DNA of 64,000 nucleotides from assembly GCF_030646155.1 (NCBI RefSeq), contig NZ_JAUTDN010000012.1, positions 1-64,000 of the forward strand, written 5' to 3'. This stretch comes from Conexibacter sp. CPCC 205762. Lineage in GTDB: Bacteria > Actinomycetota > Thermoleophilia > Solirubrobacterales > Solirubrobacteraceae. The position numbers and the translations under genes are program-made. Of the stretch, positions 1 to 64,000 are shown one piece after another; position 1 is the stretch's first letter; every line of letters begins with the position of its first letter. The notes below the pieces were generated by a model. It was not told the DNA's origin, did not search any database, and worked only from the letters and a program-made list of their open reading frames with translations.

Positions 1-1
1 C

Positions 2-640
2 TTTGCCCCGCCGGCGCCTGCCCCGCCGGCAGCTGCCCCGCCGGCGCCCGCCCCGCCGGCAGCTGCCCCGCCGGCACCTGCCCCGCCGGCAGCTGCCCCG
101 CCGGCACCTGCCCCGCCGGCACCTGCCCCGCCGGGATCCGCGCCGGAGGCGGCCGGCGCCACGCCGGAAGCGCGTGCCGGCAGCGGGGACGCCGACGCCG
201 CCTATCGCGCCGCCGCAGCGCTGCTGGACGACGCCGGCATGCCGGGGCTCACGCGCGGGCTGCCGGCGCTGGCGCGACTCTGTCTCGCCGTTGCGAACCG
301 CGCGCCGGCGCCGGCCGATCCGGCGCTCGACTGGGGGCCGTACGCGCCGTGGGCGCGGCCGCTCGTCATGCTCGCGCGCGGGGACCGGGAGGCGGCGCGC
401 GCGGCGCTGGACGCCGCACCCGACCCGCCGCACGACCTGCTGCTGGAGGCGAACTGGTGCCTGCTCGCGCAGGCGGCGCTGCAGCTCGGCGACACGCGCC
501 GCATCCGGCAGGCGCGCGAGGCGCTCGCGCCCGCCGCGAAGGAGCTGGCGGGGGCCGGCAGCGGTCTGCTCACCGCCGGCCCCGTCTCAGCCCATCTGCA
601 GCAGCTCGACGCCGCACTGGGCGGCGATGCATCCGGCTGA
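2..640 (+). CDS. C-terminal part of a BTAD/SARP-like transcriptional regulator (5' truncated by the window)
   Basis: The reading frame is open from the window edge to the TGA at 638-640. It begins with a low-complexity linker of eight APPA(A/P) units, then a helical, Ala/Leu/Arg-rich segment of about 160 residues. Pieces such as DWGPYAPWARPLVMLARGD and LLEANWCLLAQAALQLGD look like TPR-type helical hairpins. The tail (LAPAAKELAGAGSGLLTAGPVSAHLQQL) resembles the ends of large actinobacterial BTAD/SARP or AAA-type regulators. The N-terminal DNA-binding and ATPase parts would lie outside the window, so the family assignment rests only on this tail. It converges on the exported phosphoesterase gene downstream. 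Confidence 0.5.
   Translation, partial: FAPPAPAPPAAAPPAPAPPAAAPPAPAPPAAAPPAPAPPAPAPPGSAPEAAGATPEARAGSGDADAAYRAAAALLDDAGMPGLTRGLPALARLCLAVANRAPAPADPALDWGPYAPWARPLVMLARGDREAARAALDAAPDPPHDLLLEANWCLLAQAALQLGDTRRIRQAREALAPAAKELAGAGSGLLTAGPVSAHLQQLDAALGGDASG
5..139 (+). repeat. 15-bp in-frame tandem repeat (Pro/Ala linker)
   Basis: Eight near-perfect 15-bp units (5-124) plus a decayed ninth (125-139) encode APPAA/APPAP in strict codon register. The fifth codon mostly alternates between gct and cct. The array forms a flexible linker in the truncated regulator. Its near-identity at DNA level suggests recent slippage or active length variation. Confidence 0.85.
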
Positions 641-731
641 TCGCGCCGCCGCACCGCACCCGGCGGCGCGGCGTCGCGCTGACTCGCGCCGCGCGGCGCC
701 GCGCCCGGCGGCGACGTGTCCGGTCGATCGG

Positions 732-762
732 GACGCCGCGCCGCACTCAGCAGCGCGGCGCC
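732..762. terminator. Hairpin between convergent genes
   Basis: A 13-bp stem (732-744 with 750-762, two G-T or mismatch positions) with a 5-nt loop lies between the stop of the truncated regulator and the stop of the metallophosphoesterase gene. There is no T-run, which is common for actinobacterial intrinsic terminators. It could serve both directions. Confidence 0.4.
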
Positions 763-777
763 AGTGCGATCAGCGAC

Positions 778-3240
778 TCAGCGCGCGGTGCGCTTGGCGG
801 CCGCTCTCGCGACCCGCACCGTCGTGCTGCGTCTGTGCGTGCCGCCCTGCGAGCGGGCGGTCACCTCGACGCGGTATCTGCCGGCGCGCAGGGAGCGCGG
901 CAGTCTCACCGTCACCACACCAGCGCGCTTGGCGGTCACGGTGACCGTTCGCACGACGCGTCTGCAGCCGCCGTTCGTGCAGCTCTTCAGCGCGACGCGC
1001 AGTCTCGACGCGCCGTTGACGCGCACGCGCAGCGCGTTGCCTCGCAGCGCGATCGAGCTGACGCGGGCCGCCTGCGGGCGGGCCGGCGTTCTCGGCGCCG
1101 GGGGCTGGACGACCGGCGGGGTGAGGACCGGCGGCGTCACGACCGGCGGGTTCACGACCGGCGGCGTCGTGCCCGGCTGCTCCGGCTGTCTCTCTTCCGG
1201 CTGTCTCTCCTCGGGCTGTCTCTCCTCGGGCTGTCTCTCCTCCGGCGGCGCGACGTACGTGCGCGCCGTCAGCCACTGGTCACGCGGCAGCGGGCGGTCG
1301 ACGATGCGGGTCTCACCGATGCAGCCGAACCAGCCGTTGCCGGTCTTGCCGCCGCCCAGGCTGGAGCCGATCCGCCACGGCAGTCTGGTGCTGGCGAGGC
1401 CGAGCGTGTTGATCGAGTTGCGCAGCACCGGCGCGCCGTCGATGTTGAGCGTGGTGGTCGCCGTCAGCGGGTCGTTGACGACCGCGATGTGCATCCATCT
1501 GCCGGCCATGATCTCGCCGGACCAGGCGGCGCGGTCCTCGGCGGGCGAGGCGCTCGACTGGTTCCACTGGACCTCGCGCAGGTTCGAGATCGCCATCGTG
1601 AAGACCGGCTCGTCCCAGCTCCAGCCGGGGTTCGTCATGCCGGGCACGTCTCTGCGGTTGCCCTCGCGGGAGAGGCCGCCCATCCAGGCGTTGGCGGTCG
1701 CGCTCCAGTCGGCGTCGACCTTCACGAACGTCTCGATCGTGTAGCCGGTCGTGACGAAGTTGACGTCGTTGACCGCCGCGCCGAGCGGGGTGTTCATGTA
1801 GCTGACTCTTCTGCCGCCGTTGAGGAAGCAGGCGCTCGCCGGGCTCGACGAGAGCGCCGAGTGGTCGCTGGAGATCGACAGGTCGCCGGGCTGGACGTCG
1901 GCGACGTTGGCGTCGGTCGCCGGGTCGGCGCGTCGCATGTCGGCGCCGGCGGCGGAGAGGTCTCTCGCAGCGACCGCGCCGTAGGCGACGGGGCCGGCGG
2001 CGGTGCCGTCGAAGCGCCAGTGCGCGAGCGTGCCGTCGACTCTCGGGTAGTCGCTCGTGTCGTGCGGCGTTCTCGGCTCGGTCGCGCCGGGATCGGTGTA
2101 GCCGTCGAGGACCGCTCTCTTGGCGGCGGCGATCAGCGAGCTGTGGTCAGCCGCGGCGGGCGCCTGCGAGTCGGCGAAACGGGCGAAGCGCGCGTTCCAG
2201 TCGATCGGCATTCTGAGGTTCTCGTTCGGCCCGGTCTTCACGGCCTGGTCGAAGTCGGGGACGATCGTGTCAGCCGGCTTGAGGCGGACCCACGGCGAGA
2301 CGACGGCCGTGTCGATCGTGTTGTTGGTGAAGTCGAACTCCATCAGGCCGAGGTAGGCGTTGCCGCCCTGGTAGGCCATCTGGTAGTCCCACACGATCTG
2401 GTCGACGCTGTGACCGAAGTCGTTCGTCTTGCGCAGGTGCGCGGAGCCGTGGTTGTGGCCGTTGAGCGTCAGGAAGATCTGATCGTTGTCTCTGATCAGG
2501 TTGTCCCACAGCCGTCTGCCGGCGCCGGTCTCGACCGCGGTGACGCCGTCGGAGGCGATGTTGAGGATGTCGTGGACGGTCAGGATCGCCGGCAGTCTCG
2601 GATGCTCGGCGAGCACCTGGCGGGCCCACGCCATGCCTCTGTCGGACGGGTTCCAGCCGAGCGAGATGACGAGGAACTCACGCCCCTCGGCTCTGAACGT
2701 GTGCCACTCGTGCCAGCCGCTGGGATCACGCCCGCCGTCGCCCGGCTGGGCCTCCGCGCGCGAGGTCGGGAAGTATCTGAGGTAGTGCTCGGTCGAGGGG
2801 TCGCGCGACTCCTCGTCGTTGTTGCGGACGTCGTGGTTGCCGCTCATCATCGAGTACGGCAGCGCGGCGTCGTCGAGCGTTCTCATCGCCTCGTCGGCGA
2901 CTTCCCACTCCTGCGTCTGGTCGGCGCGGTCGACGACGTCGCCGAGGTGCGCGACGAACGGGATCTCCAGCTCGGCCTGTCTGTCGGCGAGCCACTCGGT
3001 CTGGACCGCGAACGGCTCGTTGCCGTAGCGTCTCATGAAGAGGTCGCCCTGGTTGGCGGAGGCGTAGCGCGAGTAGAACTGCGTGTCCGGCAGGACGCCG
3101 AAGAGGAAGCTCGAGCGGTCGCCTTCGGCCGCGGAGGCGGTCTCCGTCAGGAAGGCCGCCGAGGTGGGGGTGAGCGCGCACACAGCGGTGGCGGCGGCAA
3201 GGGCCAGCCGACCGCGTGAGCGGCGAGTCAATCGGTTCAC
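778..3240 (-). CDS. Exported metallophosphoesterase with LamG-like domain
   Basis: 820-residue secreted protein with a GTG start and a Sec-type signal peptide (about residues 1-38, ending ASA-AE). The calcineurin-like phosphoesterase domain shows PDTQFY (51-56), GDVVD (100-104), GNHD (134-137), VHD (222-224) and GHNHG (261-265), so the binuclear metal site looks complete. A LamG/concanavalin-like jelly-roll follows (about 405-660). Then comes a linker of four EERQP repeats and VVxPP repeats, and a basic beta-type C-terminal domain (about 715-820) shared with other exported proteins here. The likely role is hydrolysis of phosphoesters or phosphodiesters outside the cell; the substrate is unknown. 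AGA arginine codons are frequent. The nearest upstream gene on this strand is a cytoplasmic regulator 86 bp away, and a PHO-box-like repeat lies in that gap. Confidence 0.85.
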   Translation of the reverse strand: MNRLTRRSRGRLALAAATAVCALTPTSAAFLTETASAAEGDRSSFLFGVLPDTQFYSRYASANQGDLFMRRYGNEPFAVQTEWLADRQAELEIPFVAHLGDVVDRADQTQEWEVADEAMRTLDDAALPYSMMSGNHDVRNNDEESRDPSTEHYLRYFPTSRAEAQPGDGGRDPSGWHEWHTFRAEGREFLVISLGWNPSDRGMAWARQVLAEHPRLPAILTVHDILNIASDGVTAVETGAGRRLWDNLIRDNDQIFLTLNGHNHGSAHLRKTNDFGHSVDQIVWDYQMAYQGGNAYLGLMEFDFTNNTIDTAVVSPWVRLKPADTIVPDFDQAVKTGPNENLRMPIDWNARFARFADSQAPAAADHSSLIAAAKRAVLDGYTDPGATEPRTPHDTSDYPRVDGTLAHWRFDGTAAGPVAYGAVAARDLSAAGADMRRADPATDANVADVQPGDLSISSDHSALSSSPASACFLNGGRRVSYMNTPLGAAVNDVNFVTTGYTIETFVKVDADWSATANAWMGGLSREGNRRDVPGMTNPGWSWDEPVFTMAISNLREVQWNQSSASPAEDRAAWSGEIMAGRWMHIAVVNDPLTATTTLNIDGAPVLRNSINTLGLASTRLPWRIGSSLGGGKTGNGWFGCIGETRIVDRPLPRDQWLTARTYVAPPEERQPEERQPEERQPEERQPEQPGTTPPVVNPPVVTPPVLTPPVVQPPAPRTPARPQAARVSSIALRGNALRVRVNGASRLRVALKSCTNGGCRRVVRTVTVTAKRAGVVTVRLPRSLRAGRYRVEVTARSQGGTHRRSTTVRVARAAAKRTAR
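1184..1243 (-). repeat. 15-bp tandem repeat encoding EERQP
   Basis: Four 15-bp units in the linker of the metallophosphoesterase encode EERQP four times. They are followed on the coding strand by degenerate VVxPP units (about 1105-1170). The units differ at only one or two bases, so the array is probably length-variable. Confidence 0.8.
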
Positions 3241-3274
3241 CAGCCGAACCTATGTCTCGTCACTCACCGATCTC

Positions 3275-3301
3275 GTGACCGGGAAGTGAATAGAGAGTGA
3301 C
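3275..3301 (-). promoter_or_regulatory. PHO-box-like direct repeats with exact 11-bp phasing
   Basis: On the coding strand of the metallophosphoesterase three half-sites GTCAC (3297-3301), TTCAC (3286-3290) and GTCAC (3275-3279) start exactly 11 bp apart. They end 35 bp upstream of the GTG start. A fourth related element (GTTCAAC, near 3308-3314) lies one base out of phase. Actinobacterial PhoP boxes are 11-bp direct repeats of the type GTTCAYC, so PhoP-like control is plausible for this phosphoesterase. The assignment is by resemblance only. Confidence 0.45.
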
Positions 3302-3326
3302 TTAACTGTTGAACATGTACATCCGT

Positions 3327-4208
3327 TTAGGATGCGTCGCGTTGTGTGCGCGGTGTCACTTTACTGTCGGGTGAGTCAGGGAATTGAAGCCCGACGACCG
3401 CCAGCAGGCGCAGCTTGTCGGCGTCCTCGCTGCCGGGCACGGCGGTGAAGACGAGCAGCCGCTGGGCGTCGTTCTCGGCGACGAGCACCTGGCAGTCGAC
3501 GGCGACCATCCCGATCGCCGGGTGGATCACGCGCTTGCTGCGCGGCTCGAGCGTGGCGCGCACCTCGTGCGCCTCCCAGATCGCCGTGAACTCGTCGCTG
3601 CGCGCGAGCAGCTCGTCGACGATCGCGCGCGCCTCGGCGTCACCAGGGTCGCGCGCGAGCGCGTTGCGCAGGTGGCCGACGAGCGCGCGGCCGTGCGTGT
3701 CGTGGTAGTCGGGCGGGTAGAAGGAGCGCGCCGCCGGGTCGCCGAACCAGCGCTGCACGAACGTGCGGCGGTCGCCGTCGAAGTCGCTGAGGTCGCCGAA
3801 CAGCGCGACCCCCAGCTCGTTCTGCGCGAGCGTGTGGCCGATGTCGGAGATCACGAGCGCCGGCGCGTCGACCGTGTCGAGCACGCGCATCAGCGCCGGG
3901 CTGACGTGATGGGTGCGGAAGGCGCGCGACGGCGGCGTGTGGCCGGCCAGCAGGAAGAGGTGGTCGCGCTCGTCGACGGTCAGCCGCAGGCCGCGCGCGA
4001 GCGCGCTCAGCAGCTGCTCGGAGGGCTGCGGCCCGCGCTGCTGCTCCAGCCGCGCGAGGTAGTCGGTCGACATGCCGGTCAGCGCCGCGACCTCCTCGCG
4101 CCGCAGGCCCGGCGTGCGGCGGCGCGGCCCGGCCATGAGGCCGACGTCCTCGGGGCGCAGCGCCTCACGGCGGCGGCGCAGGAAGTCGGCGAGCTGAGCA
4201 CGGTCCAT
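3327..4208 (-). CDS. XRE-family regulator with MmyB-like ligand-binding domain
   Basis: 293 residues when started at the internal ATG (MDRAQLADF), preferred over an upstream in-frame start at 4232 because the HTH homology begins there. The N-terminal XRE helix-turn-helix (about 5-80) contains TPGLRREEVAALTGMS and LARLEQQRGPQPS, the classic MmyB-family signature. The rest (about 95-265) is a MLTR/PAS-like ligand-binding domain with WFGDP and VGHLRNALARDPGDAEA. Such regulators usually sit divergent from an SDR or other oxidoreductase they repress, and that is exactly the arrangement here. The inducer is unknown. Confidence 0.9.
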   Translation of the reverse strand: MDRAQLADFLRRRREALRPEDVGLMAGPRRRTPGLRREEVAALTGMSTDYLARLEQQRGPQPSEQLLSALARGLRLTVDERDHLFLLAGHTPPSRAFRTHHVSPALMRVLDTVDAPALVISDIGHTLAQNELGVALFGDLSDFDGDRRTFVQRWFGDPAARSFYPPDYHDTHGRALVGHLRNALARDPGDAEARAIVDELLARSDEFTAIWEAHEVRATLEPRSKRVIHPAIGMVAVDCQVLVAENDAQRLLVFTAVPGSEDADKLRLLAVVGLQFPDSPDSKVTPRTQRDAS

Positions 4209-4224
4209 CGCTCCAGTATGCCCA

Positions 4225-4260
4225 CGTTGCAACGGTCAGCCAGGGATCGCCGGTCCCTGG
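4225..4260. promoter_or_regulatory. Candidate operators in the MmyB-type regulator / SDR divergent promoter
   Basis: Two symmetric sequences lie in the roughly 100-bp divergent gap. One is the perfect 10-bp palindrome cgttgcaacg (4225-4234). The other is the inverted repeat ccaggga-N7-tccctgg (4240-4246 and 4254-4260). Either could be the binding site of the flanking XRE regulator. I cannot tell which from sequence alone. Confidence 0.4.
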
Positions 4261-4309
4261 ATGCACGCGCCCCTCCGCAACGGCGCGCAGGCGTCCCATC
4301 CTCAGCTCC

Positions 4310-5074
4310 ATGACCTCCACCACGCAGCTCGCACTGATCACCGGCGGCAGCCGCGGCCTCGGCCGCAACACCGCGATCCACCTCGCCAGAGCCGGCGTCG
4401 ACTCGGTCGTCACCTACCGCGCCGAGCGCGCGGACGCCGATGCCGTCGTCGCCGAGATCGAGGCGCTCGGCCGCAAGGCGGTCGCGCTCCAGCTCGACAC
4501 CGGCGCCCACGCCAGCTTCCCCGCCTTCGCCGAGCAGCTCGCGCGCACGCTGCAGGAGACGTGGAGCCGCGACTCCTTCGACGTGCTCGTCAACAACGCC
4601 GGCGGCGCGCTCCACGCGCCGATCGCGGAGACGACCGAGGAGCAGTTCGACGGCGTCTTCGACGTCCACGTCAAGGGCGTCTTCTTCCTCACGCAGCGGC
4701 TGCTGCCGCTGCTGGCCGACGGCGGCACGATCGTCAACGTCTCCAGCGGGCTGGCGCGCTTCAGCTTCCCCGGCAGCGGCGCCTACGCGGCCGCGAAGGG
4801 CGCCGTCGAGGTGCTGACGCGCTACCTGGCGCTGGAGCTGGGCGGGCGCGGGATCACCGTCAACACGATCGCCCCGGGCGCGATCGCGACCGACTTCAGC
4901 GGCGGGATGGTGCGCGACAACCCGGAGATGCAGGCGGGGATCGCGGCGCAGACGGCGCTCGGGCGGGTCGGGCAGCCGGACGACGTCGGCGGCGCGATCG
5001 CGGCGCTCGTGACGAGCACGAGCCGCTGGATCACGGGCGAGCGGATCGAGGTCTCCGGCGGGATGCGGCTGTAG
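4310..5074 (+). CDS. SDR-family NAD(P)-dependent oxidoreductase
   Basis: 254 residues, normal length for a classical short-chain dehydrogenase. The Rossmann cofactor motif TGGSRGLG is at 11-18, NNAGG at 95-99, catalytic Ser in NVSSG (about 145) and YAAAK (Y159, K163); PGAIATD follows the active site. The C-terminus (ITGERIEVSGGMRL) is typical of 3-oxoacyl-ACP-reductase-like SDRs. An aldehyde, ketone or quinone substrate cannot be chosen. It is transcribed away from the MmyB-type regulator, which probably controls it. Confidence 0.9.
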   Translation: MTSTTQLALITGGSRGLGRNTAIHLARAGVDSVVTYRAERADADAVVAEIEALGRKAVALQLDTGAHASFPAFAEQLARTLQETWSRDSFDVLVNNAGGALHAPIAETTEEQFDGVFDVHVKGVFFLTQRLLPLLADGGTIVNVSSGLARFSFPGSGAYAAAKGAVEVLTRYLALELGGRGITVNTIAPGAIATDFSGGMVRDNPEMQAGIAAQTALGRVGQPDDVGGAIAALVTSTSRWITGERIEVSGGMRL

Positions 5075-5100
5075 ACGACGGCGGGGGCCTCGCCGTCGTC
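5074..5100. terminator. Bidirectional terminator hairpin
   Basis: A perfect 10-bp inverted repeat (gacgacggcg at 5074-5083, cgccgtcgtc at 5091-5100) with a 7-nt loop starts on the last base of the SDR stop codon. It lies 13 bp from the stop of the converging PhoX gene, and no poly-T follows. Confidence 0.6.
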
Positions 5101-5113
5101 GAGCGCACTCAGG

Positions 5114-7420
5114 TCAGGTCAGCTTGACCGTCGCCGCAATCGCGCGGCGGTTGCCGGCGGCGTCGACCGCGACGACCGACAGCTGCGCTCTCGTGTCTCT
5201 GCCGCGCAGCGCGCGCACGCGCAGCTTGCCGGTCGAGGTCAGTCTCAGCGTCAGCTCGGTGCGACCCGCTCTGAGCTGGCGCGTCGCGCGCCCGATCGTG
5301 ACGAGCTTTCTGCGCGATCTGCGCTTTCTGCCTCTGCCGGAGACGGTCGTCACCGTCAGCTCCAGCGCGATCGTCGCTCTGACCGGCTCGCTGACCTGGA
5401 GCGTCAGCGGCAGGCCGCCTCTGAGCAGCTGCGCCTGACGGCGCGTTCTCGGCACGGCGGCCAGTCTGAGGCTCGGCTTCGTTCTGTCGGCCGCTCTGCT
5501 CGGCGGCTGCTCGCCGCCCGGGGTCGGCGGCAGCGGCGGGATGACGTTCGGCGGTCTCTCCTCCGACGGCGGCGTGACCGGGTCGTCGACGTGCGTCGGC
5601 AGCTTCGTCACCGCGACCAGCGACGGGACCGGCGTCGAGGGGTTGAAGTTGATCGTCTTGTTGCCCTCGGGCCACCACGACGTGTACGTCGCGACGTTGC
5701 CGTAGACGCCGCCCGCGGCCGGCGTCTCCTCGCCCGGGTGCTGGACGTTGACGAACAGCGTCTCCTCGTCGGGCGTGAAGTACGGACCCGTGCCCTCGGA
5801 CTCGATCGGCATGTTGGCGAAGCGGAAGGCGACGCCGGCGTTGGGGCCCGTGCGCGGGATCATGAAGACCGCGTTGTTGCGGTGGTACTCGTAGTAGTCC
5901 TTTCTGCTCGTCGAGCCCGACAGCGAGCTGGACGAGATGTCCGTGACCACCCACAGGTTGCCGTGGTTGTCGAAGCAGAGGTTGTCGCAGCTGGAGAAGC
6001 CGCGCTCGCCGGCCGGGACGCCCGTGCCTCTGTCGCCGCCGCCGGCGTAGTCGGCCCACGTGAACTGCTTGTCGGAGCCGACCGCGGTCGGGTCGTTGCC
6101 GTTCTCGACCAGCTTGCGGATCGCGCCGTGGGCGTCGTTGACGTTGCTGTTGTTCGTGAACGAGATGAAGACCGCGCCGTCGCTGTTGACCTCGAGGTCC
6201 TCGGGCCGGTTGGTCGCGTGGTGGGCGAGGAACTCCGCGCTGCCGACGTTGGCGAGGATCCGCTCCTGGCAGTCCTCCAGCTCGGCCTCGGTCACCTCGC
6301 GCCAGAAGCCGACGCCGGAGGCGGGGCTGGTCGGGACGGTGTCGCCGTTTCTGGCGAAGGTGCGGCGGCCGTGGTCGAACCAGGCGATGTAGAGCTTGCC
6401 CTCCTCGAGGATTCTGAGGTTGTTGGCGCGGTCGCCCGCGACGAACTGGCGCGTCGAGACGAACTTGTAGACGCCGGCGTCGACCTTGTCGTCGCCCATG
6501 TAGAGCACGAACGGCTTGCCGGCGGCAGCCCGGAAGGCCGTGTTCTCGTGGCGGAAGCGGCCGAGCGCGGTGTGCTTGCGCGGCGTCCAGCTGGGGTCGT
6601 ACGGGTCGGTCTCGACGACCCAGCCGTACTTCGACAGCGTCGTGTGGTCGTACTCGGCGTTGGTCGGGTCGGCGGTCGTCGCGGTGCTGAGCGCCCAGCC
6701 GTACGTTCTCGCGTAGTCCTGGAAGTTCTCCTCGCAGGAGAGCGCGGTGCCCCACGGCGTGATGCCGCCGGAGCAGTTCGCGAGCGAGCCTCTGGAGGTC
6801 GTCCCGACTCTGGCGCTGCCCTTGAGCGGGCCGGTGAAGTCGCAGACCGGGTCGGCGCCCGTGATGCGGCGGTTGTATCTCGACGGCGAGACGACCTGCC
6901 ACAGGCCCTCGGCGTCCTTCTTGACGTGCAGGACCGAGTTGCCGACCGACTCCTGCTCCAGCTCGATCTGGGCGATCGTCTTGTTGGCCGCGGTTGTGAC
7001 GCCGTGCTGGAAGAACGGCGCCGGGTACTCGTGGTTGACGAACAGCAGCCCCTCGTCTCGCTTGCCCTCGAGCGCGAAGAAGGCGAGGAAGTCGTTGTTG
7101 TAGCCGAACCTCAGCTGGGTGCCGTCGGTGTTGGCGAATCTGTCGCCGTAGCCGATCACGACGTGGGCGCGGTAGCCCGCCGGCACCTCGAAGGCGTCGG
7201 CGCTGGAGGCGGCGATCGCGCTGAAGTCGGCGAACGGGTTGACGACCTCGGCGGCGTGCGCGACGCCGGCGTCGCCGAGCAGGTCGGCGATCCCCGGGGC
7301 GGAGAGGATCGCGTTGGCGGCGACGGTGCTGGCACCCGCGGCCGCCACGCCGCGGATGAAGTGACGCCGGGTCGAGCCCCCGGCGTCAGTGGGGGTGATG
7401 GGATCTGACATGCGCCGCAC
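5114..7420 (-). CDS. Tat-exported PhoX-family (DUF839) phosphatase with C-terminal beta domain
   Basis: 768 residues from GTG at 7420; an in-frame ATG at 7411 is an alternative start. The N-terminus has a twin-arginine signal (STRRHFIRGVAAAGAS, RR at 18-19, AHA-AE cleavage near 57). The PF05787/PhoX body (about 60-610) contains LLFVNHEY (126-132), TALSCEENFQDY (225-236), RPEDLE and DNLCFDNHGNLWVVTD, as expected for these Ca/Fe-dependent phosphomonoesterases. A Pro-rich linker then leads to a basic tail beginning DRTKP (about 660-768) that recurs in other exported proteins here. Its likely role is release of phosphate from organic esters outside the membrane. AGA codons are abundant, especially in the tail. 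Confidence 0.88.
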   Translation of the reverse strand: MRRMSDPITPTDAGGSTRRHFIRGVAAAGASTVAANAILSAPGIADLLGDAGVAHAAEVVNPFADFSAIAASSADAFEVPAGYRAHVVIGYGDRFANTDGTQLRFGYNNDFLAFFALEGKRDEGLLFVNHEYPAPFFQHGVTTAANKTIAQIELEQESVGNSVLHVKKDAEGLWQVVSPSRYNRRITGADPVCDFTGPLKGSARVGTTSRGSLANCSGGITPWGTALSCEENFQDYARTYGWALSTATTADPTNAEYDHTTLSKYGWVVETDPYDPSWTPRKHTALGRFRHENTAFRAAAGKPFVLYMGDDKVDAGVYKFVSTRQFVAGDRANNLRILEEGKLYIAWFDHGRRTFARNGDTVPTSPASGVGFWREVTEAELEDCQERILANVGSAEFLAHHATNRPEDLEVNSDGAVFISFTNNSNVNDAHGAIRKLVENGNDPTAVGSDKQFTWADYAGGGDRGTGVPAGERGFSSCDNLCFDNHGNLWVVTDISSSSLSGSTSRKDYYEYHRNNAVFMIPRTGPNAGVAFRFANMPIESEGTGPYFTPDEETLFVNVQHPGEETPAAGGVYGNVATYTSWWPEGNKTINFNPSTPVPSLVAVTKLPTHVDDPVTPPSEERPPNVIPPLPPTPGGEQPPSRAADRTKPSLRLAAVPRTRRQAQLLRGGLPLTLQVSEPVRATIALELTVTTVSGRGRKRRSRRKLVTIGRATRQLRAGRTELTLRLTSTGKLRVRALRGRDTRAQLSVVAVDAAGNRRAIAATVKLT

Positions 7421-7431
7421 CGTAGGCAGGC

Positions 7432-7453
7432 GTTCATGCCGAGTTGTTGCCGA
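7432..7453. promoter_or_regulatory. 11-bp direct repeat upstream of the PhoX gene
   Basis: GTTCATGCCGA (7432-7442) is followed immediately by GTTGTTGCCGA (7443-7453), identical at 9 of 11 positions. A weaker GAGTGAC lies at 7455-7461. The repeat sits just upstream of the PhoX start. GTTCA-type 11-bp repeats are the unit of actinobacterial PHO boxes, although the orientation is opposite to the gene. Confidence 0.4.
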
Positions 7454-7481
7454 AGAGTGACTAAATCGTCTCCATTAATTA

Positions 7482-9416
7482 CTACATGCTGTAGTTGTCT
7501 GATCGTCTCATCCGCTGGCCGGCGAAATCGACCCGCGGCAGCGTGACGCGCGTGACCGCCGTCGCGCGGGTGCTGTTGCCGGCGGCGTCGTCGGCCCAGA
7601 CGGTCAGCCGCACGCGGATCGTCTGGCCGTAGCCGAACGGGCCGCCGTCGCCGTACCAGAGCGCGTCGACCTTGTGCAGCCAGAGGACGCGCCGCTGGCC
7701 GGCGGCGAGCCGGAAGAGACCGGGGAAGAAGCCGTCGCCGTCGGTCCCGCGCGTGCGCACCTCCGCGCGCACGTAGAGGTCGCATGCCTCGTCGCAGCGG
7801 GCGTCGAAGCGGATGCTCTGGTCCGCGCGGGTTCTGCGGTTGAACGGCGGCAGCGGCTGGCGTCTCGGGAGCCGCAGCGTCAGGCGCGGGGCGGTGCGGT
7901 CGGCCGCCGGCTGCGGGCCGAACGCGACGGTGCGCAGGCGCGGGCGGATCGGCGCGCTGTAGTCGCCGCCGTCGGCGAAGGCGGTCTGCAGCAGCGAGAC
8001 GCGCGGGCTGCCGTCGGCGCCGAAGGCCGGCAGTGCGTAGTAGGTCCAGCGGCTGCCGCCGGAGAGCGGGCGCGGCCGCTGCCAGCCGCCGCCGGCGCTG
8101 CCGAGCGCTGCGTAGGGGGCCTGGAACTGCCCCGCGGGCACCTCGCGCCCGCCGCGCCAGGCGAGCAGCGCGCGGCCGTCGGGCGCGAGCGCGAGCCGCG
8201 GCTGGTCGACGCCGATCAGCAGACGGGCCGCCGGCGCCGTGGCGACGGTGACGGGCGCGCCGAAGGGAGCGGAGCCGTGCGGCCGCCCGACGACGTCGAT
8301 GCGCGCGAAGCCGCTGTCGCGACGCTCCGCCGCAAGCGCGACGAGCGCCGCGCCGCCGGGCGCGATCACGACGTCGGCGACCTCGGCGTCGTCGCTGACG
8401 ACCTGCGCGGTGGAGCCGGCGAGCGCGCTGCTGCTGGCTGTCGGCGGGGCCGAGCCGGCGAGCGCGCTGCTGCTGGCTGTCGGCGCGGCCGACCTGGCGC
8501 CGGCGCTGCTGCCGGTGATCGGCGAGAGCGGCCCGAAGCCGTCGCGCGCGCTGCCGCCGGCGACCTCGACGCCCGTTCTCGTGCGCAGCACGACGAGCGC
8601 CTCGCCACTTGGCGCGACCGCCAGCCGCGGCGGCTGCAGCACCTCGGCGGCGAGCCGCTGCGGTGCGCTCCAGGCGCCGCCGGCCGGACGGCGGGCGGTC
8701 CATGCCTCGTCGGGCGCGTCGCGCTCGCTGTTCGCCGGGCGGTGCCAGACGGCGACCGCGTCGCCCGCGTCGTCGATCCCGATCGCAGGCCCGTAGCCCT
8801 CGCCCGAGGAGGCGATTCCCGGCGCGCCGAGCGCGACCGGCGCGCCGAAGGCGCCGTCGGCATCGCGCACGGCGACCAGCGGCTGGACGCGCGTCTCGCT
8901 CAGGTACGGCTCCGCGTCGAGGCGCGTCTCTTCCAGCCAGCCGACGACGGCGGCGCCGCTCGCCGCGCGCGCGACCGCCGGCTCCCGGCCGTGCGCGCCG
9001 GGCAGGCGCGTCGCGGCACCGAGCTGGCCGCCGGGGCGCCGCTCTGCGACGACGATCGGCGCCGCGCGGTCGACATCCTCGGCCCAGGCGAGCGTGGCGC
9101 TGCCGTCCGCGCTGGCAGCGCCGACCGGGCAGCCGCCGAGGCCGGCCGCCACCTCCGGGCCGGGCGGGAGCGCCGCGGCGGCGGGACCGGCGACCGGCGC
9201 CGCCTGCACCCGCGGCTGACCGCCGTGGACGGCGCCGTACCAGGCGACCGCGTCGGCGGCGCCGAGCTCGACGGCGCAGGTGCCGAACGAGGTCATCCGC
9301 ACGGGCGAACGGTCGACCCACGGCTGCGGAAACAGCTCCGCGGCGGCAGCCGGCGCGGCGGGCGCCGCGAGCGCGGCCACGGCTGCGGCGATGGCGATCG
9401 CTCCGAAAACGTGCAT
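7482..9416 (-). CDS. Exported protein of unknown function, probable beta-propeller-like body
   Basis: 644 residues with a clear Sec signal peptide (1-26, PAAAA-E). The body consists of repeated short beta-type strings such as GEALVVLR, GGAALVALAAERR and GRALLAWRGGREVPAGQF. This spacing suggests a sialidase- or propeller-like fold without Asp-box certainty. A 13-residue unit (PTASSSALAGS) is duplicated near residues 310-335. The C-terminus carries DRTAPRLTLRL, a cysteine pair (ARCDEACDLYV) and WADDAAGNSTRA, matching the tail type of the neighbouring secreted proteins. It is separated from the LAL regulator upstream by 61 bp and may be co-transcribed. No catalytic motif was recognised. Confidence 0.75.
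   Translation of the reverse strand: MHVFGAIAIAAAVAALAAPAAPAAAAELFPQPWVDRSPVRMTSFGTCAVELGAADAVAWYGAVHGGQPRVQAAPVAGPAAAALPPGPEVAAGLGGCPVGAASADGSATLAWAEDVDRAAPIVVAERRPGGQLGAATRLPGAHGREPAVARAASGAAVVGWLEETRLDAEPYLSETRVQPLVAVRDADGAFGAPVALGAPGIASSGEGYGPAIGIDDAGDAVAVWHRPANSERDAPDEAWTARRPAGGAWSAPQRLAAEVLQPPRLAVAPSGEALVVLRTRTGVEVAGGSARDGFGPLSPITGSSAGARSAAPTASSSALAGSAPPTASSSALAGSTAQVVSDDAEVADVVIAPGGAALVALAAERRDSGFARIDVVGRPHGSAPFGAPVTVATAPAARLLIGVDQPRLALAPDGRALLAWRGGREVPAGQFQAPYAALGSAGGGWQRPRPLSGGSRWTYYALPAFGADGSPRVSLLQTAFADGGDYSAPIRPRLRTVAFGPQPAADRTAPRLTLRLPRRQPLPPFNRRTRADQSIRFDARCDEACDLYVRAEVRTRGTDGDGFFPGLFRLAAGQRRVLWLHKVDALWYGDGGPFGYGQTIRVRLTVWADDAAGNSTRATAVTRVTLPRVDFAGQRMRRSDNYSM
8413..8490. repeat. 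39-bp tandem duplication inside an exported protein gene
   Basis: Two 39-bp copies (8413-8451 and 8452-8490) are nearly identical, with mismatches only near the 3' end. They encode two successive 13-residue PTASSSALAGS-type units in frame. This is a recent in-frame duplication. Confidence 0.75.
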
Positions 9417-9477
9417 GTGCCCCGGAGCGCTACCCGGAGCGCGGATGTGCCAAGCGGAAGGCGGGCGAGGCGCCGGC

Positions 9478-12303
9478 TCAGAGGTGCTCGGCCAGCTCGG
9501 TGCGGGCTGAGATGCCGAGCTTGGCGAAGACGCGCGAGAGGTGGACCTCGACAGTCTTGGCGCTCACCATCAGCTCGGCGGCGATCGCGCGGTTGGTGAG
9601 GCCGGCGGCGGCGAGCTGGGCGACGGCGCGCTCGCGCGCGGTGAGGGCGGAGCGGTCGGCGTCGCCGCGCCTGGCCGGCTGCAGGCCGCTCGCGGCCAGC
9701 TCGCGCTCGCACTGCTCCAGCAGCGGCGCGGCGCCGAGCGCGGCGAAGCGGTCGCGTGCGAGCTGCAGCAGCGCGGCGCCCTCCTTGCGCTGACCCTGGC
9801 GCCGCAGCGAGCGGCCGCGGTCGAGCTGCGCGAGCGCCAGCTCGTACGGCAGCGGCAGCCGCTCGGCGGCGGCGAGCGCGGTGGCGAAGAGCGCGTCGGC
9901 GGCGGCATGGTCGCCGCGCGCGGCCTCCAGCCGGCCGCGCAGCCGCAGCAGCGTGACCTGGCGCGAGCAGGGCGTCGTCTCGGCGGCGTCGGCAGCGGTG
10001 CGGGCGCGCTCGCGCGTGAGCACCGCGTCGGCCTCGTCGAGCCGGCCGAGCCGGATCAGCGCGTCCGCGCGCAGCTGGGGGAGGAGCGGGTCGGCGGGGG
10101 CGGCGGCGCTGAACGGCTCCAGCTCCGCCAGCACCTGCTCGGGGCGGCCGTGGGCGGCGGCGAGGGTCGCTGCCGCGATGGCGACGGTCAGGTCGCCGCG
10201 CGGGTTGCTGGCCGGTTCGCGCAGCTGGCGCAGCTGCTCCTCCGCCTCCGCCAGGTCACCACGTGCGACCGCCATCGCGCCCGCGGCGCGATTGACCTCC
10301 ATCCGCGTGACGACGTTGTCGGCGACGAACAGCAGCGCCAGCGCCTGCTCGATCTCCAGCGCCGCCGCCTCCCACGCGCCCGACGCCTGCAGCGCCTCCG
10401 CCAGCCAGGCGTGGACGGCGGCCTTGAAGCTCTCGGACCCCAGCCGCGACTCGGCCGCGGCGGCGGTGCGGAGGTCGTCCAGCGCGCCGGCGACGTCGTC
10501 GGCGCCGAGCCGGAAGCGGCCGCGCATCGCGCGGATGCCGAAGTCGCTGACGAGCGTCTCGCCGACCGACAGCGCCTGGTCGAGGATCTCCAGCGCGGCG
10601 CGATGGTCTCCGGCCGCCCCATGCGCGATCGCCTCGGTCCAGCGCGACAGCTCGCGCTCCGGCCCGGCCGGCACCAGCGGCGCGACGCGGCGCGCCCACG
10701 TCAGCGCCTCGTGCGGGCGCAGGCGGGCGAGCGCGAGCACCGTCCGCCGCTCGGCGATCTTGCGGCGCACGCCGTCGTCGGCGTCGTCGCACTCCCACGC
10801 GAGCGCGAGCAGCCGCTCGGCCTCGTCGAGCCGCTGCTCCTGCAGCGCGACATAGGCGAGCACGGTCAGCAGGCGGGCGTCGGCGCGCGCCTCCGCGCCG
10901 GGCTCCGCGCGGGCGCCGAGCAGGCCGCGCGCGGCCGGCGTCAGCGCCGCGCCGAGCAGCGCGTCGGCCGCCTCCAGCTCGCGCCGCTCGCGCGCGTGCC
11001 GGTCGCTCGTCAGCCGCGCCGCGGCCGCGAACTGCTCCGACGCCGACTCCCACGCGTTGCGCAGCACCTCGCCCGCGGCGAACGCCTCCAGCTCGTCGGC
11101 GAGCGCCGGATCGGGACCGGTCGCGGCGGCGGCGCGGTGGCGCAGCGCGACGCCGGGACGGTCGGTCTGCGCGGCCGCCGCCGCGTGCAGCCGCGCGTGC
11201 CGCGCCGGCCCGAGCGCGTGGTAGACCGCGGCGCGCGTGAGCGGGTGGTCGAAGGCGATCGTCCGCGCCGGCCGCCCGCTCGTCAGCAGCCCGAGCCGCT
11301 GCGCCTCCTCCAGCGCGACGAGCGCGGCGTCGGGGCGGGCGGGCGTCGCCGCGGGGGAGCCGGGCGCCGGGCCGCCGTCGGCGGGCGCCGCGGCGCTGGA
11401 CGCGGGCTCGCGCAGCCCCGCGACAGCCGCCGCGGCATGCAGCTCCGTGCGGGCGCCGAGGACGGCTGCGGCCTCGACGAGCGCGCGCGTCTCGGGGGCG
11501 GCGGCGTCGAGGCGGCGCAGCACGCCGCGGGCGAACAGCTCGGGCGCCGGCTGCAGGCCGCCGCCGGCCTCCCACGCCATCGCGGGCAGCTCGGCCAGCA
11601 GCGCGCGCAGGTAGAGCGGGTTGCCGCCGGCGTGGTCGCGCAGGCGCCGCGCGGCGAGCGGCGAGAGCGGCTTGCCGGCGGCTGCCGCGAGCGCGCCGGC
11701 CTCCGTCTCCGAGAGGCCGCCGAGCGCGATCCGGCGGACGTCGTCGAGCTTGTCGAAGCCGCCCGGGATCCGCTCGCGCATCCCCTCGCGCAGCGCCAGC
11801 ACGAGCAGCAGCGGCGCCTCCGCCAGCCGCCGCAGCGCGAACAGCAGCGCCCGCAGCGAGGCGGCATCGGCCCACTGCGCGTCGTCGATCGCGATCACCA
11901 CGGCCGCGCCCGTCACGCCCACGCTCGCCGCGTCACCGGCCCTCGCGCCAACCCCCGCGAACGCCTCCAGCAGCCGCAGCCCCACCGCCGCCATGTCGGC
12001 GGCGGCGCCGATCACCTGCGGGCGCTCGACGCCGGCCGCGCGCAGCAGCTGATCGGCGAGCGCGTAGTCGACCAGCGCCTCCTCCGCCTCGGCCGTCGCC
12101 AGCAGCGCGTCGCCCGGCGCGACCGCGGCACGAAACCGCCGCAGCAGCGCCGTCTTGCCGATACCCGGCGCGCCCTCGACGACGACGCAGCGCGCCCCGC
12201 CGCCCGCGGCGTCGGCGAGCGCGGCCGCGAGCAGCGCGAGCTCCTCGTCACGGCCGACGAGCGCGGCGCCGCCGCGCGCATCTGCGACCAGATCCTCTCC
12301 CAT
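9478..12303 (-). CDS. LAL-type LuxR-family transcriptional regulator (AAA/TPR)
   Basis: 941 residues. An N-terminal STAND-type ATPase shows Walker A GAPGIGKT (44-51) and a Walker B VVIAIDDAQWAD near 140. A long Ala-rich TPR-like helical region fills the middle. The C-terminal LuxR helix-turn-helix (about 878-941) contains LTARERAVAQLAAAGLTNRAIAAELMVSAKTVEVHLSRVFAKLG. Such regulators oligomerise on ATP and inducer binding and activate nearby catabolic genes. It diverges from the exported GH106-like glycosidase across 170 bp, so that gene is the natural target. The duplicate architecture at 30027-32981 also flanks an exported protein gene. Confidence 0.92.
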   Translation of the reverse strand: MGEDLVADARGGAALVGRDEELALLAAALADAAGGGARCVVVEGAPGIGKTALLRRFRAAVAPGDALLATAEAEEALVDYALADQLLRAAGVERPQVIGAAADMAAVGLRLLEAFAGVGARAGDAASVGVTGAAVVIAIDDAQWADAASLRALLFALRRLAEAPLLLVLALREGMRERIPGGFDKLDDVRRIALGGLSETEAGALAAAAGKPLSPLAARRLRDHAGGNPLYLRALLAELPAMAWEAGGGLQPAPELFARGVLRRLDAAAPETRALVEAAAVLGARTELHAAAAVAGLREPASSAAAPADGGPAPGSPAATPARPDAALVALEEAQRLGLLTSGRPARTIAFDHPLTRAAVYHALGPARHARLHAAAAAQTDRPGVALRHRAAAATGPDPALADELEAFAAGEVLRNAWESASEQFAAAARLTSDRHARERRELEAADALLGAALTPAARGLLGARAEPGAEARADARLLTVLAYVALQEQRLDEAERLLALAWECDDADDGVRRKIAERRTVLALARLRPHEALTWARRVAPLVPAGPERELSRWTEAIAHGAAGDHRAALEILDQALSVGETLVSDFGIRAMRGRFRLGADDVAGALDDLRTAAAAESRLGSESFKAAVHAWLAEALQASGAWEAAALEIEQALALLFVADNVVTRMEVNRAAGAMAVARGDLAEAEEQLRQLREPASNPRGDLTVAIAAATLAAAHGRPEQVLAELEPFSAAAPADPLLPQLRADALIRLGRLDEADAVLTRERARTAADAAETTPCSRQVTLLRLRGRLEAARGDHAAADALFATALAAAERLPLPYELALAQLDRGRSLRRQGQRKEGAALLQLARDRFAALGAAPLLEQCERELAASGLQPARRGDADRSALTARERAVAQLAAAGLTNRAIAAELMVSAKTVEVHLSRVFAKLGISARTELAEHL

Positions 12304-12473
12304 CCGCTTTCAAGCAAAGCACGCGGGCAGCGAACGCGCGAGGCGGTCGCACCCCCTTACGCGACGGCCCGGCGCCCCTGATGCGAAGCATGCACAGGCC
12401 GCGTAGAACCGTGTTCGTATTCGGTTGAACGTGCGCGTTGATGCGCGCTTCGCTTCGCAGGAGGAGAGAACAG

Positions 12474-15400
12474 ATGAGCAGATGGATCCCGCCGCGGCGG
12501 CCGGTCCTGGCCGTCGTGCTGGCGACCGCGACCGCGCTCGGTGCGGCGACGGCGGCAAGCGCCCCCGCGCTCGCAGCCGGCCCGCAGGCGCCGCTTGACC
12601 CGCTCGCGCAGCCGCAGCAGTTCCAGTCGCCCGGCAACGCGGTTCGCCCGCAGATGCGCTGGTGGTGGGGCTCGCTCTTCTTCGGCGGCGGCGGCGCGCT
12701 CACCACGGCCGAGACGCGCAGAGAGATCGCGGCGATGGACGAGGCCGGCTTCGGCTCGTTCGAGATCGCCTTCGGCCCCGGCAAGTGGGCCAACGCCGAG
12801 CAGCGCGACAACCTCGAGGCGGCGCTCGAAGAGGCGCGCGACCGCGGCATGCACGTCGACATGACGATCGGCGCCGCCTGGCCGGTCAGAACGCCGAACA
12901 CCGCGCCCGGCTCCGGCCTCTCCCTGCAGGAGCTGCAGTACGGCCGCGCCGCGCTCGACGGCGGCGACAGCTTCGAGGGCCCGGTCCCGGCCCCCTACGA
13001 CGACGCCGCCAACAGCCGCGGCGCGAGACTGTTCGCCGTCACCGCCGCGAAGGTGCTCGACGCCGGCCCGGCGGTCACGAGAGTCGACGAGGCGCCGTCG
13101 AGAAGCACCGTGCTCGACCCGACCTCGCTGATCGACCTGACCGCCGACGTCGACCCGTCCGGCGACCTCAGCTGGACGGCGCCCGACGACGGCAGCTGGA
13201 TCGTCTTCGGCTTCTGGCAGCGCGACGCCAGACAGGGCGTGATCGACCACTTCAACGACGCGGCCGTCGACGCCGCCGGCCGCTACGTCGACGACAACCA
13301 GTTCACGACCGCCGCCTCGAGGCTGCTGCGCGACCACGGCGGCTCGTTCTTCGAGGACTCGCTGGAGATCAACGCCGAGGGCCTCTACTGGAACGACGAG
13401 ATGGCCGACCAGTTCGAAAGACGGCGCGGCTACGCGCTGAGACGGCTGCTGCCGCTCTTCTTCCAACAGGGGATGAACAAGTACTGGGTCCCGCAGGACG
13501 CGCCGGTCGCCGACTTCGACCTGCCCGGCGGCGACGGCGAGCGGATCCGCCACGACTACTACGAGACGCTCACCGACCTCTACGTCGAGGAGCACCTGCA
13601 GCCGTTCCAGGACTGGGCGAGCGCCCACGGCGTCAAGTTCCGCACTCAGGCGGCCTTCGGCCAGGACCTCGACGTGACGCGCTCGGCGCGCGAGCTGGCG
13701 CAGATGGGCGGCCTGCCCGACGACGAGTCGCTCAACGCCGGCGACAACGTCCCCTACGACCAGACCGGCAACAGAAGCGCCTGGCGGTTCGCGCTCGACC
13801 ACCATCGCTCGGTCACGGGCGGCGCCCACCAGGGCGGGCTGAACGAGGTCTCCTCCGAGCTGGGCGCGGTCTTCGGCTACGCGTACCAGATGAACCTCGG
13901 CGACTACAAGGGGATCCTCGACAAGGAGTGGGCCGCCGGCACGACGCGCGCGACCGTCCACGGCTACACGTACCAGTCGGCGACCGCGAGCTGGCCCGGC
14001 GACAACACTTTCGCCGACTACGTCTCCGACTCGTGGAACAGCACGACCTTCCCGCAGTGGGGCGACTGGAGACCGCTGACCGACTACTGGGCGCGCGGCA
14101 CCAGCGTGCTGGAGGCCGGCACCGCCCGCGCCGACGTCGCCCTCTACCGCGACGGCTTCGTCACGACGGCGGCCCAGGGCCTCGGCAACCAGCCCGTGAT
14201 GAGACCGCTGTTCGACTCCGAGAACCTGGAGAGAGCCGGCTACGCGGTCGAGTTCCTCGATCCCAACGGCGTGCTCGACCCCGACGGGGCACCGTCGGCG
14301 AGCGCTAGCGAGGCGAGGGCCGGCACCGCCGTGCTCTACCCGCGCGGCCCGCGCTACAAGGCGATCGTCGTCGACGAGCGGTCGCTGCCGGCCGCGGTCG
14401 CGGAGCGGCTCGCGGTCGAGGCCGAGCAGGGCCTCGCGGTCGTGCTCGTCGGCGACCTGCCGAACGCCGACACGAGCTACAAGAACGCGACCCGCGGCGA
14501 CACGCGCGTGCGGGCCGCGATCACGCGCCTGCTCGACGCGCCGAAGGTCGCGCGCGTCGGCACGCAGGCGGAGGCGGCCGGCGCGCTGGAGCGGCTCGGC
14601 GTGACGCCGGACGCGAAGTGGGCGGCGCCGGCGCAGCTGCTGACGCAGCACCGCGAGACGAAGACGACCGACTACTACTACCTCTACAACGCGACCGACG
14701 AGGCGATCGCGGTCGACGGCTCGTTCGCCAGCGGCGGGCGGCCGTACGCGCTCGACCTGTGGACGGGCGCGATCGACCCGGTCGCCGCGTTCGCGCAGGC
14801 CGGCGGCCGCACGACGATCCCGCTGAAGGTGCCCGCGCTCGGCACGACCGTGATCGCCTTCCGCAAGGGCGAGGCGGCGCCCGCGCTGCACGCGGTCTCC
14901 GCCAGCGGCGGCGAGCTGGTCGCCGGCAACGACGCGAACACGGTCGAGCTGCGCGACACGAGCGCCGGCGCCCGCAGCGTGACCGTCGCCGACGGCTCCA
15001 CCCGCGCGGCGACGATCCCGGCGCTGCCGGGCGCGATCTCGCCGACGAGCTGGAGACTGCACGTCGCCCCGGAGGCCGCCATGCCGGCGGCGCCGGTCGA
15101 CCTCCAGCTCGACGCGCTGAAGGACTGGCGCGAGCTGCCGGGCCTGGCCAGAACGGTCGGCGTCGGCACCTACACGACGACGCTGGAGCTGCCGGCCGAC
15201 TGGACCGCCGCCGACCGCGGCGCCTACCTCGACCTCGGCGCCGTCTCCGGCTCGGTGCGGATCGCGCTCAACGGCAGAGCGGTCGCGCCCGACTCGGTCC
15301 CCGGTCGCCGCTGGGACGTCTCGCCGCTGCTGAAGCCGGGCGCCAACGAGCTGACGGTGCGCGTCGCGACGACCCTGCGCAACGCCGTGCCGGGCATCGC

Positions 15401-15896
15401 GATGCCGTACACGTCGATGCGCGTCGGCCTGCTCGGGCCGGTCTCGCTGGTGCCGTTCGGCCGTGCGAGCGTCGACCTGCGCACGCCGGTCGTGACGCCC
15501 CCGCCGGTCGATCCGAGACCGCCGGTCGTCACCCCGCCGGCGAGAAGACCGTCGACGAAGGTGACGGTCGAGGCGGCGAAGTCGGTGCGGCTGAAGGGCC
15601 TCAGCGGCACGGGCCTGCTCGTGAAGGTGACCGTCCCGCAGCGGGCGAAGCTGGCGCTGACGCTGTCGGCGAAGCTGCCGCGAGCGAAGCGGGCGACGGC
15701 GCTCGCGCGCGCCTCGCGCAGCACCACCAAGGCGGCGACGGTGAGCCTGCGGCTGAAGGCCGGCAGAGCGGCCGTGCGCAAGCTGAAGCTGGCGCTGAAG
15801 AGCAAGCGGCAGGTGACGGCGACGGTCGCCGTCAAGACGACGCTGTCCGGCGGCAAGCCGGCGACGAAGACGCTGCGGATCACGATCCGCCGCTAG
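12474..15896 (+). CDS. Exported glycoside hydrolase, GH106-like (alpha-L-rhamnosidase type)
   Basis: The start at 12474 is fixed by a strong AGGAGGAG Shine-Dalgarno at 12459-12466, 7 nt upstream, giving 1140 residues. A Sec signal peptide (1-35) is followed by RPQMRWWWGS (58-67), FGSFEIAFGP and a TIM-barrel-like body with FFEDSLEINAEGLYWNDEM near 290, all typical of GH106-like enzymes. A jelly-roll carbohydrate-binding-type domain (about 895-990) precedes a short VVTPPPV linker and a basic tail (about 1035-1140) ending KTLRITIRR. It probably removes rhamnose or a related deoxysugar from extracellular glycans; substrate is inferred. AGA codons are frequent in the first two thirds. A LAL regulator diverges from it. 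Confidence 0.8.
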   Translation: MSRWIPPRRPVLAVVLATATALGAATAASAPALAAGPQAPLDPLAQPQQFQSPGNAVRPQMRWWWGSLFFGGGGALTTAETRREIAAMDEAGFGSFEIAFGPGKWANAEQRDNLEAALEEARDRGMHVDMTIGAAWPVRTPNTAPGSGLSLQELQYGRAALDGGDSFEGPVPAPYDDAANSRGARLFAVTAAKVLDAGPAVTRVDEAPSRSTVLDPTSLIDLTADVDPSGDLSWTAPDDGSWIVFGFWQRDARQGVIDHFNDAAVDAAGRYVDDNQFTTAASRLLRDHGGSFFEDSLEINAEGLYWNDEMADQFERRRGYALRRLLPLFFQQGMNKYWVPQDAPVADFDLPGGDGERIRHDYYETLTDLYVEEHLQPFQDWASAHGVKFRTQAAFGQDLDVTRSARELAQMGGLPDDESLNAGDNVPYDQTGNRSAWRFALDHHRSVTGGAHQGGLNEVSSELGAVFGYAYQMNLGDYKGILDKEWAAGTTRATVHGYTYQSATASWPGDNTFADYVSDSWNSTTFPQWGDWRPLTDYWARGTSVLEAGTARADVALYRDGFVTTAAQGLGNQPVMRPLFDSENLERAGYAVEFLDPNGVLDPDGAPSASASEARAGTAVLYPRGPRYKAIVVDERSLPAAVAERLAVEAEQGLAVVLVGDLPNADTSYKNATRGDTRVRAAITRLLDAPKVARVGTQAEAAGALERLGVTPDAKWAAPAQLLTQHRETKTTDYYYLYNATDEAIAVDGSFASGGRPYALDLWTGAIDPVAAFAQAGGRTTIPLKVPALGTTVIAFRKGEAAPALHAVSASGGELVAGNDANTVELRDTSAGARSVTVADGSTRAATIPALPGAISPTSWRLHVAPEAAMPAAPVDLQLDALKDWRELPGLARTVGVGTYTTTLELPADWTAADRGAYLDLGAVSGSVRIALNGRAVAPDSVPGRRWDVSPLLKPGANELTVRVATTLRNAVPGIAMPYTSMRVGLLGPVSLVPFGRASVDLRTPVVTPPPVDPRPPVVTPPARRPSTKVTVEAAKSVRLKGLSGTGLLVKVTVPQRAKLALTLSAKLPRAKRATALARASRSTTKAATVSLRLKAGRAAVRKLKLALKSKRQVTATVAVKTTLSGGKPATKTLRITIRR

Positions 15897-15904
15897 CGCA
15901 CGAC

Positions 15905-15940
15905 GAGCGCCGCGCCGTCGTTCACGACGCCGCGGCGCTC
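15905..15940. terminator. Long hairpin overlapping the 3' end of the M20 dipeptidase gene
   Basis: A 16-bp stem with one mismatch (15905-15920 with 15925-15940) closes a TTCA tetraloop. Outer arms gagcgccgcg and cgcggcgctc are perfect. The right arm lies inside the last codons of the converging dipeptidase gene, so the element can terminate the glycosidase transcript and perhaps both. Confidence 0.6.
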
Positions 15941-17295
15941 GCTGCGTAGCGCTGCAGGAAGAGCGCCTCCGCCAGCGCCGTGTGCTCGATCTCGCGCGGG
16001 TCGACGCTCTCGTTCGGCGCGTGGATCAGGCACTTCGGCTCCTCGACCCCGAGCAGCATGATCTCGGCGTCGGGGAAGGTCTCGGCGAAGACGTTGCAGA
16101 GCGGGATCGAGCCGCCCTGGCCCTCGGTCGTCATCGCGTGGCCGAACGCCTCCTCCATCGCGACCTTCATCGCCTCGAACGCCGGGCCGTCGAGCGAGCC
16201 GACGAACGGGTCGCCGACGGCGACGCGCGCGATCTCGCACTTCAGCCCCCACGGGGTCTTCGCCCGCAGGTGCGCGACGAGCGCGTCCTGCGCGCTCTGG
16301 CCGTTCACGCCCGGCGGGATCCGCAGGCTGACGCGCGCGGCGGCGCTCGCCTGTATCGCCGCCGAGGAGCCGATCACCGGCGGCACGTCGATCCCGAGCA
16401 CGGTCGCCGACGGGCGCGCCCACAGCATGTCGGCGACCGACCCGTCGCCCATCAGCTCGACGCCGTCGAGCACGTTCGCGTCGGCGCGGAACTGGGCCGG
16501 CGGGTAGTCGACGCCGCTCCAGCTGCCGCTCGCGTCGAGGCCCTCGATCGTCGTGTTGCCGTCGCCGTCGTGGAGCGTCGCGAGCAGCTGGATCAGGCCG
16601 AGCACCGGGTCGGGCGCGGGGCCGCCGAACATGCCCGAGTGCATCGCGCTGGAGAGCGCGGTCAGCGTCACGTCGACGCTCGTCATGCCGCGCAGCGTCG
16701 TCGTCAGCGTCGGCACGCCGACGGCGAAGTTGCCGGTGTCCACGACGAGGATCGTGTCGGCCTTCAGCAGCGCGGCGTTGGGCGGCACGAACGCCTCCAG
16801 GCCGCCGGTCCCCTGCTCCTCCGAGCCCTCGCAGATCAGCTTCACGTTGCACGGCAGGCCGCCGTGCTGCTGCAGCGCGCGCAGGGCCGTCAGGTGCATC
16901 ACGATGTTGCCCTTGCAGTCGGCGGCGCCGCGGCCGTACCAGCGCCCGTCGCGCTCGGTCAGCTCCCAGATCGGCGATCTCCAGGCCGCCTCGCCGAGCG
17001 GCGGCTGCACGTCGTAGTGGCAGTAGAGCAGCACCGTCGGGCTGCCGGGCGGGCCCGGCGCGTGACCGTGGACGGCCTTGCTGCCGTCCGGCGTCGCGGA
17101 CGCGGTGACGTCCTGCAGGCCGGCCTCGGCGAAGGCGTCGATCACCCACTGGGCGGCCTTCTCGCACTCCTCCGGCGGCTCGATCTTCGCGTCGGCGACG
17201 GAGCGGAACGAGACCAGCTCGGCGAGGTCGCTGCGGGCGCGGCCCATCAGCGAGCTGACGGTCGCGCGGAGGGCGGTGGCGTCGGTGGCGGCCAT
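15922..17295 (-). CDS. M20-family metallo-dipeptidase
   Basis: 457 residues, matching the CNDP/PepV-like dipeptidase branch of M20. Metal ligands are visible: His and Asp in YCHYDVQP, Asp in GRGAADCKGN, the catalytic EE in EGSEEQGTGG, Asp in VVDTGNF, and the late His in CLIHAPNES. There is no signal peptide, so it acts in the cytosol on imported dipeptides. It starts 4 bp after the small membrane-protein gene and is the last gene of a permease / small protein / peptidase operon, which suggests uptake and breakdown of a peptide or amino-acid conjugate. The 3' end overlaps a terminator hairpin. Confidence 0.92.
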   Translation of the reverse strand: MAATDATALRATVSSLMGRARSDLAELVSFRSVADAKIEPPEECEKAAQWVIDAFAEAGLQDVTASATPDGSKAVHGHAPGPPGSPTVLLYCHYDVQPPLGEAAWRSPIWELTERDGRWYGRGAADCKGNIVMHLTALRALQQHGGLPCNVKLICEGSEEQGTGGLEAFVPPNAALLKADTILVVDTGNFAVGVPTLTTTLRGMTSVDVTLTALSSAMHSGMFGGPAPDPVLGLIQLLATLHDGDGNTTIEGLDASGSWSGVDYPPAQFRADANVLDGVELMGDGSVADMLWARPSATVLGIDVPPVIGSSAAIQASAAARVSLRIPPGVNGQSAQDALVAHLRAKTPWGLKCEIARVAVGDPFVGSLDGPAFEAMKVAMEEAFGHAMTTEGQGGSIPLCNVFAETFPDAEIMLLGVEEPKCLIHAPNESVDPREIEHTALAEALFLQRYAASAAAS

Positions 17296-17299
17296 CGGT

Positions 17300-17713
17300 C
17301 TACTCCTTGTCGGTGGCGTCGGACGTGTAGTCGCCGATCTTGTCCGCGACGTCGTCGAGCCTGTCGGGGCAGTAGACGCTCAGCACGATCAGCCCGCCGC
17401 GGATCAGGTTCGTCGAGGCGCGGATCGGCCGCTGGCCGACGAAGCTGGCGCCGTTGACGAGCTGCGCGTCGAGCTGCGCCTTCTTCAGCGCCGCGCCCGG
17501 GTCGTCGCAGACGGCGCCGCCGTCGTCGCCCAGCACGCGCGTGATCGTCTTCTTCGAGGCCGGCGCCGGCAGGCCGGCCGTCTCCAGCTTCGTGATCAGC
17601 TCCTCGGCCTTCTTGTCCGCGCGCGCGTCGGAGTGCTCGTAGCCGTAGCTGATCAGCCCGATCACGAGCAGCACGCCGAGGACGCCGACGATGACGATCC
17701 GGTGGGCTCTCAT
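17300..17713 (-). CDS. Small membrane-anchored protein of unknown function
   Basis: 137 residues: an N-terminal transmembrane or uncleaved signal segment (VIVGVLGVLLVIGLISYGY, about 6-24), then a soluble, mostly helical domain with two cysteines (VCDDPG and VYCPDRL). No family recognised. Its start overlaps the permease stop by 4 bp (ATGA) and it ends 4 bp before the dipeptidase start. Translational coupling therefore makes it part of the transport operon, perhaps as an accessory subunit facing outside. Confidence 0.7.
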   Translation of the reverse strand: MRAHRIVIVGVLGVLLVIGLISYGYEHSDARADKKAEELITKLETAGLPAPASKKTITRVLGDDGGAVCDDPGAALKKAQLDAQLVNGASFVGQRPIRASTNLIRGGLIVLSVYCPDRLDDVADKIGDYTSDATDKE

Positions 17714-19167
17714 GCCGGCGCCTCCTCGGTCTTCCAGTGCGGTCTTCGCAGCCGGTAGAGCAGCAGCGGCGGCAGCAGCCCGATCAGGCCGATGCCGAGC
17801 ACGATCAGCAGGATGTACGCCACCGTGCTGCCGTCGGCGAACTGCGACGGCGGCACGAAGCCGATCGCGAAGGCGGCGATCGAGGAGAGGAAGCCGACGA
17901 CGCACAGCAGCGGCAGCATCGGCGCGCGGTAGCCGCGCGGGTGGTCGGGCTGGTCGCGTCGCAGCCGTATCGCCGCGACGAACATCAGCAGGTAGACGAT
18001 CAGGTAGACCTGCGTCGTCATCACCGACAGGATCCAGTAGGCGCTGGAGACGTTCGGGATGAACGCGTACAGCAGCGCGATCACGGTCGTGACGGCGCCC
18101 TGCGTCACGAGGATGTTGACCTGGATGCCCTGTCTGTTGAGTCTCTGGAAGAACGGCGGCAGGTAGCCGTTCTGCTTGCCGATCAGCAGCAGCCCCTTCG
18201 ACGGGCCGGCGAGCCAGCCGAGCATGCCGCCGGTCGCCGCGCAGACGAGCGCGATCGCGATCACCGGGACGAGGAACGAGACGCCGAAGTGGCCGAAGAA
18301 CTCGCTGAACGCCTGCATGATCCCGGCCGTCAGCGAGACGCTGTCGGAGGGGACGACCCAGGAGACGGCGAGCGCCGGCAGGATGAAGATCAGCAGCACG
18401 AGCCCGATCGCGAGGAACATCGCACGCGGGAACTCGCTGCCCGGCTCTCTCAGGTCGGAGACGTGGACGGCGTTCATCTCCATCCCCGAGTAGGAGAGGA
18501 AGTTGTTGACGATCAGCACGAGGCTGGCGATGCCGGTCCACGCCGGCAGCAGGTGGCCGGCGTCCATCGGCGCCGAGGAGGCGTTGCCCTGGAACAGGTA
18601 GACGACGCCCATCGCGACGAGCAGCACGCCCGGGATCAGCGTGCCGATGACGAGGCCGCTGGAGGCGAGCTTGGCGATCTCGTCCATGCCGCGGGCGGAG
18701 ACGAAGACGCCCGACCAGAAGACGATCACGATGATCGCGCCGGTCCAGACGCCGGAGGAGGCGAGGCTCGGGTCGATCACGTACGCGAGCGTGCTGGCGA
18801 CGTAGGCGAGCAGCGTCGGGTAGTAGAAGATCGTCATCGCGAACTGGCACCAGACCGCGAGCAGGCCCATCGGACCGGACAGGCCCTCGCTGACCCAGCG
18901 GTAGACGCCGCCGGACCAGCCGGAGGCCAGCTCGGCCGCGACGAGCGCCTGCGGCAGCAGGAAGAGGATCGCGGGGACGACGTAGAGGAAGACGCAGGCG
19001 AGGCCGTAGACCGCCATCGTCGGCGCGCTGCGCAGGCTCGCGACCGAGCCGGTCGTCATGAACGCCAGCGCCAGCCACGAGATCCACTGCCGTCTCGGAA
19101 TCGAGACCGCGCCGACCGGCGCCGTCACCGCGCGCGGCAGCGGCGCGTCTGCGGGGACGTCGCTCAT
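17710..19167 (-). CDS. APC-family amino-acid permease (glutamate:GABA antiporter-like)
   Basis: 485 residues. The start at ATG 19167 is chosen because GGGAGGTG lies just upstream; a longer frame from 19212 exists. About twelve hydrophobic segments are visible. The order of features (PRRQWISWLALAFMTTGSVASLR, then a Glu-containing AAELASGWSGGVYRWVSEGL, and GGMLGWLAGPSKGLL) is that of the GadC/YjeM-like APC branch. Substrate is unproven; the co-transcribed M20 dipeptidase suggests amino acids or a small peptide. First gene of a three-gene operon with a candidate operator upstream. Confidence 0.88.
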   Translation of the reverse strand: MSDVPADAPLPRAVTAPVGAVSIPRRQWISWLALAFMTTGSVASLRSAPTMAVYGLACVFLYVVPAILFLLPQALVAAELASGWSGGVYRWVSEGLSGPMGLLAVWCQFAMTIFYYPTLLAYVASTLAYVIDPSLASSGVWTGAIIVIVFWSGVFVSARGMDEIAKLASSGLVIGTLIPGVLLVAMGVVYLFQGNASSAPMDAGHLLPAWTGIASLVLIVNNFLSYSGMEMNAVHVSDLREPGSEFPRAMFLAIGLVLLIFILPALAVSWVVPSDSVSLTAGIMQAFSEFFGHFGVSFLVPVIAIALVCAATGGMLGWLAGPSKGLLLIGKQNGYLPPFFQRLNRQGIQVNILVTQGAVTTVIALLYAFIPNVSSAYWILSVMTTQVYLIVYLLMFVAAIRLRRDQPDHPRGYRAPMLPLLCVVGFLSSIAAFAIGFVPPSQFADGSTVAYILLIVLGIGLIGLLPPLLLYRLRRPHWKTEEAPA

Positions 19168-19207
19168 TCCTGCACCTCCCGATCGCTCGTCATCGGGCGC
19201 GATGCTC

Positions 19208-19248
19208 CTCACCCGCCGGGTGAGCGCGCCTCATCCGCGGCGGGTGAG
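19208..19248. promoter_or_regulatory. GGGTGAG inverted plus direct repeats upstream of the permease operon
   Basis: CTCACCC (19208-19214) and GGGTGAG (19218-19224) form a perfect 7-bp inverted repeat. A second cgggtgagcg copy at 19241-19250 repeats the one at 19217-19226. Three half-sites of one motif 40-80 bp upstream of the permease start look like a regulator-binding array. No cognate regulator gene is adjacent except the oxyR homologue. Confidence 0.4.
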
Positions 19249-19265
19249 CGGATGCGCGGCATGAA

Positions 19266-19308
19266 CCCCGTGAAGTAACTGGTCCCACAGACCCGAAACT
19301 TCACGGGG
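19266..19308 (-). terminator. Terminator hairpin downstream of oxyR
   Basis: A perfect 11-bp inverted repeat (ccccgtgaagt at 19266-19276, acttcacgggg at 19298-19308) with a 21-nt loop lies 6 bp beyond the oxyR stop. It would insulate oxyR from the permease operon transcribed in the same direction. A protein-binding site is an alternative. Confidence 0.5.
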
Positions 19309-19314
19309 ATCGGC

Positions 19315-20274
19315 TCAGGCGGCGACGCGGACCGGCAGCCGCGCGCGTCTGACGGCGGCGCGGATCATGCCCGCCAGCCGCTCCCACTCCTGCGCGCGAG
19401 CGGTTCCGCCGGCGCGGAAGACGAGGCCGATCCGGCGGCCGGGCGGCGGCTCGCCGGCGAAGCGGGCGGTCGCGACGCGCGTGCGGCGCGTCTCGACCCG
19501 CTGCGCGCTCGCCGGCAGCACGGTGATGCCGAGTCCGCCGGCGACGAGCTGGACGATCGTCGGCAGCGAGACGGCGCGCTCCTCCTCGGGCGTTCCCGCG
19601 CCGCAGAGCGCGAGCGTCTGGTCGCGCAGGCAGTGGCCGGGCTCCAGCAGCAGCAGGCCGGCGCTGCCGACCGCCTCCGGCGCGAGGTCGGCTCTGCCGG
19701 CCCACGGGTGGCCGGCCGGCACGACCACGACGAACTCCTCGTCGTACAGCGCCAGCTCGCCGAGCCCCTCCTCGGCGAGCGGCAGCGCCAGCACCGCCGC
19801 GTCGAGGTCGCCGCCGCGCAGCGCGCCGAGCAGCGTCTCGGTCTGGTCCTCGCGCACGTGCAGCTCCAGCTCCGGCGCCTCGTCGCCGAGGCGCGCGAGC
19901 AGGGCCGGCAGCAGGTAGGGGGCGACGGTCGGTATGAGGCCGAGCCGCAGCGGGCCGGCGAGCAGCCCGCCGAGGCCGCTGGCGGCGATCTCGAAGGCGT
20001 CGGCGGCGGTGACGGCGGCCTGCGCGTGCGCGAGCAGGCGGCGCCCCTCGGGCGTCACGACGATCCGCCGCGGGCCGCGCTCGACCAGCCGCGCGCCGAC
20101 GCTCGCCTCCAGCGCCGCGAACGCCTCCGAGAGGGTCGACTGGCCGATCCCGAGCCGTCTCGCGGCGGCACCGAAGTGACGCATCTCACAGAGCGCGACG
20201 AAGGCGCGAAGCTGCGCCAGCGTCGGGGTCGATCGCCCGCTACGACGGGCAGGAGGGGCGACCTGATCGGACAT
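19315..20274 (-). CDS. oxyR: OxyR-like LysR-family peroxide sensor
   Basis: 319 residues from the ATG at 20274 (MSDQVAPP); a longer in-frame start at 20325 would run into the promoter. The N-terminal LysR helix-turn-helix is at about 18-76 (MRHFGAAARRLGIGQSTLSEAF). The substrate-binding domain contains GHCLRDQTLALC with cysteines about residues 215 and 224, nine apart as in E. coli OxyR Cys199/Cys208. That pair forms a disulfide on peroxide exposure. It is divergent from ahpC-ahpD, the standard OxyR target arrangement in actinobacteria. Confidence 0.93.
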   Translation of the reverse strand: MSDQVAPPARRSGRSTPTLAQLRAFVALCEMRHFGAAARRLGIGQSTLSEAFAALEASVGARLVERGPRRIVVTPEGRRLLAHAQAAVTAADAFEIAASGLGGLLAGPLRLGLIPTVAPYLLPALLARLGDEAPELELHVREDQTETLLGALRGGDLDAAVLALPLAEEGLGELALYDEEFVVVVPAGHPWAGRADLAPEAVGSAGLLLLEPGHCLRDQTLALCGAGTPEEERAVSLPTIVQLVAGGLGITVLPASAQRVETRRTRVATARFAGEPPPGRRIGLVFRAGGTARAQEWERLAGMIRAAVRRARLPVRVAA

Positions 20275-20404
20275 CCCGATCACCCTACGACGGCGGAGGC
20301 GATTTCGTCTTCCGCAGTTCCCCACATACCGTTCCCGCCCTTCGTCGGTGAGGCTTTCCCGACGGATGCGTTCCCTTGTTTCACGAGACCAGTTGGAGAC
20401 TCAC
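20275..20404. promoter_or_regulatory. oxyR-ahpC divergent control region
   Basis: This 130-bp gap is less GC-rich than its surroundings and should carry both promoters and the OxyR site. A 6-bp inverted repeat cgtcgg-N10-ccgacg (20343-20348 and 20359-20364) is the only clear symmetry. A TTGGAG Shine-Dalgarno precedes ahpC. I could not place a full four-box OxyR consensus. Confidence 0.45.
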
Positions 20405-20989
20405 ATGCTGACGATCGGTGACCAGTTCCCCGCGTACGAGCTGACCGCTGTCATCCCCGGCGACCTCGGCGGCGTCGACGCGAAGCAGCCGGAGGACTAC
20501 TTCACGACCGTCAGCAGCAGCGCGACCGGCGAGGACCGCTGGCGCGTCGTCTTCTTCTGGCCGAAGGACTTCACCTTCGTCTGCCCGACCGAGATCGCCG
20601 CCTTCGGCCGCCTCGCGGAGGAGTTCGACGACCGCGACACCGACGTGCTCGGCGTCTCGACCGACTCCGAGTTCGTCCACTACGCGTGGCGCCGCGACCA
20701 CGAGGACCTGCTCGACCTGCCGATCCCGATGGCGTCGGACCTCAAGCGCGAGCTGGTCGCGCAGCTGGGGATCCTCAACGGCGAGGGCGTCGCCGACCGC
20801 GCGACCTTCCTGATCGACCCGAACAACGAGATCCAGTTCGCGATGGTCACGGCCGGCTCGGTCGGCCGCAACGTCGACGAGGTGCTGCGCGTGCTCGACG
20901 CGCTCCAGAGCGACGAGCTGTGCGCCTGCAACTGGAAGAAGGGCGAGGCGACGATCGACGCCGGCGCGCTGATGGCCGGCGCCGCCTGA
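20405..20989 (+). CDS. ahpC: Alkyl hydroperoxide reductase AhpC (2-Cys peroxiredoxin)
   Basis: 194 residues starting at the ATG preceded by TTGGAG; longer in-frame starts upstream do not match the family. Peroxidatic Cys60 lies in DFTFVCPTE. Resolving-region cysteines lie in [10 protein letters not shown] (C173, C175), the CxC pattern of the mycobacterial enzyme, which is reduced by AhpD rather than by AhpF. It detoxifies hydrogen peroxide, organic peroxides and peroxynitrite in the cytosol. ahpD follows after 2 bp, so the two are co-translated. Contains no AGA arginine codon by my reading, unlike exported genes nearby. Confidence 0.97.
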
Positions 20990-20991
20990 GC

Positions 20992-21537
20992 ATGGCGCTC
21001 GAGACGCTGCGCGGCGCGCTGCCGCCGTACGCCAAGGACCTCAAGCTCAACCTCGGCTCCGTCACCTCCAGCAGCTCGATGAGCGAGCAGCAGCTGTGGG
21101 GCACGGTGCTCGCCTGCGCCGCCGCGACGCGCTCGCAGCGGACGCTGCGCGAGCTGGCCGAGGAGGCGCAGGAGCACCTCACCGACGAGGCCTACGAGGC
21201 GGCGCTGGGCGCCGCCTCGATCATGGGCATGAACAACGTCTTCTACCGCGCCAAGCACCTGCTGCACGGCGCCTACGACGACCTGCGCGCCTCGCTGCGG
21301 ATGCAGATCATCGGCAAGCCGGGCGTCGACAGAGCCGACTTCGAGCTGTGGTCGCTGGCGGTCTCCTCGATCAACGGCTGCGGCGCCTGCCTCGAGTCGC
21401 ACGAGGCGGTGCTGCGCGAGGCCGGCGTCGCGCGCGAGCAGATCTTCGACGCGCTGCGCGTCGCGGCGGTCATCGCCGGCGTCGCGCAGGCGGTCGAGAT
21501 CGACGTCGCGCTCGGCGCCGAGGCGACGCTCTCCTGA
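20992..21537 (+). CDS. ahpD: Alkylhydroperoxidase AhpD (thiol reductant of AhpC)
   Basis: 181 residues. The CxxC-H catalytic site is in [10 protein letters not shown] (C130, C133, H137) with Glu118 in FELWSL; these positions coincide with those of Mycobacterium tuberculosis AhpD. It passes electrons from a lipoyl-protein system to AhpC and has weak peroxidase activity of its own. It forms an operon with ahpC and ends 15 bp before the stop of the converging exported-protein gene. Confidence 0.96.
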
Positions 21538-21552
21538 GCGGCCGCGCGCGCC

Positions 21553-22908
21553 TCAGCGCACCTTGACGGTGGTACGCGCGCTGGCCTTGCCGGCGCGCAC
21601 CGTCAGCGTCAGCCTTCTGCCGCGCAGCCTGCCGGCGGCACGGGCGCCGAGCTTGCCGAGCCTGACCGTCACGACGCCGGCTCTGCGCGCTCTCGCGCTG
21701 CCGTGGGCGACGGTCCTCCTGCCGAGCGTCAGCGTCACGGCGACGCTGCCGGCGGTCGAGCTGCGGACCTTGATCGCGAGGCCTCTGCGCAGCGCGGCGA
21801 CGGTCGGGCGCGGGGTCGCGGCGAGGCGGATCGTCGCTCTCGTGCTCCCGCCTCTGCCGTCGTCTCTCGCTCTCGGCGTGACTCTCGGCGTCTCTCTGGG
21901 CGTCTCTCTCGGGACCTCTCTCGGCGGTGCGACCCAGCGCGCTGCCGCCGGATCGGCCGGGCCCCAGTCGGGCTCGCTGCCGCCGGCAGCGAAGACGACC
22001 GATTCGCCGGTCGTCTGGCACAGGTCGGGCCCGAAGGCGGCGAAGCGCAGCAGCTCGATGCCGTTGCTCGTCTCGGCCGCGAGGCCGCTGCCGTCGGGCG
22101 ACCAGCTCGGGTCGCCGTAGCGCTCGTCGGCCGGCGTGATCTCGCAGGCGAGCGACGGCTGCGGCGGCGGCAGCTGGGTGCGCACGTCGCCGTTGACGGC
22201 GAACAGCGCGATCGTCTTGTTCGTGCCGTAGGAGAAGGTCGCCGCGAGCCGCTTACCGTCGCGCGAGACCTCGCCGTCGCCCATGTCCTCGTTCGGCGTC
22301 ACCCACGGCACCTGCGAGTAGTCGCCGGGGCCGAGGTCGTCGATCGAGATCTGGCTGCCGAAGCCGCCGAAGACGAGCGTCCGCTCGTTCGTGACCCACT
22401 CGGGGTCGGAGACGCTGAACTGGTTGCCCCAGTCGTCGATCGGCGTCGCCTCGGTGACGTCCGCGCGCGTGTAGAAGGTCGACCGCTGCAGCGAGCAGCT
22501 GACGCCGGGCGGGCAGGAGTCGGCGACGTAGGCGTAGGCGATCTTGCTGCCGTCGGGCGAGAACGACAGCTGCACCGGGCGCGCCGCGAAGGTGCCGCCG
22601 TTGGCGGTCTTCGCGGACGGGGTCGCGATCGTCCGCAGCGGCTGGCCGTCGCGCGCCATCACGACGATCGGGCCGGTCCCCTGGACGGCGGCGATCGTGC
22701 CGTCGTCGGCCTGCGTCGGCGAGTGCCAGCTGCCGCCGTCGGTCAGCTGCACGCGGCCGCTGCCGTCGGGCCGGCCCGACCAGACGTTGCCCTGGTCGAC
22801 GTAGACGATCGAGTCGGCGACGGCCGTCGCCGACAGCGCGAGCACGGCGGCGCCGGCCAGCAGCGCGGTGGTCCGCGCAAGGCGGCGCGGTCTGTGGTTT
22901 GGCGTCAT
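21553..22908 (-). CDS. Exported TolB/PD40-like beta-propeller protein with basic C-terminal domain
   Basis: 451 residues. Sec signal peptide 1-31 (LALSATAVA-DS). WD40/PD40-like blades are visible: VQLSFSPDGSKIAYAYV, DGEVSRDGKRLAATFSYG and DPSWSPDGSGLAAETSNG. A short linker with PRETPRETPRVTPR leads to a basic, Val/Thr-rich tail (about 355-451) ending SARTTVKVR, similar to the tails of the other exported proteins. It may bind extracellular polymers or be a surface propeller. No catalytic residues recognised. It is divergent from the phosphodiester-glycosidase pair and may share its control region. AGA is common. Confidence 0.8.
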   Translation of the reverse strand: MTPNHRPRRLARTTALLAGAAVLALSATAVADSIVYVDQGNVWSGRPDGSGRVQLTDGGSWHSPTQADDGTIAAVQGTGPIVVMARDGQPLRTIATPSAKTANGGTFAARPVQLSFSPDGSKIAYAYVADSCPPGVSCSLQRSTFYTRADVTEATPIDDWGNQFSVSDPEWVTNERTLVFGGFGSQISIDDLGPGDYSQVPWVTPNEDMGDGEVSRDGKRLAATFSYGTNKTIALFAVNGDVRTQLPPPQPSLACEITPADERYGDPSWSPDGSGLAAETSNGIELLRFAAFGPDLCQTTGESVVFAAGGSEPDWGPADPAAARWVAPPREVPRETPRETPRVTPRARDDGRGGSTRATIRLAATPRPTVAALRRGLAIKVRSSTAGSVAVTLTLGRRTVAHGSARARRAGVVTVRLGKLGARAAGRLRGRRLTLTVRAGKASARTTVKVR

Positions 22909-23150
22909 GGATCGATCGTCCCGGCGCGAGCAGCCGCGGGCATCGGGGAGGTCCCTGACCGATCCCGCAGTCCACCCGAACGGCGTTGATCAGCGAGAGA
23001 GTGCATTCACCAAGTGATCTCACTTTGAACACAGTTGTGACTGAACGATTCCGATTCGGTAACGCCTCCTTCACAGACACAGTCACTGCCGTGTCGATAC
23101 TCCGCATCCTTCACCCGTCGGGGGTCGAATGAATTAAGGAGCAACACCAA
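22909..23150. promoter_or_regulatory. Divergent control region with multiple TTCAC/GTGA motifs
   Basis: 242 bp between two exported-protein genes, noticeably AT-richer than coding sequence. It contains TTCAC (23006-23010), GTGAT (23014), TTGAA (23025), GTGAC (23037), TTCAC (23070) and GTCAC (23082). Two of the spacings are 11-12 bp, a looser version of the pattern seen upstream of the metallophosphoesterase. AAGGAG at 23136-23141 is the ribosome-binding site for the rightward gene (start 23151). Confidence 0.45.
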
Positions 23151-26100
23151 ATGGCAGAGGCCCGGCCTCACCGCCCGTTCGCATTCGCACGGGCGCCTCG
23201 TCGTGCCCGTGGACTGGTCATCGGGACCGTCTCGTTCGGACTCGTCGCGCTGACGGCGGCGCCGTCCGCGCTCGCGACCCCGCTGAGCGCGTCCGAGACG
23301 ACCGAGCAGCTCGCGCCGGGCATCGTCCTGCGCACGCTCAGACCGCTGACCTCGGCCGGCTTCGTCTCCGCCGACGTGCTCGAGGTGAGAATGGGCAGCG
23401 GCGGCGCGCGGCTCGGCTTCCTGACGCAGCCGACGACGACCTTCTCGGTCTCCGGCATCAGCACCGCGCCGAGCGCGCTCGCCAGAAGCGCCGGCGCGAT
23501 CGGCGCCGTCAACGGCGACGCGTACGACAACGGCAACACCTTCGCGCCCAACCACGCGCAGATCCTCGGCGGCGCGCTGACGACCTCCGGCCCGCCCAGC
23601 GAGACGCGCGCCTGGCCGACGATCGGCGTCAGCAGAGCCGGCCTCGGCCTGCTCGACCTGCTCACCTTCGGCGGCACGGTCACGCGCACCGACGCGACCA
23701 GCGCGAGAACGTCGCTCAGACTCGACGCCGTCAATCAGCACAACGGCTACACCTCCGACGACGTCGCCGTCTTCACCGACCACTGGGGCGCCGCCACGCG
23801 CAACCGCCTCGGCGGCTCCAACCCGGTCGAGGTGCGCGTCGGCAGCGACGGCAGGGTGATCAGCGTCACCAGCGGCACGCCCGGCACGGGCGCCGTCGCC
23901 GCGGGCGAGTTCTACCTCGTCGGCCGCGAGGCCGGCGGCACCGCGCTGCAGCAGTTCCAGGTCGGCGACAGCGTCGAGCTGACCTACGCGCTCAGAAACG
24001 CCGACGGCCTCACGCCCGACTTCGACTTCGCGCTCGGCGCCCACAACTCGAACGCGCCGCTCGTCCGCAACGGCGTCGTGACCGCCGCCGACGACGGCGC
24101 CGGCGCCGCCAACCGCACCTCGGTCGGCTTCTCCGCCGACGGCAGAACGGCCTACCTCGCCGCCGTCCGCACCGCGAACCTGCCCGACCTCGGCGTCTTC
24201 ATGCAGTCGCTCGGAGCGGCCAGCGCCGTCAACCTCGGCGGCGGCGGCTCGACGACCCTCTCGGCCCGCACCGCCGGCGCCGCCAACGTCACCGTCCGCA
24301 CCGGCAGCGAGCGCAACGAGAACGGCGCGGTCGGCGTCTTCACCGCGAGCGGCGACGGCACCGCCAGAAACCTCCTGATCAGACCGGCCGGCAGCGCGCG
24401 GCCGCGCGTCTTCGCCGGCGGCCGCCTGCCGCTGACGGCGACCCCGCTCGACGCCGGCTGGGGCCCGGCGACGCTGAGCACGCAGGTCAGCTGGTCGGCC
24501 TCGGCCGGCAGCGTCGACGCCAGCGGCGTCTTCACCGCGCCCGCCGACGGCGGCGACGTGACGCTGAGCGCGAGCGCCGGCAGCGGCGTCAGCGGCAGCG
24601 CGACGATCAAGGTGCTGCCGAAGCTGCAGCGGATCACCGCCTCGCAGGCGAGCTACTCCTTCATCGGCACCTCCTCGGACCCGACCTTCGTGTCGCTGAC
24701 CGGCCGCGACGCCGAGGGCTACGGCGCCCCGGTCGACGCCGCCACGACGGCGCTCGACTACGACAGAGCGATCGTCGACGTCGCGGTCCAGTCCGACGGC
24801 CGCCTGAAGATCACGCCGAAGGCGACCGGCTCGACCGTCCTGTGGGCGAAGCTCGGCGACGCCGCCGTCAGCGTCGCGCTGCTGGTCGGCTCGGGCGAGC
24901 TGCCGACGGTGATCCCGCCGGCCGAGCTGCCCGACCGGATGGTCGCGACCGACGGCAACGCGACGCTGCAGCAGTGGAGCTTCGCCGCGCTCGCCAACAG
25001 CGGCATCGCCGCCGGCGGCGACGCGGGCGCGCAGGCCGCGACGCGCGCCGTCAAGGCCGCCCGCGCCGCGGGCGCCGACCTCGTGCTGCTGTCCGGCGTG
25101 ACCGCGGGCGCCAGCGGCCAGGCCGCCGCCGCGCGCAGCGCGCTGGAGGCCGCCGGCTGCGACGTGATCGGCGACGGCGAGTCGGTCCCGGCCGGCGCGC
25201 CGAGCGGCGGCACCGTCCCGTGCGTCGCGACGGCCGGCATCGCCGACCGCGTCGGCGGCTCGCTGAGCGAGTGGGGCGCCGGCTTCGGGGCGGCCTGGCG
25301 CGGCTTCGACCACCGCGGCGTCCGCTTCGTCCTGCTCGACTCCTCCGCGACCCAGCTGCGCGCCACGAGCGCCCAGCTGCGCGCGCTCGCGACCGCGCTC
25401 GACGGGGCCGAGACCGACAGCTCGATCCACGCCGTCGTCGTGCTGACGACGCGCCCGACGACCGACCCGCTCGGCGACACCAGCCGCGCGCTCACCGACG
25501 CCAACGAGGTCGCGCTGCTGCGCACCCTGCTGCGCGGCTTCCACGACCGCTCGCACAAGGGCGTGACGCTGATCGACGGCGAGTCGCGGATCGCGAGCGT
25601 CCGTCGTGACGAGGGCGTCGCCGAGTTCGGCCTGCCGACCGTCGCCGGCGAGCCGCGCGGCGACGTCGCGGCCGGCGGCTTCAGCGGCTGGACCCGCTTC
25701 ACCGTCGACACCGAGGCCTCCGACGCCGGCCTCGACACGATCGGCGCCGACGTCCGCCCGTTCGCCTCGCAGGTCGCGGTCGACGCCGCCGACGAGGTGC
25801 TGGTCGACGAGGCCGTCGACGTCATCGCCGACGTCGAGCAGGGCTCGCGCACGGTGCCGCTGCGCTACCCGGCCTCGCCCCGCTGGTCGGGCTCGGCCAA
25901 CCTCGCGATCGGCTCCGGCGCGGCCGCGCTCCGCGACGCGAAGGCGGCCGGCAAGGTCGCGCTGCTGGACCCCGCCAGCGGCGAGCTGACCGGTCTCGCC
26001 GAGGGCGAGGTGACGGTCACCGCGACCGCCGACGGCGACCTCTCCGAGCAGCCGGTCGCCGGCAGCGCGACGGTCAGCGTCGTCGCGCCCGAGCAGCCGC

Positions 26101-26576
26101 AGGAGCCGGGCGGCGAGGAGCCGAACAGAGAGCAGCCCGGCGGCGAGCAGCCCGGCGGTCAGCAGCCGCTGCCCGGCGGCCAGACCCCGGTCACGAGAAC
26201 GCCCGACGTGCTGCAGCCGACGAGCCCGCTGCCGAGCGGCCCGGTCCGCACCGGCAAGGTCGCCGTCAAGGCGAGCGCGGCGAAGGCCGGCGCCGTCAGA
26301 GTGACGCTGTCGGTCGCGAAGGGCTCGACGGCCACCGCGACGGTCCAGCTGAGAGCGAAGCTGCGCGTGGGCAGGAAGACGGCGATGGTGCTCGTCGGCC
26401 GCGGCAGCGCGACGCTCGGCGACGGCGGCAGCAAGACGCTGACGCTGAAGCTCAACGCAGCCGGCAGAAAGGCGCTGAAGAAGGCCCGCAAGCTGAAGCT
26501 GCAGGTCGTCGTCTCCGCCAGAGACGCCGCCGGCAAGCTCGTCAGAACGACGAAGTCGCTCACGGTCAAGCGATGA
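23151..26576 (+). CDS. Exported phosphodiester-glycosidase (NAGPA-type) protein with degenerate metallophosphoesterase-like domain, copy 1
   Basis: 1141 residues; ATG preceded by AAGGAG. Signal segment about 20-42 (ALA-TP). The NAGPA/phosphodiester-glycosidase domain (about 50-410) shows AIGAVNGDAYDNG, EFYLVGREAGG and SAVNLGGGGSTTL. Two beta domains follow (about 420-610). A segment (about 620-880) with VRFVLLDSS, VVLTTRPTTDPLGD and GGFSGWTRFTVD resembles metallophosphoesterase domains fused to this family. However, the GD, GNH and GHxH metal ligands are absent. A PGGEQPGG linker leads to a basic tail (about 1035-1141) ending RTTKSLTVKR. It would act on phosphodiester-linked sugars outside the cell. 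Overlaps the next gene by 4 bp. AGA-rich. Confidence 0.82.
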   Translation: MAEARPHRPFAFARAPRRARGLVIGTVSFGLVALTAAPSALATPLSASETTEQLAPGIVLRTLRPLTSAGFVSADVLEVRMGSGGARLGFLTQPTTTFSVSGISTAPSALARSAGAIGAVNGDAYDNGNTFAPNHAQILGGALTTSGPPSETRAWPTIGVSRAGLGLLDLLTFGGTVTRTDATSARTSLRLDAVNQHNGYTSDDVAVFTDHWGAATRNRLGGSNPVEVRVGSDGRVISVTSGTPGTGAVAAGEFYLVGREAGGTALQQFQVGDSVELTYALRNADGLTPDFDFALGAHNSNAPLVRNGVVTAADDGAGAANRTSVGFSADGRTAYLAAVRTANLPDLGVFMQSLGAASAVNLGGGGSTTLSARTAGAANVTVRTGSERNENGAVGVFTASGDGTARNLLIRPAGSARPRVFAGGRLPLTATPLDAGWGPATLSTQVSWSASAGSVDASGVFTAPADGGDVTLSASAGSGVSGSATIKVLPKLQRITASQASYSFIGTSSDPTFVSLTGRDAEGYGAPVDAATTALDYDRAIVDVAVQSDGRLKITPKATGSTVLWAKLGDAAVSVALLVGSGELPTVIPPAELPDRMVATDGNATLQQWSFAALANSGIAAGGDAGAQAATRAVKAARAAGADLVLLSGVTAGASGQAAAARSALEAAGCDVIGDGESVPAGAPSGGTVPCVATAGIADRVGGSLSEWGAGFGAAWRGFDHRGVRFVLLDSSATQLRATSAQLRALATALDGAETDSSIHAVVVLTTRPTTDPLGDTSRALTDANEVALLRTLLRGFHDRSHKGVTLIDGESRIASVRRDEGVAEFGLPTVAGEPRGDVAAGGFSGWTRFTVDTEASDAGLDTIGADVRPFASQVAVDAADEVLVDEAVDVIADVEQGSRTVPLRYPASPRWSGSANLAIGSGAAALRDAKAAGKVALLDPASGELTGLAEGEVTVTATADGDLSEQPVAGSATVSVVAPEQPQEPGGEEPNREQPGGEQPGGQQPLPGGQTPVTRTPDVLQPTSPLPSGPVRTGKVAVKASAAKAGAVRVTLSVAKGSTATATVQLRAKLRVGRKTAMVLVGRGSATLGDGGSKTLTLKLNAAGRKALKKARKLKLQVVVSARDAAGKLVRTTKSLTVKR

Positions 26577-29500
26577 GCGCACGCCGCACCCGCACCGCCG
26601 TCGTCGCCGTCACGCTGCTCGCCGCCTTCCCGGCGGCGGCGGTGACGGCGGCGCCGGCCGCGGCCGGGATCCTGCCGTCGCTGGACAGCAGCGAGCAGAT
26701 CGGTCCCGGCATGACCTACCGCCACGTGCAGTACCCGCAGGCGAGCGGCTGGGTCGACGCCTATCTGCTGACCGCCGACCTCGCGCAGAGCGGCGTCAGA
26801 ATCGACCTCGGCCACCCGCCGGTCGTCGCGCAGGGGATGGCGCTCAGCAGACAGCTCGCCAACGTCGGCGCGATCGCCGGCGTCAACGCCGACTTCTTCG
26901 ACATCAACAACTCGTACGCCTCGATCGGCTTCGAGGTCGCCGCCGGCGCGCTGCGCAAGACGGCCGCGCCGGAGGCGCTCAACCGCGACGCGTCGATCGT
27001 CACGAGCGCCGGCAGAGCGCTGATCTCGCAGCTCAGATTCAGCGGCACGGTCAGAGCGGGCGGCTCGACGCTCGCGCAGTTGAGCGGTGTCAACAGCCAC
27101 AGCGCGGCGAGCGGCGGGATCGTCGCCTTCACGCCGCTGTGGGGCACCTACTCGCGTGCGCGCGCCACCAACGGCGCCGGCGACACCGCCGAGGTGCTCG
27201 TGCAGAACGGCGTCGTCACCGCCGTCAGCAGCGGCACGCCCGGCTCCGGCGCGATCCCCTCCGACGGCTTCTACCTCGTCGGCCGCGAGGGCGGCGCGAC
27301 GACGCTCGACACGCTCCAGGTCGGCGACCCCGTCACGCTCGACTACGCGGTCGCAAGCGCGGCCGGCGACGACGTCCGGTTCGCCGTCTCCGGCGGCGCG
27401 CGGCTGGTCCGCGACGGCGTCCTGCAGTCGCCCGCCGGCAGCGAGGCCGGCGATCCGCTCAACCCCAACCCGCGCACCGGGATCGGCTTCGACAGAGACG
27501 GGCGCCGCGTCTACCTGGCAGTCGTCGACGGCCGCCGCAGCGGCTTCCCCGGCGTGCTCCAGAGCGAGCTCGGCAGACTGCTGCTCGACGCCGGCGCCTG
27601 GAACGCGCAGAACCTCGACGGCGGCGGCTCCAGCGAGCTGATCGCGCGTCCCGCCGGCTCCTCGTCGCTGGCGATCCGCAACGTCCCCTCCGACGGCCAG
27701 GAGCGCACCGACGCGAACTCCGTCGGCCTCTTCATCGCGCCCGGCGACGGCACCGCGAGAACGCTGCTGCTCGACCCCGACGGCGACGCGGCCCGCTCCT
27801 CCGGCGCGCCCGCGCGCGTCTTCGCGGGCCTCCAGCGGCGCTTCAGAGTCGCGACCGCGGTCGATGCCGGCTGGGGTCCGGCGACGTTGCCGGCGACGCC
27901 TGCCTGGAGCGCCAGCGGCGGCAGGATCGCGACCGACGGCAGACTGCGCGCGCCGGCCGGCTCCGGCAGGCTGACGGTCACCGCGACCGCCAGCGCCGCC
28001 AGCGGCAGCACGGCCGTGACGGTGCTCGACGCGCCGCGCACACTCGAGCCCTCCTCGCGCTCGGTCGCCTTCGGCACCGCTTCCAGCTCGCCCGCGAACG
28101 TGACGCTGAGCGGCCGCGACGCCGACGGCTTCACCGCCCCGCTCGACGCCGCCGACACGACCTTCACGTACGACAGAGCGGTCGTGACCGTGACGGCGGC
28201 CAGCGACGGCCGTCTGCGGATCACGCCGAGAGCGGCCGGCGCGACCGTCGTCGCCGTCAGCGTCGGCGACGCGAAGGCCGAGCTGGCGGTCACCGTCGGC
28301 TCGGCGAGAGCGCCGGCGATCGACGCCGCGCCGGTCGCCGACCGCCTCGTCGCCGCCGCCGGCGGCGCGCCGGCGGCGTGGAGCTTCGCCGCGCTGGCCG
28401 CGCCCGACATCGCCGCCGACTCCGGCGAGCGGGCTGACGCGACCGTCGCCGCGCTCGCGCGGATCCGCGCGACCGCGCCCGACTTCGTGCTCGTCAGCGG
28501 CGTGACTGAAAGCGGCGGTGACGGCCAGGCGCTGGCCGCGCGCGACGTGCTCAGACGCGGCGGCTGCCAGCTCGTGACAGCGGCGATCGATCCGCCGACG
28601 GCCTCCGCGGGCAGCGTCTCCTGCGTCGTGCTGCCGGGCGACGGCGATCGTCAGGGCGGCACGCTGTCGAGCACCTTCAACGCCTCCTTCGGGCCGGCGT
28701 GGCGGGTCTTCGACCACAAGCGCACGCGCTTCGTGCTGCTCGACTCCTCCGCCGGCACGCTGCTCGGCGACGCGGTCGCCCAGCTCGACGCGCTCGACGC
28801 GGCGCTCGACGGCGCGGTCTCCGCCAGCGGCGTCGACAACGTCGTCGTCGCGACCCACCGCCCGGCGGCCGATCCGCTCGGCGACGGCTCGCGCCAGCTG
28901 GCCGACCCGCGCGAGACGGCGCTGCTGGAGAAGGCGCTGGCCGGCTTCGCGCAGCGCAGCGACAAGCCGGTCGTGCTGCTGTCCGGCGGCGGCCGCAACG
29001 CCGCCGTGCGCCACGCCGACGGCGTCGCCGAGCTGGGTCTGCCCGCGCTCGGCAGCCCACGCGGCAGCGCCGCGACGGGCGGCTTCACCGGCTGGACGCG
29101 GCTCGCGGTCGACGCCGGCGCACCCGACGGCGTCGTCGCCGACGTGCGCCCGTCCGGCAGCGCGGTCGTGCTCGACGCGGCCGCCGAGGTCGCCGTCGAC
29201 GCGACGATCCCGCTCGCCGCGTCGCTGACGCAGGGCGATCGCACGGTGCCGCTCGCCTACCCGGTCTCGCCGCGCTGGGACGGCTCGGCCGAGCTGGCGA
29301 TCGGCAGCGGCGGGACCGCCCTGGCGGCGGCTCGCGCGGCCGGCAAGGTCGCGCTGCTCGATCCCGTCACGCGGCAGCTGACGGGCCTGCGCGCCGGCAC
29401 CGTCACGATCGCCGTCGAGACCGACGCGGCGAGCGGCACGCAGCCGCTGAAGGCCGCGCGGAGCGTGACGGTGACGGCCGCGACGACGCCGCCGGACGGC

Positions 29501-29929
29501 CCGCCGCTGGTCGGCGATCCCGGTCCGCAGCCGGGCCTCCCGACGCCGCCCGCGCCGCTGCCCGGCGGCGGCGCCGGCACGAAGCCGCCGGTGAGAACGG
29601 CGGCGCCGGCCGCGAGCATCCTCTCGCTGAAGGCGACCAGAGCCGGGTTCGCGATCGTGCTGCGCGCCCCCGCCGCCGGCCGCCTGACGGTCTCGGCGAC
29701 GGCGACCCCGCGCGGCGGCACGCGCGCGCTGAAGCTCAGCACGAGCAGCGCCCGCGTCCGCAAGGCCGGCAGGGTGACGGTGACGCTGAGAGCGAGCAGA
29801 CGGACGCGCGCGCTGCTCGCCGCCGGCAGAGGCGGCAGAGCGACGGTCAAGGCGCAGATCCGCTTCGTCACGGCCGACGGCCGTTCGCGCACGACGACGA
29901 AGAGCGTCGTCGTGCGCGTGAAGCGCTGA
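26573..29929 (+). CDS. Exported phosphodiester-glycosidase (NAGPA-type) protein, tandem copy 2
   Basis: 1118 residues, coupled to copy 1 by an ATGA overlap. Sec signal peptide 1-27 or so (AAAAG-I). The domain order is the same as copy 1. NAGPA domain: AIAGVNADFFD, GFYLVGREGG, QNLDGGGSSEL. Beta domains follow. The metallophosphoesterase-like segment has RFVLLDSSAG, VVVATHRPAADPLGDG and GGFTGWTRLAVD; one histidine that copy 1 lacks (THRP) survives but the other ligands are missing. Linker, then a basic tail (about 1010-1118) ending TTTKSVVVRVKR. The two proteins are clear paralogues that have diverged well beyond a recent duplication. AGA codons are frequent. It may be a cell-wall or teichoic-type polymer processing pair. 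Confidence 0.82.
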   Translation: MSARRTRTAVVAVTLLAAFPAAAVTAAPAAAGILPSLDSSEQIGPGMTYRHVQYPQASGWVDAYLLTADLAQSGVRIDLGHPPVVAQGMALSRQLANVGAIAGVNADFFDINNSYASIGFEVAAGALRKTAAPEALNRDASIVTSAGRALISQLRFSGTVRAGGSTLAQLSGVNSHSAASGGIVAFTPLWGTYSRARATNGAGDTAEVLVQNGVVTAVSSGTPGSGAIPSDGFYLVGREGGATTLDTLQVGDPVTLDYAVASAAGDDVRFAVSGGARLVRDGVLQSPAGSEAGDPLNPNPRTGIGFDRDGRRVYLAVVDGRRSGFPGVLQSELGRLLLDAGAWNAQNLDGGGSSELIARPAGSSSLAIRNVPSDGQERTDANSVGLFIAPGDGTARTLLLDPDGDAARSSGAPARVFAGLQRRFRVATAVDAGWGPATLPATPAWSASGGRIATDGRLRAPAGSGRLTVTATASAASGSTAVTVLDAPRTLEPSSRSVAFGTASSSPANVTLSGRDADGFTAPLDAADTTFTYDRAVVTVTAASDGRLRITPRAAGATVVAVSVGDAKAELAVTVGSARAPAIDAAPVADRLVAAAGGAPAAWSFAALAAPDIAADSGERADATVAALARIRATAPDFVLVSGVTESGGDGQALAARDVLRRGGCQLVTAAIDPPTASAGSVSCVVLPGDGDRQGGTLSSTFNASFGPAWRVFDHKRTRFVLLDSSAGTLLGDAVAQLDALDAALDGAVSASGVDNVVVATHRPAADPLGDGSRQLADPRETALLEKALAGFAQRSDKPVVLLSGGGRNAAVRHADGVAELGLPALGSPRGSAATGGFTGWTRLAVDAGAPDGVVADVRPSGSAVVLDAAAEVAVDATIPLAASLTQGDRTVPLAYPVSPRWDGSAELAIGSGGTALAAARAAGKVALLDPVTRQLTGLRAGTVTIAVETDAASGTQPLKAARSVTVTAATTPPDGPPLVGDPGPQPGLPTPPAPLPGGGAGTKPPVRTAAPAASILSLKATRAGFAIVLRAPAAGRLTVSATATPRGGTRALKLSTSSARVRKAGRVTVTLRASRRTRALLAAGRGGRATVKAQIRFVTADGRSRTTTKSVVVRVKR

Positions 29930-29952
29930 GCGGCGACCAGCCGCACCCGCCA

Positions 29953-29993
29953 CGCCCGCGCGCCGGCAGCCGCGGCATGGGAGCGCGCGGGCG
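29953..29993. terminator. Bidirectional terminator hairpin
   Basis: A perfect 11-bp inverted repeat (cgcccgcgcgc at 29953-29963, gcgcgcgggcg at 29983-29993) lies between the convergent ends of phosphodiester-glycosidase copy 2 and the second LAL regulator. The 19-nt loop contains gccggcagccgcgg. Confidence 0.55.
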
Positions 29994-30026
29994 ATGGGCG
30001 GCGCCGCAGGTCGCGGCGGCGGTCGC

Positions 30027-32981
30027 TCAGTCGGCGCGGAGCCTGTCGAGCGCCGGGCCGAGCTGGTCGCGGCCGGCGACGCCGAGCTTGCGGTAGACGT
30101 TGGTGAGGTGGAACTGGACGGTCTTCGGCACCACGACCGCCTCCGCCGCGATCTCCGCGTTCGTCAGCCCGAGCGCCGCCAGCCGCGCGATCCGCCGCTC
30201 GCTCGGCGTCAGCGCCGCCGGGCCCGAGGTCGCCGTGCGGCGCGGCCGCGCGCCGGTCGCCACGAGCGCCGCGCCGGCCCGCTCGGCCAGCACCGTCGCG
30301 CCCAGCTCGGCGGCCAGCGCCGCCGCCTCGCGCAGCGTCGCGCGCGCCGCGTCCGCGGCGCCGTCGTCGGCCAGCGCCGCGCCCAGCTCGACGAGCGTGT
30401 GCGCCCGGTCGAGCTGCGCCGGCGAGCCGGCGAGCACGGCGGCCGACTCGCGCAGGAGCGCGACGGGTGTCGTATCGGCGTCGGCGGCGTCGGCGGCGTC
30501 CGCGGGCGCCGCGCCGGCGTCCTCGCGGCCGAAGCCGTCCGTGTCCGCCCCCGCGACGAGCGCCTGCGTCCGCAGCGCCGCGCCGAGCGGTCGCGTCAGC
30601 TGCAGCGCGCGAGCGCTCGCGACCTCCTCGGCGACCAGCGCCCGCGCCCGCTCGCCCTCGCCGAGGCGCGCGAGCGCGAGCGCGGCCAGCGAGCGCCAGG
30701 GGCAGAACGGGTGGGTCGTCTCCATCGCGCGGATCAGCTCGCCGCAACGCTCGAACGAGGCCAGCGCCGCGGCCGCGTCGCCGCGCGCGAGCGCGACGCG
30801 CCCCTCGGCCTCCAGCAGCATCGCGTACGGGATCGAGCCGGCCCAGCGCTCGGCGGCGTCGGGCACGTCGAGCGCCGCCGCGACGGTCGCGAGGTCGCCG
30901 CGCTCCAGCGCCACGAGCGCGACGACGGCGCGCGCGGCCGGCTCGTACATCTGCCAGCCGGGCGTCGCCAGCGCCGCTCTCGCATCGGCGTCGGCGGCGG
31001 CGAGCGCGCCGCGGTAGTAGCGCGGCCAGGCGCGCAGGTAGGCGGCGGTCGCGCGCTGGTGGGCGGCGCCGTGGCGGTCGGCATGCTCGACGGCGGCGTC
31101 GAGCACGCGCTCGGAGTCCGCGAGCGCGTCCGACCAGGTCAGCGTCGCGGCGATCTGCGACAGCACGATCCCGTGCGTGTCCAGCTCGTCGAGGATGCGG
31201 CCGTCGGCCCAGGCGCGCAGCGCGGTCGCGATCGCGGTCGGCGGCGGCGCGCTGCGGATGCCCTGCTCCAATGCGACCTCTGCCAGCAGCGCCCGCTCGC
31301 CGCGCGTCTGCCCGTCGGCCGGCGTCTCCAGCAGCGGCGTGAGCCGCCGGTACGCCTCCGGCCGCAGGCTGGTCTCGAAGCGGGCGGCGCCGATGAAGCC
31401 GGCGCGCAGCTCGGCGGTCAGCTCGCGCGGCCCCTCCCCGTCCAACGTCACGAGCCCCGCGTCGAACGCCTCCGCCGCCTCCAGCAGGGCGCCGCGCGCG
31501 AAGCGGGTGCGGCCGAGCCACAGGAACGCCTCGGCGCGCTCCTCGCCGCGCAGGCGCCCGGCGGCATCGGCCAGCGTCGCCTCTGCCTCGCCGGCGCCGA
31601 CCGCGGCCTGCGCACGGCCGAGGTCGAGCAGCACCGCCGCCAGCTGCCAGTCGCTCGGTGGTTCCTCCAACGCCCGTCGCAGGTACGCGATCGCCGACTC
31701 CGGCGCGGCGCGGGCGCGGGCCTGCGCGGCCGCCTCGCGCAGCCGTTCGACGACCTCCGTGTCGCGCGCCGGCAGCGCCCGCAGCAGGTGCGCGGCGACG
31801 CGCTCGCGGTCGGCGCGGTCAGCCGCGAGCTGGCGTGCGGCGGCGGCGTGGAGGCGGCCGCGGCGGGCCGCCGGCAGGTGGTCGTGGAGCGAGGAGCGGA
31901 CGATCGGGTGAGCGAAGGCGAGCGGCTCGACGCCGGCGAGGATCCCCGCCGCCAGCAGCCGGTCGGCGGCGGAGGCGGCGCTGTCGAGGTCGGCGCCGGC
32001 GAGCCGCGCCGCCTGCCGCAGCGTCGCCCCGTCGCCGAGCACCGCCGCCATCCGCGCCAGCTCGCCGGCGAGCGGCGGCAGCCGCGTCAGCTGCGCCTCG
32101 ACGTAGCGCGCGATCGTCTCGACGCCGGCGAGGTCGCCCGCTCCCGCGCCGCCCGCTCCCGCGCCGGCCGCAGTCGCGCCTCTCCCGTCCTCCCCGGCGG
32201 CCGCCACATCTCGCAGCAGCGCCGTCATCAGCAGCGGGTTGCCGCCGCTGGCGGCGGCGCAGGCGTCGAGGAACGAGCGCGGGGCGCCGGCGCGGCCCAG
32301 CTCGGCGGCGAGCGCGGTCAGCGCGGTGGCGTCGAGCGGGCCCAGCTCGAGCACGATCGCCGGCGGCGCGACGCGGAACCGTTCGAGCGCGTCGGGGTCG
32401 GTCGGCTGCTCGCCGGCGCGCAGCGCCGCGACGACGACGAGCGGATGGCGCGCGGCACGCGCGGAGAGGTGGGCGAGCGCGGCGAGCGTGCCGCGATCGG
32501 CCCACTGCACGTCGTCGACGACGACCAGCAGCGGCTGCGCGGCGGCCGCGTTCGCGAGCAGCCGGTAGGCGCCGTGGGCGTAGCGCTGAGCGGCGTCGGC
32601 CGGCAGCGGCCCCGGCGCCGGCCGCAGCAGCGGCAGCACCAGCGCGGCACCGCCGGCGAACAGCCCGGCCCCCGCGCCGCCGCCTGCACCCGCCCCGCCC
32701 ACCGCCTCCTCCGCGAGCGGCGCGATCAGCTCCAGCAGCGTCCCGAAGGCGGCATCGGTCGTCAGCGGGTCGCCGGTCGCGGTCAGCGTGCGGGCGCCGG
32801 TGCGGCGGGCGATCTCCTCCAGCTCGCGCAGCAGGCGCGACTTGCCGATCCCGGCGGCGCCGACGACGAGCGCGTGGCTGCCGCCGCCGCGCGACGCCTC
32901 GTCGAGCAGCTCGACGAGCAGGTCGAGCTCGCGGTCACGGCCGAGCAGCGGCACGTTGTCGGGACGGCCGAGGACGCTCAT
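30027..32981 (-). CDS. LAL-type LuxR-family transcriptional regulator (second copy of the architecture)
   Basis: 984 residues from the ATG at 32981 (MSVLGRPDNVPLLGRD); longer frames upstream lack homology. Walker A GAAGIGKS is at 41-48 and Walker B VVVDDVQWAD lies further on. Then comes a long TPR-like helical body and a C-terminal LuxR helix-turn-helix with LTPSERRIARLAALGLTNAEIAAEAVVVPKTVQFHLTNVYRKLG. It diverges from the exported HAF-repeat gene and probably activates it. A GAGAGGAGAG low-complexity stretch interrupts the body. It belongs to the same family as the regulator at 9478-12303 but the sequence similarity is modest. Confidence 0.92.
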   Translation of the reverse strand: MSVLGRPDNVPLLGRDRELDLLVELLDEASRGGGSHALVVGAAGIGKSRLLRELEEIARRTGARTLTATGDPLTTDAAFGTLLELIAPLAEEAVGGAGAGGGAGAGLFAGGAALVLPLLRPAPGPLPADAAQRYAHGAYRLLANAAAAQPLLVVVDDVQWADRGTLAALAHLSARAARHPLVVVAALRAGEQPTDPDALERFRVAPPAIVLELGPLDATALTALAAELGRAGAPRSFLDACAAASGGNPLLMTALLRDVAAAGEDGRGATAAGAGAGGAGAGDLAGVETIARYVEAQLTRLPPLAGELARMAAVLGDGATLRQAARLAGADLDSAASAADRLLAAGILAGVEPLAFAHPIVRSSLHDHLPAARRGRLHAAAARQLAADRADRERVAAHLLRALPARDTEVVERLREAAAQARARAAPESAIAYLRRALEEPPSDWQLAAVLLDLGRAQAAVGAGEAEATLADAAGRLRGEERAEAFLWLGRTRFARGALLEAAEAFDAGLVTLDGEGPRELTAELRAGFIGAARFETSLRPEAYRRLTPLLETPADGQTRGERALLAEVALEQGIRSAPPPTAIATALRAWADGRILDELDTHGIVLSQIAATLTWSDALADSERVLDAAVEHADRHGAAHQRATAAYLRAWPRYYRGALAAADADARAALATPGWQMYEPAARAVVALVALERGDLATVAAALDVPDAAERWAGSIPYAMLLEAEGRVALARGDAAAALASFERCGELIRAMETTHPFCPWRSLAALALARLGEGERARALVAEEVASARALQLTRPLGAALRTQALVAGADTDGFGREDAGAAPADAADAADADTTPVALLRESAAVLAGSPAQLDRAHTLVELGAALADDGAADAARATLREAAALAAELGATVLAERAGAALVATGARPRRTATSGPAALTPSERRIARLAALGLTNAEIAAEAVVVPKTVQFHLTNVYRKLGVAGRDQLGPALDRLRAD

Positions 32982-33000
32982 GCGCCGACATTCTGGCGCG

Positions 33001-33010
33001 TTTGCGCAAA
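33001..33010. promoter_or_regulatory. Palindrome in the LAL / HAF-protein divergent promoter
   Basis: TTTGCGCAAA is a perfect 10-bp palindrome in the 86-bp gap between the LAL regulator start and the HAF-repeat protein start. It sits 58 bp upstream of the latter. It is a candidate binding site for the LuxR domain; no transcript start is known. Confidence 0.35.
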
Positions 33011-33067
33011 AGACTGGGAGGGGGTCCAGTGTGAGGTCAGTGCACCGGCCTTTAGCGTCGCCGCTCG

Positions 33068-34858
33068 ATGACTGCCGCCGCCCGCCTCCGCGCGCTCGTC
33101 TGCGCTCTGATCGCCGCCGCCGCGCTCGCGCTGGCCGCATCTCCCGCCTACGCCGGCGACTGGACCGTCGCCGAGATCACCGGCCCGCCCGGCACGAGAT
33201 GGATCCAGCCGACCGCGGTCAACATCAACGGCGTCGTCGTCGGCCGCGCGTACTTCCCCGGGCGCGGCGACATGACCCCGTTCCGCTGGGAGAACGGCAC
33301 GATGGTCGAGCTGGCGACGACCGAGGGGATCGCCTACGACGTCAACGACAGCGGCGTGATCGTCGGCCGCCTCGGCGACAACGGCGCCGTCTGGACCGGT
33401 TCGCCGCCGGCGCTCGGCCTGACCGCGAGAAACATCGCCGGCAGATACGGCTCGGCCGCCCACGGCATCAACGCCAGAGGCACGATCGCCGGCTCCGCGG
33501 GCGACGCCGGCAACATCCCGCCGCCGTGGAACAACGGCAGAAGCACCTACGACAACCGCTTCCCGGCGTTGACGACCGGCGGCGGCTGGTCGCGCCTGCC
33601 GATGCCCGACGTCATAACCGACAGAGGCGCGACGATCATCGGCGGCGACGCGATGAAGGTCAACGACAACGGCCTGATCCTGATCGGCGGGATGAACATG
33701 AGCGGCCGCCCGCGCCTCTCCAGCGGTGGCGTCGCCGGCCCGATCTTCGACATGGTCGCCGGCAACCAGGGCTTCAACAACAGCGGCCAGATCGCCGGCC
33801 GCACGCTCTTCAGCAGCCCCACCACCGATCCGTTCTCGGCGCGCGTCTGGGACGGCACGCAGTACGTCGACGTCGGCGCGGGGCAGCCGAGATCGCGTGC
33901 GAACGCGATCAACGACAACGGCTGGATCGTCGGCCGCGCCGGCACCGAGGACTACCAGGCCGAGTACAGACAGCTCGGCAACGCCTGGCTGTGGCGGCTC
34001 GACGAGGCGCCGGTGCCGCTCGCGCAGCTGGGCCCGGCCGGCTGGTCGTACGCGAACGCGACCGACGTCAACAACGACGGCGTGATCGTCGGCGTCGGCC
34101 AGCACGGCGGCGTCGAGATGGGCTTCATGATGACCCCGGCGGCGATCGCGCACAGACTCAGCGGGACCGTCTGGGACGCGAACGGCGGCCCGGTCGCGGG
34201 CGCGCAGCTGCGGATCGTCGGCGCCGCCGGCCAGGAGATCACGCCGGCCGTCACGACCGGCGCCGACGGCAGATACAGCACGACGCTGCTGCGCGGCGAC
34301 TACCTCGTCACGGTCCTGCCCGCGGGCAGATACGTGCCCGACGCTGGCGCCGGCTGCGCGCTGCTGGGCGCGACCTGCGGGCTCGGCCTGAGCAGAAACC
34401 GCGTCGTCGACTTCTACGCGATCCCCTCGATCCCGCCACCGCCGCTCCCGCCGGGCAGAGACAGCGGCAGAAGCGGCAGCGCCGACAGAACCGGTCCGGC
34501 GATCAGAGGCCCGAAGGCCGGCACGACCGTCGCGCTGTCCAGAAGAGGCGCCGTCGGGATCGGGCTCGGGCCGTTCGCCGAGCCGGTCAGCGGCACGGTC
34601 GTGCTGCGCGAGGCGGCGGCCAGAAGAGGGAGAGCGAGAAGACGCGCGCTCGCGGCGGCGAAGCAGCCGGCCCCGCTCGGCCGCGCATCGTTCAAGGCGA
34701 GAGCGAGCAGAAGGGTCGTCGTGACGATCAGACTGAGCCGCGCCGCGAAGAGACGCGTCAAGCAGCGCAGACGCCTCGCGGCTGTCGTCGTCGTGACCGC
34801 GCGTGACGCCGCCGGCAACGCCACGACGAAGAGCTTCAGCGTCACGCTCAAGGGCTGA
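33068..34858 (+). CDS. Exported HAF-repeat protein with carboxypeptidase-regulatory-like domain
   Basis: 596 residues. Sec signal peptide 1-29 (AYA-GD). At least six HAF-type repeats (about 50-345) share a pattern of hydrophobic, Asn, Gly, Ile/Val, Gly, for example AYDVNDSGVIVG, AHGINARGTIAG, ANAINDNGWIVG and ATDVNNDGVIVG. A CarboxypepD_reg-like beta sandwich (LSGTVWDANGGPVAGAQLRI, about 360-430) follows, then a PPPPLPPG linker and a strongly basic tail starting DRTGP (about 470-596) ending TTKSFSVTLKG. No enzymatic motif; a surface adhesion or matrix role is possible. By hand count 28 of 55 Arg codons are AGA, including consecutive pairs in the tail. Confidence 0.78.
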   Translation: MTAAARLRALVCALIAAAALALAASPAYAGDWTVAEITGPPGTRWIQPTAVNINGVVVGRAYFPGRGDMTPFRWENGTMVELATTEGIAYDVNDSGVIVGRLGDNGAVWTGSPPALGLTARNIAGRYGSAAHGINARGTIAGSAGDAGNIPPPWNNGRSTYDNRFPALTTGGGWSRLPMPDVITDRGATIIGGDAMKVNDNGLILIGGMNMSGRPRLSSGGVAGPIFDMVAGNQGFNNSGQIAGRTLFSSPTTDPFSARVWDGTQYVDVGAGQPRSRANAINDNGWIVGRAGTEDYQAEYRQLGNAWLWRLDEAPVPLAQLGPAGWSYANATDVNNDGVIVGVGQHGGVEMGFMMTPAAIAHRLSGTVWDANGGPVAGAQLRIVGAAGQEITPAVTTGADGRYSTTLLRGDYLVTVLPAGRYVPDAGAGCALLGATCGLGLSRNRVVDFYAIPSIPPPPLPPGRDSGRSGSADRTGPAIRGPKAGTTVALSRRGAVGIGLGPFAEPVSGTVVLREAAARRGRARRRALAAAKQPAPLGRASFKARASRRVVVTIRLSRAAKRRVKQRRRLAAVVVVTARDAAGNATTKSFSVTLKG

Positions 34859-34864
34859 CAGCCG

Positions 34865-34885
34865 GCGCGCGCTGGCCGCGCGCGC
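34865..34885 (+). terminator. GC-only hairpin after the HAF-repeat gene
   Basis: gcgcgcgc (34865-34872) and gcgcgcgc (34878-34885) flank a 5-nt loop right after the stop. The element also sits immediately 5' of the next start, so it may act as a terminator or as a structured leader. Confidence 0.35.
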
Positions 34886-34889
34886 TGCG

Positions 34890-35582
34890 ATGATCGCGCC
34901 CATGGACGCCCTGCCCGACCCTGAGCTGGAGGCCGAGGAGACGACCGTCTTCCGCGCGACCGTCGACGGCGAGGAGGTCGGCGGCGGCACGCTGACGCTG
35001 CGGCCGGAGGGCGAGCGCGAGCTGGTGCAGGCGATCGCGGGCGAGGCGTTCGGCCGCGTCAGCGGGACCGTCGAGACGCGCTTCCGCCGCCGCGGCGGCG
35101 AGCTGCTGGCGGCGTCGCAGACGATCGAGCTGCGCGACCGCGAGCGCGAGCTGTACCGCATGAACGCGACCTTCCGCGACGTGCAGGCGCCGCAGATGGG
35201 CGGCGAGCTGACGCCCTACCCGCGCGAGATGGTGCCGGCGCCGGCGCTCGCGCTCGCGCTGCGCGCGCTGCCGCTGGGCGAGAGGGCGCGCTTCGTCCCG
35301 CGCGTGTGGCTGGCCGCGGTCGTCCACTGGCCGCTCGACATGCGCGTCGAGAAGCGCGAGCGCGTGACCGTGCCGGCCGGCAAGCTCGACTGCTGGCGGA
35401 TCCGGATGCGCCCGTCGCTGCTCGACGTCGCGCAGGCGCTCGACGAGCTGTCGGCGAACGTCGTCCCGCCGCTCGTCGCGCACGTCGCCGTCGACGGCCA
35501 GCGGCTCGTCCGCCTCGCCTTCCCGACCGGCCCCGGCCGCAGCGACCCGCCGGGGCTGCTGGAGGCGACGGAGCTGCGCTAG
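34890..35582 (+). CDS. Hypothetical beta-rich protein (DUF3108-like pattern)
   Basis: 230 residues from ATG 34890, or 226 from ATG 34902; neither has a convincing Shine-Dalgarno. Alternating beta-strand pattern throughout (GTLTLRPEG, GTVETRFRRRGGELLAASQTIELRD, RVEKRERVTVPAGKLDCWRIRMRPS). The VPAGKLDCWRI motif near 165 recalls DUF3108/YjbR-like lipid-barrel families, but I cannot confirm membership. No signal peptide. It meets the TetR gene tail-to-tail with overlapping stop codons (ctag). Confidence 0.6.
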   Translation: MIAPMDALPDPELEAEETTVFRATVDGEEVGGGTLTLRPEGERELVQAIAGEAFGRVSGTVETRFRRRGGELLAASQTIELRDRERELYRMNATFRDVQAPQMGGELTPYPREMVPAPALALALRALPLGERARFVPRVWLAAVVHWPLDMRVEKRERVTVPAGKLDCWRIRMRPSLLDVAQALDELSANVVPPLVAHVAVDGQRLVRLAFPTGPGRSDPPGLLEATELR

Positions 35583-36265
35583 CCGCGCTCGGCCTCGGAC
35601 GCGCTCGCGCCGAGCGTCTGCGCCGCGTAGGCGGCCATCATCGTGCGGCCCTCGCGCAGCAGCGTCGGGTCGCCGTCGGGGTCGATCCGGAAGGCCTCGC
35701 GCAGGACGCCGTCGCCGACGAGCACGATCATCCGCGCGGCGACGTCGAGCCGCTCGGCGGGCGCGCCGGGCCAGTGGACGGCGAGCACGCGCCGCAGCGC
35801 GCCGGCGACCTGCTCGCGCATCGGCCGCGTCGCCGTGCGGACCTGCTCGGTGCGCAGGCCGCCGTACCAGAGCGCGCGGAACGACGGCTCGCCGCGGAAG
35901 CCGGCGGCGAGCGTCTCGATCACGGCCCCGAGCGGGTCGGCGGCGGGGTTCGTCTCCTCCGCCTCGGCGGTCGCGGCGACGAGGTCGGCGAAGCGCTGCC
36001 AGTGGCGCAGCGCGAGCGCTTCCGCGATCGACTCCTTGTCGGCGAAGTAGGCGTAGACGGAGCCGACCGCGACACCCGCCGTGGCGGCGATTCTCGTGGT
36101 CGTGAGCGTCTCGGCGCCGTCTCTCGCGAGCAGCGCGTCGGCGGCGTCGAGAATGCGGTCGTGCTTCTCGCGGGCACGCTGTTGCTGGGGCACGCGCCGC
36201 GTCGTCTCGCCGCCCGCTCTGCGGGCTCCTGACGCGGCTGCTCTCTCGGACGACGACTTGAACAT
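35579..36265 (-). CDS. TetR/AcrR-family transcriptional regulator
   Basis: 228 residues. Helix-turn-helix at about 37-83 (RILDAADALLARDGAETLTTTRIAATAGVAVGSVYAYFADKESI), followed by a variable helical ligand domain. It starts 35 bp from the divergent class II aldolase gene. A short dyad tgaa-N6-ttca overlaps the gap, so it probably regulates itself and possibly the aldolase-kinase pair. The ligand is unknown. Confidence 0.88.
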   Translation of the reverse strand: MFKSSSERAAASGARRAGGETTRRVPQQQRAREKHDRILDAADALLARDGAETLTTTRIAATAGVAVGSVYAYFADKESIAEALALRHWQRFADLVAATAEAEETNPAADPLGAVIETLAAGFRGEPSFRALWYGGLRTEQVRTATRPMREQVAGALRRVLAVHWPGAPAERLDVAARMIVLVGDGVLREAFRIDPDGDPTLLREGRTMMAAYAAQTLGASASEAERG

Positions 36266-36300
36266 GAAGTCGCATTCAGGTTACGCTCCGCCGCGGATCG

Positions 36301-36975
36301 ATGCAAGCCGCTCCCGACATCGTCAGCGCACGCGCCCAGGTCGCCGCCGCCGCCCATCGGCTCGCCGCCGCGGGGCTCGTCGCGGGCACGGCCGGGAACG
36401 TCAGCGCGCGCGTCGGCGAGGCGGTCGCGATCACGCCGACCGGCGCGGTGCTGGCGACCGTCGAGCCGGACGAGGTGACGGTCGTCGCGCTCGACGGCAC
36501 GGTGCTCGACGGCGCGCTGGCGCCGACCTCGGAGCTGGACCTGCACCTCGGCGTCTACGACGCCTACGGCGCCGGCGCGGTCGTCCACACGCACGCGCCG
36601 GTCGCGACCGCGCTCGCCTGCGTGCTCGACGAGCTGCCGTGCGTCCACTACGAGATGCTGCTGCTCGGCGGCCCGGTGCGGGTCGCCCCGTACGCGACCT
36701 TCGGCACGCCGCAGCTGGCCGCGTCAGCCGTCGCGGCGCTGGAGGGGCGCACCGCCGCGCTGCTGGCCAACCACGGCACGATCGCCTACGGCGCCGACGT
36801 CGAGTGGGCGCTGCGCGCGACCGAGCTGCTGGAGTGGGCGGCGACGGTCTGGTGGCGCGCGTCGCAGCTCGGCACGCCGCGCGTGCTCGACGCGGCGGCG
36901 CGGCAGGCGGTCGTCGACGCGGCGATCGCGCGCGGCTACGGCGCCACCCGCCGGATCACGGAGGAGAGAGCATGA
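36301..36975 (+). CDS. Class II aldolase/adducin-family protein (fuculose-phosphate aldolase-like)
   Basis: 224 residues, standard for zinc class II aldolases of the FucA/AraD type. Zinc ligands are visible as HTHAP (H96, H98) and ANHG (H158); the catalytic Glu is probably E78 in PTSELDLH. AGTAGNVSAR near 28-37 is the phosphate-binding motif. It would cleave a sugar phosphate to dihydroxyacetone phosphate (or pyruvate) plus an aldehyde. The ATGA overlap with a PfkB kinase suggests a kinase-then-aldolase pathway, for example for fuculose, ribulose, erythrulose or a tetronate. Confidence 0.9.
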   Translation: MQAAPDIVSARAQVAAAAHRLAAAGLVAGTAGNVSARVGEAVAITPTGAVLATVEPDEVTVVALDGTVLDGALAPTSELDLHLGVYDAYGAGAVVHTHAPVATALACVLDELPCVHYEMLLLGGPVRVAPYATFGTPQLAASAVAALEGRTAALLANHGTIAYGADVEWALRATELLEWAATVWWRASQLGTPRVLDAAARQAVVDAAIARGYGATRRITEERA

Positions 36976-37898
36976 GCGAGCAGGTCGTCGTCGCGCTGGG
37001 CGTGCACGTGCTGGACGTGCTCGTGCGGCCGGTCACCGAGATCCCGCAGGGGCAGGGTGGCGCGCTGGTCGAGCAGATCAAGCTGACCGCGGCCGGCTCG
37101 GCCGGCGGGACGGCGCTGGTGCTGAGCCGGCTCGGCGCCGAGGTCCGCAGCGCCGGCGCGATCGGCACCGACGCGCTCGGCGACGCGCTGCTGGCCCTGC
37201 TGAAGCGCGACGGCGTCGACACGCGCGCGCTGCTGCGGCGCGACGAGGCGCAGACCTCGGCAAGCGTGCTGCCGATCCGCCCCGACGGCTCACGGCCGGC
37301 CTTCCACGTCGTCGGCGCGAACGCGACCTACACGCCCGCGGACGTGACCGACGCCCTGCTCGACGGCGCGACGCACCTCCACCTCGGCGGCCCGGAGTTC
37401 CTCGGCGGCGAGCAGGCGGCGGAGATCCTGCGGCGGGCCCGCGCGCGCGGCATCACGACCTCCGCCGACGTGCTCGCGCCGGGCGACATGGGCGTGCTGG
37501 AGTGGATCGCCAGCGCGCTGCCGGAGCTGGACTACTTCCTCCCCAACGACGAGCAGGTGCTCGGCTTCACCGGCGCCGCCGACCTCGAAGCGGGCTGCCG
37601 CCAGCTGGTCGAGCGCGGCGTCGGCTGCGTCGCGGCGACGCGCGGCGCGGAGGGCGTGCTGCTGGTCGACGGCGCCGGCCCGGCGCTCGCCGTGCCCGCG
37701 ACGGCCGCCGAGGTGGTCGACACGACCGGCTGCGGCGACGCCTTCTCGGCCGGCTTCCTGCGCGGCCTCGCGCTCGGCCGCAGCCGCGAGCAGGCCGCCC
37801 GCCTCGGCTGCGCGGTGGCGGGGATCGTCGCCGGCGGCCTCGGCTCCGACCACGGCGACTACGACCTCGCGCGCGTCGAGGCGCTGCTCGCGGGTTGA
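36972..37898 (+). CDS. PfkB-family carbohydrate kinase
   Basis: 308 residues. GSAGGTALVLSRLGAEVRSAGAIGTD (about 42-67) is the PfkB signature 1 region. DTTGCGDAFSAGF (250-262) is signature 2 with the catalytic Asp256 and the anion hole. The substrate cannot be decided from sequence; the coupled aldolase implies phosphorylation of the sugar or keto-acid that the aldolase then cleaves. Confidence 0.9.
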   Translation: MSEQVVVALGVHVLDVLVRPVTEIPQGQGGALVEQIKLTAAGSAGGTALVLSRLGAEVRSAGAIGTDALGDALLALLKRDGVDTRALLRRDEAQTSASVLPIRPDGSRPAFHVVGANATYTPADVTDALLDGATHLHLGGPEFLGGEQAAEILRRARARGITTSADVLAPGDMGVLEWIASALPELDYFLPNDEQVLGFTGAADLEAGCRQLVERGVGCVAATRGAEGVLLVDGAGPALAVPATAAEVVDTTGCGDAFSAGFLRGLALGRSREQAARLGCAVAGIVAGGLGSDHGDYDLARVEALLAG

Positions 37899-37935
37899 GA
37901 CAGCGTCAGCGCCGGCTCGCGCATAGGATCTCCCG

Positions 37936-38826
37936 ATGGCGCGTATCGAAGAGATCTATCTGAAGGCCGACGAGCCGGTCTTCTCGTTCGAGTTCTTCCC
38001 TCCGAGATCGGAGAGAGGCGAGGTCAACCTGGCGAACGCGCTGAGAGACCTCCAGCCGATGGCGCCCGACTACGTCTCGGTCACCTACGGCGCCGGCGGC
38101 TCGACGCGCGAGCGGACGCTCGGCGTGGTGCTGCAGATCAAGCAGGAGCTGGGCCTGGAGGCGATGGCGCACCTGACCTGCGTCAACGCGACGACCGAGG
38201 AGCTGCGCGGCGTGCTCGACCGCATGCGCGACGGCGGCGTCGAGAACATCCTCGCCCTGCGCGGCGACCCGCCCCACGGCCAGGAGCGCTGGACGAAGAC
38301 CGACGGCGGCCTCGAGTTCAGCCACGAGCTGGTCGGCCTGCTGCGCGACGACTACGACTTCTCCGTCGGCGGCGCCGCCTTCCCGGAGACGCACATCCAC
38401 GCCACCTCGGCGGAGGACGACCTGCGTCACCTGAAGGCGAAGGTCGACGCCGGCACCGGCTTCCTGATCACGCAGATGTTCTTCGACAACCGCTTCTACT
38501 TCGACTTCGTCGAGCGGGCGCGCGCGATCGGCATCACCGTCCCGATCGTCCCCGGCGTGATGCCGATCCTCTCGCTCGACGGCATCAAGCGGATGACCGA
38601 GCTGTCCGCCGCCCACCTCCCCCCGGCGCTGGAAGCCGAGCTGGAGGCCCGCCGCGGCGACGAGGAGGCGGTCGCCGAGCTGGGCGTCTCCTACGCCACC
38701 CTCCAGTGCGCCGAGCTGCTCGCCGGCGGCGCCCCCGGCATCCACTTCGTCACCCTCAACCGCTCCCCCGCCACCCGCGCCATCCTCAGCGCCCTGCGCC
38801 TGTCGCGGCCGTGGGAGCGGGGCTGA
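37936..38826 (+). CDS. metF: 5,10-methylenetetrahydrofolate reductase
   Basis: 296 residues. The N-terminus has FSFEFFPPRSERGE with the catalytic Glu, then SVTYGAGGSTRERT, HLTCVNAT, ILALRGDPP, FLITQMFFDN and PGVMPI, all diagnostic of MetF. It reduces methylene-THF to methyl-THF with a flavin, feeding methionine synthase. It stands alone after a sugar-kinase gene. TAGGAT at 37924-37929 lies only 7 bp upstream of the ATG, which would give a leaderless mRNA. Three Arg codons near the start are AGA. Confidence 0.96.
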   Translation: MARIEEIYLKADEPVFSFEFFPPRSERGEVNLANALRDLQPMAPDYVSVTYGAGGSTRERTLGVVLQIKQELGLEAMAHLTCVNATTEELRGVLDRMRDGGVENILALRGDPPHGQERWTKTDGGLEFSHELVGLLRDDYDFSVGGAAFPETHIHATSAEDDLRHLKAKVDAGTGFLITQMFFDNRFYFDFVERARAIGITVPIVPGVMPILSLDGIKRMTELSAAHLPPALEAELEARRGDEEAVAELGVSYATLQCAELLAGGAPGIHFVTLNRSPATRAILSALRLSRPWERG

Positions 38827-38839
38827 CGGACATAGTGGG

Positions 38840-39450
38840 TTAGGACGGCACGACGAGCGCGTCCTGCCAACCGCTTCTGCACTCGTCCCAGGAACAAGCA
38901 GTCGCAGGCGCTCGAGAGCGTGAGCCGATGTGTCGATTTCCCGCCCGCTGCCATCAGGTCCTGCGCAGCGCGAGACGCGGCGTCCTCGCCATCGATGACG
39001 ATCAACGGGAGACGCGGGCGAGGCGCACGCGGCCGTTCCACCAGCAGCGCGTAAGCCATCCAGAACCAGAGTCGATAGACGGCGATGGGATGTCTCGTTC
39101 GCAACCCGACCGCGAGTATCCGAACTTCCCGCGTACGCGCAATGTGTTCCAACGCCTCCGATAGAACTGAGCTCCGGCGCCCCGGGCGCTCAGCGGCGCC
39201 CCACCGCTCGCGAGAATGCGGTTCTGCGCGTGAAACGCGGCTCCGTCCCTTTGAGCAGCTCACGTCCTTTGACTTCCGTGCGCCCTGACCGGCTCCCGAG
39301 GTGATCTCCGATGAAGTCGTGCCAGCGACGCTCCGCCGAGCGGAGCCAACGTGCCGGAATCAAAACCCCTGCAACCACCTGCACGTCAGGACTCATCTCG
39401 CCGGACTCATCCAAGAACGCGACGTAGTCCTCGTTACGCAAGCCGCCCAC
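38840..39450 (-). pseudogene. Broken DUF3800-family gene
   Basis: Frame one (39190-39450, GTG start) encodes YVAFLDESGEMSPDVQVVAGVLIPARW and TEVKGRELLKG, the N-terminal DUF3800 pattern with its acidic DES motif. Coding then continues in another frame (39263 downward) with SEALEHIARTREVRILAVG, YRLWFWMAYALLVERPRA and LPLIVIDGED, which fits the middle of DUF3800. The break lies near 39190-39260. There is no proper end, since the second frame runs into metF on the opposite strand. DUF3800 proteins have an RNase-H-like fold and often travel with mobile or defence elements. The left boundary is approximate. Confidence 0.6.
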
Positions 39451-39711
39451 GAGAGCGGCAGTGTCGCAGACGATGAACCAGAAATGCGCTAAGCCCGCGG
39501 TTGCGGGCCTAGCGGCGCCTGGTCCGCGATCCCTCTACCGGGGGCCGACCAAGCAATGAAATAACTGTAGCCGGTCATTCGTCCCTGAAACAACCTGGAT
39601 GGAACATCCCAGGAAATGATGATCGCGGAAGTGACGTTTGCCTAGCGCTCAGTAGCCCGAAACGCCTGCTGCTGCGGCAACGGCGACCGCTGTCAGGTAC
39701 GGTCGCGTTCA
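39451..39711. other. Non-coding, AT-richer stretch with a hairpin
   Basis: About 260 bp without a convincing gene. A 6-bp stem (gcccgc 39494-39499, gcgggc 39504-39509) with a GGTT loop lies near its left edge. No tRNA-like cloverleaf or inverted terminal repeat was found. The base composition is lower in GC than in the flanking core genes, consistent with an island boundary. Confidence 0.4.
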
Positions 39712-40314
39712 TTGCCACTGGGGCGGAAACTGGGGGTCGGGAGAGCGGTGTCTGTGCAGAACGTGGTGCTCGGGGAGCTGGTGCGGCGTCGCGGCTACGG
39801 CTACCAGCTGCACGACCGGCTTCGCGAGCTGCTGACGGACGTCTTCGGCTTCTCCGAGACCGCCGTCTACCCGGCGTTGCAGGCGCTGGAGAAGAGAGGC
39901 CTGATCGTCGAGGTCGACCGCGCGCCGTCGCGGCGTGAGGAGCGCTGGTCGAACCCGCGGATCGTCTACGAGGCGACCCCGGCCGGCGAGCGCTTCTACC
40001 GCGACTGGATCGCCCAGCCGACGAGAAAGACGCCGCTGCGCGAAGAGCTGCATCTGAAGCTGATAGGCGCCGGTCCGGCCGACGTCCCCGCGCTGCTCGA
40101 CGCGCTCGACGGCGTCGAGGACGACTGCTGCCGCCGGCTCGCAGAGATCGCCGCGCGCCCGCTCGTCAAACGCCAGCCCGGCGGGACCGGCAGCGGCGCG
40201 TTCGGTGCGCTGCTCGTGCAGGACGCGCTCGTCACGCACCTGCAGGCGACGTTGGAGTGGGTCGAGCGCTCCCGTTCCGCACTCGCGAACGTCCACGATC
40301 ACGAACAGCGATGA
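39712..40314 (+). CDS. PadR-family transcriptional regulator
   Basis: Up to 200 residues; the winged-helix homology starts near residue 13, so GTG at 39748 is an alternative start. It has VVLGELVRRRGYGYQLHDRLRELL, FSETAVYPALQALEKRGLI and EATPAGERFYRDW, the PadR N-terminal domain, then a helical dimerisation segment. Its stop overlaps the start of the first ABC ATPase by 4 bp. It is therefore the first gene of an exporter operon and is likely to be its repressor, as is common for PadR-MacB-type operons. Confidence 0.88.
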   Translation: MPLGRKLGVGRAVSVQNVVLGELVRRRGYGYQLHDRLRELLTDVFGFSETAVYPALQALEKRGLIVEVDRAPSRREERWSNPRIVYEATPAGERFYRDWIAQPTRKTPLREELHLKLIGAGPADVPALLDALDGVEDDCCRRLAEIAARPLVKRQPGGTGSGAFGALLVQDALVTHLQATLEWVERSRSALANVHDHEQR

Positions 40315-41057
40315 CCGTGGCGAGGAGCGTGCTCGAGTTCGAGAACGTCGCGAAGACACATCGCGGTGCCTCCTACGACAAGCCGCTGCTGCGCGACATC
40401 TCGCTCTCGCTCAGCGCCGGCGACGTGGTCGCCGTCTGGGGCTCGCCGCGCTCGGGCAAGACGACGCTGCTGCGGCTGGCGGCGGGGTTGGCGACGCCGG
40501 ACAAAGGCACGATCCGCTTCGGCGGCGTCGACCTGTCGACCCGCTCGCAGAGCGCCGTCAGCGCGCTCCGGCTCGGTGACATCGGGCTGGCGCGCATGGA
40601 CGGACCGAGAACTACAGAGCTGCCGGTCCTTCACTACGTCGCGCTTGCGGTGATGAAGTCACAGGGGCGCGGTGGCGCGCTGAGACGCGCTCGCTCCGTG
40701 CTCAGGTGGGTTGGTGCCGCCGACTGCGCCAACGCCCGCTGGGAGCACCTGTCCGACAGCGAGAAGGCGCTCATCAGCCTCGCTCATGGACTCGTACGCG
40801 AACCGCAGTTGCTGCTGGTGGACGATGTGACCGCACGGCTCGACGCGCTCCAACAGGCCGATGTCATCGACGCACTCCATCGCGCGGCGAGCGATCGGCG
40901 GGTCGCGGTGCTCGTCACCTGTTCCGCGCTGTCGGCTGCCGTCGGCGCGCACGAGTCGTTCACGCTCTCGCAGGGCCGGCTCAAGCAGATCAACGACCCC
41001 GCGAGACTCGGCCAGGTCGTCAGATTCCCGCAGCGAACGAGTGGTGGCGATGCTTGA
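40311..41057 (+). CDS. ABC transporter ATPase with degenerate catalytic motifs
   Basis: 248 residues. Walker A is intact (GSPRSGKTT, 44-52). The signature is LSDSE (147-151) instead of LSGGQ. Walker B ends LLLVDD (167-172) with Asp in place of the catalytic Glu. The H-loop reads VLVTCS with no histidine. The Q-loop glutamine is also not evident. It overlaps the PadR stop and the second ATPase start. It is probably the non-hydrolysing partner in an asymmetric ATPase pair energising the permease downstream. Confidence 0.85.
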   Translation: MTVARSVLEFENVAKTHRGASYDKPLLRDISLSLSAGDVVAVWGSPRSGKTTLLRLAAGLATPDKGTIRFGGVDLSTRSQSAVSALRLGDIGLARMDGPRTTELPVLHYVALAVMKSQGRGGALRRARSVLRWVGAADCANARWEHLSDSEKALISLAHGLVREPQLLLVDDVTARLDALQQADVIDALHRAASDRRVAVLVTCSALSAAVGAHESFTLSQGRLKQINDPARLGQVVRFPQRTSGGDA

Positions 41058-41739
41058 GCTCGACGGCCTCACGAAGCACTTCCAGTCCCCGGACGGCGAG
41101 GTGGTGCGCGCGGTCGACGAGGTCTCGCTGTCCGTCAGCGCAGGAGAGATTGTCGCTCTGTACGGGCCCAGCGGCTCGGGCAAGACGACGCTGCTGAAGC
41201 TGGTCGCCGCGCTGCTGCCTCCGGACGCTGGAAAGGTCGTCGTCAACGGCTGCGAAGTCTCTGGCCTGAGCGGCCGGGAAGCGGCGGCCTTTCGGCTCAC
41301 CGAGGTCGGGCTGATCCGGCAGACGGCCGACTTCGTTCCCGGCGCCAGCGCGATCGACAACGCCGCCTTCAAGCTGCTCGGCAGATACCGGATCAAGGAG
41401 GCGCGTCATCGCGTCGAACAGCTGATGGGAGAACTGGGGCTCGGCGAACGGCTCACCCATCGTGGCAGTCAGCTGTCCGGTGGCGAACGTCAGCGCGTGA
41501 TGATCGCGCGAGCACTCGCGATCGACCCGGCACTGGTGCTGGCGGACGAGCCGACCGGCAACCTCGACAGTCGCCGCAGCGAGGAGGTGCTGAGACTGCT
41601 TCGCCGGCTCAGTCACGAACGCAGAACGGCGACGATCCTCGTCACCCACGACCCGCTCGCCGCAAGATATGCCGACCGGGTCCTCGAACTGCACGACGGT
41701 CGCCTTCGACCCCACATTTCGAGCGTCGCGTCGGCGTGA
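41050..41739 (+). CDS. ABC transporter ATPase, MacB/LolD type (canonical partner)
   Basis: 229 residues. Walker A GPSGSGKTT (39-47), Q-loop Gln91, signature LSGGE (142-146), Walker B VLADEP with Glu167, H-loop His200 (VTHD). The DEPTGNLDS string is typical of the LolD/MacB/FtsE subfamily, which drives mechanotransmission rather than classic alternating transport. Its start overlaps the degenerate ATPase by 8 bp and its stop overlaps the permease start. Confidence 0.93.
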   Translation: MLELDGLTKHFQSPDGEVVRAVDEVSLSVSAGEIVALYGPSGSGKTTLLKLVAALLPPDAGKVVVNGCEVSGLSGREAAAFRLTEVGLIRQTADFVPGASAIDNAAFKLLGRYRIKEARHRVEQLMGELGLGERLTHRGSQLSGGERQRVMIARALAIDPALVLADEPTGNLDSRRSEEVLRLLRRLSHERRTATILVTHDPLAARYADRVLELHDGRLRPHISSVASA

Positions 41740-44255
41740 AGCTCTCCAACATCGCGTCGCTGTGGTGGATCCGCCTGTGCGCACGGCTCGGTCAGGAGCT
41801 GTTGGCACTGGTCGGCATCGCCGTCGGGGTGGCGCTGCTGTTCGCGGCCCTGGTCGCCAACGCAAGCCTCGTCGGCTCGTTCCAGCGGACGATGGACGCC
41901 GTGATCGGGCAAGCGCGCATGCAAGTCACGGCGCGCGGCGGCGGCACGATCAACGAGCAGACCGCCGTGAAGGTGCGTCAGCTCGACGGCGTCGCGGCGG
42001 CCGCGCCCGTGCTCGAGATGCGGGCCCAGGTGGTCGGCCCTGACGGCGCGCGCTCGGTCGTGATGATCGGCGTGACAAGCGACTACACCCAGATCAACGG
42101 GACGATCACGCGAAAGTTCGCGATCAGCTACCTCGTCCAGCAGAGCGGGATCGCGTTGCCGGCGCCGGTGACCAAGGCGCTCGGTCTCGCACTGGGGCAG
42201 GAGGCGTCGCTGAACATCAACGGCGTCGACCGGCGGGCGCGCATCGCGGCGCAGCTCTCCAGCGATCAGATCGGCGCCCTCGTCGACAGCCCGATCAGCG
42301 TCGCGCCGCTCAGATACGCCCAAGAGCTGAGCCGTCAGCCAGGGCGGATCAGCCGGATCTTCGTCCTGCCGGAGGAGGGCCGCGATGCGCAGGTCGCGGA
42401 TGCCCTGAGACGGCTCGCCGGAGCCGAGCTCGACGTCCGTCCTGCTGACTTCGAGGCCCAGCTGTTCCGCCAGGCCTCCGAGCCGTCGAATCAGTCGATG
42501 GCGATGTTCTCGGCCTTCAGCGCGATGGTCGGATTCCTGTTCGCGTTCAGCGCGGTGCTGCTGACGGTTCCCGCACGTCGTCTCGTCGTCTCGGATCTGC
42601 TGCTCGAAGGCTACGGCGGCGCGACGGCGATGAAGGTGATGCTGTTCGACGCATTGATGCTCGGGGCTGCCGCGTCGGTCGTCGGCGTGGGGCTCGGAGA
42701 GCAGGTCTCGCGACACGTCTTCGCCAACCCGCCGTCGTTCCTCGGTCTCGCCTTCCCCTACGGGACCGAGCGGATCGTGACGGTCTCCAGCGTCGCCTTG
42801 GCGGTGCTCGGCGGGGTCGTGGCGAGTTGCGTCGCGGTGCTCGCGCCGACGGCGCTCGCCGTGCGCGCGGAACGGCGAGGTGAGGTCGGCCTGCCGGTGA
42901 GGCGGAGACGTGCGCTGTCGACCAAACTGCTGCCGGTCTGCGGCGGGATCGCGTTGGCGACAGGCGCGGCGATTGCGTTCTCGGCTCCCGATTCGGTGTC
43001 GTTCGCGCTCGCCGGCCTCGTGCTGCTGACCGTCGCGATGCTCGTGCTCTTGCCCGTGTCGGTGCAGCTGCTCGTGGCCTCAGTCGATCAGTTGACCGCG
43101 TCGCTGCGCAGCGTCGTCCCGTACATCGCCACGACGGACCTGCGCAGCTCCACTGCCCGCGTTCGCGCGTTGGCGGTCACCGCGACCGGAGCGGTCGCTG
43201 TGTTCGGCAGCGTCGCGTTGCAGGGAGCGCACGCCGACCTGCAGCGAGGACTGGACCGCACCTCGGTCGATCTCTCGTCGATCGGGGAGGTGTGGGCCGT
43301 CCCACCGGGTGACGCCAACCTGCTGGCCACCGTTCCGTTCGACGCTCCGCAGGTCGACGCGCTCTCCGGGATCGACCGGATCGACAGCTATCGCGGCAGC
43401 TTCCTCGACATCGGCGACCGGCGCGTGTGGGTGATCGGCTCGCCGACGACAGCACGCCATCCTGTGCCGCGCGGGCAGGTGCGCGAAGGAGACACGGCGT
43501 TGGTGGCACCTCGCATCAGAGCTGGCGGGTGGGTGGTCTTGTCGACCAGAGTCGCGTCTGAACTTGACGTCGGTGTCGGCGACCGCGTCGTGCTGCCGAC
43601 TCCGGTCCCCACCTCACTCCGGGTCGCGGCCTTGACGACGAATCTCGGATGGCCTCCGGGGACGATCGTTCTGAACGCCGACGACTACGCGCGCCTGTGG
43701 GGCAGCGAGCAGGTCAGCGCGCTGCAGGCGACCTTGTCTCCAGGAACCTCCCCAGAGGAGGGAGCACGGGCTCTGCGCGCGGCACTTGGCCCCGGATCGG
43801 GCCTCGACGTCCAGACTTCGCAGACGCGTGAACGCGATCAGCGCGCGGCGAGTCGCGAGGGGCTCGTCCGGCTCAGTCAGATCGCGCTGCTCGTGCTCGC
43901 CTCGGCGGCGATCGCGATGGCTGCAGCGATGGCGGGCTTGATCTGGCAGCGTCGCGAGTTCCTCGCGTTCGTGAAGCTCGAGGGTTACAGCACGGGTGAG
44001 GTGTGGCGCGCGCTTGTCGTGCAGGCGGCCCTGCTCGTCGGCGCTGGCTGCGTGCTCGGCGCCTGCTTCGGTCTGCTCGGTCAGCAGCTGCTCGCTCGCG
44101 CCCTGATGGAGGTGACCGGGTTCCCGGTCGACTACGCGCTCGCATGGCCGAACGCGCTGATCACCTGCGTGATCGTCACAGCGGTCGTCGTCCTCGTCGT
44201 CGCGTTGTTCGGCCGGCGAGCCGCTGGCGTCGAGCCTGAGCGGGGTCTCGGCTAG
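41736..44255 (+). CDS. FtsX/MacB-type ABC transporter permease
   Basis: 839 residues from GTG 41736 in a GTGA overlap. The N-terminal transmembrane helix (about 21-43) is followed by a large extracytoplasmic MacB-PCD-like domain (about 45-255). Three helices (about 260-390) form the first FtsX domain. Helices near 405-450, a second external region (about 480-690) and three final helices (about 710-835) complete a duplicated FtsX permease. There is no partner membrane-fusion protein, as expected in a Gram-positive-type envelope. Substrate could be a lipid or an antimicrobial; the adjacent terpene-synthase-like gene suggests a hydrophobic product. Confidence 0.9.
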   Translation: MKLSNIASLWWIRLCARLGQELLALVGIAVGVALLFAALVANASLVGSFQRTMDAVIGQARMQVTARGGGTINEQTAVKVRQLDGVAAAAPVLEMRAQVVGPDGARSVVMIGVTSDYTQINGTITRKFAISYLVQQSGIALPAPVTKALGLALGQEASLNINGVDRRARIAAQLSSDQIGALVDSPISVAPLRYAQELSRQPGRISRIFVLPEEGRDAQVADALRRLAGAELDVRPADFEAQLFRQASEPSNQSMAMFSAFSAMVGFLFAFSAVLLTVPARRLVVSDLLLEGYGGATAMKVMLFDALMLGAAASVVGVGLGEQVSRHVFANPPSFLGLAFPYGTERIVTVSSVALAVLGGVVASCVAVLAPTALAVRAERRGEVGLPVRRRRALSTKLLPVCGGIALATGAAIAFSAPDSVSFALAGLVLLTVAMLVLLPVSVQLLVASVDQLTASLRSVVPYIATTDLRSSTARVRALAVTATGAVAVFGSVALQGAHADLQRGLDRTSVDLSSIGEVWAVPPGDANLLATVPFDAPQVDALSGIDRIDSYRGSFLDIGDRRVWVIGSPTTARHPVPRGQVREGDTALVAPRIRAGGWVVLSTRVASELDVGVGDRVVLPTPVPTSLRVAALTTNLGWPPGTIVLNADDYARLWGSEQVSALQATLSPGTSPEEGARALRAALGPGSGLDVQTSQTRERDQRAASREGLVRLSQIALLVLASAAIAMAAAMAGLIWQRREFLAFVKLEGYSTGEVWRALVVQAALLVGAGCVLGACFGLLGQQLLARALMEVTGFPVDYALAWPNALITCVIVTAVVVLVVALFGRRAAGVEPERGLG

Positions 44256-44299
44256 ATCGGCGGGTTCGCGGCTGTCTGCTGGCGATACTCGCCTGCGGC

Positions 44300-45394
44300 A
44301 TGTCCGATCCGCTTCCGCTCACCCGTGCGCAACTGCTCGCGCTCTTCGCAGCCGTGGCACGCGAGTTCGGTGGCGGTTTGCTCGCCGTCTCACACGAGGT
44401 ACGTCGTTGGCGCCGCATCGCGGCGCGGATTCCGGACGATGCGTTGCGGGCTGACGCGCTCACGGCGATCGATCACAAGCGCGGGCACATCGACGGCGCC
44501 GCGTTGTTCTGGACTCTCCCTCACCGCCGCGACAAGCGCCTTCTGCGCGCCCTCGTGACGTATGAGCTGCTGCAGGACTTCCTCGACTGCGCGAGCGAGC
44601 GCGGCGCGGAGATCGACGCCGGCAGCGGCCCTCAGCTCTACCGCGCCATCACCGACGCCGTCGACCCGAGCCTGCCGCTCTCCGACTACTACCGCGACCA
44701 TCCATGGCGCGACGACGGCGGCTTCCTGCCAGCGCTCGTGCGGGCTTTCCGTGATGACAGCGCGCGTTTGCCGTCCTTCGACGTGATCCGGCCGCACCTG
44801 GCGCGCGAGGCGTCACGCACGTGGGTCCTCGACGCGAACCACGGGATCGACCCGGTCCGGCGCGACGATGCGCTGCGCGCATGGGCCGCGAGCGAGTTTC
44901 CTGCCGAACACGACCTGCGCTGGTACGAGCTGACCGCGGCTGCGAGCGGTTGGATCACGGCGCATGCGCTGTTGGCCGTCGGCGCCGAACCGAACGTCAC
45001 GAGCGAAGACATCGACGCCGTCTACTCCGCCTACTTCCCCTGGTACGCGATGTCGCTGACGATGCTCGACAGCTACGTCGACCAGGCCGAGGACCTGAGC
45101 GATGGCGCGCACAGCTACTTCGGGCACTACCAAGACGGTGAGGAGGGGGTCGACCGTCTCTGTGCGAGCCTCGAACGCTCGGCCAACCACGTCCTCACCC
45201 TTCCGCACGGCGAACGGCATGCTGTGCTGTTCGGTTGCATGGTCGCGCTCTATCTGAGCAAGGACAGCGCCCGCACGAGCGGGATGCGGGCGTCGACTCG
45301 CCGGATCGCTCAGGCAGGCGGGACGCTGCCACGGGCGCTGTTGCCGGTGCTGCGGATCTGGCGGCTCGCGAACGCGCAGAGCGCATCCACCTGA
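44300..45394 (+). CDS. DUF2600 (YtpB-like) class I terpene-synthase-family protein
   Basis: 364 residues. The acidic motif LLQDFLDCASER (91-101) and the second motif MLDSYVDQAEDL (255-266) match the two metal-binding signatures of the YtpB/tetraprenyl-beta-curcumene synthase family. The all-helical character with Trp/Tyr-rich cavity segments (YFPWYAMSL) also fits. Characterised members cyclise C35 prenyl diphosphates in Bacillus; here the substrate is unknown. It follows the exporter permease after 44 bp on the same strand, so the product may be exported by it. That link is inferred from position only. Confidence 0.75.
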   Translation: MSDPLPLTRAQLLALFAAVAREFGGGLLAVSHEVRRWRRIAARIPDDALRADALTAIDHKRGHIDGAALFWTLPHRRDKRLLRALVTYELLQDFLDCASERGAEIDAGSGPQLYRAITDAVDPSLPLSDYYRDHPWRDDGGFLPALVRAFRDDSARLPSFDVIRPHLAREASRTWVLDANHGIDPVRRDDALRAWAASEFPAEHDLRWYELTAAASGWITAHALLAVGAEPNVTSEDIDAVYSAYFPWYAMSLTMLDSYVDQAEDLSDGAHSYFGHYQDGEEGVDRLCASLERSANHVLTLPHGERHAVLFGCMVALYLSKDSARTSGMRASTRRIAQAGGTLPRALLPVLRIWRLANAQSAST

Positions 45395-45552
45395 GCGCTC
45401 AGCGATCAGCGCTAGGGCCTGGCCAGCCGATCGGATGCGGCATAGCGTGGCGGTGGCGCACGCTCGTCTCCCCTCGATGCGCTGCGCGCCGCCGCGATCC
45501 GCGGGCGCTCGCGAGCACTCCCCTTGCCGCGAGCGCCCGCGCCCTCTCGCTG

Positions 45553-45978
45553 ATGATGCAGACCACGCATTCTGAAAGTGCCGAGCGCTCGTTGCGCGAA
45601 CAGTGGCGTACGTTCTCCGCGCTGGAGCCGGGAAGGACGGTGACGGTGCCGCGGTGGTGTCGCGGCTGCGTGGCCCGGCGGGGAACGCGCGCCGCGCTGC
45701 GAGGCGCGGCGGTGGTCGAGGCGGTTGTCGCAGACCTCCGGCGGCTCACCGGTGACGACGACCTACGAGCCCGTCCACGGCGCGTCGTGGCCGGTCGGAT
45801 CTGGGAGTTGGTCGTCTACCGCCGAGAGATGCCGCCACGACAGCGGGTGATTGCAGCGATGCGCAGGTCGACGCGACCGCCCTGGCGGCTGGATCGCATC
45901 GCGTACTTCGTCGTCGCTGAGCCCGATGCTCATCAGCACCGGCGCCCCGCACAGGAAGGAAGACTGCCTCGTGAGTGA
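45553..45978 (+). CDS. Hypothetical basic protein
   Basis: 141 residues from ATG 45553 (an ATG one codon later is equivalent). Third-position GC is high and the middle part (VVEAVVADLRRLTGDDDLRARPRRVVAGRIWELVVYRREMPPRQRVIAAMRR) looks like a real soluble domain. The last 20 residues look shadow-like. It overlaps the next HTH gene by 8 bp. No family recognised; it may be a broken or fortuitous frame. Confidence 0.35.
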   Translation: MMQTTHSESAERSLREQWRTFSALEPGRTVTVPRWCRGCVARRGTRAALRGAAVVEAVVADLRRLTGDDDLRARPRRVVAGRIWELVVYRREMPPRQRVIAAMRRSTRPPWRLDRIAYFVVAEPDAHQHRRPAQEGRLPRE

Positions 45979-46228
45979 CGTGGATCCCGTCGATCTCGAT
46001 CGTCTCGGCCACGCGATTCGTGTCCGCCGGCGGGCGTTGAACCTGTCTCAGAACGGGGTGGCGCGATCGAGCGGCATCCATCGCAACTACATCGGCGCGC
46101 TGGAACGGGGTGAGGTGAACCCGACGTACGGGACGCTGCTGCGGCTGGCGCGTGGGCTGCGGATGCCGCTTGACCAGCTGATCGCGAACGCGCAGGGACG
46201 CGGCGAGCCGTTCGCCGGGCGCGATTGA
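45971..46228 (+). CDS. Small XRE-family HTH protein
   Basis: 85 residues from GTG 45971, preceded by a purine-rich AGGAAGGAAG. It is essentially one helix-turn-helix domain: LGHAIRVRRRALNLSQNGVARSSGIHRNYIGALERGEVNPTYGTLLRLARGLRMPLDQLI. Such minimal Cro/C1-type proteins often control restriction or toxin modules. A hypothetical membrane protein follows. Its target is unknown. Confidence 0.8.
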   Translation: MSDVDPVDLDRLGHAIRVRRRALNLSQNGVARSSGIHRNYIGALERGEVNPTYGTLLRLARGLRMPLDQLIANAQGRGEPFAGRD

Positions 46229-46274
46229 CTGGAATTTGCATCACACGGCGAGGTGGTCGAGACTACGGCGGCAG

Positions 46275-46967
46275 ATGAGCCGGCGACGCTCCAGCTATTG
46301 CGCCCATCCCGCCTTCGTCCTGAGACCGGTCGCCGACCCCTCGGGGCGGGTCTCGGACGAGGCACTCGGATACGCGTGGCTGAAGCTCAGCCGCGAAGAA
46401 CGGGAGCGCCGGGAGCGGGTGTTCTTCTCGGAGCTGCTGGCGCGATTGAGCGTGGAGCCCGACGCGACGGTCGAGGCGTCGTTCGAGGACCTTCACGCCG
46501 CAGAGGCCTTCGCCGCGCGCTGGCAGCTGGTCCGGGACGGGTACGACGTGAGCGGAACGTGCAGCTCCGACCTCGCCCAGGCGCTTGTCGGCGAAGCGCT
46601 CGACCGCGCACGGATCGAGAACCCCGACGACGGGCCGCTGTTCGCGTTCGAGAGCGGTCGGAACAGCGTCGAAACCTGGGTCTCGGACCGCGACTGGTGG
46701 CAGTGGTATCTCGAGCTGCAGGCGGCGATCCAGCCTGACCCGCATGCGCCGGCGGCGACGGAGCACCCGGTCAGAGCGTCGCTGTTCATCGTGCTCAGCT
46801 ATGCGACGTACCTCGTCGGCTCGCTGATCGCGGTCGGGGCGATGCGTCTGCTCCACCACTGGGGCCTGCCGCTGCCGGCGGCGATCGCGATCGGGTTCGT
46901 GCTGCTCGTCCCGCTCACGCTGGGGCCGGTCAGTCGCGTGAAGAGACGGATCGACCGCCTCGTCTGA
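46275..46967 (+). CDS. Hypothetical protein with two C-terminal transmembrane helices
   Basis: 230 residues. A soluble acidic N-terminal region of about 165 residues (LSREERERRERVFFSELLARLSVEPD, WVSDRDWWQWYLELQAAIQPDP) is followed by two hydrophobic helices (SLFIVLSYATYLVGSLIAVGAM and PAAIAIGFVLLVPLTLG). It lies between an HTH gene and a toxin-antitoxin pair. No family recognised. The start is uncertain; 46275 is the first ATG before the conserved-looking part. Confidence 0.55.
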   Translation: MSRRRSSYCAHPAFVLRPVADPSGRVSDEALGYAWLKLSREERERRERVFFSELLARLSVEPDATVEASFEDLHAAEAFAARWQLVRDGYDVSGTCSSDLAQALVGEALDRARIENPDDGPLFAFESGRNSVETWVSDRDWWQWYLELQAAIQPDPHAPAATEHPVRASLFIVLSYATYLVGSLIAVGAMRLLHHWGLPLPAAIAIGFVLLVPLTLGPVSRVKRRIDRLV

Positions 46968-46989
46968 CGCGGCGGTGGAAGCGGTCGCC

Positions 46990-47008
46990 TATACTCATGT
47001 ACGTACAT
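46990..47008 (+). promoter_or_regulatory. Promoter and palindromic operator of the toxin-antitoxin pair
   Basis: TATACT (46990-46995) is a good -10 element. It is followed at once by the perfect 12-bp palindrome ATGTACGTACAT (46997-47008), and CGTAC recurs at 47014-47018. Phd/YefM antitoxins repress their own operons by binding TGTACA-type palindromes at the transcription start, so this is a likely autoregulatory site. Confidence 0.55.
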
Positions 47009-47035
47009 TGAGTCGTACACGGTTTGGGGTCTTTC

Positions 47036-47317
47036 GTGAGCACCATCGGAGTCCGTGAGCTGGCCCGGAACGCCAGCGCCATCATCAACGAGCTCGACGC
47101 CACCAAGCAGCCGGCGCTGATCACGCGCCGGGGGCGTCCTGTCGCGTACATACTCCCGGTCGACTCGGAGCAGTTCGAGGACTTCGTGCTCGCCAACGCA
47201 CCCGAGTTCGTCGAGGGCATGGCCGCTGCCGATCGCGAGCTGCTCGCCGGCGAAACCACCTCGCTCGCGGCCGCGCGGCGCTTGCTCGAAGACGACGCCG
47301 ATCTCGGCGACGACTGA
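47036..47317 (+). CDS. Phd/YefM-family antitoxin
   Basis: 93 residues from GTG 47036; a TTG at 47024 is the alternative. The N-terminus STIGVRELARNASAIINELDATKQPALITRRGRPVAYILPV is the classic Phd/YefM DNA-binding fold. The acidic C-terminal half should wrap and neutralise the toxin encoded 7 bp downstream. A palindromic operator precedes it. Confidence 0.88.
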   Translation: MSTIGVRELARNASAIINELDATKQPALITRRGRPVAYILPVDSEQFEDFVLANAPEFVEGMAAADRELLAGETTSLAAARRLLEDDADLGDD

Positions 47318-47324
47318 CCGCACG

Positions 47325-47639
47325 TTGCATCACGTCGAGCTGTCCCGGCGCGCACTCAGAGACCTGCGCCGCATCGACCGATGTGATCGGCGAAGGCTCC
47401 TCGACGTGCTCGAGCGCGAACTGGCCGCCGAGCCACAGCCACCCAACCTCGACGTGAAGCAGCTCGCCGGTCGTGCGCCGTGGCTGCGCCTGCGGCGAGG
47501 CGGCTACCGCATCCCCTACCGGCCGCTGGCCGACGCAGAGCTTGCGACACTCGGCGCGGCCCAGCCGTCCGGATTCCTCGTCGAGCGGGTCGTCGATCGC
47601 GGCGACCTCGACCGAGCGGTGACCACGCTCCCGACATAG
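47325..47639 (+). CDS. RelE/ParE-family toxin
   Basis: 104 residues from TTG 47325. It reads VELSRRALRDLRRIDRCDRRRLLDVLERELAAEP, then VKQLAGRAPWLRLRRGGYRIPYRPL and FLVERVVDRGDLDRAV. That is the RelE/ParE superfamily layout: LxxxAxxxLxxL helix, GxxR(L)RxGxYRxxY sheet and a short C-terminal strand with VxxRxD. RelE-type members cleave mRNA on the ribosome and ParE-type ones poison gyrase; sequence alone does not decide. Paired with the Phd-type antitoxin upstream. Confidence 0.85.
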   Translation: MHHVELSRRALRDLRRIDRCDRRRLLDVLERELAAEPQPPNLDVKQLAGRAPWLRLRRGGYRIPYRPLADAELATLGAAQPSGFLVERVVDRGDLDRAVTTLPT

Positions 47640-47654
47640 GCCGCGCCGCCTCGT

Positions 47655-48098
47655 CTAAACCTCCGGCAGCCGCCCCGAGACGATCTCGAAGAACGTCCGT
47701 CGCGTGATCACGCCGGTGACGCGGTGTTCGGGGTCGAGGACGGGGATGATCAGGACGCGGTGATGGAGGAAGGTCTCGGCCAGCTCGGCGTCGGAGAAGC
47801 CTTCGGTGACGGCGATCGGCTCGCGGTTGGCGAAGTCGAGCAGCGGCTGGGCGAGGCAGCCGGAGCGGCGCTCGATCGCGACGTCGAGGGAGCGGGGGAG
47901 GAAGCCGGCGAATCTCAGCTCTCCCAGGTAGCCGGGGAAGATCGCGGCGATGAACTCGCGCTCGCCGAAGATGCCGCGGAAGCGGCCGTGCTCGTCGGCG
48001 ACGGGGAGGGCGGGGACGTCGACCTGGCGCAGCGCCTCGACGGCCTCCCGCAGCGGGCGGTCGGCGCGCAGCACCGGGACGTGCGTGAGGATCCCCAT
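47655..48098 (-). CDS. CBS-domain pair protein
   Basis: 147 residues with two CBS domains (about 8-60 and 85-140). The second has FLHHRVLIIPVLDPEHRVTGVITRRTFFEIVSG. The start codon ATG shares one base with the permease stop (TGATG), so translation is coupled. It is probably a nucleotide-sensing regulatory subunit of the transporter upstream. There is no other domain. Confidence 0.85.
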   Translation of the reverse strand: MGILTHVPVLRADRPLREAVEALRQVDVPALPVADEHGRFRGIFGEREFIAAIFPGYLGELRFAGFLPRSLDVAIERRSGCLAQPLLDFANREPIAVTEGFSDAELAETFLHHRVLIIPVLDPEHRVTGVITRRTFFEIVSGRLPEV

Positions 48099-49351
48099 CA
48101 GGTGTACCGCAGCAGCAGGTAGACGGTCGCGCAGGCGGTCGAGAAGAGCGTCACCGGGATGCCGACGCGCAGAAACTGCACGAAGCCGATCGGGCTGCCG
48201 GCGCGCGAGGCCATGCCGGCGGCGGCGACGTTCGCGGCGGCGGAGATGATCGTCAGGTTGCCGCCGAAGCAGGCGCCGAGCGACAGCGCCCACCAGTAGG
48301 CCTTGTCGCCGCTGCCGGCCTCCAGCGTGTCGACGACGGGGATCATCGTCGCCGTCAGCGGGATGTTGTCGACGATCCCGCCGACGATCGACGCCGACCA
48401 GGTGATCGCGAGCAGCTCGGCGGTCCGCTCGCCGTCGGTTATCGAGACGATCGCGTGGGTCAGCTCGTCGATCGCGCCGGAGTGCTCCAGCGCCCCGACC
48501 ATCACGAACAGGCCGACGAAGAAGAACAGCGTCGGCCACTCGATCCCGCCGAGCGTCGACTGCAGCGACTGGCGCGTCACCGCCAGCATCGCCGTCGCGC
48601 CGCAGAGCGCGACCGTCGCCGGCTCCAGCCCCAGCGGCTTGTGGACGAAGAACGCGAGCACCGTCAGCCCCAGCAGCGGCAGCAGCCGCTTCAGCTCCGC
48701 CGGGTCCTCGATCGAGCGCGCCGCGTTCAGCTCCATCACCTTCTCGCGCGCCTCGGGCGCGATCCGCAGCCGGCGTCTGAACGCCAGGTACAGCATCCCC
48801 ACCACCGCGAACATCGTCAGGTAGGCGATCGGCGCGACGTTGAGCACGAAGTCCATGAACGACAGCCCGGTCGCGCTCGCGATCATGATGTTCGGCGGGT
48901 CGCCGATCAGCGTCGCGGTGCCGCCGATGTTGCAGGCCATCACCTCGATCAGGATCAGCGGGATCGGGTCGATGTCGAACGCGTCCGCGAGCAGGAACGT
49001 GATCGGCACCATCAGCAGGATCGTCGTCAGGTTGTCGAGGAAGGCCGACAGCACCGCGGTCGGGATCGCGAGCGCGATCACGAGCAGGAACGGCCGCCCG
49101 CGCGACAGCTGCCCGGCGCGGATCGCGATGTAGGTGTAGACCCCGGTCGCCTCCGTCAGCCGGACGACGATCATCATCCCGGCGAGCAGCCCGAGCGTGT
49201 CGAAGTGGATCGCCTCGAGCGCCTGCTCCTGGTCGATCGTCTGCGTCAGCAGCAGCGCACCGGCTCCCACCAGCGCGATCTTCGTGCGGTCGAACTTCTC
49301 CGCGACGATCAACGCCAGCGCACTGAGGAAGATGCCGACGGGGACGATCAT
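48098..49351 (-). CDS. SLC13/ArsB-NhaD-type permease
   Basis: 417 residues from ATG 49351, with about ten to eleven hydrophobic segments. ACNIGGTATLIGDPPNIMIASATGL and IVGGIVDNIPLTATMIPV with GGNLTIISAAANVAAAGMA are the paired re-entrant signatures of the ion transporter superfamily (CitMHS, NhaD, ArsB, OCA2-type). Substrate may be Na+/H+, arsenite or a carboxylate. It is co-transcribed with a CBS regulator and divergent from a NarL-type two-component system. Confidence 0.88.
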   Translation of the reverse strand: MIVPVGIFLSALALIVAEKFDRTKIALVGAGALLLTQTIDQEQALEAIHFDTLGLLAGMMIVVRLTEATGVYTYIAIRAGQLSRGRPFLLVIALAIPTAVLSAFLDNLTTILLMVPITFLLADAFDIDPIPLILIEVMACNIGGTATLIGDPPNIMIASATGLSFMDFVLNVAPIAYLTMFAVVGMLYLAFRRRLRIAPEAREKVMELNAARSIEDPAELKRLLPLLGLTVLAFFVHKPLGLEPATVALCGATAMLAVTRQSLQSTLGGIEWPTLFFFVGLFVMVGALEHSGAIDELTHAIVSITDGERTAELLAITWSASIVGGIVDNIPLTATMIPVVDTLEAGSGDKAYWWALSLGACFGGNLTIISAAANVAAAGMASRAGSPIGFVQFLRVGIPVTLFSTACATVYLLLRYT

Positions 49352-49382
49352 CGCCCCACGAGACGGTATGGGCGCCACGCCC

Positions 49383-49436
49383 GCGCGCACATGGGTGCGC
49401 GCATGCAGATCGCATGGGGGCGAGCGTGCAGATCGC
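49383..49436. promoter_or_regulatory. Hairpin and TGCAGATCGC direct repeats in the permease / kinase divergent gap
   Basis: gcgcgcac-ATGG-gtgcgcgc (49383-49402) is a perfect 8-bp stem with a 4-nt loop. TGCAGATCGC occurs at 49404-49413 and again at 49427-49436, 23 bp apart, about two helical turns. This could be a response-regulator site controlling the divergent permease and the kinase-regulator operon. Confidence 0.4.
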
Positions 49437-49470
49437 TCGCCGCCGCCGCGATCTGGGGCACACTGGTGAG

Positions 49471-50460
49471 GTGTCGCTGCTGCAGCGGATCTTCACCCTC
49501 AACGTCGCCGTCATCGTGCTCGCCGGGCTGCTGCTGGCGCTCACGCCCGCGACCGTCAGCTCCGAGATCGCCCGCCTGGAGGCGGTCGTGCTGCTCGCGC
49601 TGCTGGCCGCCGTCTCCGCCGTCGACTACGTGCTGCTGCGGCGCGCGCTGGCGCCGCTGCGCCGCCTCACCGGGCTGATGGAGACGGTCGAGCCGCTCCA
49701 CCCCGGGCGGCGGCTGCCGTCGCAGGACGCGCCGCCCGAGCTGCGCCGCCTCACCGAGGCGTTCAACCGCATGCTCGACCGGCTGGAGGACGAGCGCCGC
49801 GGCAGCGTCGCGCGCTCGCTGACCGCGCAGGAGGCGGAGCGGCTGCGGGTCGCGCGCGAGCTGCACGACGGGATCGGCCAGTCGCTGACCGCGCTGATGC
49901 TGCAGATCGACCGCGTCGCCAAGCATGCGCCCCCGCCGCTCGACGACGAGCTGACGGAGGCACGCGAGGCGACGCGCGCGCTGATGGGCGAGGTGCGCGA
50001 CGTCGCGCTGCGGCTGCGGCCCGAGGCGCTCGACGACCTCGGCCTGGAGGAGGCGCTCGCGGCGCTCTGCGACCGCGTCGGCGCGCAGGGCGGGATCGCC
50101 GTGCGGCTGACGGTCGCGCCAGCGCTGCCGCCGCTCTCCGAGCAGGCCGAGCTGGTGATCTACCGCGTCGCGCAGGAGGCGCTGACGAACACGCTGCGGC
50201 ATGCGGGGGCGCGCAGCGCCGAGCTGACGCTGGGGCCGGCGCGCACCGGCGACACGGGCGCGGGCGCGCTCGCCCTGACCGCCCGCGACGACGGCCGCGG
50301 CCTCGGCGCCAGCGCGCCGGGCGCGGGGATCCAGGGGATGCACGAGCGCGCGCTGCTGCTCGGCGGCTCCTGCTCGCTCACCGCCGTTGCGGCCGACGGC
50401 GGCGGGACCGAGGTGCGGCTGCTGCTGCCGCGCGCGGCGGTCGCGGCGGTGGCGGCGTGA
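49471..50460 (+). CDS. NarL-type sensor histidine kinase
   Basis: 329 residues from GTG 49471, which follows a GGTGAG sequence. Two N-terminal transmembrane helices (about 8-25 and 34-53) flank a very short loop. A HAMP-like segment (RRALAPLRRLTGLMETV) comes next, then the HisKA_3 box RELHDGIGQSLTALM with the phospho-accepting His near 130. HATPase_c has QEALTNTLRHAGA (N-box) and DDGRGLG (G1). With so little extracytoplasmic sequence it probably senses through the membrane or cytosol. Overlaps the response regulator gene by 4 bp. Confidence 0.92.
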   Translation: MSLLQRIFTLNVAVIVLAGLLLALTPATVSSEIARLEAVVLLALLAAVSAVDYVLLRRALAPLRRLTGLMETVEPLHPGRRLPSQDAPPELRRLTEAFNRMLDRLEDERRGSVARSLTAQEAERLRVARELHDGIGQSLTALMLQIDRVAKHAPPPLDDELTEAREATRALMGEVRDVALRLRPEALDDLGLEEALAALCDRVGAQGGIAVRLTVAPALPPLSEQAELVIYRVAQEALTNTLRHAGARSAELTLGPARTGDTGAGALALTARDDGRGLGASAPGAGIQGMHERALLLGGSCSLTAVAADGGGTEVRLLLPRAAVAAVAA

Positions 50461-51107
50461 ACCCGACGAGGATCCTGCTCGCCGACGACCACGCCGTCGT
50501 CCGCCACGGGCTCAAGCTGGTGCTGGAGGCCGAGCCCGACCTGACCGTCGTCGCCGAGGCCGGCGACGGCCTGGAGGCGGTCGACCTCGGCACGCGCGCC
50601 GACGTCGACCTCGCCGTGCTCGACGTGACGATGCCGCGGCTGACCGGCATCCAGGTCGCGCGCGAGCTGTCGAGGCGCCGGCCCGAGCTGCGGATCCTGA
50701 TCCTCTCGATGCACGACAGCGAGCGCTACCTGTTCGAGGCGCTGCGCGCCGGCGCCTCCGGCTACGTGCTGAAGTCGGTCGTCGACAGAGACCTCGTCGA
50801 GGCCTGCCGCGCGGTGGTGCGCGGCGAGCCGTTCCTCTACCCGGCCGCGATCAGCGCGTTGATGCGCGACTGGGTCCGCCGCGCCGGCGACGGCGAGGAG
50901 CTGCCGGAGAACCCGCTCACGCCGCGCGAGACCGAGATCGTCAAGCTCGTCGCCGAGGGCAACACCAGCCGCGAGATCGCGGAGCTGCTCGTGATCAGCG
51001 AGAAGACCGTCGACCGCCACCGCGCGAACGTGCTCGAGAAGCTCGGCATGCGCGACCGCGTCGACCTCACTCGTTACGCGATCCGCTCCGGCCTCGTCGA
51101 GCCGTGA
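50457..51107 (+). CDS. NarL/FixJ-family response regulator
   Basis: 216 residues from GTG 50457. Receiver domain: acidic pair D10-D11, phospho-acceptor D56 (AVLDVTMP), Lys near 106 (YVLKSV). The C-terminal LuxR helix-turn-helix has LTPRETEIVKLVAEGNTSREIAELLVISEKTVDRHRANVLEKLG. It is coupled by GTGA overlap to the kinase. The divergent SLC13 permease is the obvious candidate target. Confidence 0.95.
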   Translation: MNPTRILLADDHAVVRHGLKLVLEAEPDLTVVAEAGDGLEAVDLGTRADVDLAVLDVTMPRLTGIQVARELSRRRPELRILILSMHDSERYLFEALRAGASGYVLKSVVDRDLVEACRAVVRGEPFLYPAAISALMRDWVRRAGDGEELPENPLTPRETEIVKLVAEGNTSREIAELLVISEKTVDRHRANVLEKLGMRDRVDLTRYAIRSGLVEP

Positions 51108-51270
51108 CGGCGCCGGCGACGATCGCCAGCGACCACACGATCAGCATCCAGCCGACGCCGGGCAGCCGGTCGGCGGGAGACAGTCTCAACCCGGCCGCGA
51201 GCAGCAGCGCGGCGGCCGCGGCGAGCAGGAGAAGGGCATGTCGTCTGATCCACTTCATGCGCTCGACCAT
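51067..51270 (-). CDS. Small two-helix membrane protein (hypothetical)
   Basis: 67 residues from ATG 51270 (63 from ATG 51258). Two hydrophobic helices (ALLLLAAAAALLLAAGLRL and GWMLIVWSLAIVAGAVTA) are joined by a short SPADRLPGVG turn, with a basic C-terminus. The last 40 bp overlap the end of the response regulator on the other strand. Such overlap lowers confidence, but the transmembrane pattern is too regular to be an obvious shadow. Confidence 0.45.
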   Translation of the reverse strand: MVERMKWIRRHALLLLAAAAALLLAAGLRLSPADRLPGVGWMLIVWSLAIVAGAVTARRGRSGSRNE

Positions 51271-51338
51271 GGCACCCGTCGCGCCGCTCCGCAATCGGGC
51301 CGCGAGTGCATCCTCGGCCCGGCGAGGATGTAGTAGGC

Positions 51339-52238
51339 CTAGGCGTGCGTCGCCGCGATCCGCTCGATCGTCGCCACCAGCGCGCGCGCGGCGGCGCCGA
51401 CGCGGCGGTCGGCGGGGACGATCACCGAGGTCTCGAAGCGCGGCACCCGGCCGCGCAGCGGGACGAAGGCGATCTCGCCCGCCGGCACGGTCGAGTACGA
51501 CCGCGGCATCAGCGTGATCGCGAGGCCGTGGGCGACGAAGTCGAGCACGGCGGCGGTGTCGTTGACCTCGTAGGCGATCGTGCGCTCGATGCCGGCGGCG
51601 GCGAAGGCGCGGTCGACCAGCATGCGCGTGCCCCAGCCGGGCGGCAGCTCGACGAACGCCTCCTCCCGCAGCGCGGCGAGCGCGACGCTGCGGCGCGCGG
51701 CGAGGCGGTGGCCGGGCGCGACCGCGAGCATGATCGGCTCGCGCGCCAGCGGCGTCAGCGCGAGCCCAGGCGGGTCCGGCTCCGGCAGCGCGACGACGGC
51801 GACGTCGAGGTGGCCGTCGCGGACGGCGTCGGCCATCGCGGCCGAGCCGCCGCCGTGGCGCACGCGGACCGCGACGCCCGGGTGCGTGCGGCGGAAGTCC
51901 GCGAGCACCTCGGCGACGCCGATCGCGCGCATCGCCTGGCCCTGCATCGTCCCGAGCGTGATCGTGCCGCGCAGGCCGCCGCGGTGCTGCTCGATCGCCT
52001 CGCGCGCGGAGGCGGCGGCGGCGAGCGTCGCGCGCGCCTCGGGCAGCAGCACGCGGCCGGCGTCGCTGAGCGCGACGTGGTGGGTCGAGCGATCGAACAG
52101 CGTCACGCCCAGCTCCGCCTCCAGCTTGCGGACGCTCGCCGAGACGGCCGACTGGACGACGTGCAGGCGGTCGGCGGCGCGCGTGAAGCTGCCCTCGTCG
52201 GCGATCGCGACGAACGTGTTGAGCTGGTGCAGCTCCAT
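51339..52238 (-). CDS. LysR-family transcriptional regulator
   Basis: 299 residues. The N-terminal helix-turn-helix (MELHQLNTFVAIADEGSFTRAADRLHVVQSAVSASVRKLEAELG) is typical, followed by a two-lobe inducer domain. Divergent from an MFS exporter across 84 bp, the standard arrangement for a LysR activator or repressor of an efflux pump. The effector is unknown. Confidence 0.93.
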   Translation of the reverse strand: MELHQLNTFVAIADEGSFTRAADRLHVVQSAVSASVRKLEAELGVTLFDRSTHHVALSDAGRVLLPEARATLAAAASAREAIEQHRGGLRGTITLGTMQGQAMRAIGVAEVLADFRRTHPGVAVRVRHGGGSAAMADAVRDGHLDVAVVALPEPDPPGLALTPLAREPIMLAVAPGHRLAARRSVALAALREEAFVELPPGWGTRMLVDRAFAAAGIERTIAYEVNDTAAVLDFVAHGLAITLMPRSYSTVPAGEIAFVPLRGRVPRFETSVIVPADRRVGAAARALVATIERIAATHA

Positions 52239-52322
52239 CGCCGTGCCATTATCGCGTTTGGTGATGACCGATGTCGTAGATGTGCGTTGAATGAGATGAG
52301 ACGGAGGCGCAGACTGCGCTTC

Positions 52323-53531
52323 ATGTCAGTGATCGCGGTTCCTCGTCAACGCATCCGGGTCGGCGGCTTCTGGGCGGTCGCCTTCGCCTTCGCCGTCGTG
52401 ATGGGCTTCACGACGATCCCGACGCCCTTGTGGCCGATCTACCAGCAGCGCGACGGCTTCTCGTCGCTGACGGTGACGGTCGTCTTCGCCGCCTACGCGG
52501 TCGGCGTCGCCGTCAGCCTGTTCGCCGCCGGTCACCTCTCCGACTGGCACGGGCGGCGGCGCGTGCTGCTGACCGCGCTCGCCTTCAACGTCGCCGCGGC
52601 GGCGATCTTCCTGGTCTCCTCGGCGCTCCCGGCGCTGCTGCTGGCGCGCGTGCTGAGCGGGCTCGGCGTCGGCGTCGCGACGGCGACCGCGACCGCCTGG
52701 CTGGCCGAGCTGGAGGCGCGCGACGCGCCGCAGTCGACGCTGCGCCGCGCCCAGCTCGTCGCGACCGCCGCCAACCTCGGCGGCTTCGCGGCCGGCGCGC
52801 TGCTCGGCGGCGCGCTCGCGCAGTGGGTCGCGCAGCCGCTGGTCGTCCCCTTCGCCGTCTCGCTGGCGCTGCTGCTGGCCGGGATCGTGCTGGTCGCGCT
52901 GACGCCGGAGACGCGCCCGCCGCTGGTGCCGCGCCCGGCCTACCGGCCGCAGCGGGTGGTCGTGCCGTCGGCGGCGCGCGGCCGCTACCTCGCCGCCGCG
53001 GCGGCGACGCTGCTCGCCTTCGCCGCGCTCGGGCTGTTCTCGTCGCTGACCGGGACCTTCCTCGCGCAGACGCTCCACCAGCGCTCCCACCTGCTGGCGG
53101 GTGCGGTCGCGGCGGCGGTCTTCGGCAGCGCGGTCGCGGCCCAGCTGGCGACGATCGCGCTGCCGCCCCGGCGGCTGGTCGTGACCGGCCTGACGGCGCT
53201 GCCGCTGGGCCTCGCGCTCGCCGTCGCCGGCGTCTGGCTGCCGTCGCCGAGCCTCGCGCTGTTCCTCGCCGGCGGCGTCGCGATCGGCGCGGGCGCCGGC
53301 CTGCTGTTCAAGGGCGCGCTCGCGACCGGCGCCGCGCTCGCCCCCGACGAGAGCCGCGCCGAGGCGCTCGCCGGCCTCTTCCTCGCCGGCTACGTCGGCC
53401 TCGCCGGCCCGGTCGTCGGCCTCGGCCTGCTGACCCAGCTCGTCAGCATGCGCCTCAGCCTGCTCCTCTTCGCTGCCGCCCTCGCCGCCGCCGTCGCGCT
53501 CGTCGCGCGGCCGCTGCTGAGCGAGCGGTGA
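52323..53531 (+). CDS. MFS transporter (probable drug or metabolite exporter)
   Basis: 402 residues and about twelve transmembrane helices. The loop 2-3 motif DWHGRRRVLL and the LARVLSGLGVGVATATATAWLAEL segment with motif-C-like character place it in the MFS drug-efflux group. The C-terminal half includes GAGAGLLFKGALATGAALAPDESRAEALAGLF. LysR diverges upstream. The substrate is not predictable. Confidence 0.92.
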   Translation: MSVIAVPRQRIRVGGFWAVAFAFAVVMGFTTIPTPLWPIYQQRDGFSSLTVTVVFAAYAVGVAVSLFAAGHLSDWHGRRRVLLTALAFNVAAAAIFLVSSALPALLLARVLSGLGVGVATATATAWLAELEARDAPQSTLRRAQLVATAANLGGFAAGALLGGALAQWVAQPLVVPFAVSLALLLAGIVLVALTPETRPPLVPRPAYRPQRVVVPSAARGRYLAAAAATLLAFAALGLFSSLTGTFLAQTLHQRSHLLAGAVAAAVFGSAVAAQLATIALPPRRLVVTGLTALPLGLALAVAGVWLPSPSLALFLAGGVAIGAGAGLLFKGALATGAALAPDESRAEALAGLFLAGYVGLAGPVVGLGLLTQLVSMRLSLLLFAAALAAAVALVARPLLSER

Positions 53532-53556
53532 GCGGCTAGAGCGCCACGCAGATATG

Positions 53557-53573
53557 GCGTTGCACCAGAAGCA
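53557..53573. promoter_or_regulatory. Inverted repeat upstream of the ImmA-DUF4411 pair
   Basis: gttgc-N7-gcaac (53557-53561 and 53569-53573) lies in an AT-richer 99-bp gap about 60 bp upstream of the ImmA-type gene. As that protein begins with an XRE-like domain, an autoregulatory operator is plausible. Confidence 0.35.
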
Positions 53574-53630
53574 ACAGTAAAACCCTGCATAGCGGCACAA
53601 TCTGTCGGCGGAGCGGCTACGCTTGGCGCG

Positions 53631-54734
53631 ATGGCGACGCGTGCGCTCACCACCCCGAATGTGCTCAGATGGGCCCGTGAGGCTGCGGGCTACGCGCCGT
53701 CGTCCGCGGCCAGAAAGGTCGGCGTCAGAGAGGACATCCTGCTTGCGGCTGAGCGCGGCGATCACTTCTTGACGCTGCGCCAGGCGGAACTGGCAGCGGC
53801 GGCGTACGGCCGGTCATTGGCGCTCCTGATGAGTCCAGAGCCTCCCGCGGAACTGTCTGTCGACGCGAAGTACCGACGCCTGCGCGGGGCGCCGAGACCG
53901 CCGTGGAGTCCGGAGCTGATCAAGCTCGAGCGAGAGATCCGCGACCAGCAGGACACGACGGTGGACCTCTGGGCCGCGCTTGGCGAGTCACCGCCGTGGC
54001 ATGAGGCGATGCGACGGCTCCAACTGCCTCGGCTGCCGGAAGCGACGTATCTCGCACACATTCTCGGTCTGGAGCCCTATGCGCTGCGGTCATCGGACCC
54101 GCGCAACATCTGGCATTCCCGCCGGGCGGTGGTGCGGGCAGCCGAGTGGGCGGGCGTGCTCGTCATCCGCTGCCCGGTCCCGGACAGCGGCGTTCGGGGT
54201 TTCGTGCTGCCGCATGCAGACGTCCCTGCCATCTACGTGAACAGCGCCGAGGATCCTCGTGCGCAGGCTTTCACCGTCATGCACGAGTTCGCGCATCTGC
54301 TGCTCGACGTCGCAGACGAGCGCCGAGACGATGAAGAGCGCTGGTGTGATGAGTACGCCGGCACCGTTCTGATGCCGGAGCCGGAGTTCGCTGAGTCGTT
54401 CGGCGTGGGACAAGGGCGTTCGATCGAGTCGATCGCCCAGGACTTTGGCGTCACTCCAGGCGCCGCGGCCACACGCGCCGCCCAACTCGGTTTGCTGGGC
54501 TGGTCGCAGGCTCGCGACATCCTGGGCCGGTCGTTCTCCGGCCCGACGGCAAAGGGTGGAAACGGCAATCAGCGCAAGGTCGCTCGCTTGAGCCCGACGT
54601 TCACGGACCTCGTGCTCGCCGCTGCTGACTCCTCTGCGGTGACGCTCGCGACCGCGTCACGCTTGCTGAGAACGAAGGTCGAGGACTTTGCAAAGCTGCG
54701 GGCTTTCGCAGACCGAGAGCTGCTGGATCGATAG
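53631..54734 (+). CDS. XRE-ImmA/IrrE-type metallopeptidase regulator (antitoxin-like)
   Basis: 367 residues. The N-terminus (about 8-68) is a helix-turn-helix of the type fused to COG2856 proteins (LRWAREAAGYAPSSAARKVGVREDILLAAERGD). The zincin motif HEFAH is at 218-222 with a following acidic CDEYAGTVLMP, as in ImmA/IrrE (third ligand Glu). A small helical domain ends the protein. Such proteins pair with DUF4411 PIN-like toxins, exactly the gene 12 bp downstream. GC and codon use are lower than in neighbouring core genes, suggesting acquisition. Confidence 0.9.
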   Translation: MATRALTTPNVLRWAREAAGYAPSSAARKVGVREDILLAAERGDHFLTLRQAELAAAAYGRSLALLMSPEPPAELSVDAKYRRLRGAPRPPWSPELIKLEREIRDQQDTTVDLWAALGESPPWHEAMRRLQLPRLPEATYLAHILGLEPYALRSSDPRNIWHSRRAVVRAAEWAGVLVIRCPVPDSGVRGFVLPHADVPAIYVNSAEDPRAQAFTVMHEFAHLLLDVADERRDDEERWCDEYAGTVLMPEPEFAESFGVGQGRSIESIAQDFGVTPGAAATRAAQLGLLGWSQARDILGRSFSGPTAKGGNGNQRKVARLSPTFTDLVLAAADSSAVTLATASRLLRTKVEDFAKLRAFADRELLDR

Positions 54735-54746
54735 CCGAGACCGAGC

Positions 54747-55214
54747 GTGATCGTCCTCGACACGTCAGCTCTGATCGGCGCTTTCAATGCGCACTACCTT
54801 CCCGATTCGATCAAGGGATTCTGGGCGTTCCTCGACACGGAGTGGCGTGCTGGCAACGTCGTGGTGCCACGTTCCGTCTACGAAGAGTTGAGAGACGGCA
54901 GCGGCGGCGCGTTTGCATGGGTTCGCGAGCGCAGGCCTTTCGTGGCGGAGCCTTCGCACGACGTTCAGCGGCTGGCGGGCGGTCTGCTGACGAGATTCCG
55001 GTTCAAGCAAGGCCGCGACAGAGCTGATCCGTTCGTCATCGCCGAAGCGAGCGTGCGCGGGTTCGGCGTCGCGACGTACGAAGGCATGAGCCCGACCGGC
55101 ACCGTCGCGCGCGCCAAGGCGAGCGTCGACAACATGCCGGACATCTGCAGGGTGCTGAGAATCGAGTGCTTCCAGCCTGCGAGAGCGTGGCGGCATGTCG
55201 GGCTGGCCTTGTAG
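54747..55214 (+). CDS. DUF4411 PIN-domain-like protein (probable toxin)
   Basis: 155 residues from GTG 54747. It begins VLDTSALI with the first acidic residue of a PIN domain. It continues with FWAFLDTEWRAGNVVVPRSVYEEL (second acid), ADPFVIAEA (third) and ATYEGMSP (DUF4411 T-E motif), then DNMPDICRVLRIECF. PIN nucleases cleave RNA; in this pairing the XRE-ImmA protein upstream serves as the antitoxin and regulator. Both genes have the same slightly lower GC. Confidence 0.88.
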   Translation: MIVLDTSALIGAFNAHYLPDSIKGFWAFLDTEWRAGNVVVPRSVYEELRDGSGGAFAWVRERRPFVAEPSHDVQRLAGGLLTRFRFKQGRDRADPFVIAEASVRGFGVATYEGMSPTGTVARAKASVDNMPDICRVLRIECFQPARAWRHVGLAL

Positions 55215-55224
55215 ACCGTAGCGG

Positions 55225-55956
55225 CTACAGCGTCTGCGCCGTCGGGCGGACCAGGATCTCGTTGAGGGTCATGCGGTGGGGGCGGGTGACGGCGAAGGCG
55301 ATCACGTCGGCGACGTCCTCGACCGGGATCGCGGTGCTGGCGTAGAAGCCCTCGCTGCCCTTCTTGGCGGCGGGGTCGGTGATGTGGTCGGTCAGCTCGG
55401 TCGCGATCGCGCCGGGCTCGATCAGCGTCACGCGGACGGCCGGCTGCAGCTCTCTGCGCAGCGCCTCCGACCAGCCGTTGAGGCCCCACTTGGTCGCGTT
55501 GTAGACCGACGAGCCGGGGCCGGCGGTGCGGCCGGCGACCGAGGAGATGTTGATCAGGTCGCCCTCGCCGTCGCGCAGCTGGTCGAGGAAGACCTCGGTC
55601 GCGGTCATCGCGCCGAGCAGGTTGACCTCGACCATCTGCCGGTGCTCGGCGCGCTGCGCGGAGCTGAACGGCGCCAGCAGCATCACGCCGGCGTTGTTGA
55701 CGAGCACGTCGGCGCCGCCCAGCTCCGCCTGCACGCGCGCGGCGGCGGCGACGAGCGAGTCGCGGTCGGTCACGTCGGCGGGGATCGCGACGGCGCCCGC
55801 GCCCAGCTCCTGCGCCAGCGCCTCGATCCGCTCGGCGCGGCGCGCCAGCAGCGCGACGCGCAGCCCGTCGCGCACGAACGCGCGCGCGGTCGCCTCGCCG
55901 ATGCCCGACGAGGCGCCGGTGATGACCGCGACGCGGCCGGTGGTGTCGTTGCTCAT
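55225..55956 (-). CDS. SDR-family oxidoreductase (YdfG-like)
   Basis: 243 residues; start chosen at ATG 55956 with TGGAGG upstream, rather than an upstream frame. TGASSGIG (11-18 region), NNAGVM, NISSVAG and YNATK give a complete classical SDR active site (Ser, Tyr, Lys). IEPGAIATELTDHI follows. The sequence resembles NADP-dependent 3-hydroxy acid dehydrogenases (YdfG). It follows the noncanonical SDR gene after 20 bp in the same operon. Confidence 0.92.
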   Translation of the reverse strand: MSNDTTGRVAVITGASSGIGEATARAFVRDGLRVALLARRAERIEALAQELGAGAVAIPADVTDRDSLVAAAARVQAELGGADVLVNNAGVMLLAPFSSAQRAEHRQMVEVNLLGAMTATEVFLDQLRDGEGDLINISSVAGRTAGPGSSVYNATKWGLNGWSEALRRELQPAVRVTLIEPGAIATELTDHITDPAAKKGSEGFYASTAIPVEDVADVIAFAVTRPHRMTLNEILVRPTAQTL

Positions 55957-55976
55957 GAGGTGGTCCTCCAAGGGGT

Positions 55977-56633
55977 TCAGTCGATGCCGATGCGGATCTG
56001 GAAGCGGTCGCGCGCCTGGTGGTGCTCGCGCCACAGCAGCTCCGCGACGTCGGCGGGCTCGTGGGCGCCGCCTGGGGCGATGATGCCCCCGATCGCGGTG
56101 TGGCCGACATGGATGCCGCGCGGCGCCAGCTCCTCGTGCAGCATCCGCGCGTAGGCGACCTCGCCCGCGAACGAGATGCCGACGCCGGCCCGCAGCGGGT
56201 ACGGCGCGATCGCGGCGCCGCCGGTCGTGTAGAGGATCGTGCCCGCGCCGCGCTCCAGCATCCCCGGCACGACCGCGCGCGCCGCCGCCACGGCGCCCAG
56301 CACGCTGAACTCCAGCGGCCCGCGCACGTCCTCGACGGTCGTCTCGAGGATCGGCTTCATGAACGCTCTCGCCGGCAGCGGCGAGTACTCCAGCACCTCG
56401 ACCGGGCCGAGCCGCTCGGCGAGCGTCGCGATCGCGCGCGTGAGCGCGTCGGTGTCCCGGATGTCGGCGGTCGCGACCTCGGCGGTGAGGCCGTCCTCGC
56501 GCAGCTGGCCGGCGAGCGTGTCGAGCTTGGCCGCGTCGCGCGCGATCAGCCCGACGCCCATCCCCTCGCGCCCGAACCGCCGCGCGACCGCCGCGCCGAG
56601 GTTCGGTCCTGCTCCGATGATGACGATTGACAT
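55977..56633 (-). CDS. Noncanonical SDR-like protein lacking the catalytic Tyr/Lys
   Basis: 218 residues from ATG 56633, preceded by GAGAGG. Rossmann motif GAGPNLGAAVA and an ADIRDTD strand are intact, so a nucleotide probably binds. At the active site one sees YTTGGAAIAPYPLRAGVGISFAGEVAYAR: the usual YxxxK is replaced, with no Lys at the expected place. It may act as a redox sensor, a chaperone-type subunit or a very divergent enzyme. It forms an operon with the SDR downstream and diverges from the SMR/TetR genes. Confidence 0.8.
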   Translation of the reverse strand: MSIVIIGAGPNLGAAVARRFGREGMGVGLIARDAAKLDTLAGQLREDGLTAEVATADIRDTDALTRAIATLAERLGPVEVLEYSPLPARAFMKPILETTVEDVRGPLEFSVLGAVAAARAVVPGMLERGAGTILYTTGGAAIAPYPLRAGVGISFAGEVAYARMLHEELAPRGIHVGHTAIGGIIAPGGAHEPADVAELLWREHHQARDRFQIRIGID

Positions 56634-56667
56634 GCCTCTCACGTAAGCAGGCCGACGCCCTCCGCTA

Positions 56668-56704
56668 CTATCCGAACAACCTTCCAAGAAGTTCGTTCGG
56701 ATAG
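56668..56704. promoter_or_regulatory. Inverted-repeat operator between the SDR operon and SMR-TetR operon
   Basis: ctatccgaac (56668-56677) and gttcggatag (56695-56704) are perfect 10-bp arms with a 17-bp spacer. A further gttcg lies at 56691-56695. They lie in the 85-bp divergent gap. The TetR gene two genes downstream is the natural binder. The half-site TCCGAAC recurs at 57692-57708. Confidence 0.6.
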
Positions 56705-56718
56705 TTGGAGTGCGTGGG

Positions 56719-57042
56719 ATGGGGTACCTGTTCCTGGCCGGCGCGATCTGCGCCGAGATCGTGGCGACGTTGAGCCTGCGGGCGTCTGAGGGCTTCAGCA
56801 AGCTGCCGTTCGCAGCGGTCATGGCCGTCGGCTACGTCGTCACGTTCACGCTGCTGTCGATGGCGCTGGAGCGCGGCGTGCCGCTCGGCGTCGCGTACGG
56901 GATCTGGTCGGCGATCGGCGTCGCGGCCGTCGCGGCGCTGTCGGTCCCGCTGTTCGGCGAGTCGCTCTCGGCGCTGCAGCTCGGCGGTATCGTGCTGGTG
57001 ATCGGCGGCGTCGTCGCGCTCGAGGCGGGGGCGTCGCATTGA
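56719..57042 (+). CDS. SMR-family small multidrug transporter
   Basis: 107 residues from ATG 56719 (GTG 56710 is an alternative). There are four hydrophobic helices. The conserved Glu of helix 1 is E13 (GAICAEIVATLSLRAS). Helix 3 carries YGIWSAIGVAAVAAL and helix 4 GGIVLVIGGVVALEAG. It exports cationic drugs or metabolites as an antiparallel dimer. It overlaps the TetR gene by 4 bp and is probably repressed by it. Confidence 0.95.
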   Translation: MGYLFLAGAICAEIVATLSLRASEGFSKLPFAAVMAVGYVVTFTLLSMALERGVPLGVAYGIWSAIGVAAVAALSVPLFGESLSALQLGGIVLVIGGVVALEAGASH

Positions 57043-57596
57043 GCGGTCCGGTCCCCGAGGACGGCCGCCGCGCGCGCGGCGCCGCGCGCCGCGAGCAGCT
57101 CGTGCGCGCGGCGATCGAGGTGATCGAGCAGGGTGGCGTCGCCGCGCTCACGCACCGCGCGATCGCCGAGCAGGCCGGCGTCTCGCTCGCCTCCGTCAGC
57201 TACCACTTCGCCGGCATCGACGGCCTCGTCGCGACCGCGCTGCAACAGGCGACCGACGACCTCCTCGCGACCCTGCACGAGCAGCGCGACCACTCGCTCG
57301 CCGCGCTCGCGCGGCTGCTCGTCGAGGACCTCGGCGGCACCGGCGACCGGCTCGTGATCAGCTACGAGCTGTACCTGCTCGCGCTGCGCAGACCGCACCT
57401 GCGGCCCGCCGCGCTGAGCTGGCTGGAGGCCGTCGCCGACAGCTTCGCGCCGGCGCTGAGAGGCGCCGAGCGGCAGGCGTTCCAGGCGGCGGTCGAGGGT
57501 GTCTGCCTGCACATGCTGCTGCGCGACGAGCCGTGGCCGCCGGAGCAGATCGAGACGCTGCTCAGGCTCACCTGGCCGGGCGCGCGCCCGCGCTAG
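57039..57596 (+). CDS. TetR-family regulator of the SMR transporter
   Basis: 185 residues from TTG 57039, in a TTGA overlap with the SMR stop. The helix-turn-helix (about 18-64) has LVRAAIEVIEQGGVAALTHRAIAEQAGVSLASVSYHFAGIDGLVATAL. The helical ligand domain ends with a TetR_C_6-like pattern. It probably autorepresses via the gttcggatag-type sites upstream. The gap that follows carries a second copy of the same half-site. Confidence 0.9.
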   Translation: MSGPVPEDGRRARGAARREQLVRAAIEVIEQGGVAALTHRAIAEQAGVSLASVSYHFAGIDGLVATALQQATDDLLATLHEQRDHSLAALARLLVEDLGGTGDRLVISYELYLLALRRPHLRPAALSWLEAVADSFAPALRGAERQAFQAAVEGVCLHMLLRDEPWPPEQIETLLRLTWPGARPR

Positions 57597-57944
57597 GATC
57601 GCCCGCCGCGGTCGCTCACGGCTCGGCGCGCGCCACTTCCCAGGCGCGTCATTTTTTACGCGTCCGAGTTATTCGAACCCCGTCAGCACCGGTTCGGAAG
57701 ATCCGAACAGGGACCTATTTATTCGCTTGATTGTCTCTGTGACGTGCCGCTAGAGTGCGCGCCGTACGGTTGTGACGGACGGCGTTCGAGAGGTTCGAAC
57801 GGGCCGCGTCACCAAGCTCGGCTGCCGTGGTACGCATCAAGGCGCGCCGAGCGGACGGAGGAGAGACGTGTGCTGCTGCCTGCACGCCGGGACGCCCCCG
57901 CGCCCGGTGACAATTCACCCTGCCCGCCGGCGGGAGGACACGCG
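57597..57944. promoter_or_regulatory. 348-bp control region of the IclR sugar operon with repeated GTTCGGA/TTCGAA dyads
   Basis: Non-coding and AT-richer than its flanks, with runs such as cattttttacg and ctatttattcg. It holds gttcgga-N3-tccgaac (57692-57708), cgttcga-N5-tcgaacg (57783-57801) and a lone ttcgaa (57672-57677). The first shares its half-site with the SMR/SDR operator. The IclR start is fixed by GGGAGG near 57931. Confidence 0.5.
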
Positions 57945-58742
57945 ATGATCGCCGAGGGCTCCGGCACCTCGACCAGCGTCGTGCGCGCCTTCGACGTGCT
58001 CGAGCGGATCGCGCTCGCCGGCGAGGACGGGATCACGCTCGGACAGCTCGCCGCGATGATCCCGACCGCCAAGTCGACGACGCATCGCTACGTCGCGACG
58101 CTGCTGCGCCTCGGCGTGCTGCGGCGCGACGAGCGCGGCCACCTGAGACTCGGCTACAAGCTCGTCGAGCTGGCTGGCACGCTGCTCGACGGCGACGACG
58201 TCCGCAGCGCCGCCGCGCCGATCCTCAACACGCTCGCGGCGCGCACCGGCGAGACCGTCCACCTCGGCGTCGTCGCCGACGACGAGGTCGTCTACATCGC
58301 CAAGATCGAGAGCCCGCACTCGGTCCGGCTCGTCTCCCGGATCGGCGCGCGCGTCCCCTTCTACTGCTCCGCGATGGGCAAGGCGATCCTCGCCAACCTC
58401 GACGGCGAGCCGCTGGAGCGGGCGCTCGCGATCCCGCGCGCGGCCCGCACCGAGCGCACGATCGTCGAGCGCGCGGCGCTGCTGGCCGAGGTCGACAGGG
58501 TGCGCGCCGTCGGCGTCGCGCTCGACGACGAGGAGAACGAGATCGGCGTCCGCTGCATCGGCGCCGCGGTCGTCGTCGGCCACGAGCCGGTCGCCGCGAT
58601 CAGCGTCTCCGCGCCCGAGGTGCGGATGAGCCACGAGCGCTGCACCGAGCTGACGCCGCACATGATCGCCGCCGCCGCCGAGATCTCCAGACGGCTCGGC
58701 CGCGCCCGCATGCACGCCCCCGCTTCGACCCACACGAGGTAG
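57945..58742 (+). CDS. IclR-family transcriptional regulator
   Basis: 265 residues from ATG 57945, chosen for its GGGAGG Shine-Dalgarno. The N-terminal winged helix has SVVRAFDVLERIALAGEDGITLGQLAAMIPTAKSTTHRYVATLLRLGVL. The effector domain has GETVHLGVVADDEVVYIAKIESPHSVRL, PFYCSAMGKAILA and AAISVSAPEVRMS, the usual IclR ligand pocket. It is followed after 6 bp by the aldehyde dehydrogenase and is the first gene of the sugar operon, which it likely represses. Confidence 0.93.
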   Translation: MIAEGSGTSTSVVRAFDVLERIALAGEDGITLGQLAAMIPTAKSTTHRYVATLLRLGVLRRDERGHLRLGYKLVELAGTLLDGDDVRSAAAPILNTLAARTGETVHLGVVADDEVVYIAKIESPHSVRLVSRIGARVPFYCSAMGKAILANLDGEPLERALAIPRAARTERTIVERAALLAEVDRVRAVGVALDDEENEIGVRCIGAAVVVGHEPVAAISVSAPEVRMSHERCTELTPHMIAAAAEISRRLGRARMHAPASTHTR

Positions 58743-58748
58743 ACGACG

Positions 58749-60155
58749 ATGACCGCCACCGCAGCGCACGAGCTGGAGATCCGCAACCCCGCCGACGGCT
58801 CGCTCGTCGGCACGATGGAGATCGCCGACGCAGCCGCCGTCGCGCGCGCGATCGCGCAGGCGCAGGAGGGCCGCAGAGCGATGGCCGCGCTGCCCGCGCA
58901 CGCGCGCGCCGACCTGCTCGCGCGCATCGCCGACGGGATCGCGGCGCGCGACGAGGAGCTGGCGACCCTGCTCGCGCGCGAGAACGGCAAGCCGATCGCG
59001 CAGACGCGCGGCGAGGTCGCCGCCGCGATCCGCATCTTCCGCGGCTACGGCGAGGAGGCCAAGCGCCTCTTCGGCCGCCAGATCCCGCTCGACGCCGTCC
59101 CCGGCCTCGAGCGCCACCTCGCCTTCACGCGCCACGAGCCGCTCGGCGTCGTCGCCGCGATCGTGCCGTTCAACTACCCGGTCGAGCTGTACGCGCACAA
59201 GGCCGCCGCGGCGCTCGCCGCCGGCAACGCGGTGATCGTCAAGCCGCCGGAGAAGTGCCCGCTGGCGGTGATCGAGGTCGCGCAGATCGTCGAGCAGGCC
59301 GGCGCGCCACCCCACGCGCACCAGCTGCTCGGCGGCGGGCCGGAGGTCGCCAGCGCGCTCGCCGCCGACCCCGGCGTGCAGCTGATCAGCCTCACCGGCT
59401 CGACCGCCGCCGGCCGCGCGCTGTCGGCGCTCGCCGCGCCGACGCTCAAGCGCGTCCACCTCGAGCTCGGCTCCAACGACCCGATGATCGTCTGCGCCGA
59501 CGCCGACCTCGACAAGGCCGCCGAGGCGATCGTGCTCGGCCGCCTCGCGCGCGGCAACGGTCAGATCTGCTGCGCCGTCAAGCGCATCTTCGTCGAGGAC
59601 GCCGTCCACGACGCGCTCGCTGAGAAGCTCGTGGAGCAGGCGCGCGGGCTGAAGCTCGGCGACCCGCTGCAGGAGGAGACGGAGGTCGGCCCGCTGATCA
59701 CCGAGGCGGCCGCGAAGGCGGTCGAGGCGTCGATCGCGCAGGCGGTCGCCGACGGCGCGACGCTCGCGCTCGGCGGCACGCGCGACGGCGCCTTCGTCGC
59801 CCCGACGGTGCTGACCGGCGTGAGACCCGACGAGCCGGCGATCCGCGACGAGATCTTCGGCCCGGTCGCGCCGCTGGTGCGCGTCGACAGCGCCGAGCAG
59901 GCGGTCGCCTACGCCAACGACTCCGACTACGGCCTCCACGCCGCCGTCTTCACGCGCGACGTGCAGCGCGCCTTCGCGCTCGCCGCGCGGCTGGAGGCCG
60001 GCGGCGTGATCGTCAACGGCTCGACCGCGCTGCGCTCGGAGAACCTGCCGTTCGGCGGCGTCAAGCAGACCGGCGGGGCGCGCGAGGGGATCCACGACAC
60101 GCTCAAGGACATGACCGAGGAGAAGACGGTCGTGGTCATGGACGCCTTCAGCTGA
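58749..60155 (+). CDS. NAD(P)-dependent aldehyde dehydrogenase
   Basis: 468 residues. Asn142 (VPFNYPVE), GSTAAG (217-222), Glu239 (LELGSNDP) and catalytic Cys274 (GQICCAVKR) are all present, as is EIFGPVAP. In this context it may oxidise a sugar-derived semialdehyde such as lactaldehyde or alpha-ketoglutaric semialdehyde, feeding central metabolism. The substrate is unresolved. Its stop overlaps the ABC ATPase start by one base (TGATG). Confidence 0.93.
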   Translation: MTATAAHELEIRNPADGSLVGTMEIADAAAVARAIAQAQEGRRAMAALPAHARADLLARIADGIAARDEELATLLARENGKPIAQTRGEVAAAIRIFRGYGEEAKRLFGRQIPLDAVPGLERHLAFTRHEPLGVVAAIVPFNYPVELYAHKAAAALAAGNAVIVKPPEKCPLAVIEVAQIVEQAGAPPHAHQLLGGGPEVASALAADPGVQLISLTGSTAAGRALSALAAPTLKRVHLELGSNDPMIVCADADLDKAAEAIVLGRLARGNGQICCAVKRIFVEDAVHDALAEKLVEQARGLKLGDPLQEETEVGPLITEAAAKAVEASIAQAVADGATLALGGTRDGAFVAPTVLTGVRPDEPAIRDEIFGPVAPLVRVDSAEQAVAYANDSDYGLHAAVFTRDVQRAFALAARLEAGGVIVNGSTALRSENLPFGGVKQTGGAREGIHDTLKDMTEEKTVVVMDAFS

Positions 60156-61636
60156 TGCTCTCGCTGAGAGGAGTCCGCAAGGCCTACTCGGGCGTCGAGG
60201 TCCTGCACGGGATCGACTTCGAGGCGCACGGCGGCGAGGTCGTCGCGATCGCGGGCGCCAACGGCGCCGGCAAGTCGACGCTCATCAAGATCCTCTGCGG
60301 CGCGGTCGCGCGCGACGCCGGCACGATCGCGGTCGACGGCCGCGAGGTCGCGCTCGGCTCGCCGGCCGCGGCCGCCGCGCTCGGGATCCGCACCGTCCAC
60401 CAGGAGCTGACGCTGGTGCCGCAGCTGAGCGTGACCGAGAACGTGCTGCTCGGCGACCTGCCGAAGAGAGGCGGGCTGGTCGACTGGCCCGCCGCGCACG
60501 AGCGCACGCGCGCGCTGCTGAGCCGGACCGGCTTCACCGGGGTCGACCCGAGAACGCCCGCGAAGCGGCTGAGCGTCGCGCGCCAGCAGATGGTCGAGAT
60601 CGCGAAGGCGATGGCGAGCGAGCCGCGGATGCTGATCCTCGACGAGCCCTCCGCGGTGCTCGCCGGCGACGACCTCGACCAGCTGTTCGCGCTGATCCGC
60701 TCGCTGCGGGCTGACGGCGTGCTGGTGCTGTACGTCTCGCACCGGCTCGACGAGGTGATGGAGATCGCCGACCGCATCACCGTCATCAAGGACGGGCTGA
60801 TCGCGGCCACGAGCACACCGAGAGAGACCAACGAGGAGGAGATCGTGCGGCAGATGGCCGGCCGCCGGCTGGAGCAGATCTACCCGGACCGGCGCGAGAA
60901 GCCCGGACGGGAGCTGCTGGGGACCACCGGACTGACGCGCGAGGGCGCGTTCGAGGAGGTCTCGCTGAGCGTCTGCGCCGGCGAGGTCGTGGGCGTCTTC
61001 GGGCTCGTCGGGAGCGGGCGCACCGAGCTGGCCGAGTGCCTGTTCGCGGCCGCCCCGCACGACGCCGGCGAGATCCGCCTCGCCGGCAGAGCGGTGAGGC
61101 TGCGCTCGCCGAAGGAGGCGATCGCGCAGGGGCTCGCGTTCGTGACCGAGGACCGCAAGGGCAGCGGGCTCGTGCTCGACCTGTCGGTGCGCGACAACGC
61201 GGCGCTGGCGACGCTGCCGCGCTGGCGCAGACACGGCCTGCTCGACCGCAAGCGCCAGCAGGCGGCGATCGAGGACATGAACGAGCGGCTCGACGTGCGC
61301 CCGCGCACGACCAGCAAGCCGGTCAAGCAGCTCTCCGGCGGCAACCAGCAGAAGGTGGTGCTGGCGAAGTGGCTGCTGTCGAGACCGAAGGTGCTGATCC
61401 TCGACGAGCCGACGCGCGGCGTCGACGTCGCCGCGCGCGTCGACCTCTACCGCGAGATCGACCAGCTCACGCGCGCCGGGCTCGGCGTGCTGATGATCTC
61501 CTCCGACCTGACCGAGGTGATCGGCGCGACCGACCGCGTGCTGGTGATGCACGAGGGCCGGCTCGTCGCCGACGTGCCCAGCGCCGAGGCCGACGAGGAG
61601 CTGCTGCTGGCCCATTCGATCGGGGTGGCGGCGTGA
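60155..61636 (+). CDS. Ribose-type sugar ABC transporter ATPase (two ATPase domains)
   Basis: 493 residues. The N-terminal ATPase has Walker A GANGAGKST and an RQQMVEIAKA signature, then LILDEPSAVL. The C-terminal one has VFGLVGSGRTEL, a QLSGGNQQKVVLAKWL signature and LILDEPTRGVD. This is the RbsA/MglA/XylG architecture, where only the second signature is fully canonical. It is coupled by TGATG and GTGA overlaps to the flanking genes. It energises uptake of an unknown sugar. Confidence 0.95.
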   Translation: MLSLRGVRKAYSGVEVLHGIDFEAHGGEVVAIAGANGAGKSTLIKILCGAVARDAGTIAVDGREVALGSPAAAAALGIRTVHQELTLVPQLSVTENVLLGDLPKRGGLVDWPAAHERTRALLSRTGFTGVDPRTPAKRLSVARQQMVEIAKAMASEPRMLILDEPSAVLAGDDLDQLFALIRSLRADGVLVLYVSHRLDEVMEIADRITVIKDGLIAATSTPRETNEEEIVRQMAGRRLEQIYPDRREKPGRELLGTTGLTREGAFEEVSLSVCAGEVVGVFGLVGSGRTELAECLFAAAPHDAGEIRLAGRAVRLRSPKEAIAQGLAFVTEDRKGSGLVLDLSVRDNAALATLPRWRRHGLLDRKRQQAAIEDMNERLDVRPRTTSKPVKQLSGGNQQKVVLAKWLLSRPKVLILDEPTRGVDVAARVDLYREIDQLTRAGLGVLMISSDLTEVIGATDRVLVMHEGRLVADVPSAEADEELLLAHSIGVAA

Positions 61637-62574
61637 TCGTGCAGCGTCTGCGCGACGACCGCAGCCTGCTGATCAACGGCAGCTTCGTCGTCGCCTTCGT
61701 CGTCCTGCTGATCGTCGCCGCGACGACGACCGACTCGTTCATGACCGACGACAACATCACCAACCTGATGAAGCAGTCGGTCACGACCGGCCTGCTCGCG
61801 CTCGGGATGCTGATGGTGATCCTGACCGGCGGCATCGACCTGTCGGTCGGCTCGGTCGTCGCGCTCGCGGGCATCATGGCGGCCGGCCTCTCGGCCGACC
61901 TGCCGATCCCGCTCGCGATGGCGATCGGCGTCGCCGCCGGCGTCGCCTGCGGCTTCGTCAACGGCATGCTGGTGGCGCGCTTCCGGCTGGCGCCGTTCGT
62001 CGTCACGCTCGCCGCGCTGACGACGATCCGCGGCCTCGCCTACGTCTACAGCGAGACGCCGGTGACGCCGACCGACATCGGCTTCCTCTGGATCGGGACC
62101 GAGTCGATCGGCCCGTTCCCGGTCGCGACGCTGATCGTCGTCGCCGTCTTCGCGCTCGCGTGGGTCTTCCTCACGCGCACCGGCGCGGGCCGCGCGATCA
62201 TCGCGATCGGCGGCAATCGCGAGGCCGTCCGCCTGGCCGGCGTCAACGTGCCGCGCCACATCCTCGTCACCTACATGATCAGCGGCTTCCTCGCCGGCCT
62301 GGCGGGCGTGATCCTCGCCTCGCGCGTCGGCATCGCGCAGCCGTCCGTCGGCGTCGCCTTCGAGCTGAACGCGATCGCCGCCTGCGTGATCGGCGGCGCC
62401 AGCCTGGCCGGCGGGCGCGGCTCGGTGCTCGGCACGCTCGGCGGCGTCGTGCTGCTCGCGCTGATCGACAACCTGCTCACGCTCTACGACGTCCAGAGCT
62501 ACTGGCAGCAGGTCCTCAAGGGCCTGATCATCGTCGCCGTCGTCCTGGCCCGGCGAACGGAAGACGAACGATGA
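61633..62574 (+). CDS. Ribose-type sugar ABC transporter permease
   Basis: 313 residues from GTG 61633, with about eight to ten hydrophobic segments. MVILTGGIDLSVGSVVALAG and AIGGNREAVRLAGVNV (coupling helix) are RbsC-family landmarks; the end has VIGGASLAGGRGSVLGTLGGV. It forms the homodimeric channel for the sugar imported with the RbsA-type ATPase and the lipoprotein binding protein downstream. It contains almost no AGA arginine codons. Confidence 0.95.
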   Translation: MIVQRLRDDRSLLINGSFVVAFVVLLIVAATTTDSFMTDDNITNLMKQSVTTGLLALGMLMVILTGGIDLSVGSVVALAGIMAAGLSADLPIPLAMAIGVAAGVACGFVNGMLVARFRLAPFVVTLAALTTIRGLAYVYSETPVTPTDIGFLWIGTESIGPFPVATLIVVAVFALAWVFLTRTGAGRAIIAIGGNREAVRLAGVNVPRHILVTYMISGFLAGLAGVILASRVGIAQPSVGVAFELNAIAACVIGGASLAGGRGSVLGTLGGVVLLALIDNLLTLYDVQSYWQQVLKGLIIVAVVLARRTEDER

Positions 62575-62648
62575 GGGACCGGCTGCTGGTTGGCGCCGTG
62601 AGCCGGTCCCCCCATCGCCCATTCGTACCAACAAGGAGGAGTATCCCA

Positions 62649-63656
62649 ATGCGACGACTGCTCGCTTTGGCAGTTGCCGTGCTGTGCGTCTTCGGGGTCG
62701 CGGCCTGCGGCTCCAGCGACGACAAGGACAGCGGCTCGTCCGGCTCGTCCGGCACCGCGTCCACGACCGCCTCGGAGGGCTCGGGCGGCAGAAGATTCAA
62801 GATCGGCATGGCGAACTTCACGCTCGGCGCGCCGTACTTCATCGGCATCTCCAAGACCGTCGAGCGCGACGGCCAGAGAGCCGGCAACGAGGTGCTCGTG
62901 ACCGACGCGAAGGGCGACGCGGCCGCGCTGACCTCCAACGTCGAGGACCTGCTCGCGCAGGGCGTCGACGGGATCGTCATCTCCGGCGGCCCGCTGGAGG
63001 CGGCGCCGGCGGCGCTGAACGCGATCAAGCAGAAGGGCATCCCGGTGGTGCTCGTCGACCGCAAGTTCCAGTCCGGCGACTACACCAGCTGGGTCGGCCC
63101 CGACAACGAGGCGATCGGCAGACAGGACGGCGAGTACATCTCCGAGAGACTCGGCGGCAGCGGCAAGGTCGCGATCATCCGCGGCGGCCCGGCCGACAAC
63201 TCGATCGGCCTCGCCCGCACCGAGGGCGTCAGATCGGTGCTCGAAGGCGCCGGCATCGAGCTGGTCGTCGCGCCGGACTTCGGCGAGTGGTCCTCCGACG
63301 GCGGCCTCAGAGTGATGGAGAACCTGCTGGCGAAGAACAAGGACCTCGACGCCGTCTTCTGCGAGAACGACTCGATGTGCCTCGGCGCGCAGAAGGCGAT
63401 CAGAGACGCCGGCAAGAGCGAGCAGATCTTCATCGCGGGCGTCGACGGGCAGAAGGAGGCGCTGGCGGAGATCAGAAGAGGCGGCAACTACGAGGTCACC
63501 GGCCTCAACGACGCCGTCACGATGGGCGACGCCGCCTTCGAGCGCCTGATCGAGCTGCTCGACGGCGGACAGGCCGAGAAGGACACGGTCGTTCCCTCGC
63601 CGCAGATCACGAGAGCCAACGTCGACGACTACTACGACCCGAACAGCGAGTTCTGA
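62649..63656 (+). CDS. Sugar-binding lipoprotein of the ribose-type ABC transporter
   Basis: 335 residues; ATG preceded by AAGGAGG. The lipobox VAAC-G lies near 18-20, followed by a Ser/Gly-rich linker. The periplasmic-binding-protein type I fold shows KIGMANFTLGAPYFIGISKTVERDG, GVDGIVISGGPLEAAP, GKVAIIRGGPADNS, DAVFCENDSMCLGAQKAI and GVDGQKEAL. It captures the imported monosaccharide at the outer face. Eleven of its 18 Arg codons are AGA, in contrast to the permease and the other cytosolic genes of the same operon. Confidence 0.94.
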   Translation: MRRLLALAVAVLCVFGVAACGSSDDKDSGSSGSSGTASTTASEGSGGRRFKIGMANFTLGAPYFIGISKTVERDGQRAGNEVLVTDAKGDAAALTSNVEDLLAQGVDGIVISGGPLEAAPAALNAIKQKGIPVVLVDRKFQSGDYTSWVGPDNEAIGRQDGEYISERLGGSGKVAIIRGGPADNSIGLARTEGVRSVLEGAGIELVVAPDFGEWSSDGGLRVMENLLAKNKDLDAVFCENDSMCLGAQKAIRDAGKSEQIFIAGVDGQKEALAEIRRGGNYEVTGLNDAVTMGDAAFERLIELLDGGQAEKDTVVPSPQITRANVDDYYDPNSEF

Positions 63657-63690
63657 TGTCGTGGTCACGGATCGCACGGGAGCGGATCCG

Positions 63691-64000
63691 ATGACGGATG
63701 TCCGCGACGGAGGGCGCCAGCACGGCGCCCTCCGGGCCGGGCCGGCGTGCATCGCGACGCTCGGCGAAGGACTGCTGGAGGTCGGTGTCCACCCGCGCCT
63801 CGGCGAGGACGTGCTGGCCCGCGGCTACGGCGGCGACGCCGCCAACGTCGCCGTGATGGCGGCGCGGCTGGGGGCGCGGGCGCGGCTGCTGAGCCGCGTC
63901 GGCGACGACGCCGCCGGGCGGCTGCTGCTCGGCTTCTGGCGCGGCGCAGGGGTCGCGCTGGACGAGGTCGCGGTCGACGGCGACGCGCCGACCGGCCTCT
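63691..64000 (+). CDS. PfkB-family sugar kinase, 3' truncated by the window
   Basis: Starts at ATG 63691 and is open to the window end (103 codons visible). It reads CIATLGEGLLEVGVHPRLGEDVLARGYGGDAANVAVMAARLGARARLLSRVGDDAAGRLLL, which is the N-terminal PfkB signature (GGDAANVAVMAARLG), closest in style to 2-dehydro-3-deoxygluconate kinases. It completes an import, oxidation and phosphorylation set with the ABC transporter and aldehyde dehydrogenase. A 12-codon reading frame bridges it to the binding-protein gene. Confidence 0.85.
   Translation, partial: MTDVRDGGRQHGALRAGPACIATLGEGLLEVGVHPRLGEDVLARGYGGDAANVAVMAARLGARARLLSRVGDDAAGRLLLGFWRGAGVALDEVAVDGDAPTGL

Follow-up and report, generated by a model that had tools for sequence, protein, structure and literature searches.

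Eight exported proteins with unrelated bodies, encoded within 34 kb of one genome, almost certainly end in copies of a single C-terminal domain of ~95–140 residues. The domain is unnamed in the libraries searched and is nearly restricted to one lineage. Its preferred functional reading, to which we give about an even chance, is that of a sortase-independent electrostatic surface-retention module. The window, meaning the whole stretch of DNA analysed, is the first 64 kb of contig C15 in a genome of 6.10 Mb and 116 contigs, and its GC content lies between 68 and 80% in 2-kb steps with a mean of 73%. The eight proteins and their tails sit where the original prediction had placed them, and the bodies are unrelated, as it had claimed: metallophosphoesterase (MPE) with laminin-G, PhoX, an unassigned propeller-like protein, GH106, PD40/TolB, two NAGPA paralogues, and HAF repeats. 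The tails are listed below with their scores against an HMM built from 79 tails outside the window (the 79-tail HMM).

778–1077, minus strand: tail of the MPE/laminin-G protein (gene 778–3240, minus), the most divergent member; 18.5 bits
5114–5488, minus strand: tail of PhoX (gene 5114–7420, minus), which has a Tat signal; 38.2 bits
7482–7901, minus strand: tail of the propeller-like protein (gene 7482–9416, minus); 30.7 bits
15543–15896, plus strand: tail of the GH106-like protein (gene 12438–15896, plus); 47.1 bits
21553–21846, minus strand: tail of the TolB/PD40 propeller protein (gene 21553–22908, minus); 26.5 bits
26241–26576, plus strand: tail of NAGPA paralogue 1 (gene 23151–26576, plus); 67.0 bits
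29588–29929, plus strand: tail of NAGPA paralogue 2 (gene 26573–29929, plus); 53.0 bits
34484–34858, plus strand: tail of the HAF-repeat protein (gene 33068–34858, plus); 46.4 bits

Three bodies are identified by their matches to PhoX in Pfam (1.1e-100), Glyco_hydro_106 (2.3e-28), and the HAF repeats of TIGR02913 (1.8e-6). Two large AAA_16/LuxR-type regulators (9478–12303 and 30027–33140, both minus strand) lie among the genes for tail proteins. Eight carriers in 34 kb (778–34858) represent a high local density compared with 52 matches (E ≤ 0.001) in 6.1 Mb, an enrichment that is biased by the seeding of the profile here.

The claim of one domain common to the eight protein ends is borne out by the 79-tail HMM, which all eight match at 18.5–67 bits with none of 500 shuffles of each tail scoring as high. 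When the 476 ORFs of the window were scanned with it, only these eight proteins fell below an i-E of 0.9. The MPE tail scored 9.5 bits in that scan and is missing from a stricter run of it, and the match of the propeller tail was split in two pieces; by score, these two are the weakest members. The DRT(K/G/A)P start reported for three tails was recovered as DRTKP in PhoX, with VDAAGN close to the end, as DRTGP in the HAF protein, with RDAAGN close to the end, and as DRTAP in the propeller protein, which also has CDEAC and DDAAGN and a divergent middle. Pairwise similarity from tail to tail is weak. As a single-sequence query the HAF tail found only three places, itself among them, and profiles were therefore needed. 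A profile of the eight tails finds 28 places in the own genome at E ≤ 1; with one made from 21 tails the number rises to 63 at that threshold, 52 of them at E ≤ 0.001, while reversed tail sequences used as a profile give no own-genome match at E ≤ 1. The sets differ in content: the smaller profile A2 lacks L034, L039 and the tail of the propeller protein; the first model, A7, omits the TolB, MPE and propeller tails and L166:3-311; profile A8 omits the MPE and propeller tails, L031 and others; and the 79-tail set omits L120, L129, L131 and L166:3-311 and includes three genes twice.

The own genome carries about 50 copies of the domain or more, on roughly a dozen unrelated kinds of exported protein. 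Outside the window there are 56 matches at E ≤ 1, of which 49 were fetched and examined; one of the seven others is an inner copy in the ORF of L114, and one fetched ORF, L150, has no match with the 79-tail HMM. The match ends at most 26 residues from the stop codon in 47 of the 49 fetched ORFs and in 28 of 28 loci of relatives. The exceptions are L120 and L129, whose ORFs continue for ~120 residues past the domain match; the last 120 residues of L129 reach only 7.6 bits, and it is counted as an exception. With the tandem inner copy of L114 they make up the true internal copies in this genome, and in the relatives' loci L096 and L097 another copy directly precedes the last one. Besides the bodies found in the window, carriers include trypsins, PKD proteins, PD40 propellers, a second PhoX, HtaA proteins, amidases, a sedolisin, GSDH, a pectate-lyase-like protein, and Big_3_5-repeat proteins. 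A signal-peptide rule (a heuristic, not SignalP, applied to a set without L131, L134 and L141) is passed by 42 of 45 carriers, a count inflated by the picking of start codons in favour of a signal-like N-terminus. The three that do not pass are PhoX with its Tat motif, the propeller protein with an uncharged signal sequence, and L121 with an ambiguous start; one signal sequence, that of L140, is lipobox-like. The linker before the tail is Pro-rich in 30 of 45 proteins.

The tails are strongly basic. Their pI is at least 11 in all 47 proteins of the charge set (without L131), compared with a median of 4.7 for the bodies; their median net charge is +21.8 per 100 residues, and 36 of the 47 contain only 0–2 acidic residues. 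In the composition set of 45 proteins (without L120, L129 and L131), the tail-to-body ratios are 7.1 for Lys, 2.8 for Arg, 0.12 for Asp, and 0.23 for Glu. The Lys enrichment is not an effect of base composition because it runs opposite to a GC content of 73%, and the size of the charge effect is partly selected, since profile searching with basic tails favours basic matches. Of the 45 tails, 32 finish on a basic residue (Arg in 29, Lys in 3; binomial P 7.6e-12). Trp is nearly absent (0.24%). Two cysteines occur in 18 of 45 tails (MPE, propeller, L109, L112, L114, L115, L122–L125, and others), which suggests a disulfide-bearing subtype. Consistent with the earlier remark that no standard anchor is visible, LPxT[GA] is found in the last 70 residues of none of the 47 proteins, and none of the 47 tails has a transmembrane stretch, with a maximal 19-residue mean hydropathy of 1.38 against a cut-off of 1.6. 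One of the 79 tail rows (L136) contains L[AP]xTG, without a hydrophobic helix.

AF2 models were obtained for two divergent tails, and both point to an Ig/FnIII-like sandwich of seven strands in two sheets. The tail of NAGPA paralogue 1 (pLDDT 85.4, pTM 0.72) is modelled with seven strands and one helix, and the MPE tail (pLDDT 86.1) with seven strands and no helix between strands 5 and 6. In the usual predicted layout a short helix stands between these two strands, and a short basic end often follows the sandwich. Together with the homology controls, these models agree with the beta-type core originally proposed; neither different folds nor mere low complexity was found when tested, the fold being predicted for two of the eight tails. 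On re-examination of the Foldseek ranking, many unrelated proteins score alike, and the surface and biofilm proteins GbpA and RbmA in the fold list are therefore no evidence. A sequence search of solved structures with the tails gave a best E of 0.23.

Scans of 21 tails, a set without that of the propeller protein, brought up no fitting curated family in Pfam or NCBIfam. Judged by E value, 24 Pfam families appear at E ≤ 1, each in one tail, the best being DUF4469 at 2.5e-5; in NCBIfam, 11 families appear at E ≤ 0.1, each again in one tail, with a best value of 0.0014. DUF4469, Big_13 and FlgD_ig share the Ig-like fold with the tails and show weak similarity to the MPE tail, but they stay under their curated cut-offs in the whole MPE protein (19.1 bits for DUF4469, cut-off 22.6), and each occurs in just one of the 21 tails at E ≤ 1. 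Within the tails of 40 further carriers there is no Pfam match at E ≤ 0.01, and no description of this domain turned up among the open-licence PMC titles and abstract openings listed.

Members of the Thermoleophilia, Solirubrobacterales included, are soil bacteria. The domain is near-universal in Solirubrobacterales, patchy in the class and rare outside it, in line with the lineage specificity that had been suggested. Sampling at class level gave matches in 91 of 200 genomes (E ≤ 0.001). Of the 63 genomes listed for the same order, 62 are among them; the remaining 29 are from outside the order, a count that assumes the same of 89 unlisted genomes without a match, as the order of the list suggests. 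Among 31 near relatives, two (G011 and G020) have no match with profile A2, and both match with A8. In a phylum-level sample, in which the other actinobacteria serve as a rough composition control, 17 of 296 genomes match at E ≤ 1e-4, 15 within the class and two outside it. One of the latter (G041) is partial, begins at a stop codon and looks like chance; the other (G219) has a real-looking C-terminal end. The absences are soft, because only the best 16 candidates per genome were scored in the phylum search and the best 23 in the class search.

Surface retention is the preferred reading because nearly all carriers have signal peptides and the tail is C-terminal, positively charged, and apparently a replacement for an anchor in HtaA proteins; in this indirect way, the original suggestion of surface attachment or export is favoured. 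We infer that carriers would be exported by Sec (by Tat for PhoX) and that the enzyme or propeller body would be held off on the linker, often Pro-rich. The cationic sandwich would then bind an anionic polymer of the envelope non-covalently, possibly a teichoic- or teichuronic-acid-like glycopolymer, and the acidic body would thereby be kept at the surface without a sortase. Several findings stand against this reading. An Ig/FnIII sandwich is generic and by itself silent on function, the anchor-replacement comparison draws on a single other genus, and some copies do not stand at the very end of the protein (L120, L129, and the tandem copies in L114, L096 and L097). Confidence in retention was also lowered slightly by the signal-favouring choice of starts and by further tail-less HtaA loci.

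Non-covalent C-terminal retention has precedents. WxL, a wall-binding domain of low-GC Gram-positives (PMC5817068), resembles the tail in being C-terminal, of similar size (WxL lies within the last ~120–190 residues), carried by exported proteins and free of LPXTG, and its genes are often clustered, as are the eight carriers in the window. Non-covalent retention is demonstrated for WxL, whereas for the tail it is proposed. WxL is described from Bacillota, and the tail is found in Thermoleophilia. In addition, no Pfam WxL match was found at E ≤ 1 among 21 tails, and the tails have almost no Trp; one tail weakly matches WxLIP_HBD, a family other than WxL (E 0.079). The GW modules of InlB and Ami (PMC4010754) likewise mediate C-terminal non-covalent association with the wall, a role proposed for the tail, by binding lipoteichoic acid, and this anionic polymer is the anchor of InlB. 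In contrast to the tail, mostly a single predicted Ig/FnIII-like sandwich, GW modules are SH3-like, tandem and marked by a Gly-Trp dipeptide, and there is no GW Pfam match among the 21 tails.

The HtaA proteins allow a comparison within one Pfam family. C. diphtheriae HtaA and ChtA have a presumed transmembrane helix at the C-terminus (PMC12494546). It occupies the same position as the tail in proteins of that family; such anchors are hydrophobic, whereas the tail is cationic, predicted to be beta, and devoid of a hydrophobic segment. The own genome and one congener encode nine tail-bearing HtaA proteins (L123, L124, L142, L209–L211, L214–L216) with ORFs of at least 777 residues, and L144 is a tenth. 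In one other actinobacterial genus, eight HtaA proteins spread over four genomes terminate in a hydrophobic helix with an Arg-rich end, at maximal 19-residue mean hydropathies of 1.92–2.36. The tail thus appears to occupy the place of the anchor, which supports surface retention. No hydrophobic-helix end is seen in two further HtaA ORFs from beyond the class (L233, L246). Within the class, 20 shorter HtaA loci, with ORFs of 658 residues at most, lack both the tail and any clear transmembrane end; anchoring is thus not obligatory for HtaA proteins. The own genome has 16 HtaA matches at E ≤ 0.001, and any HtaA occurs in only 12 of 120 class genomes. Sortase genes are matched in 17 of 21 genomes, with two matches in the own genome, and the lineage therefore also has a covalent route, a further point against the retention reading.

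The tail could instead be a cationic substrate-binding module that holds environmental polyanions such as DNA, humic matter, pectin or clay and not the surface of the producer. This is unlikely: many carriers are hydrolases or phosphatases and the charge is strong, but the propeller and HtaA carriers have no evident shared substrate, the domain keeps to the C-terminus, and in HtaA proteins it seems to take an anchor position.

Another possibility is a sorting or export signal, in which the folded sandwich and its terminal basic residue would be read by a dedicated machine for secretion, attachment or trimming. The C-terminal domain of the type IX secretion system (T9SS) of Bacteroidota is likewise C-terminal and Ig-like, rides on many unrelated passengers, and often has a basic last residue. 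The tail shares each of these features, with Arg or Lys at the end in 32 of 45 proteins. However, no T9SS tail model (TIGR04183, which we take to be its accession) is among the NCBIfam matches of the 21 tails at E ≤ 0.1, the host has sortases and is taken to be an actinobacterium, carriers have ordinary Sec or Tat signals, tandem copies exist, and in L120 and L129 the domain lies ~120 residues from the end. SprA_N matched none of 21 genomes, and the control genomes were likewise silent. A sorting signal is quite improbable. In its widest and boldest form, this idea would make the folded cationic domain with its basic last residue a sorting code shared across Solirubrobacterales. Some machine of the envelope would read it and thereby deliver or attach ~50 different exported proteins in this species, and the code would in principle be an actinobacterial counterpart of the Bacteroidota type IX tail; we regard this as a long shot.

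Slightly less probable again is a plain Ig-like spacer, or a cap that stabilises the protein, which would bind nothing and whose charge would merely offset an acidic body. The generic fold, the acidic bodies and the weak DUF4469, Big_13 and FlgD_ig matches in the MPE tail agree with it. Against this, the other Ig-like repeats of the carriers (Big_3_5, PKD, I-set, He_PIG) lie inside the proteins and reach no more than 9.3 bits with the tail profile in 48 proteins (9.8 in L148), Lys is enriched sevenfold, and the domain is near-universal in one order. Finally, the notion that there is no single domain, only basic low-complexity ends produced by high GC, can be rejected with great confidence despite the high Arg/Ala/Val content and the weak pairwise identity, since shuffles and reversals fail, the tails are Lys-rich, the structure models are confident, and, of the 17 genomes matched in the phylum sample, only two come from beyond the class.

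No description of surface-protein retention in Thermoleophilia came up in searches of open-licence PMC papers. A single profile would be enough to annotate up to dozens of exported proteins in each genome whose ends are now unnamed, and it would offer a direct handle on how enzymes, heme-binding-type proteins and propellers might be displayed with no sortase motif. Should the tail bind the wall by charge, it would be a small display tag.

A substrate-binding-like family (L104, L161–L168) has no Pfam match in the body. Its relatives from named records were found through body patterns and not through the tail, and all eight have it; six further tail matches lie on neighbouring ORFs, in six loci. 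The sources of these relatives are Conexibacter sp. CPCC 206217, Solirubrobacter soli DSM 22325, and metagenome genomes of Solirubrobacterales and Thermoleophilia, on which basis the host is taken to belong to Solirubrobacterales. In the own genome, within the first 400 bases of contig C39, the short ORF L147 fuses a helix-turn-helix-like segment with the final third of a tail; a broken gene or an artefact of the assembly edge may explain it. One family locus, L163 (CAJCHW010000098.1), is labelled as a Chlamydiae bacterium; it carries the family and the tails as in the Solirubrobacterales loci and is possibly a misassigned contig.
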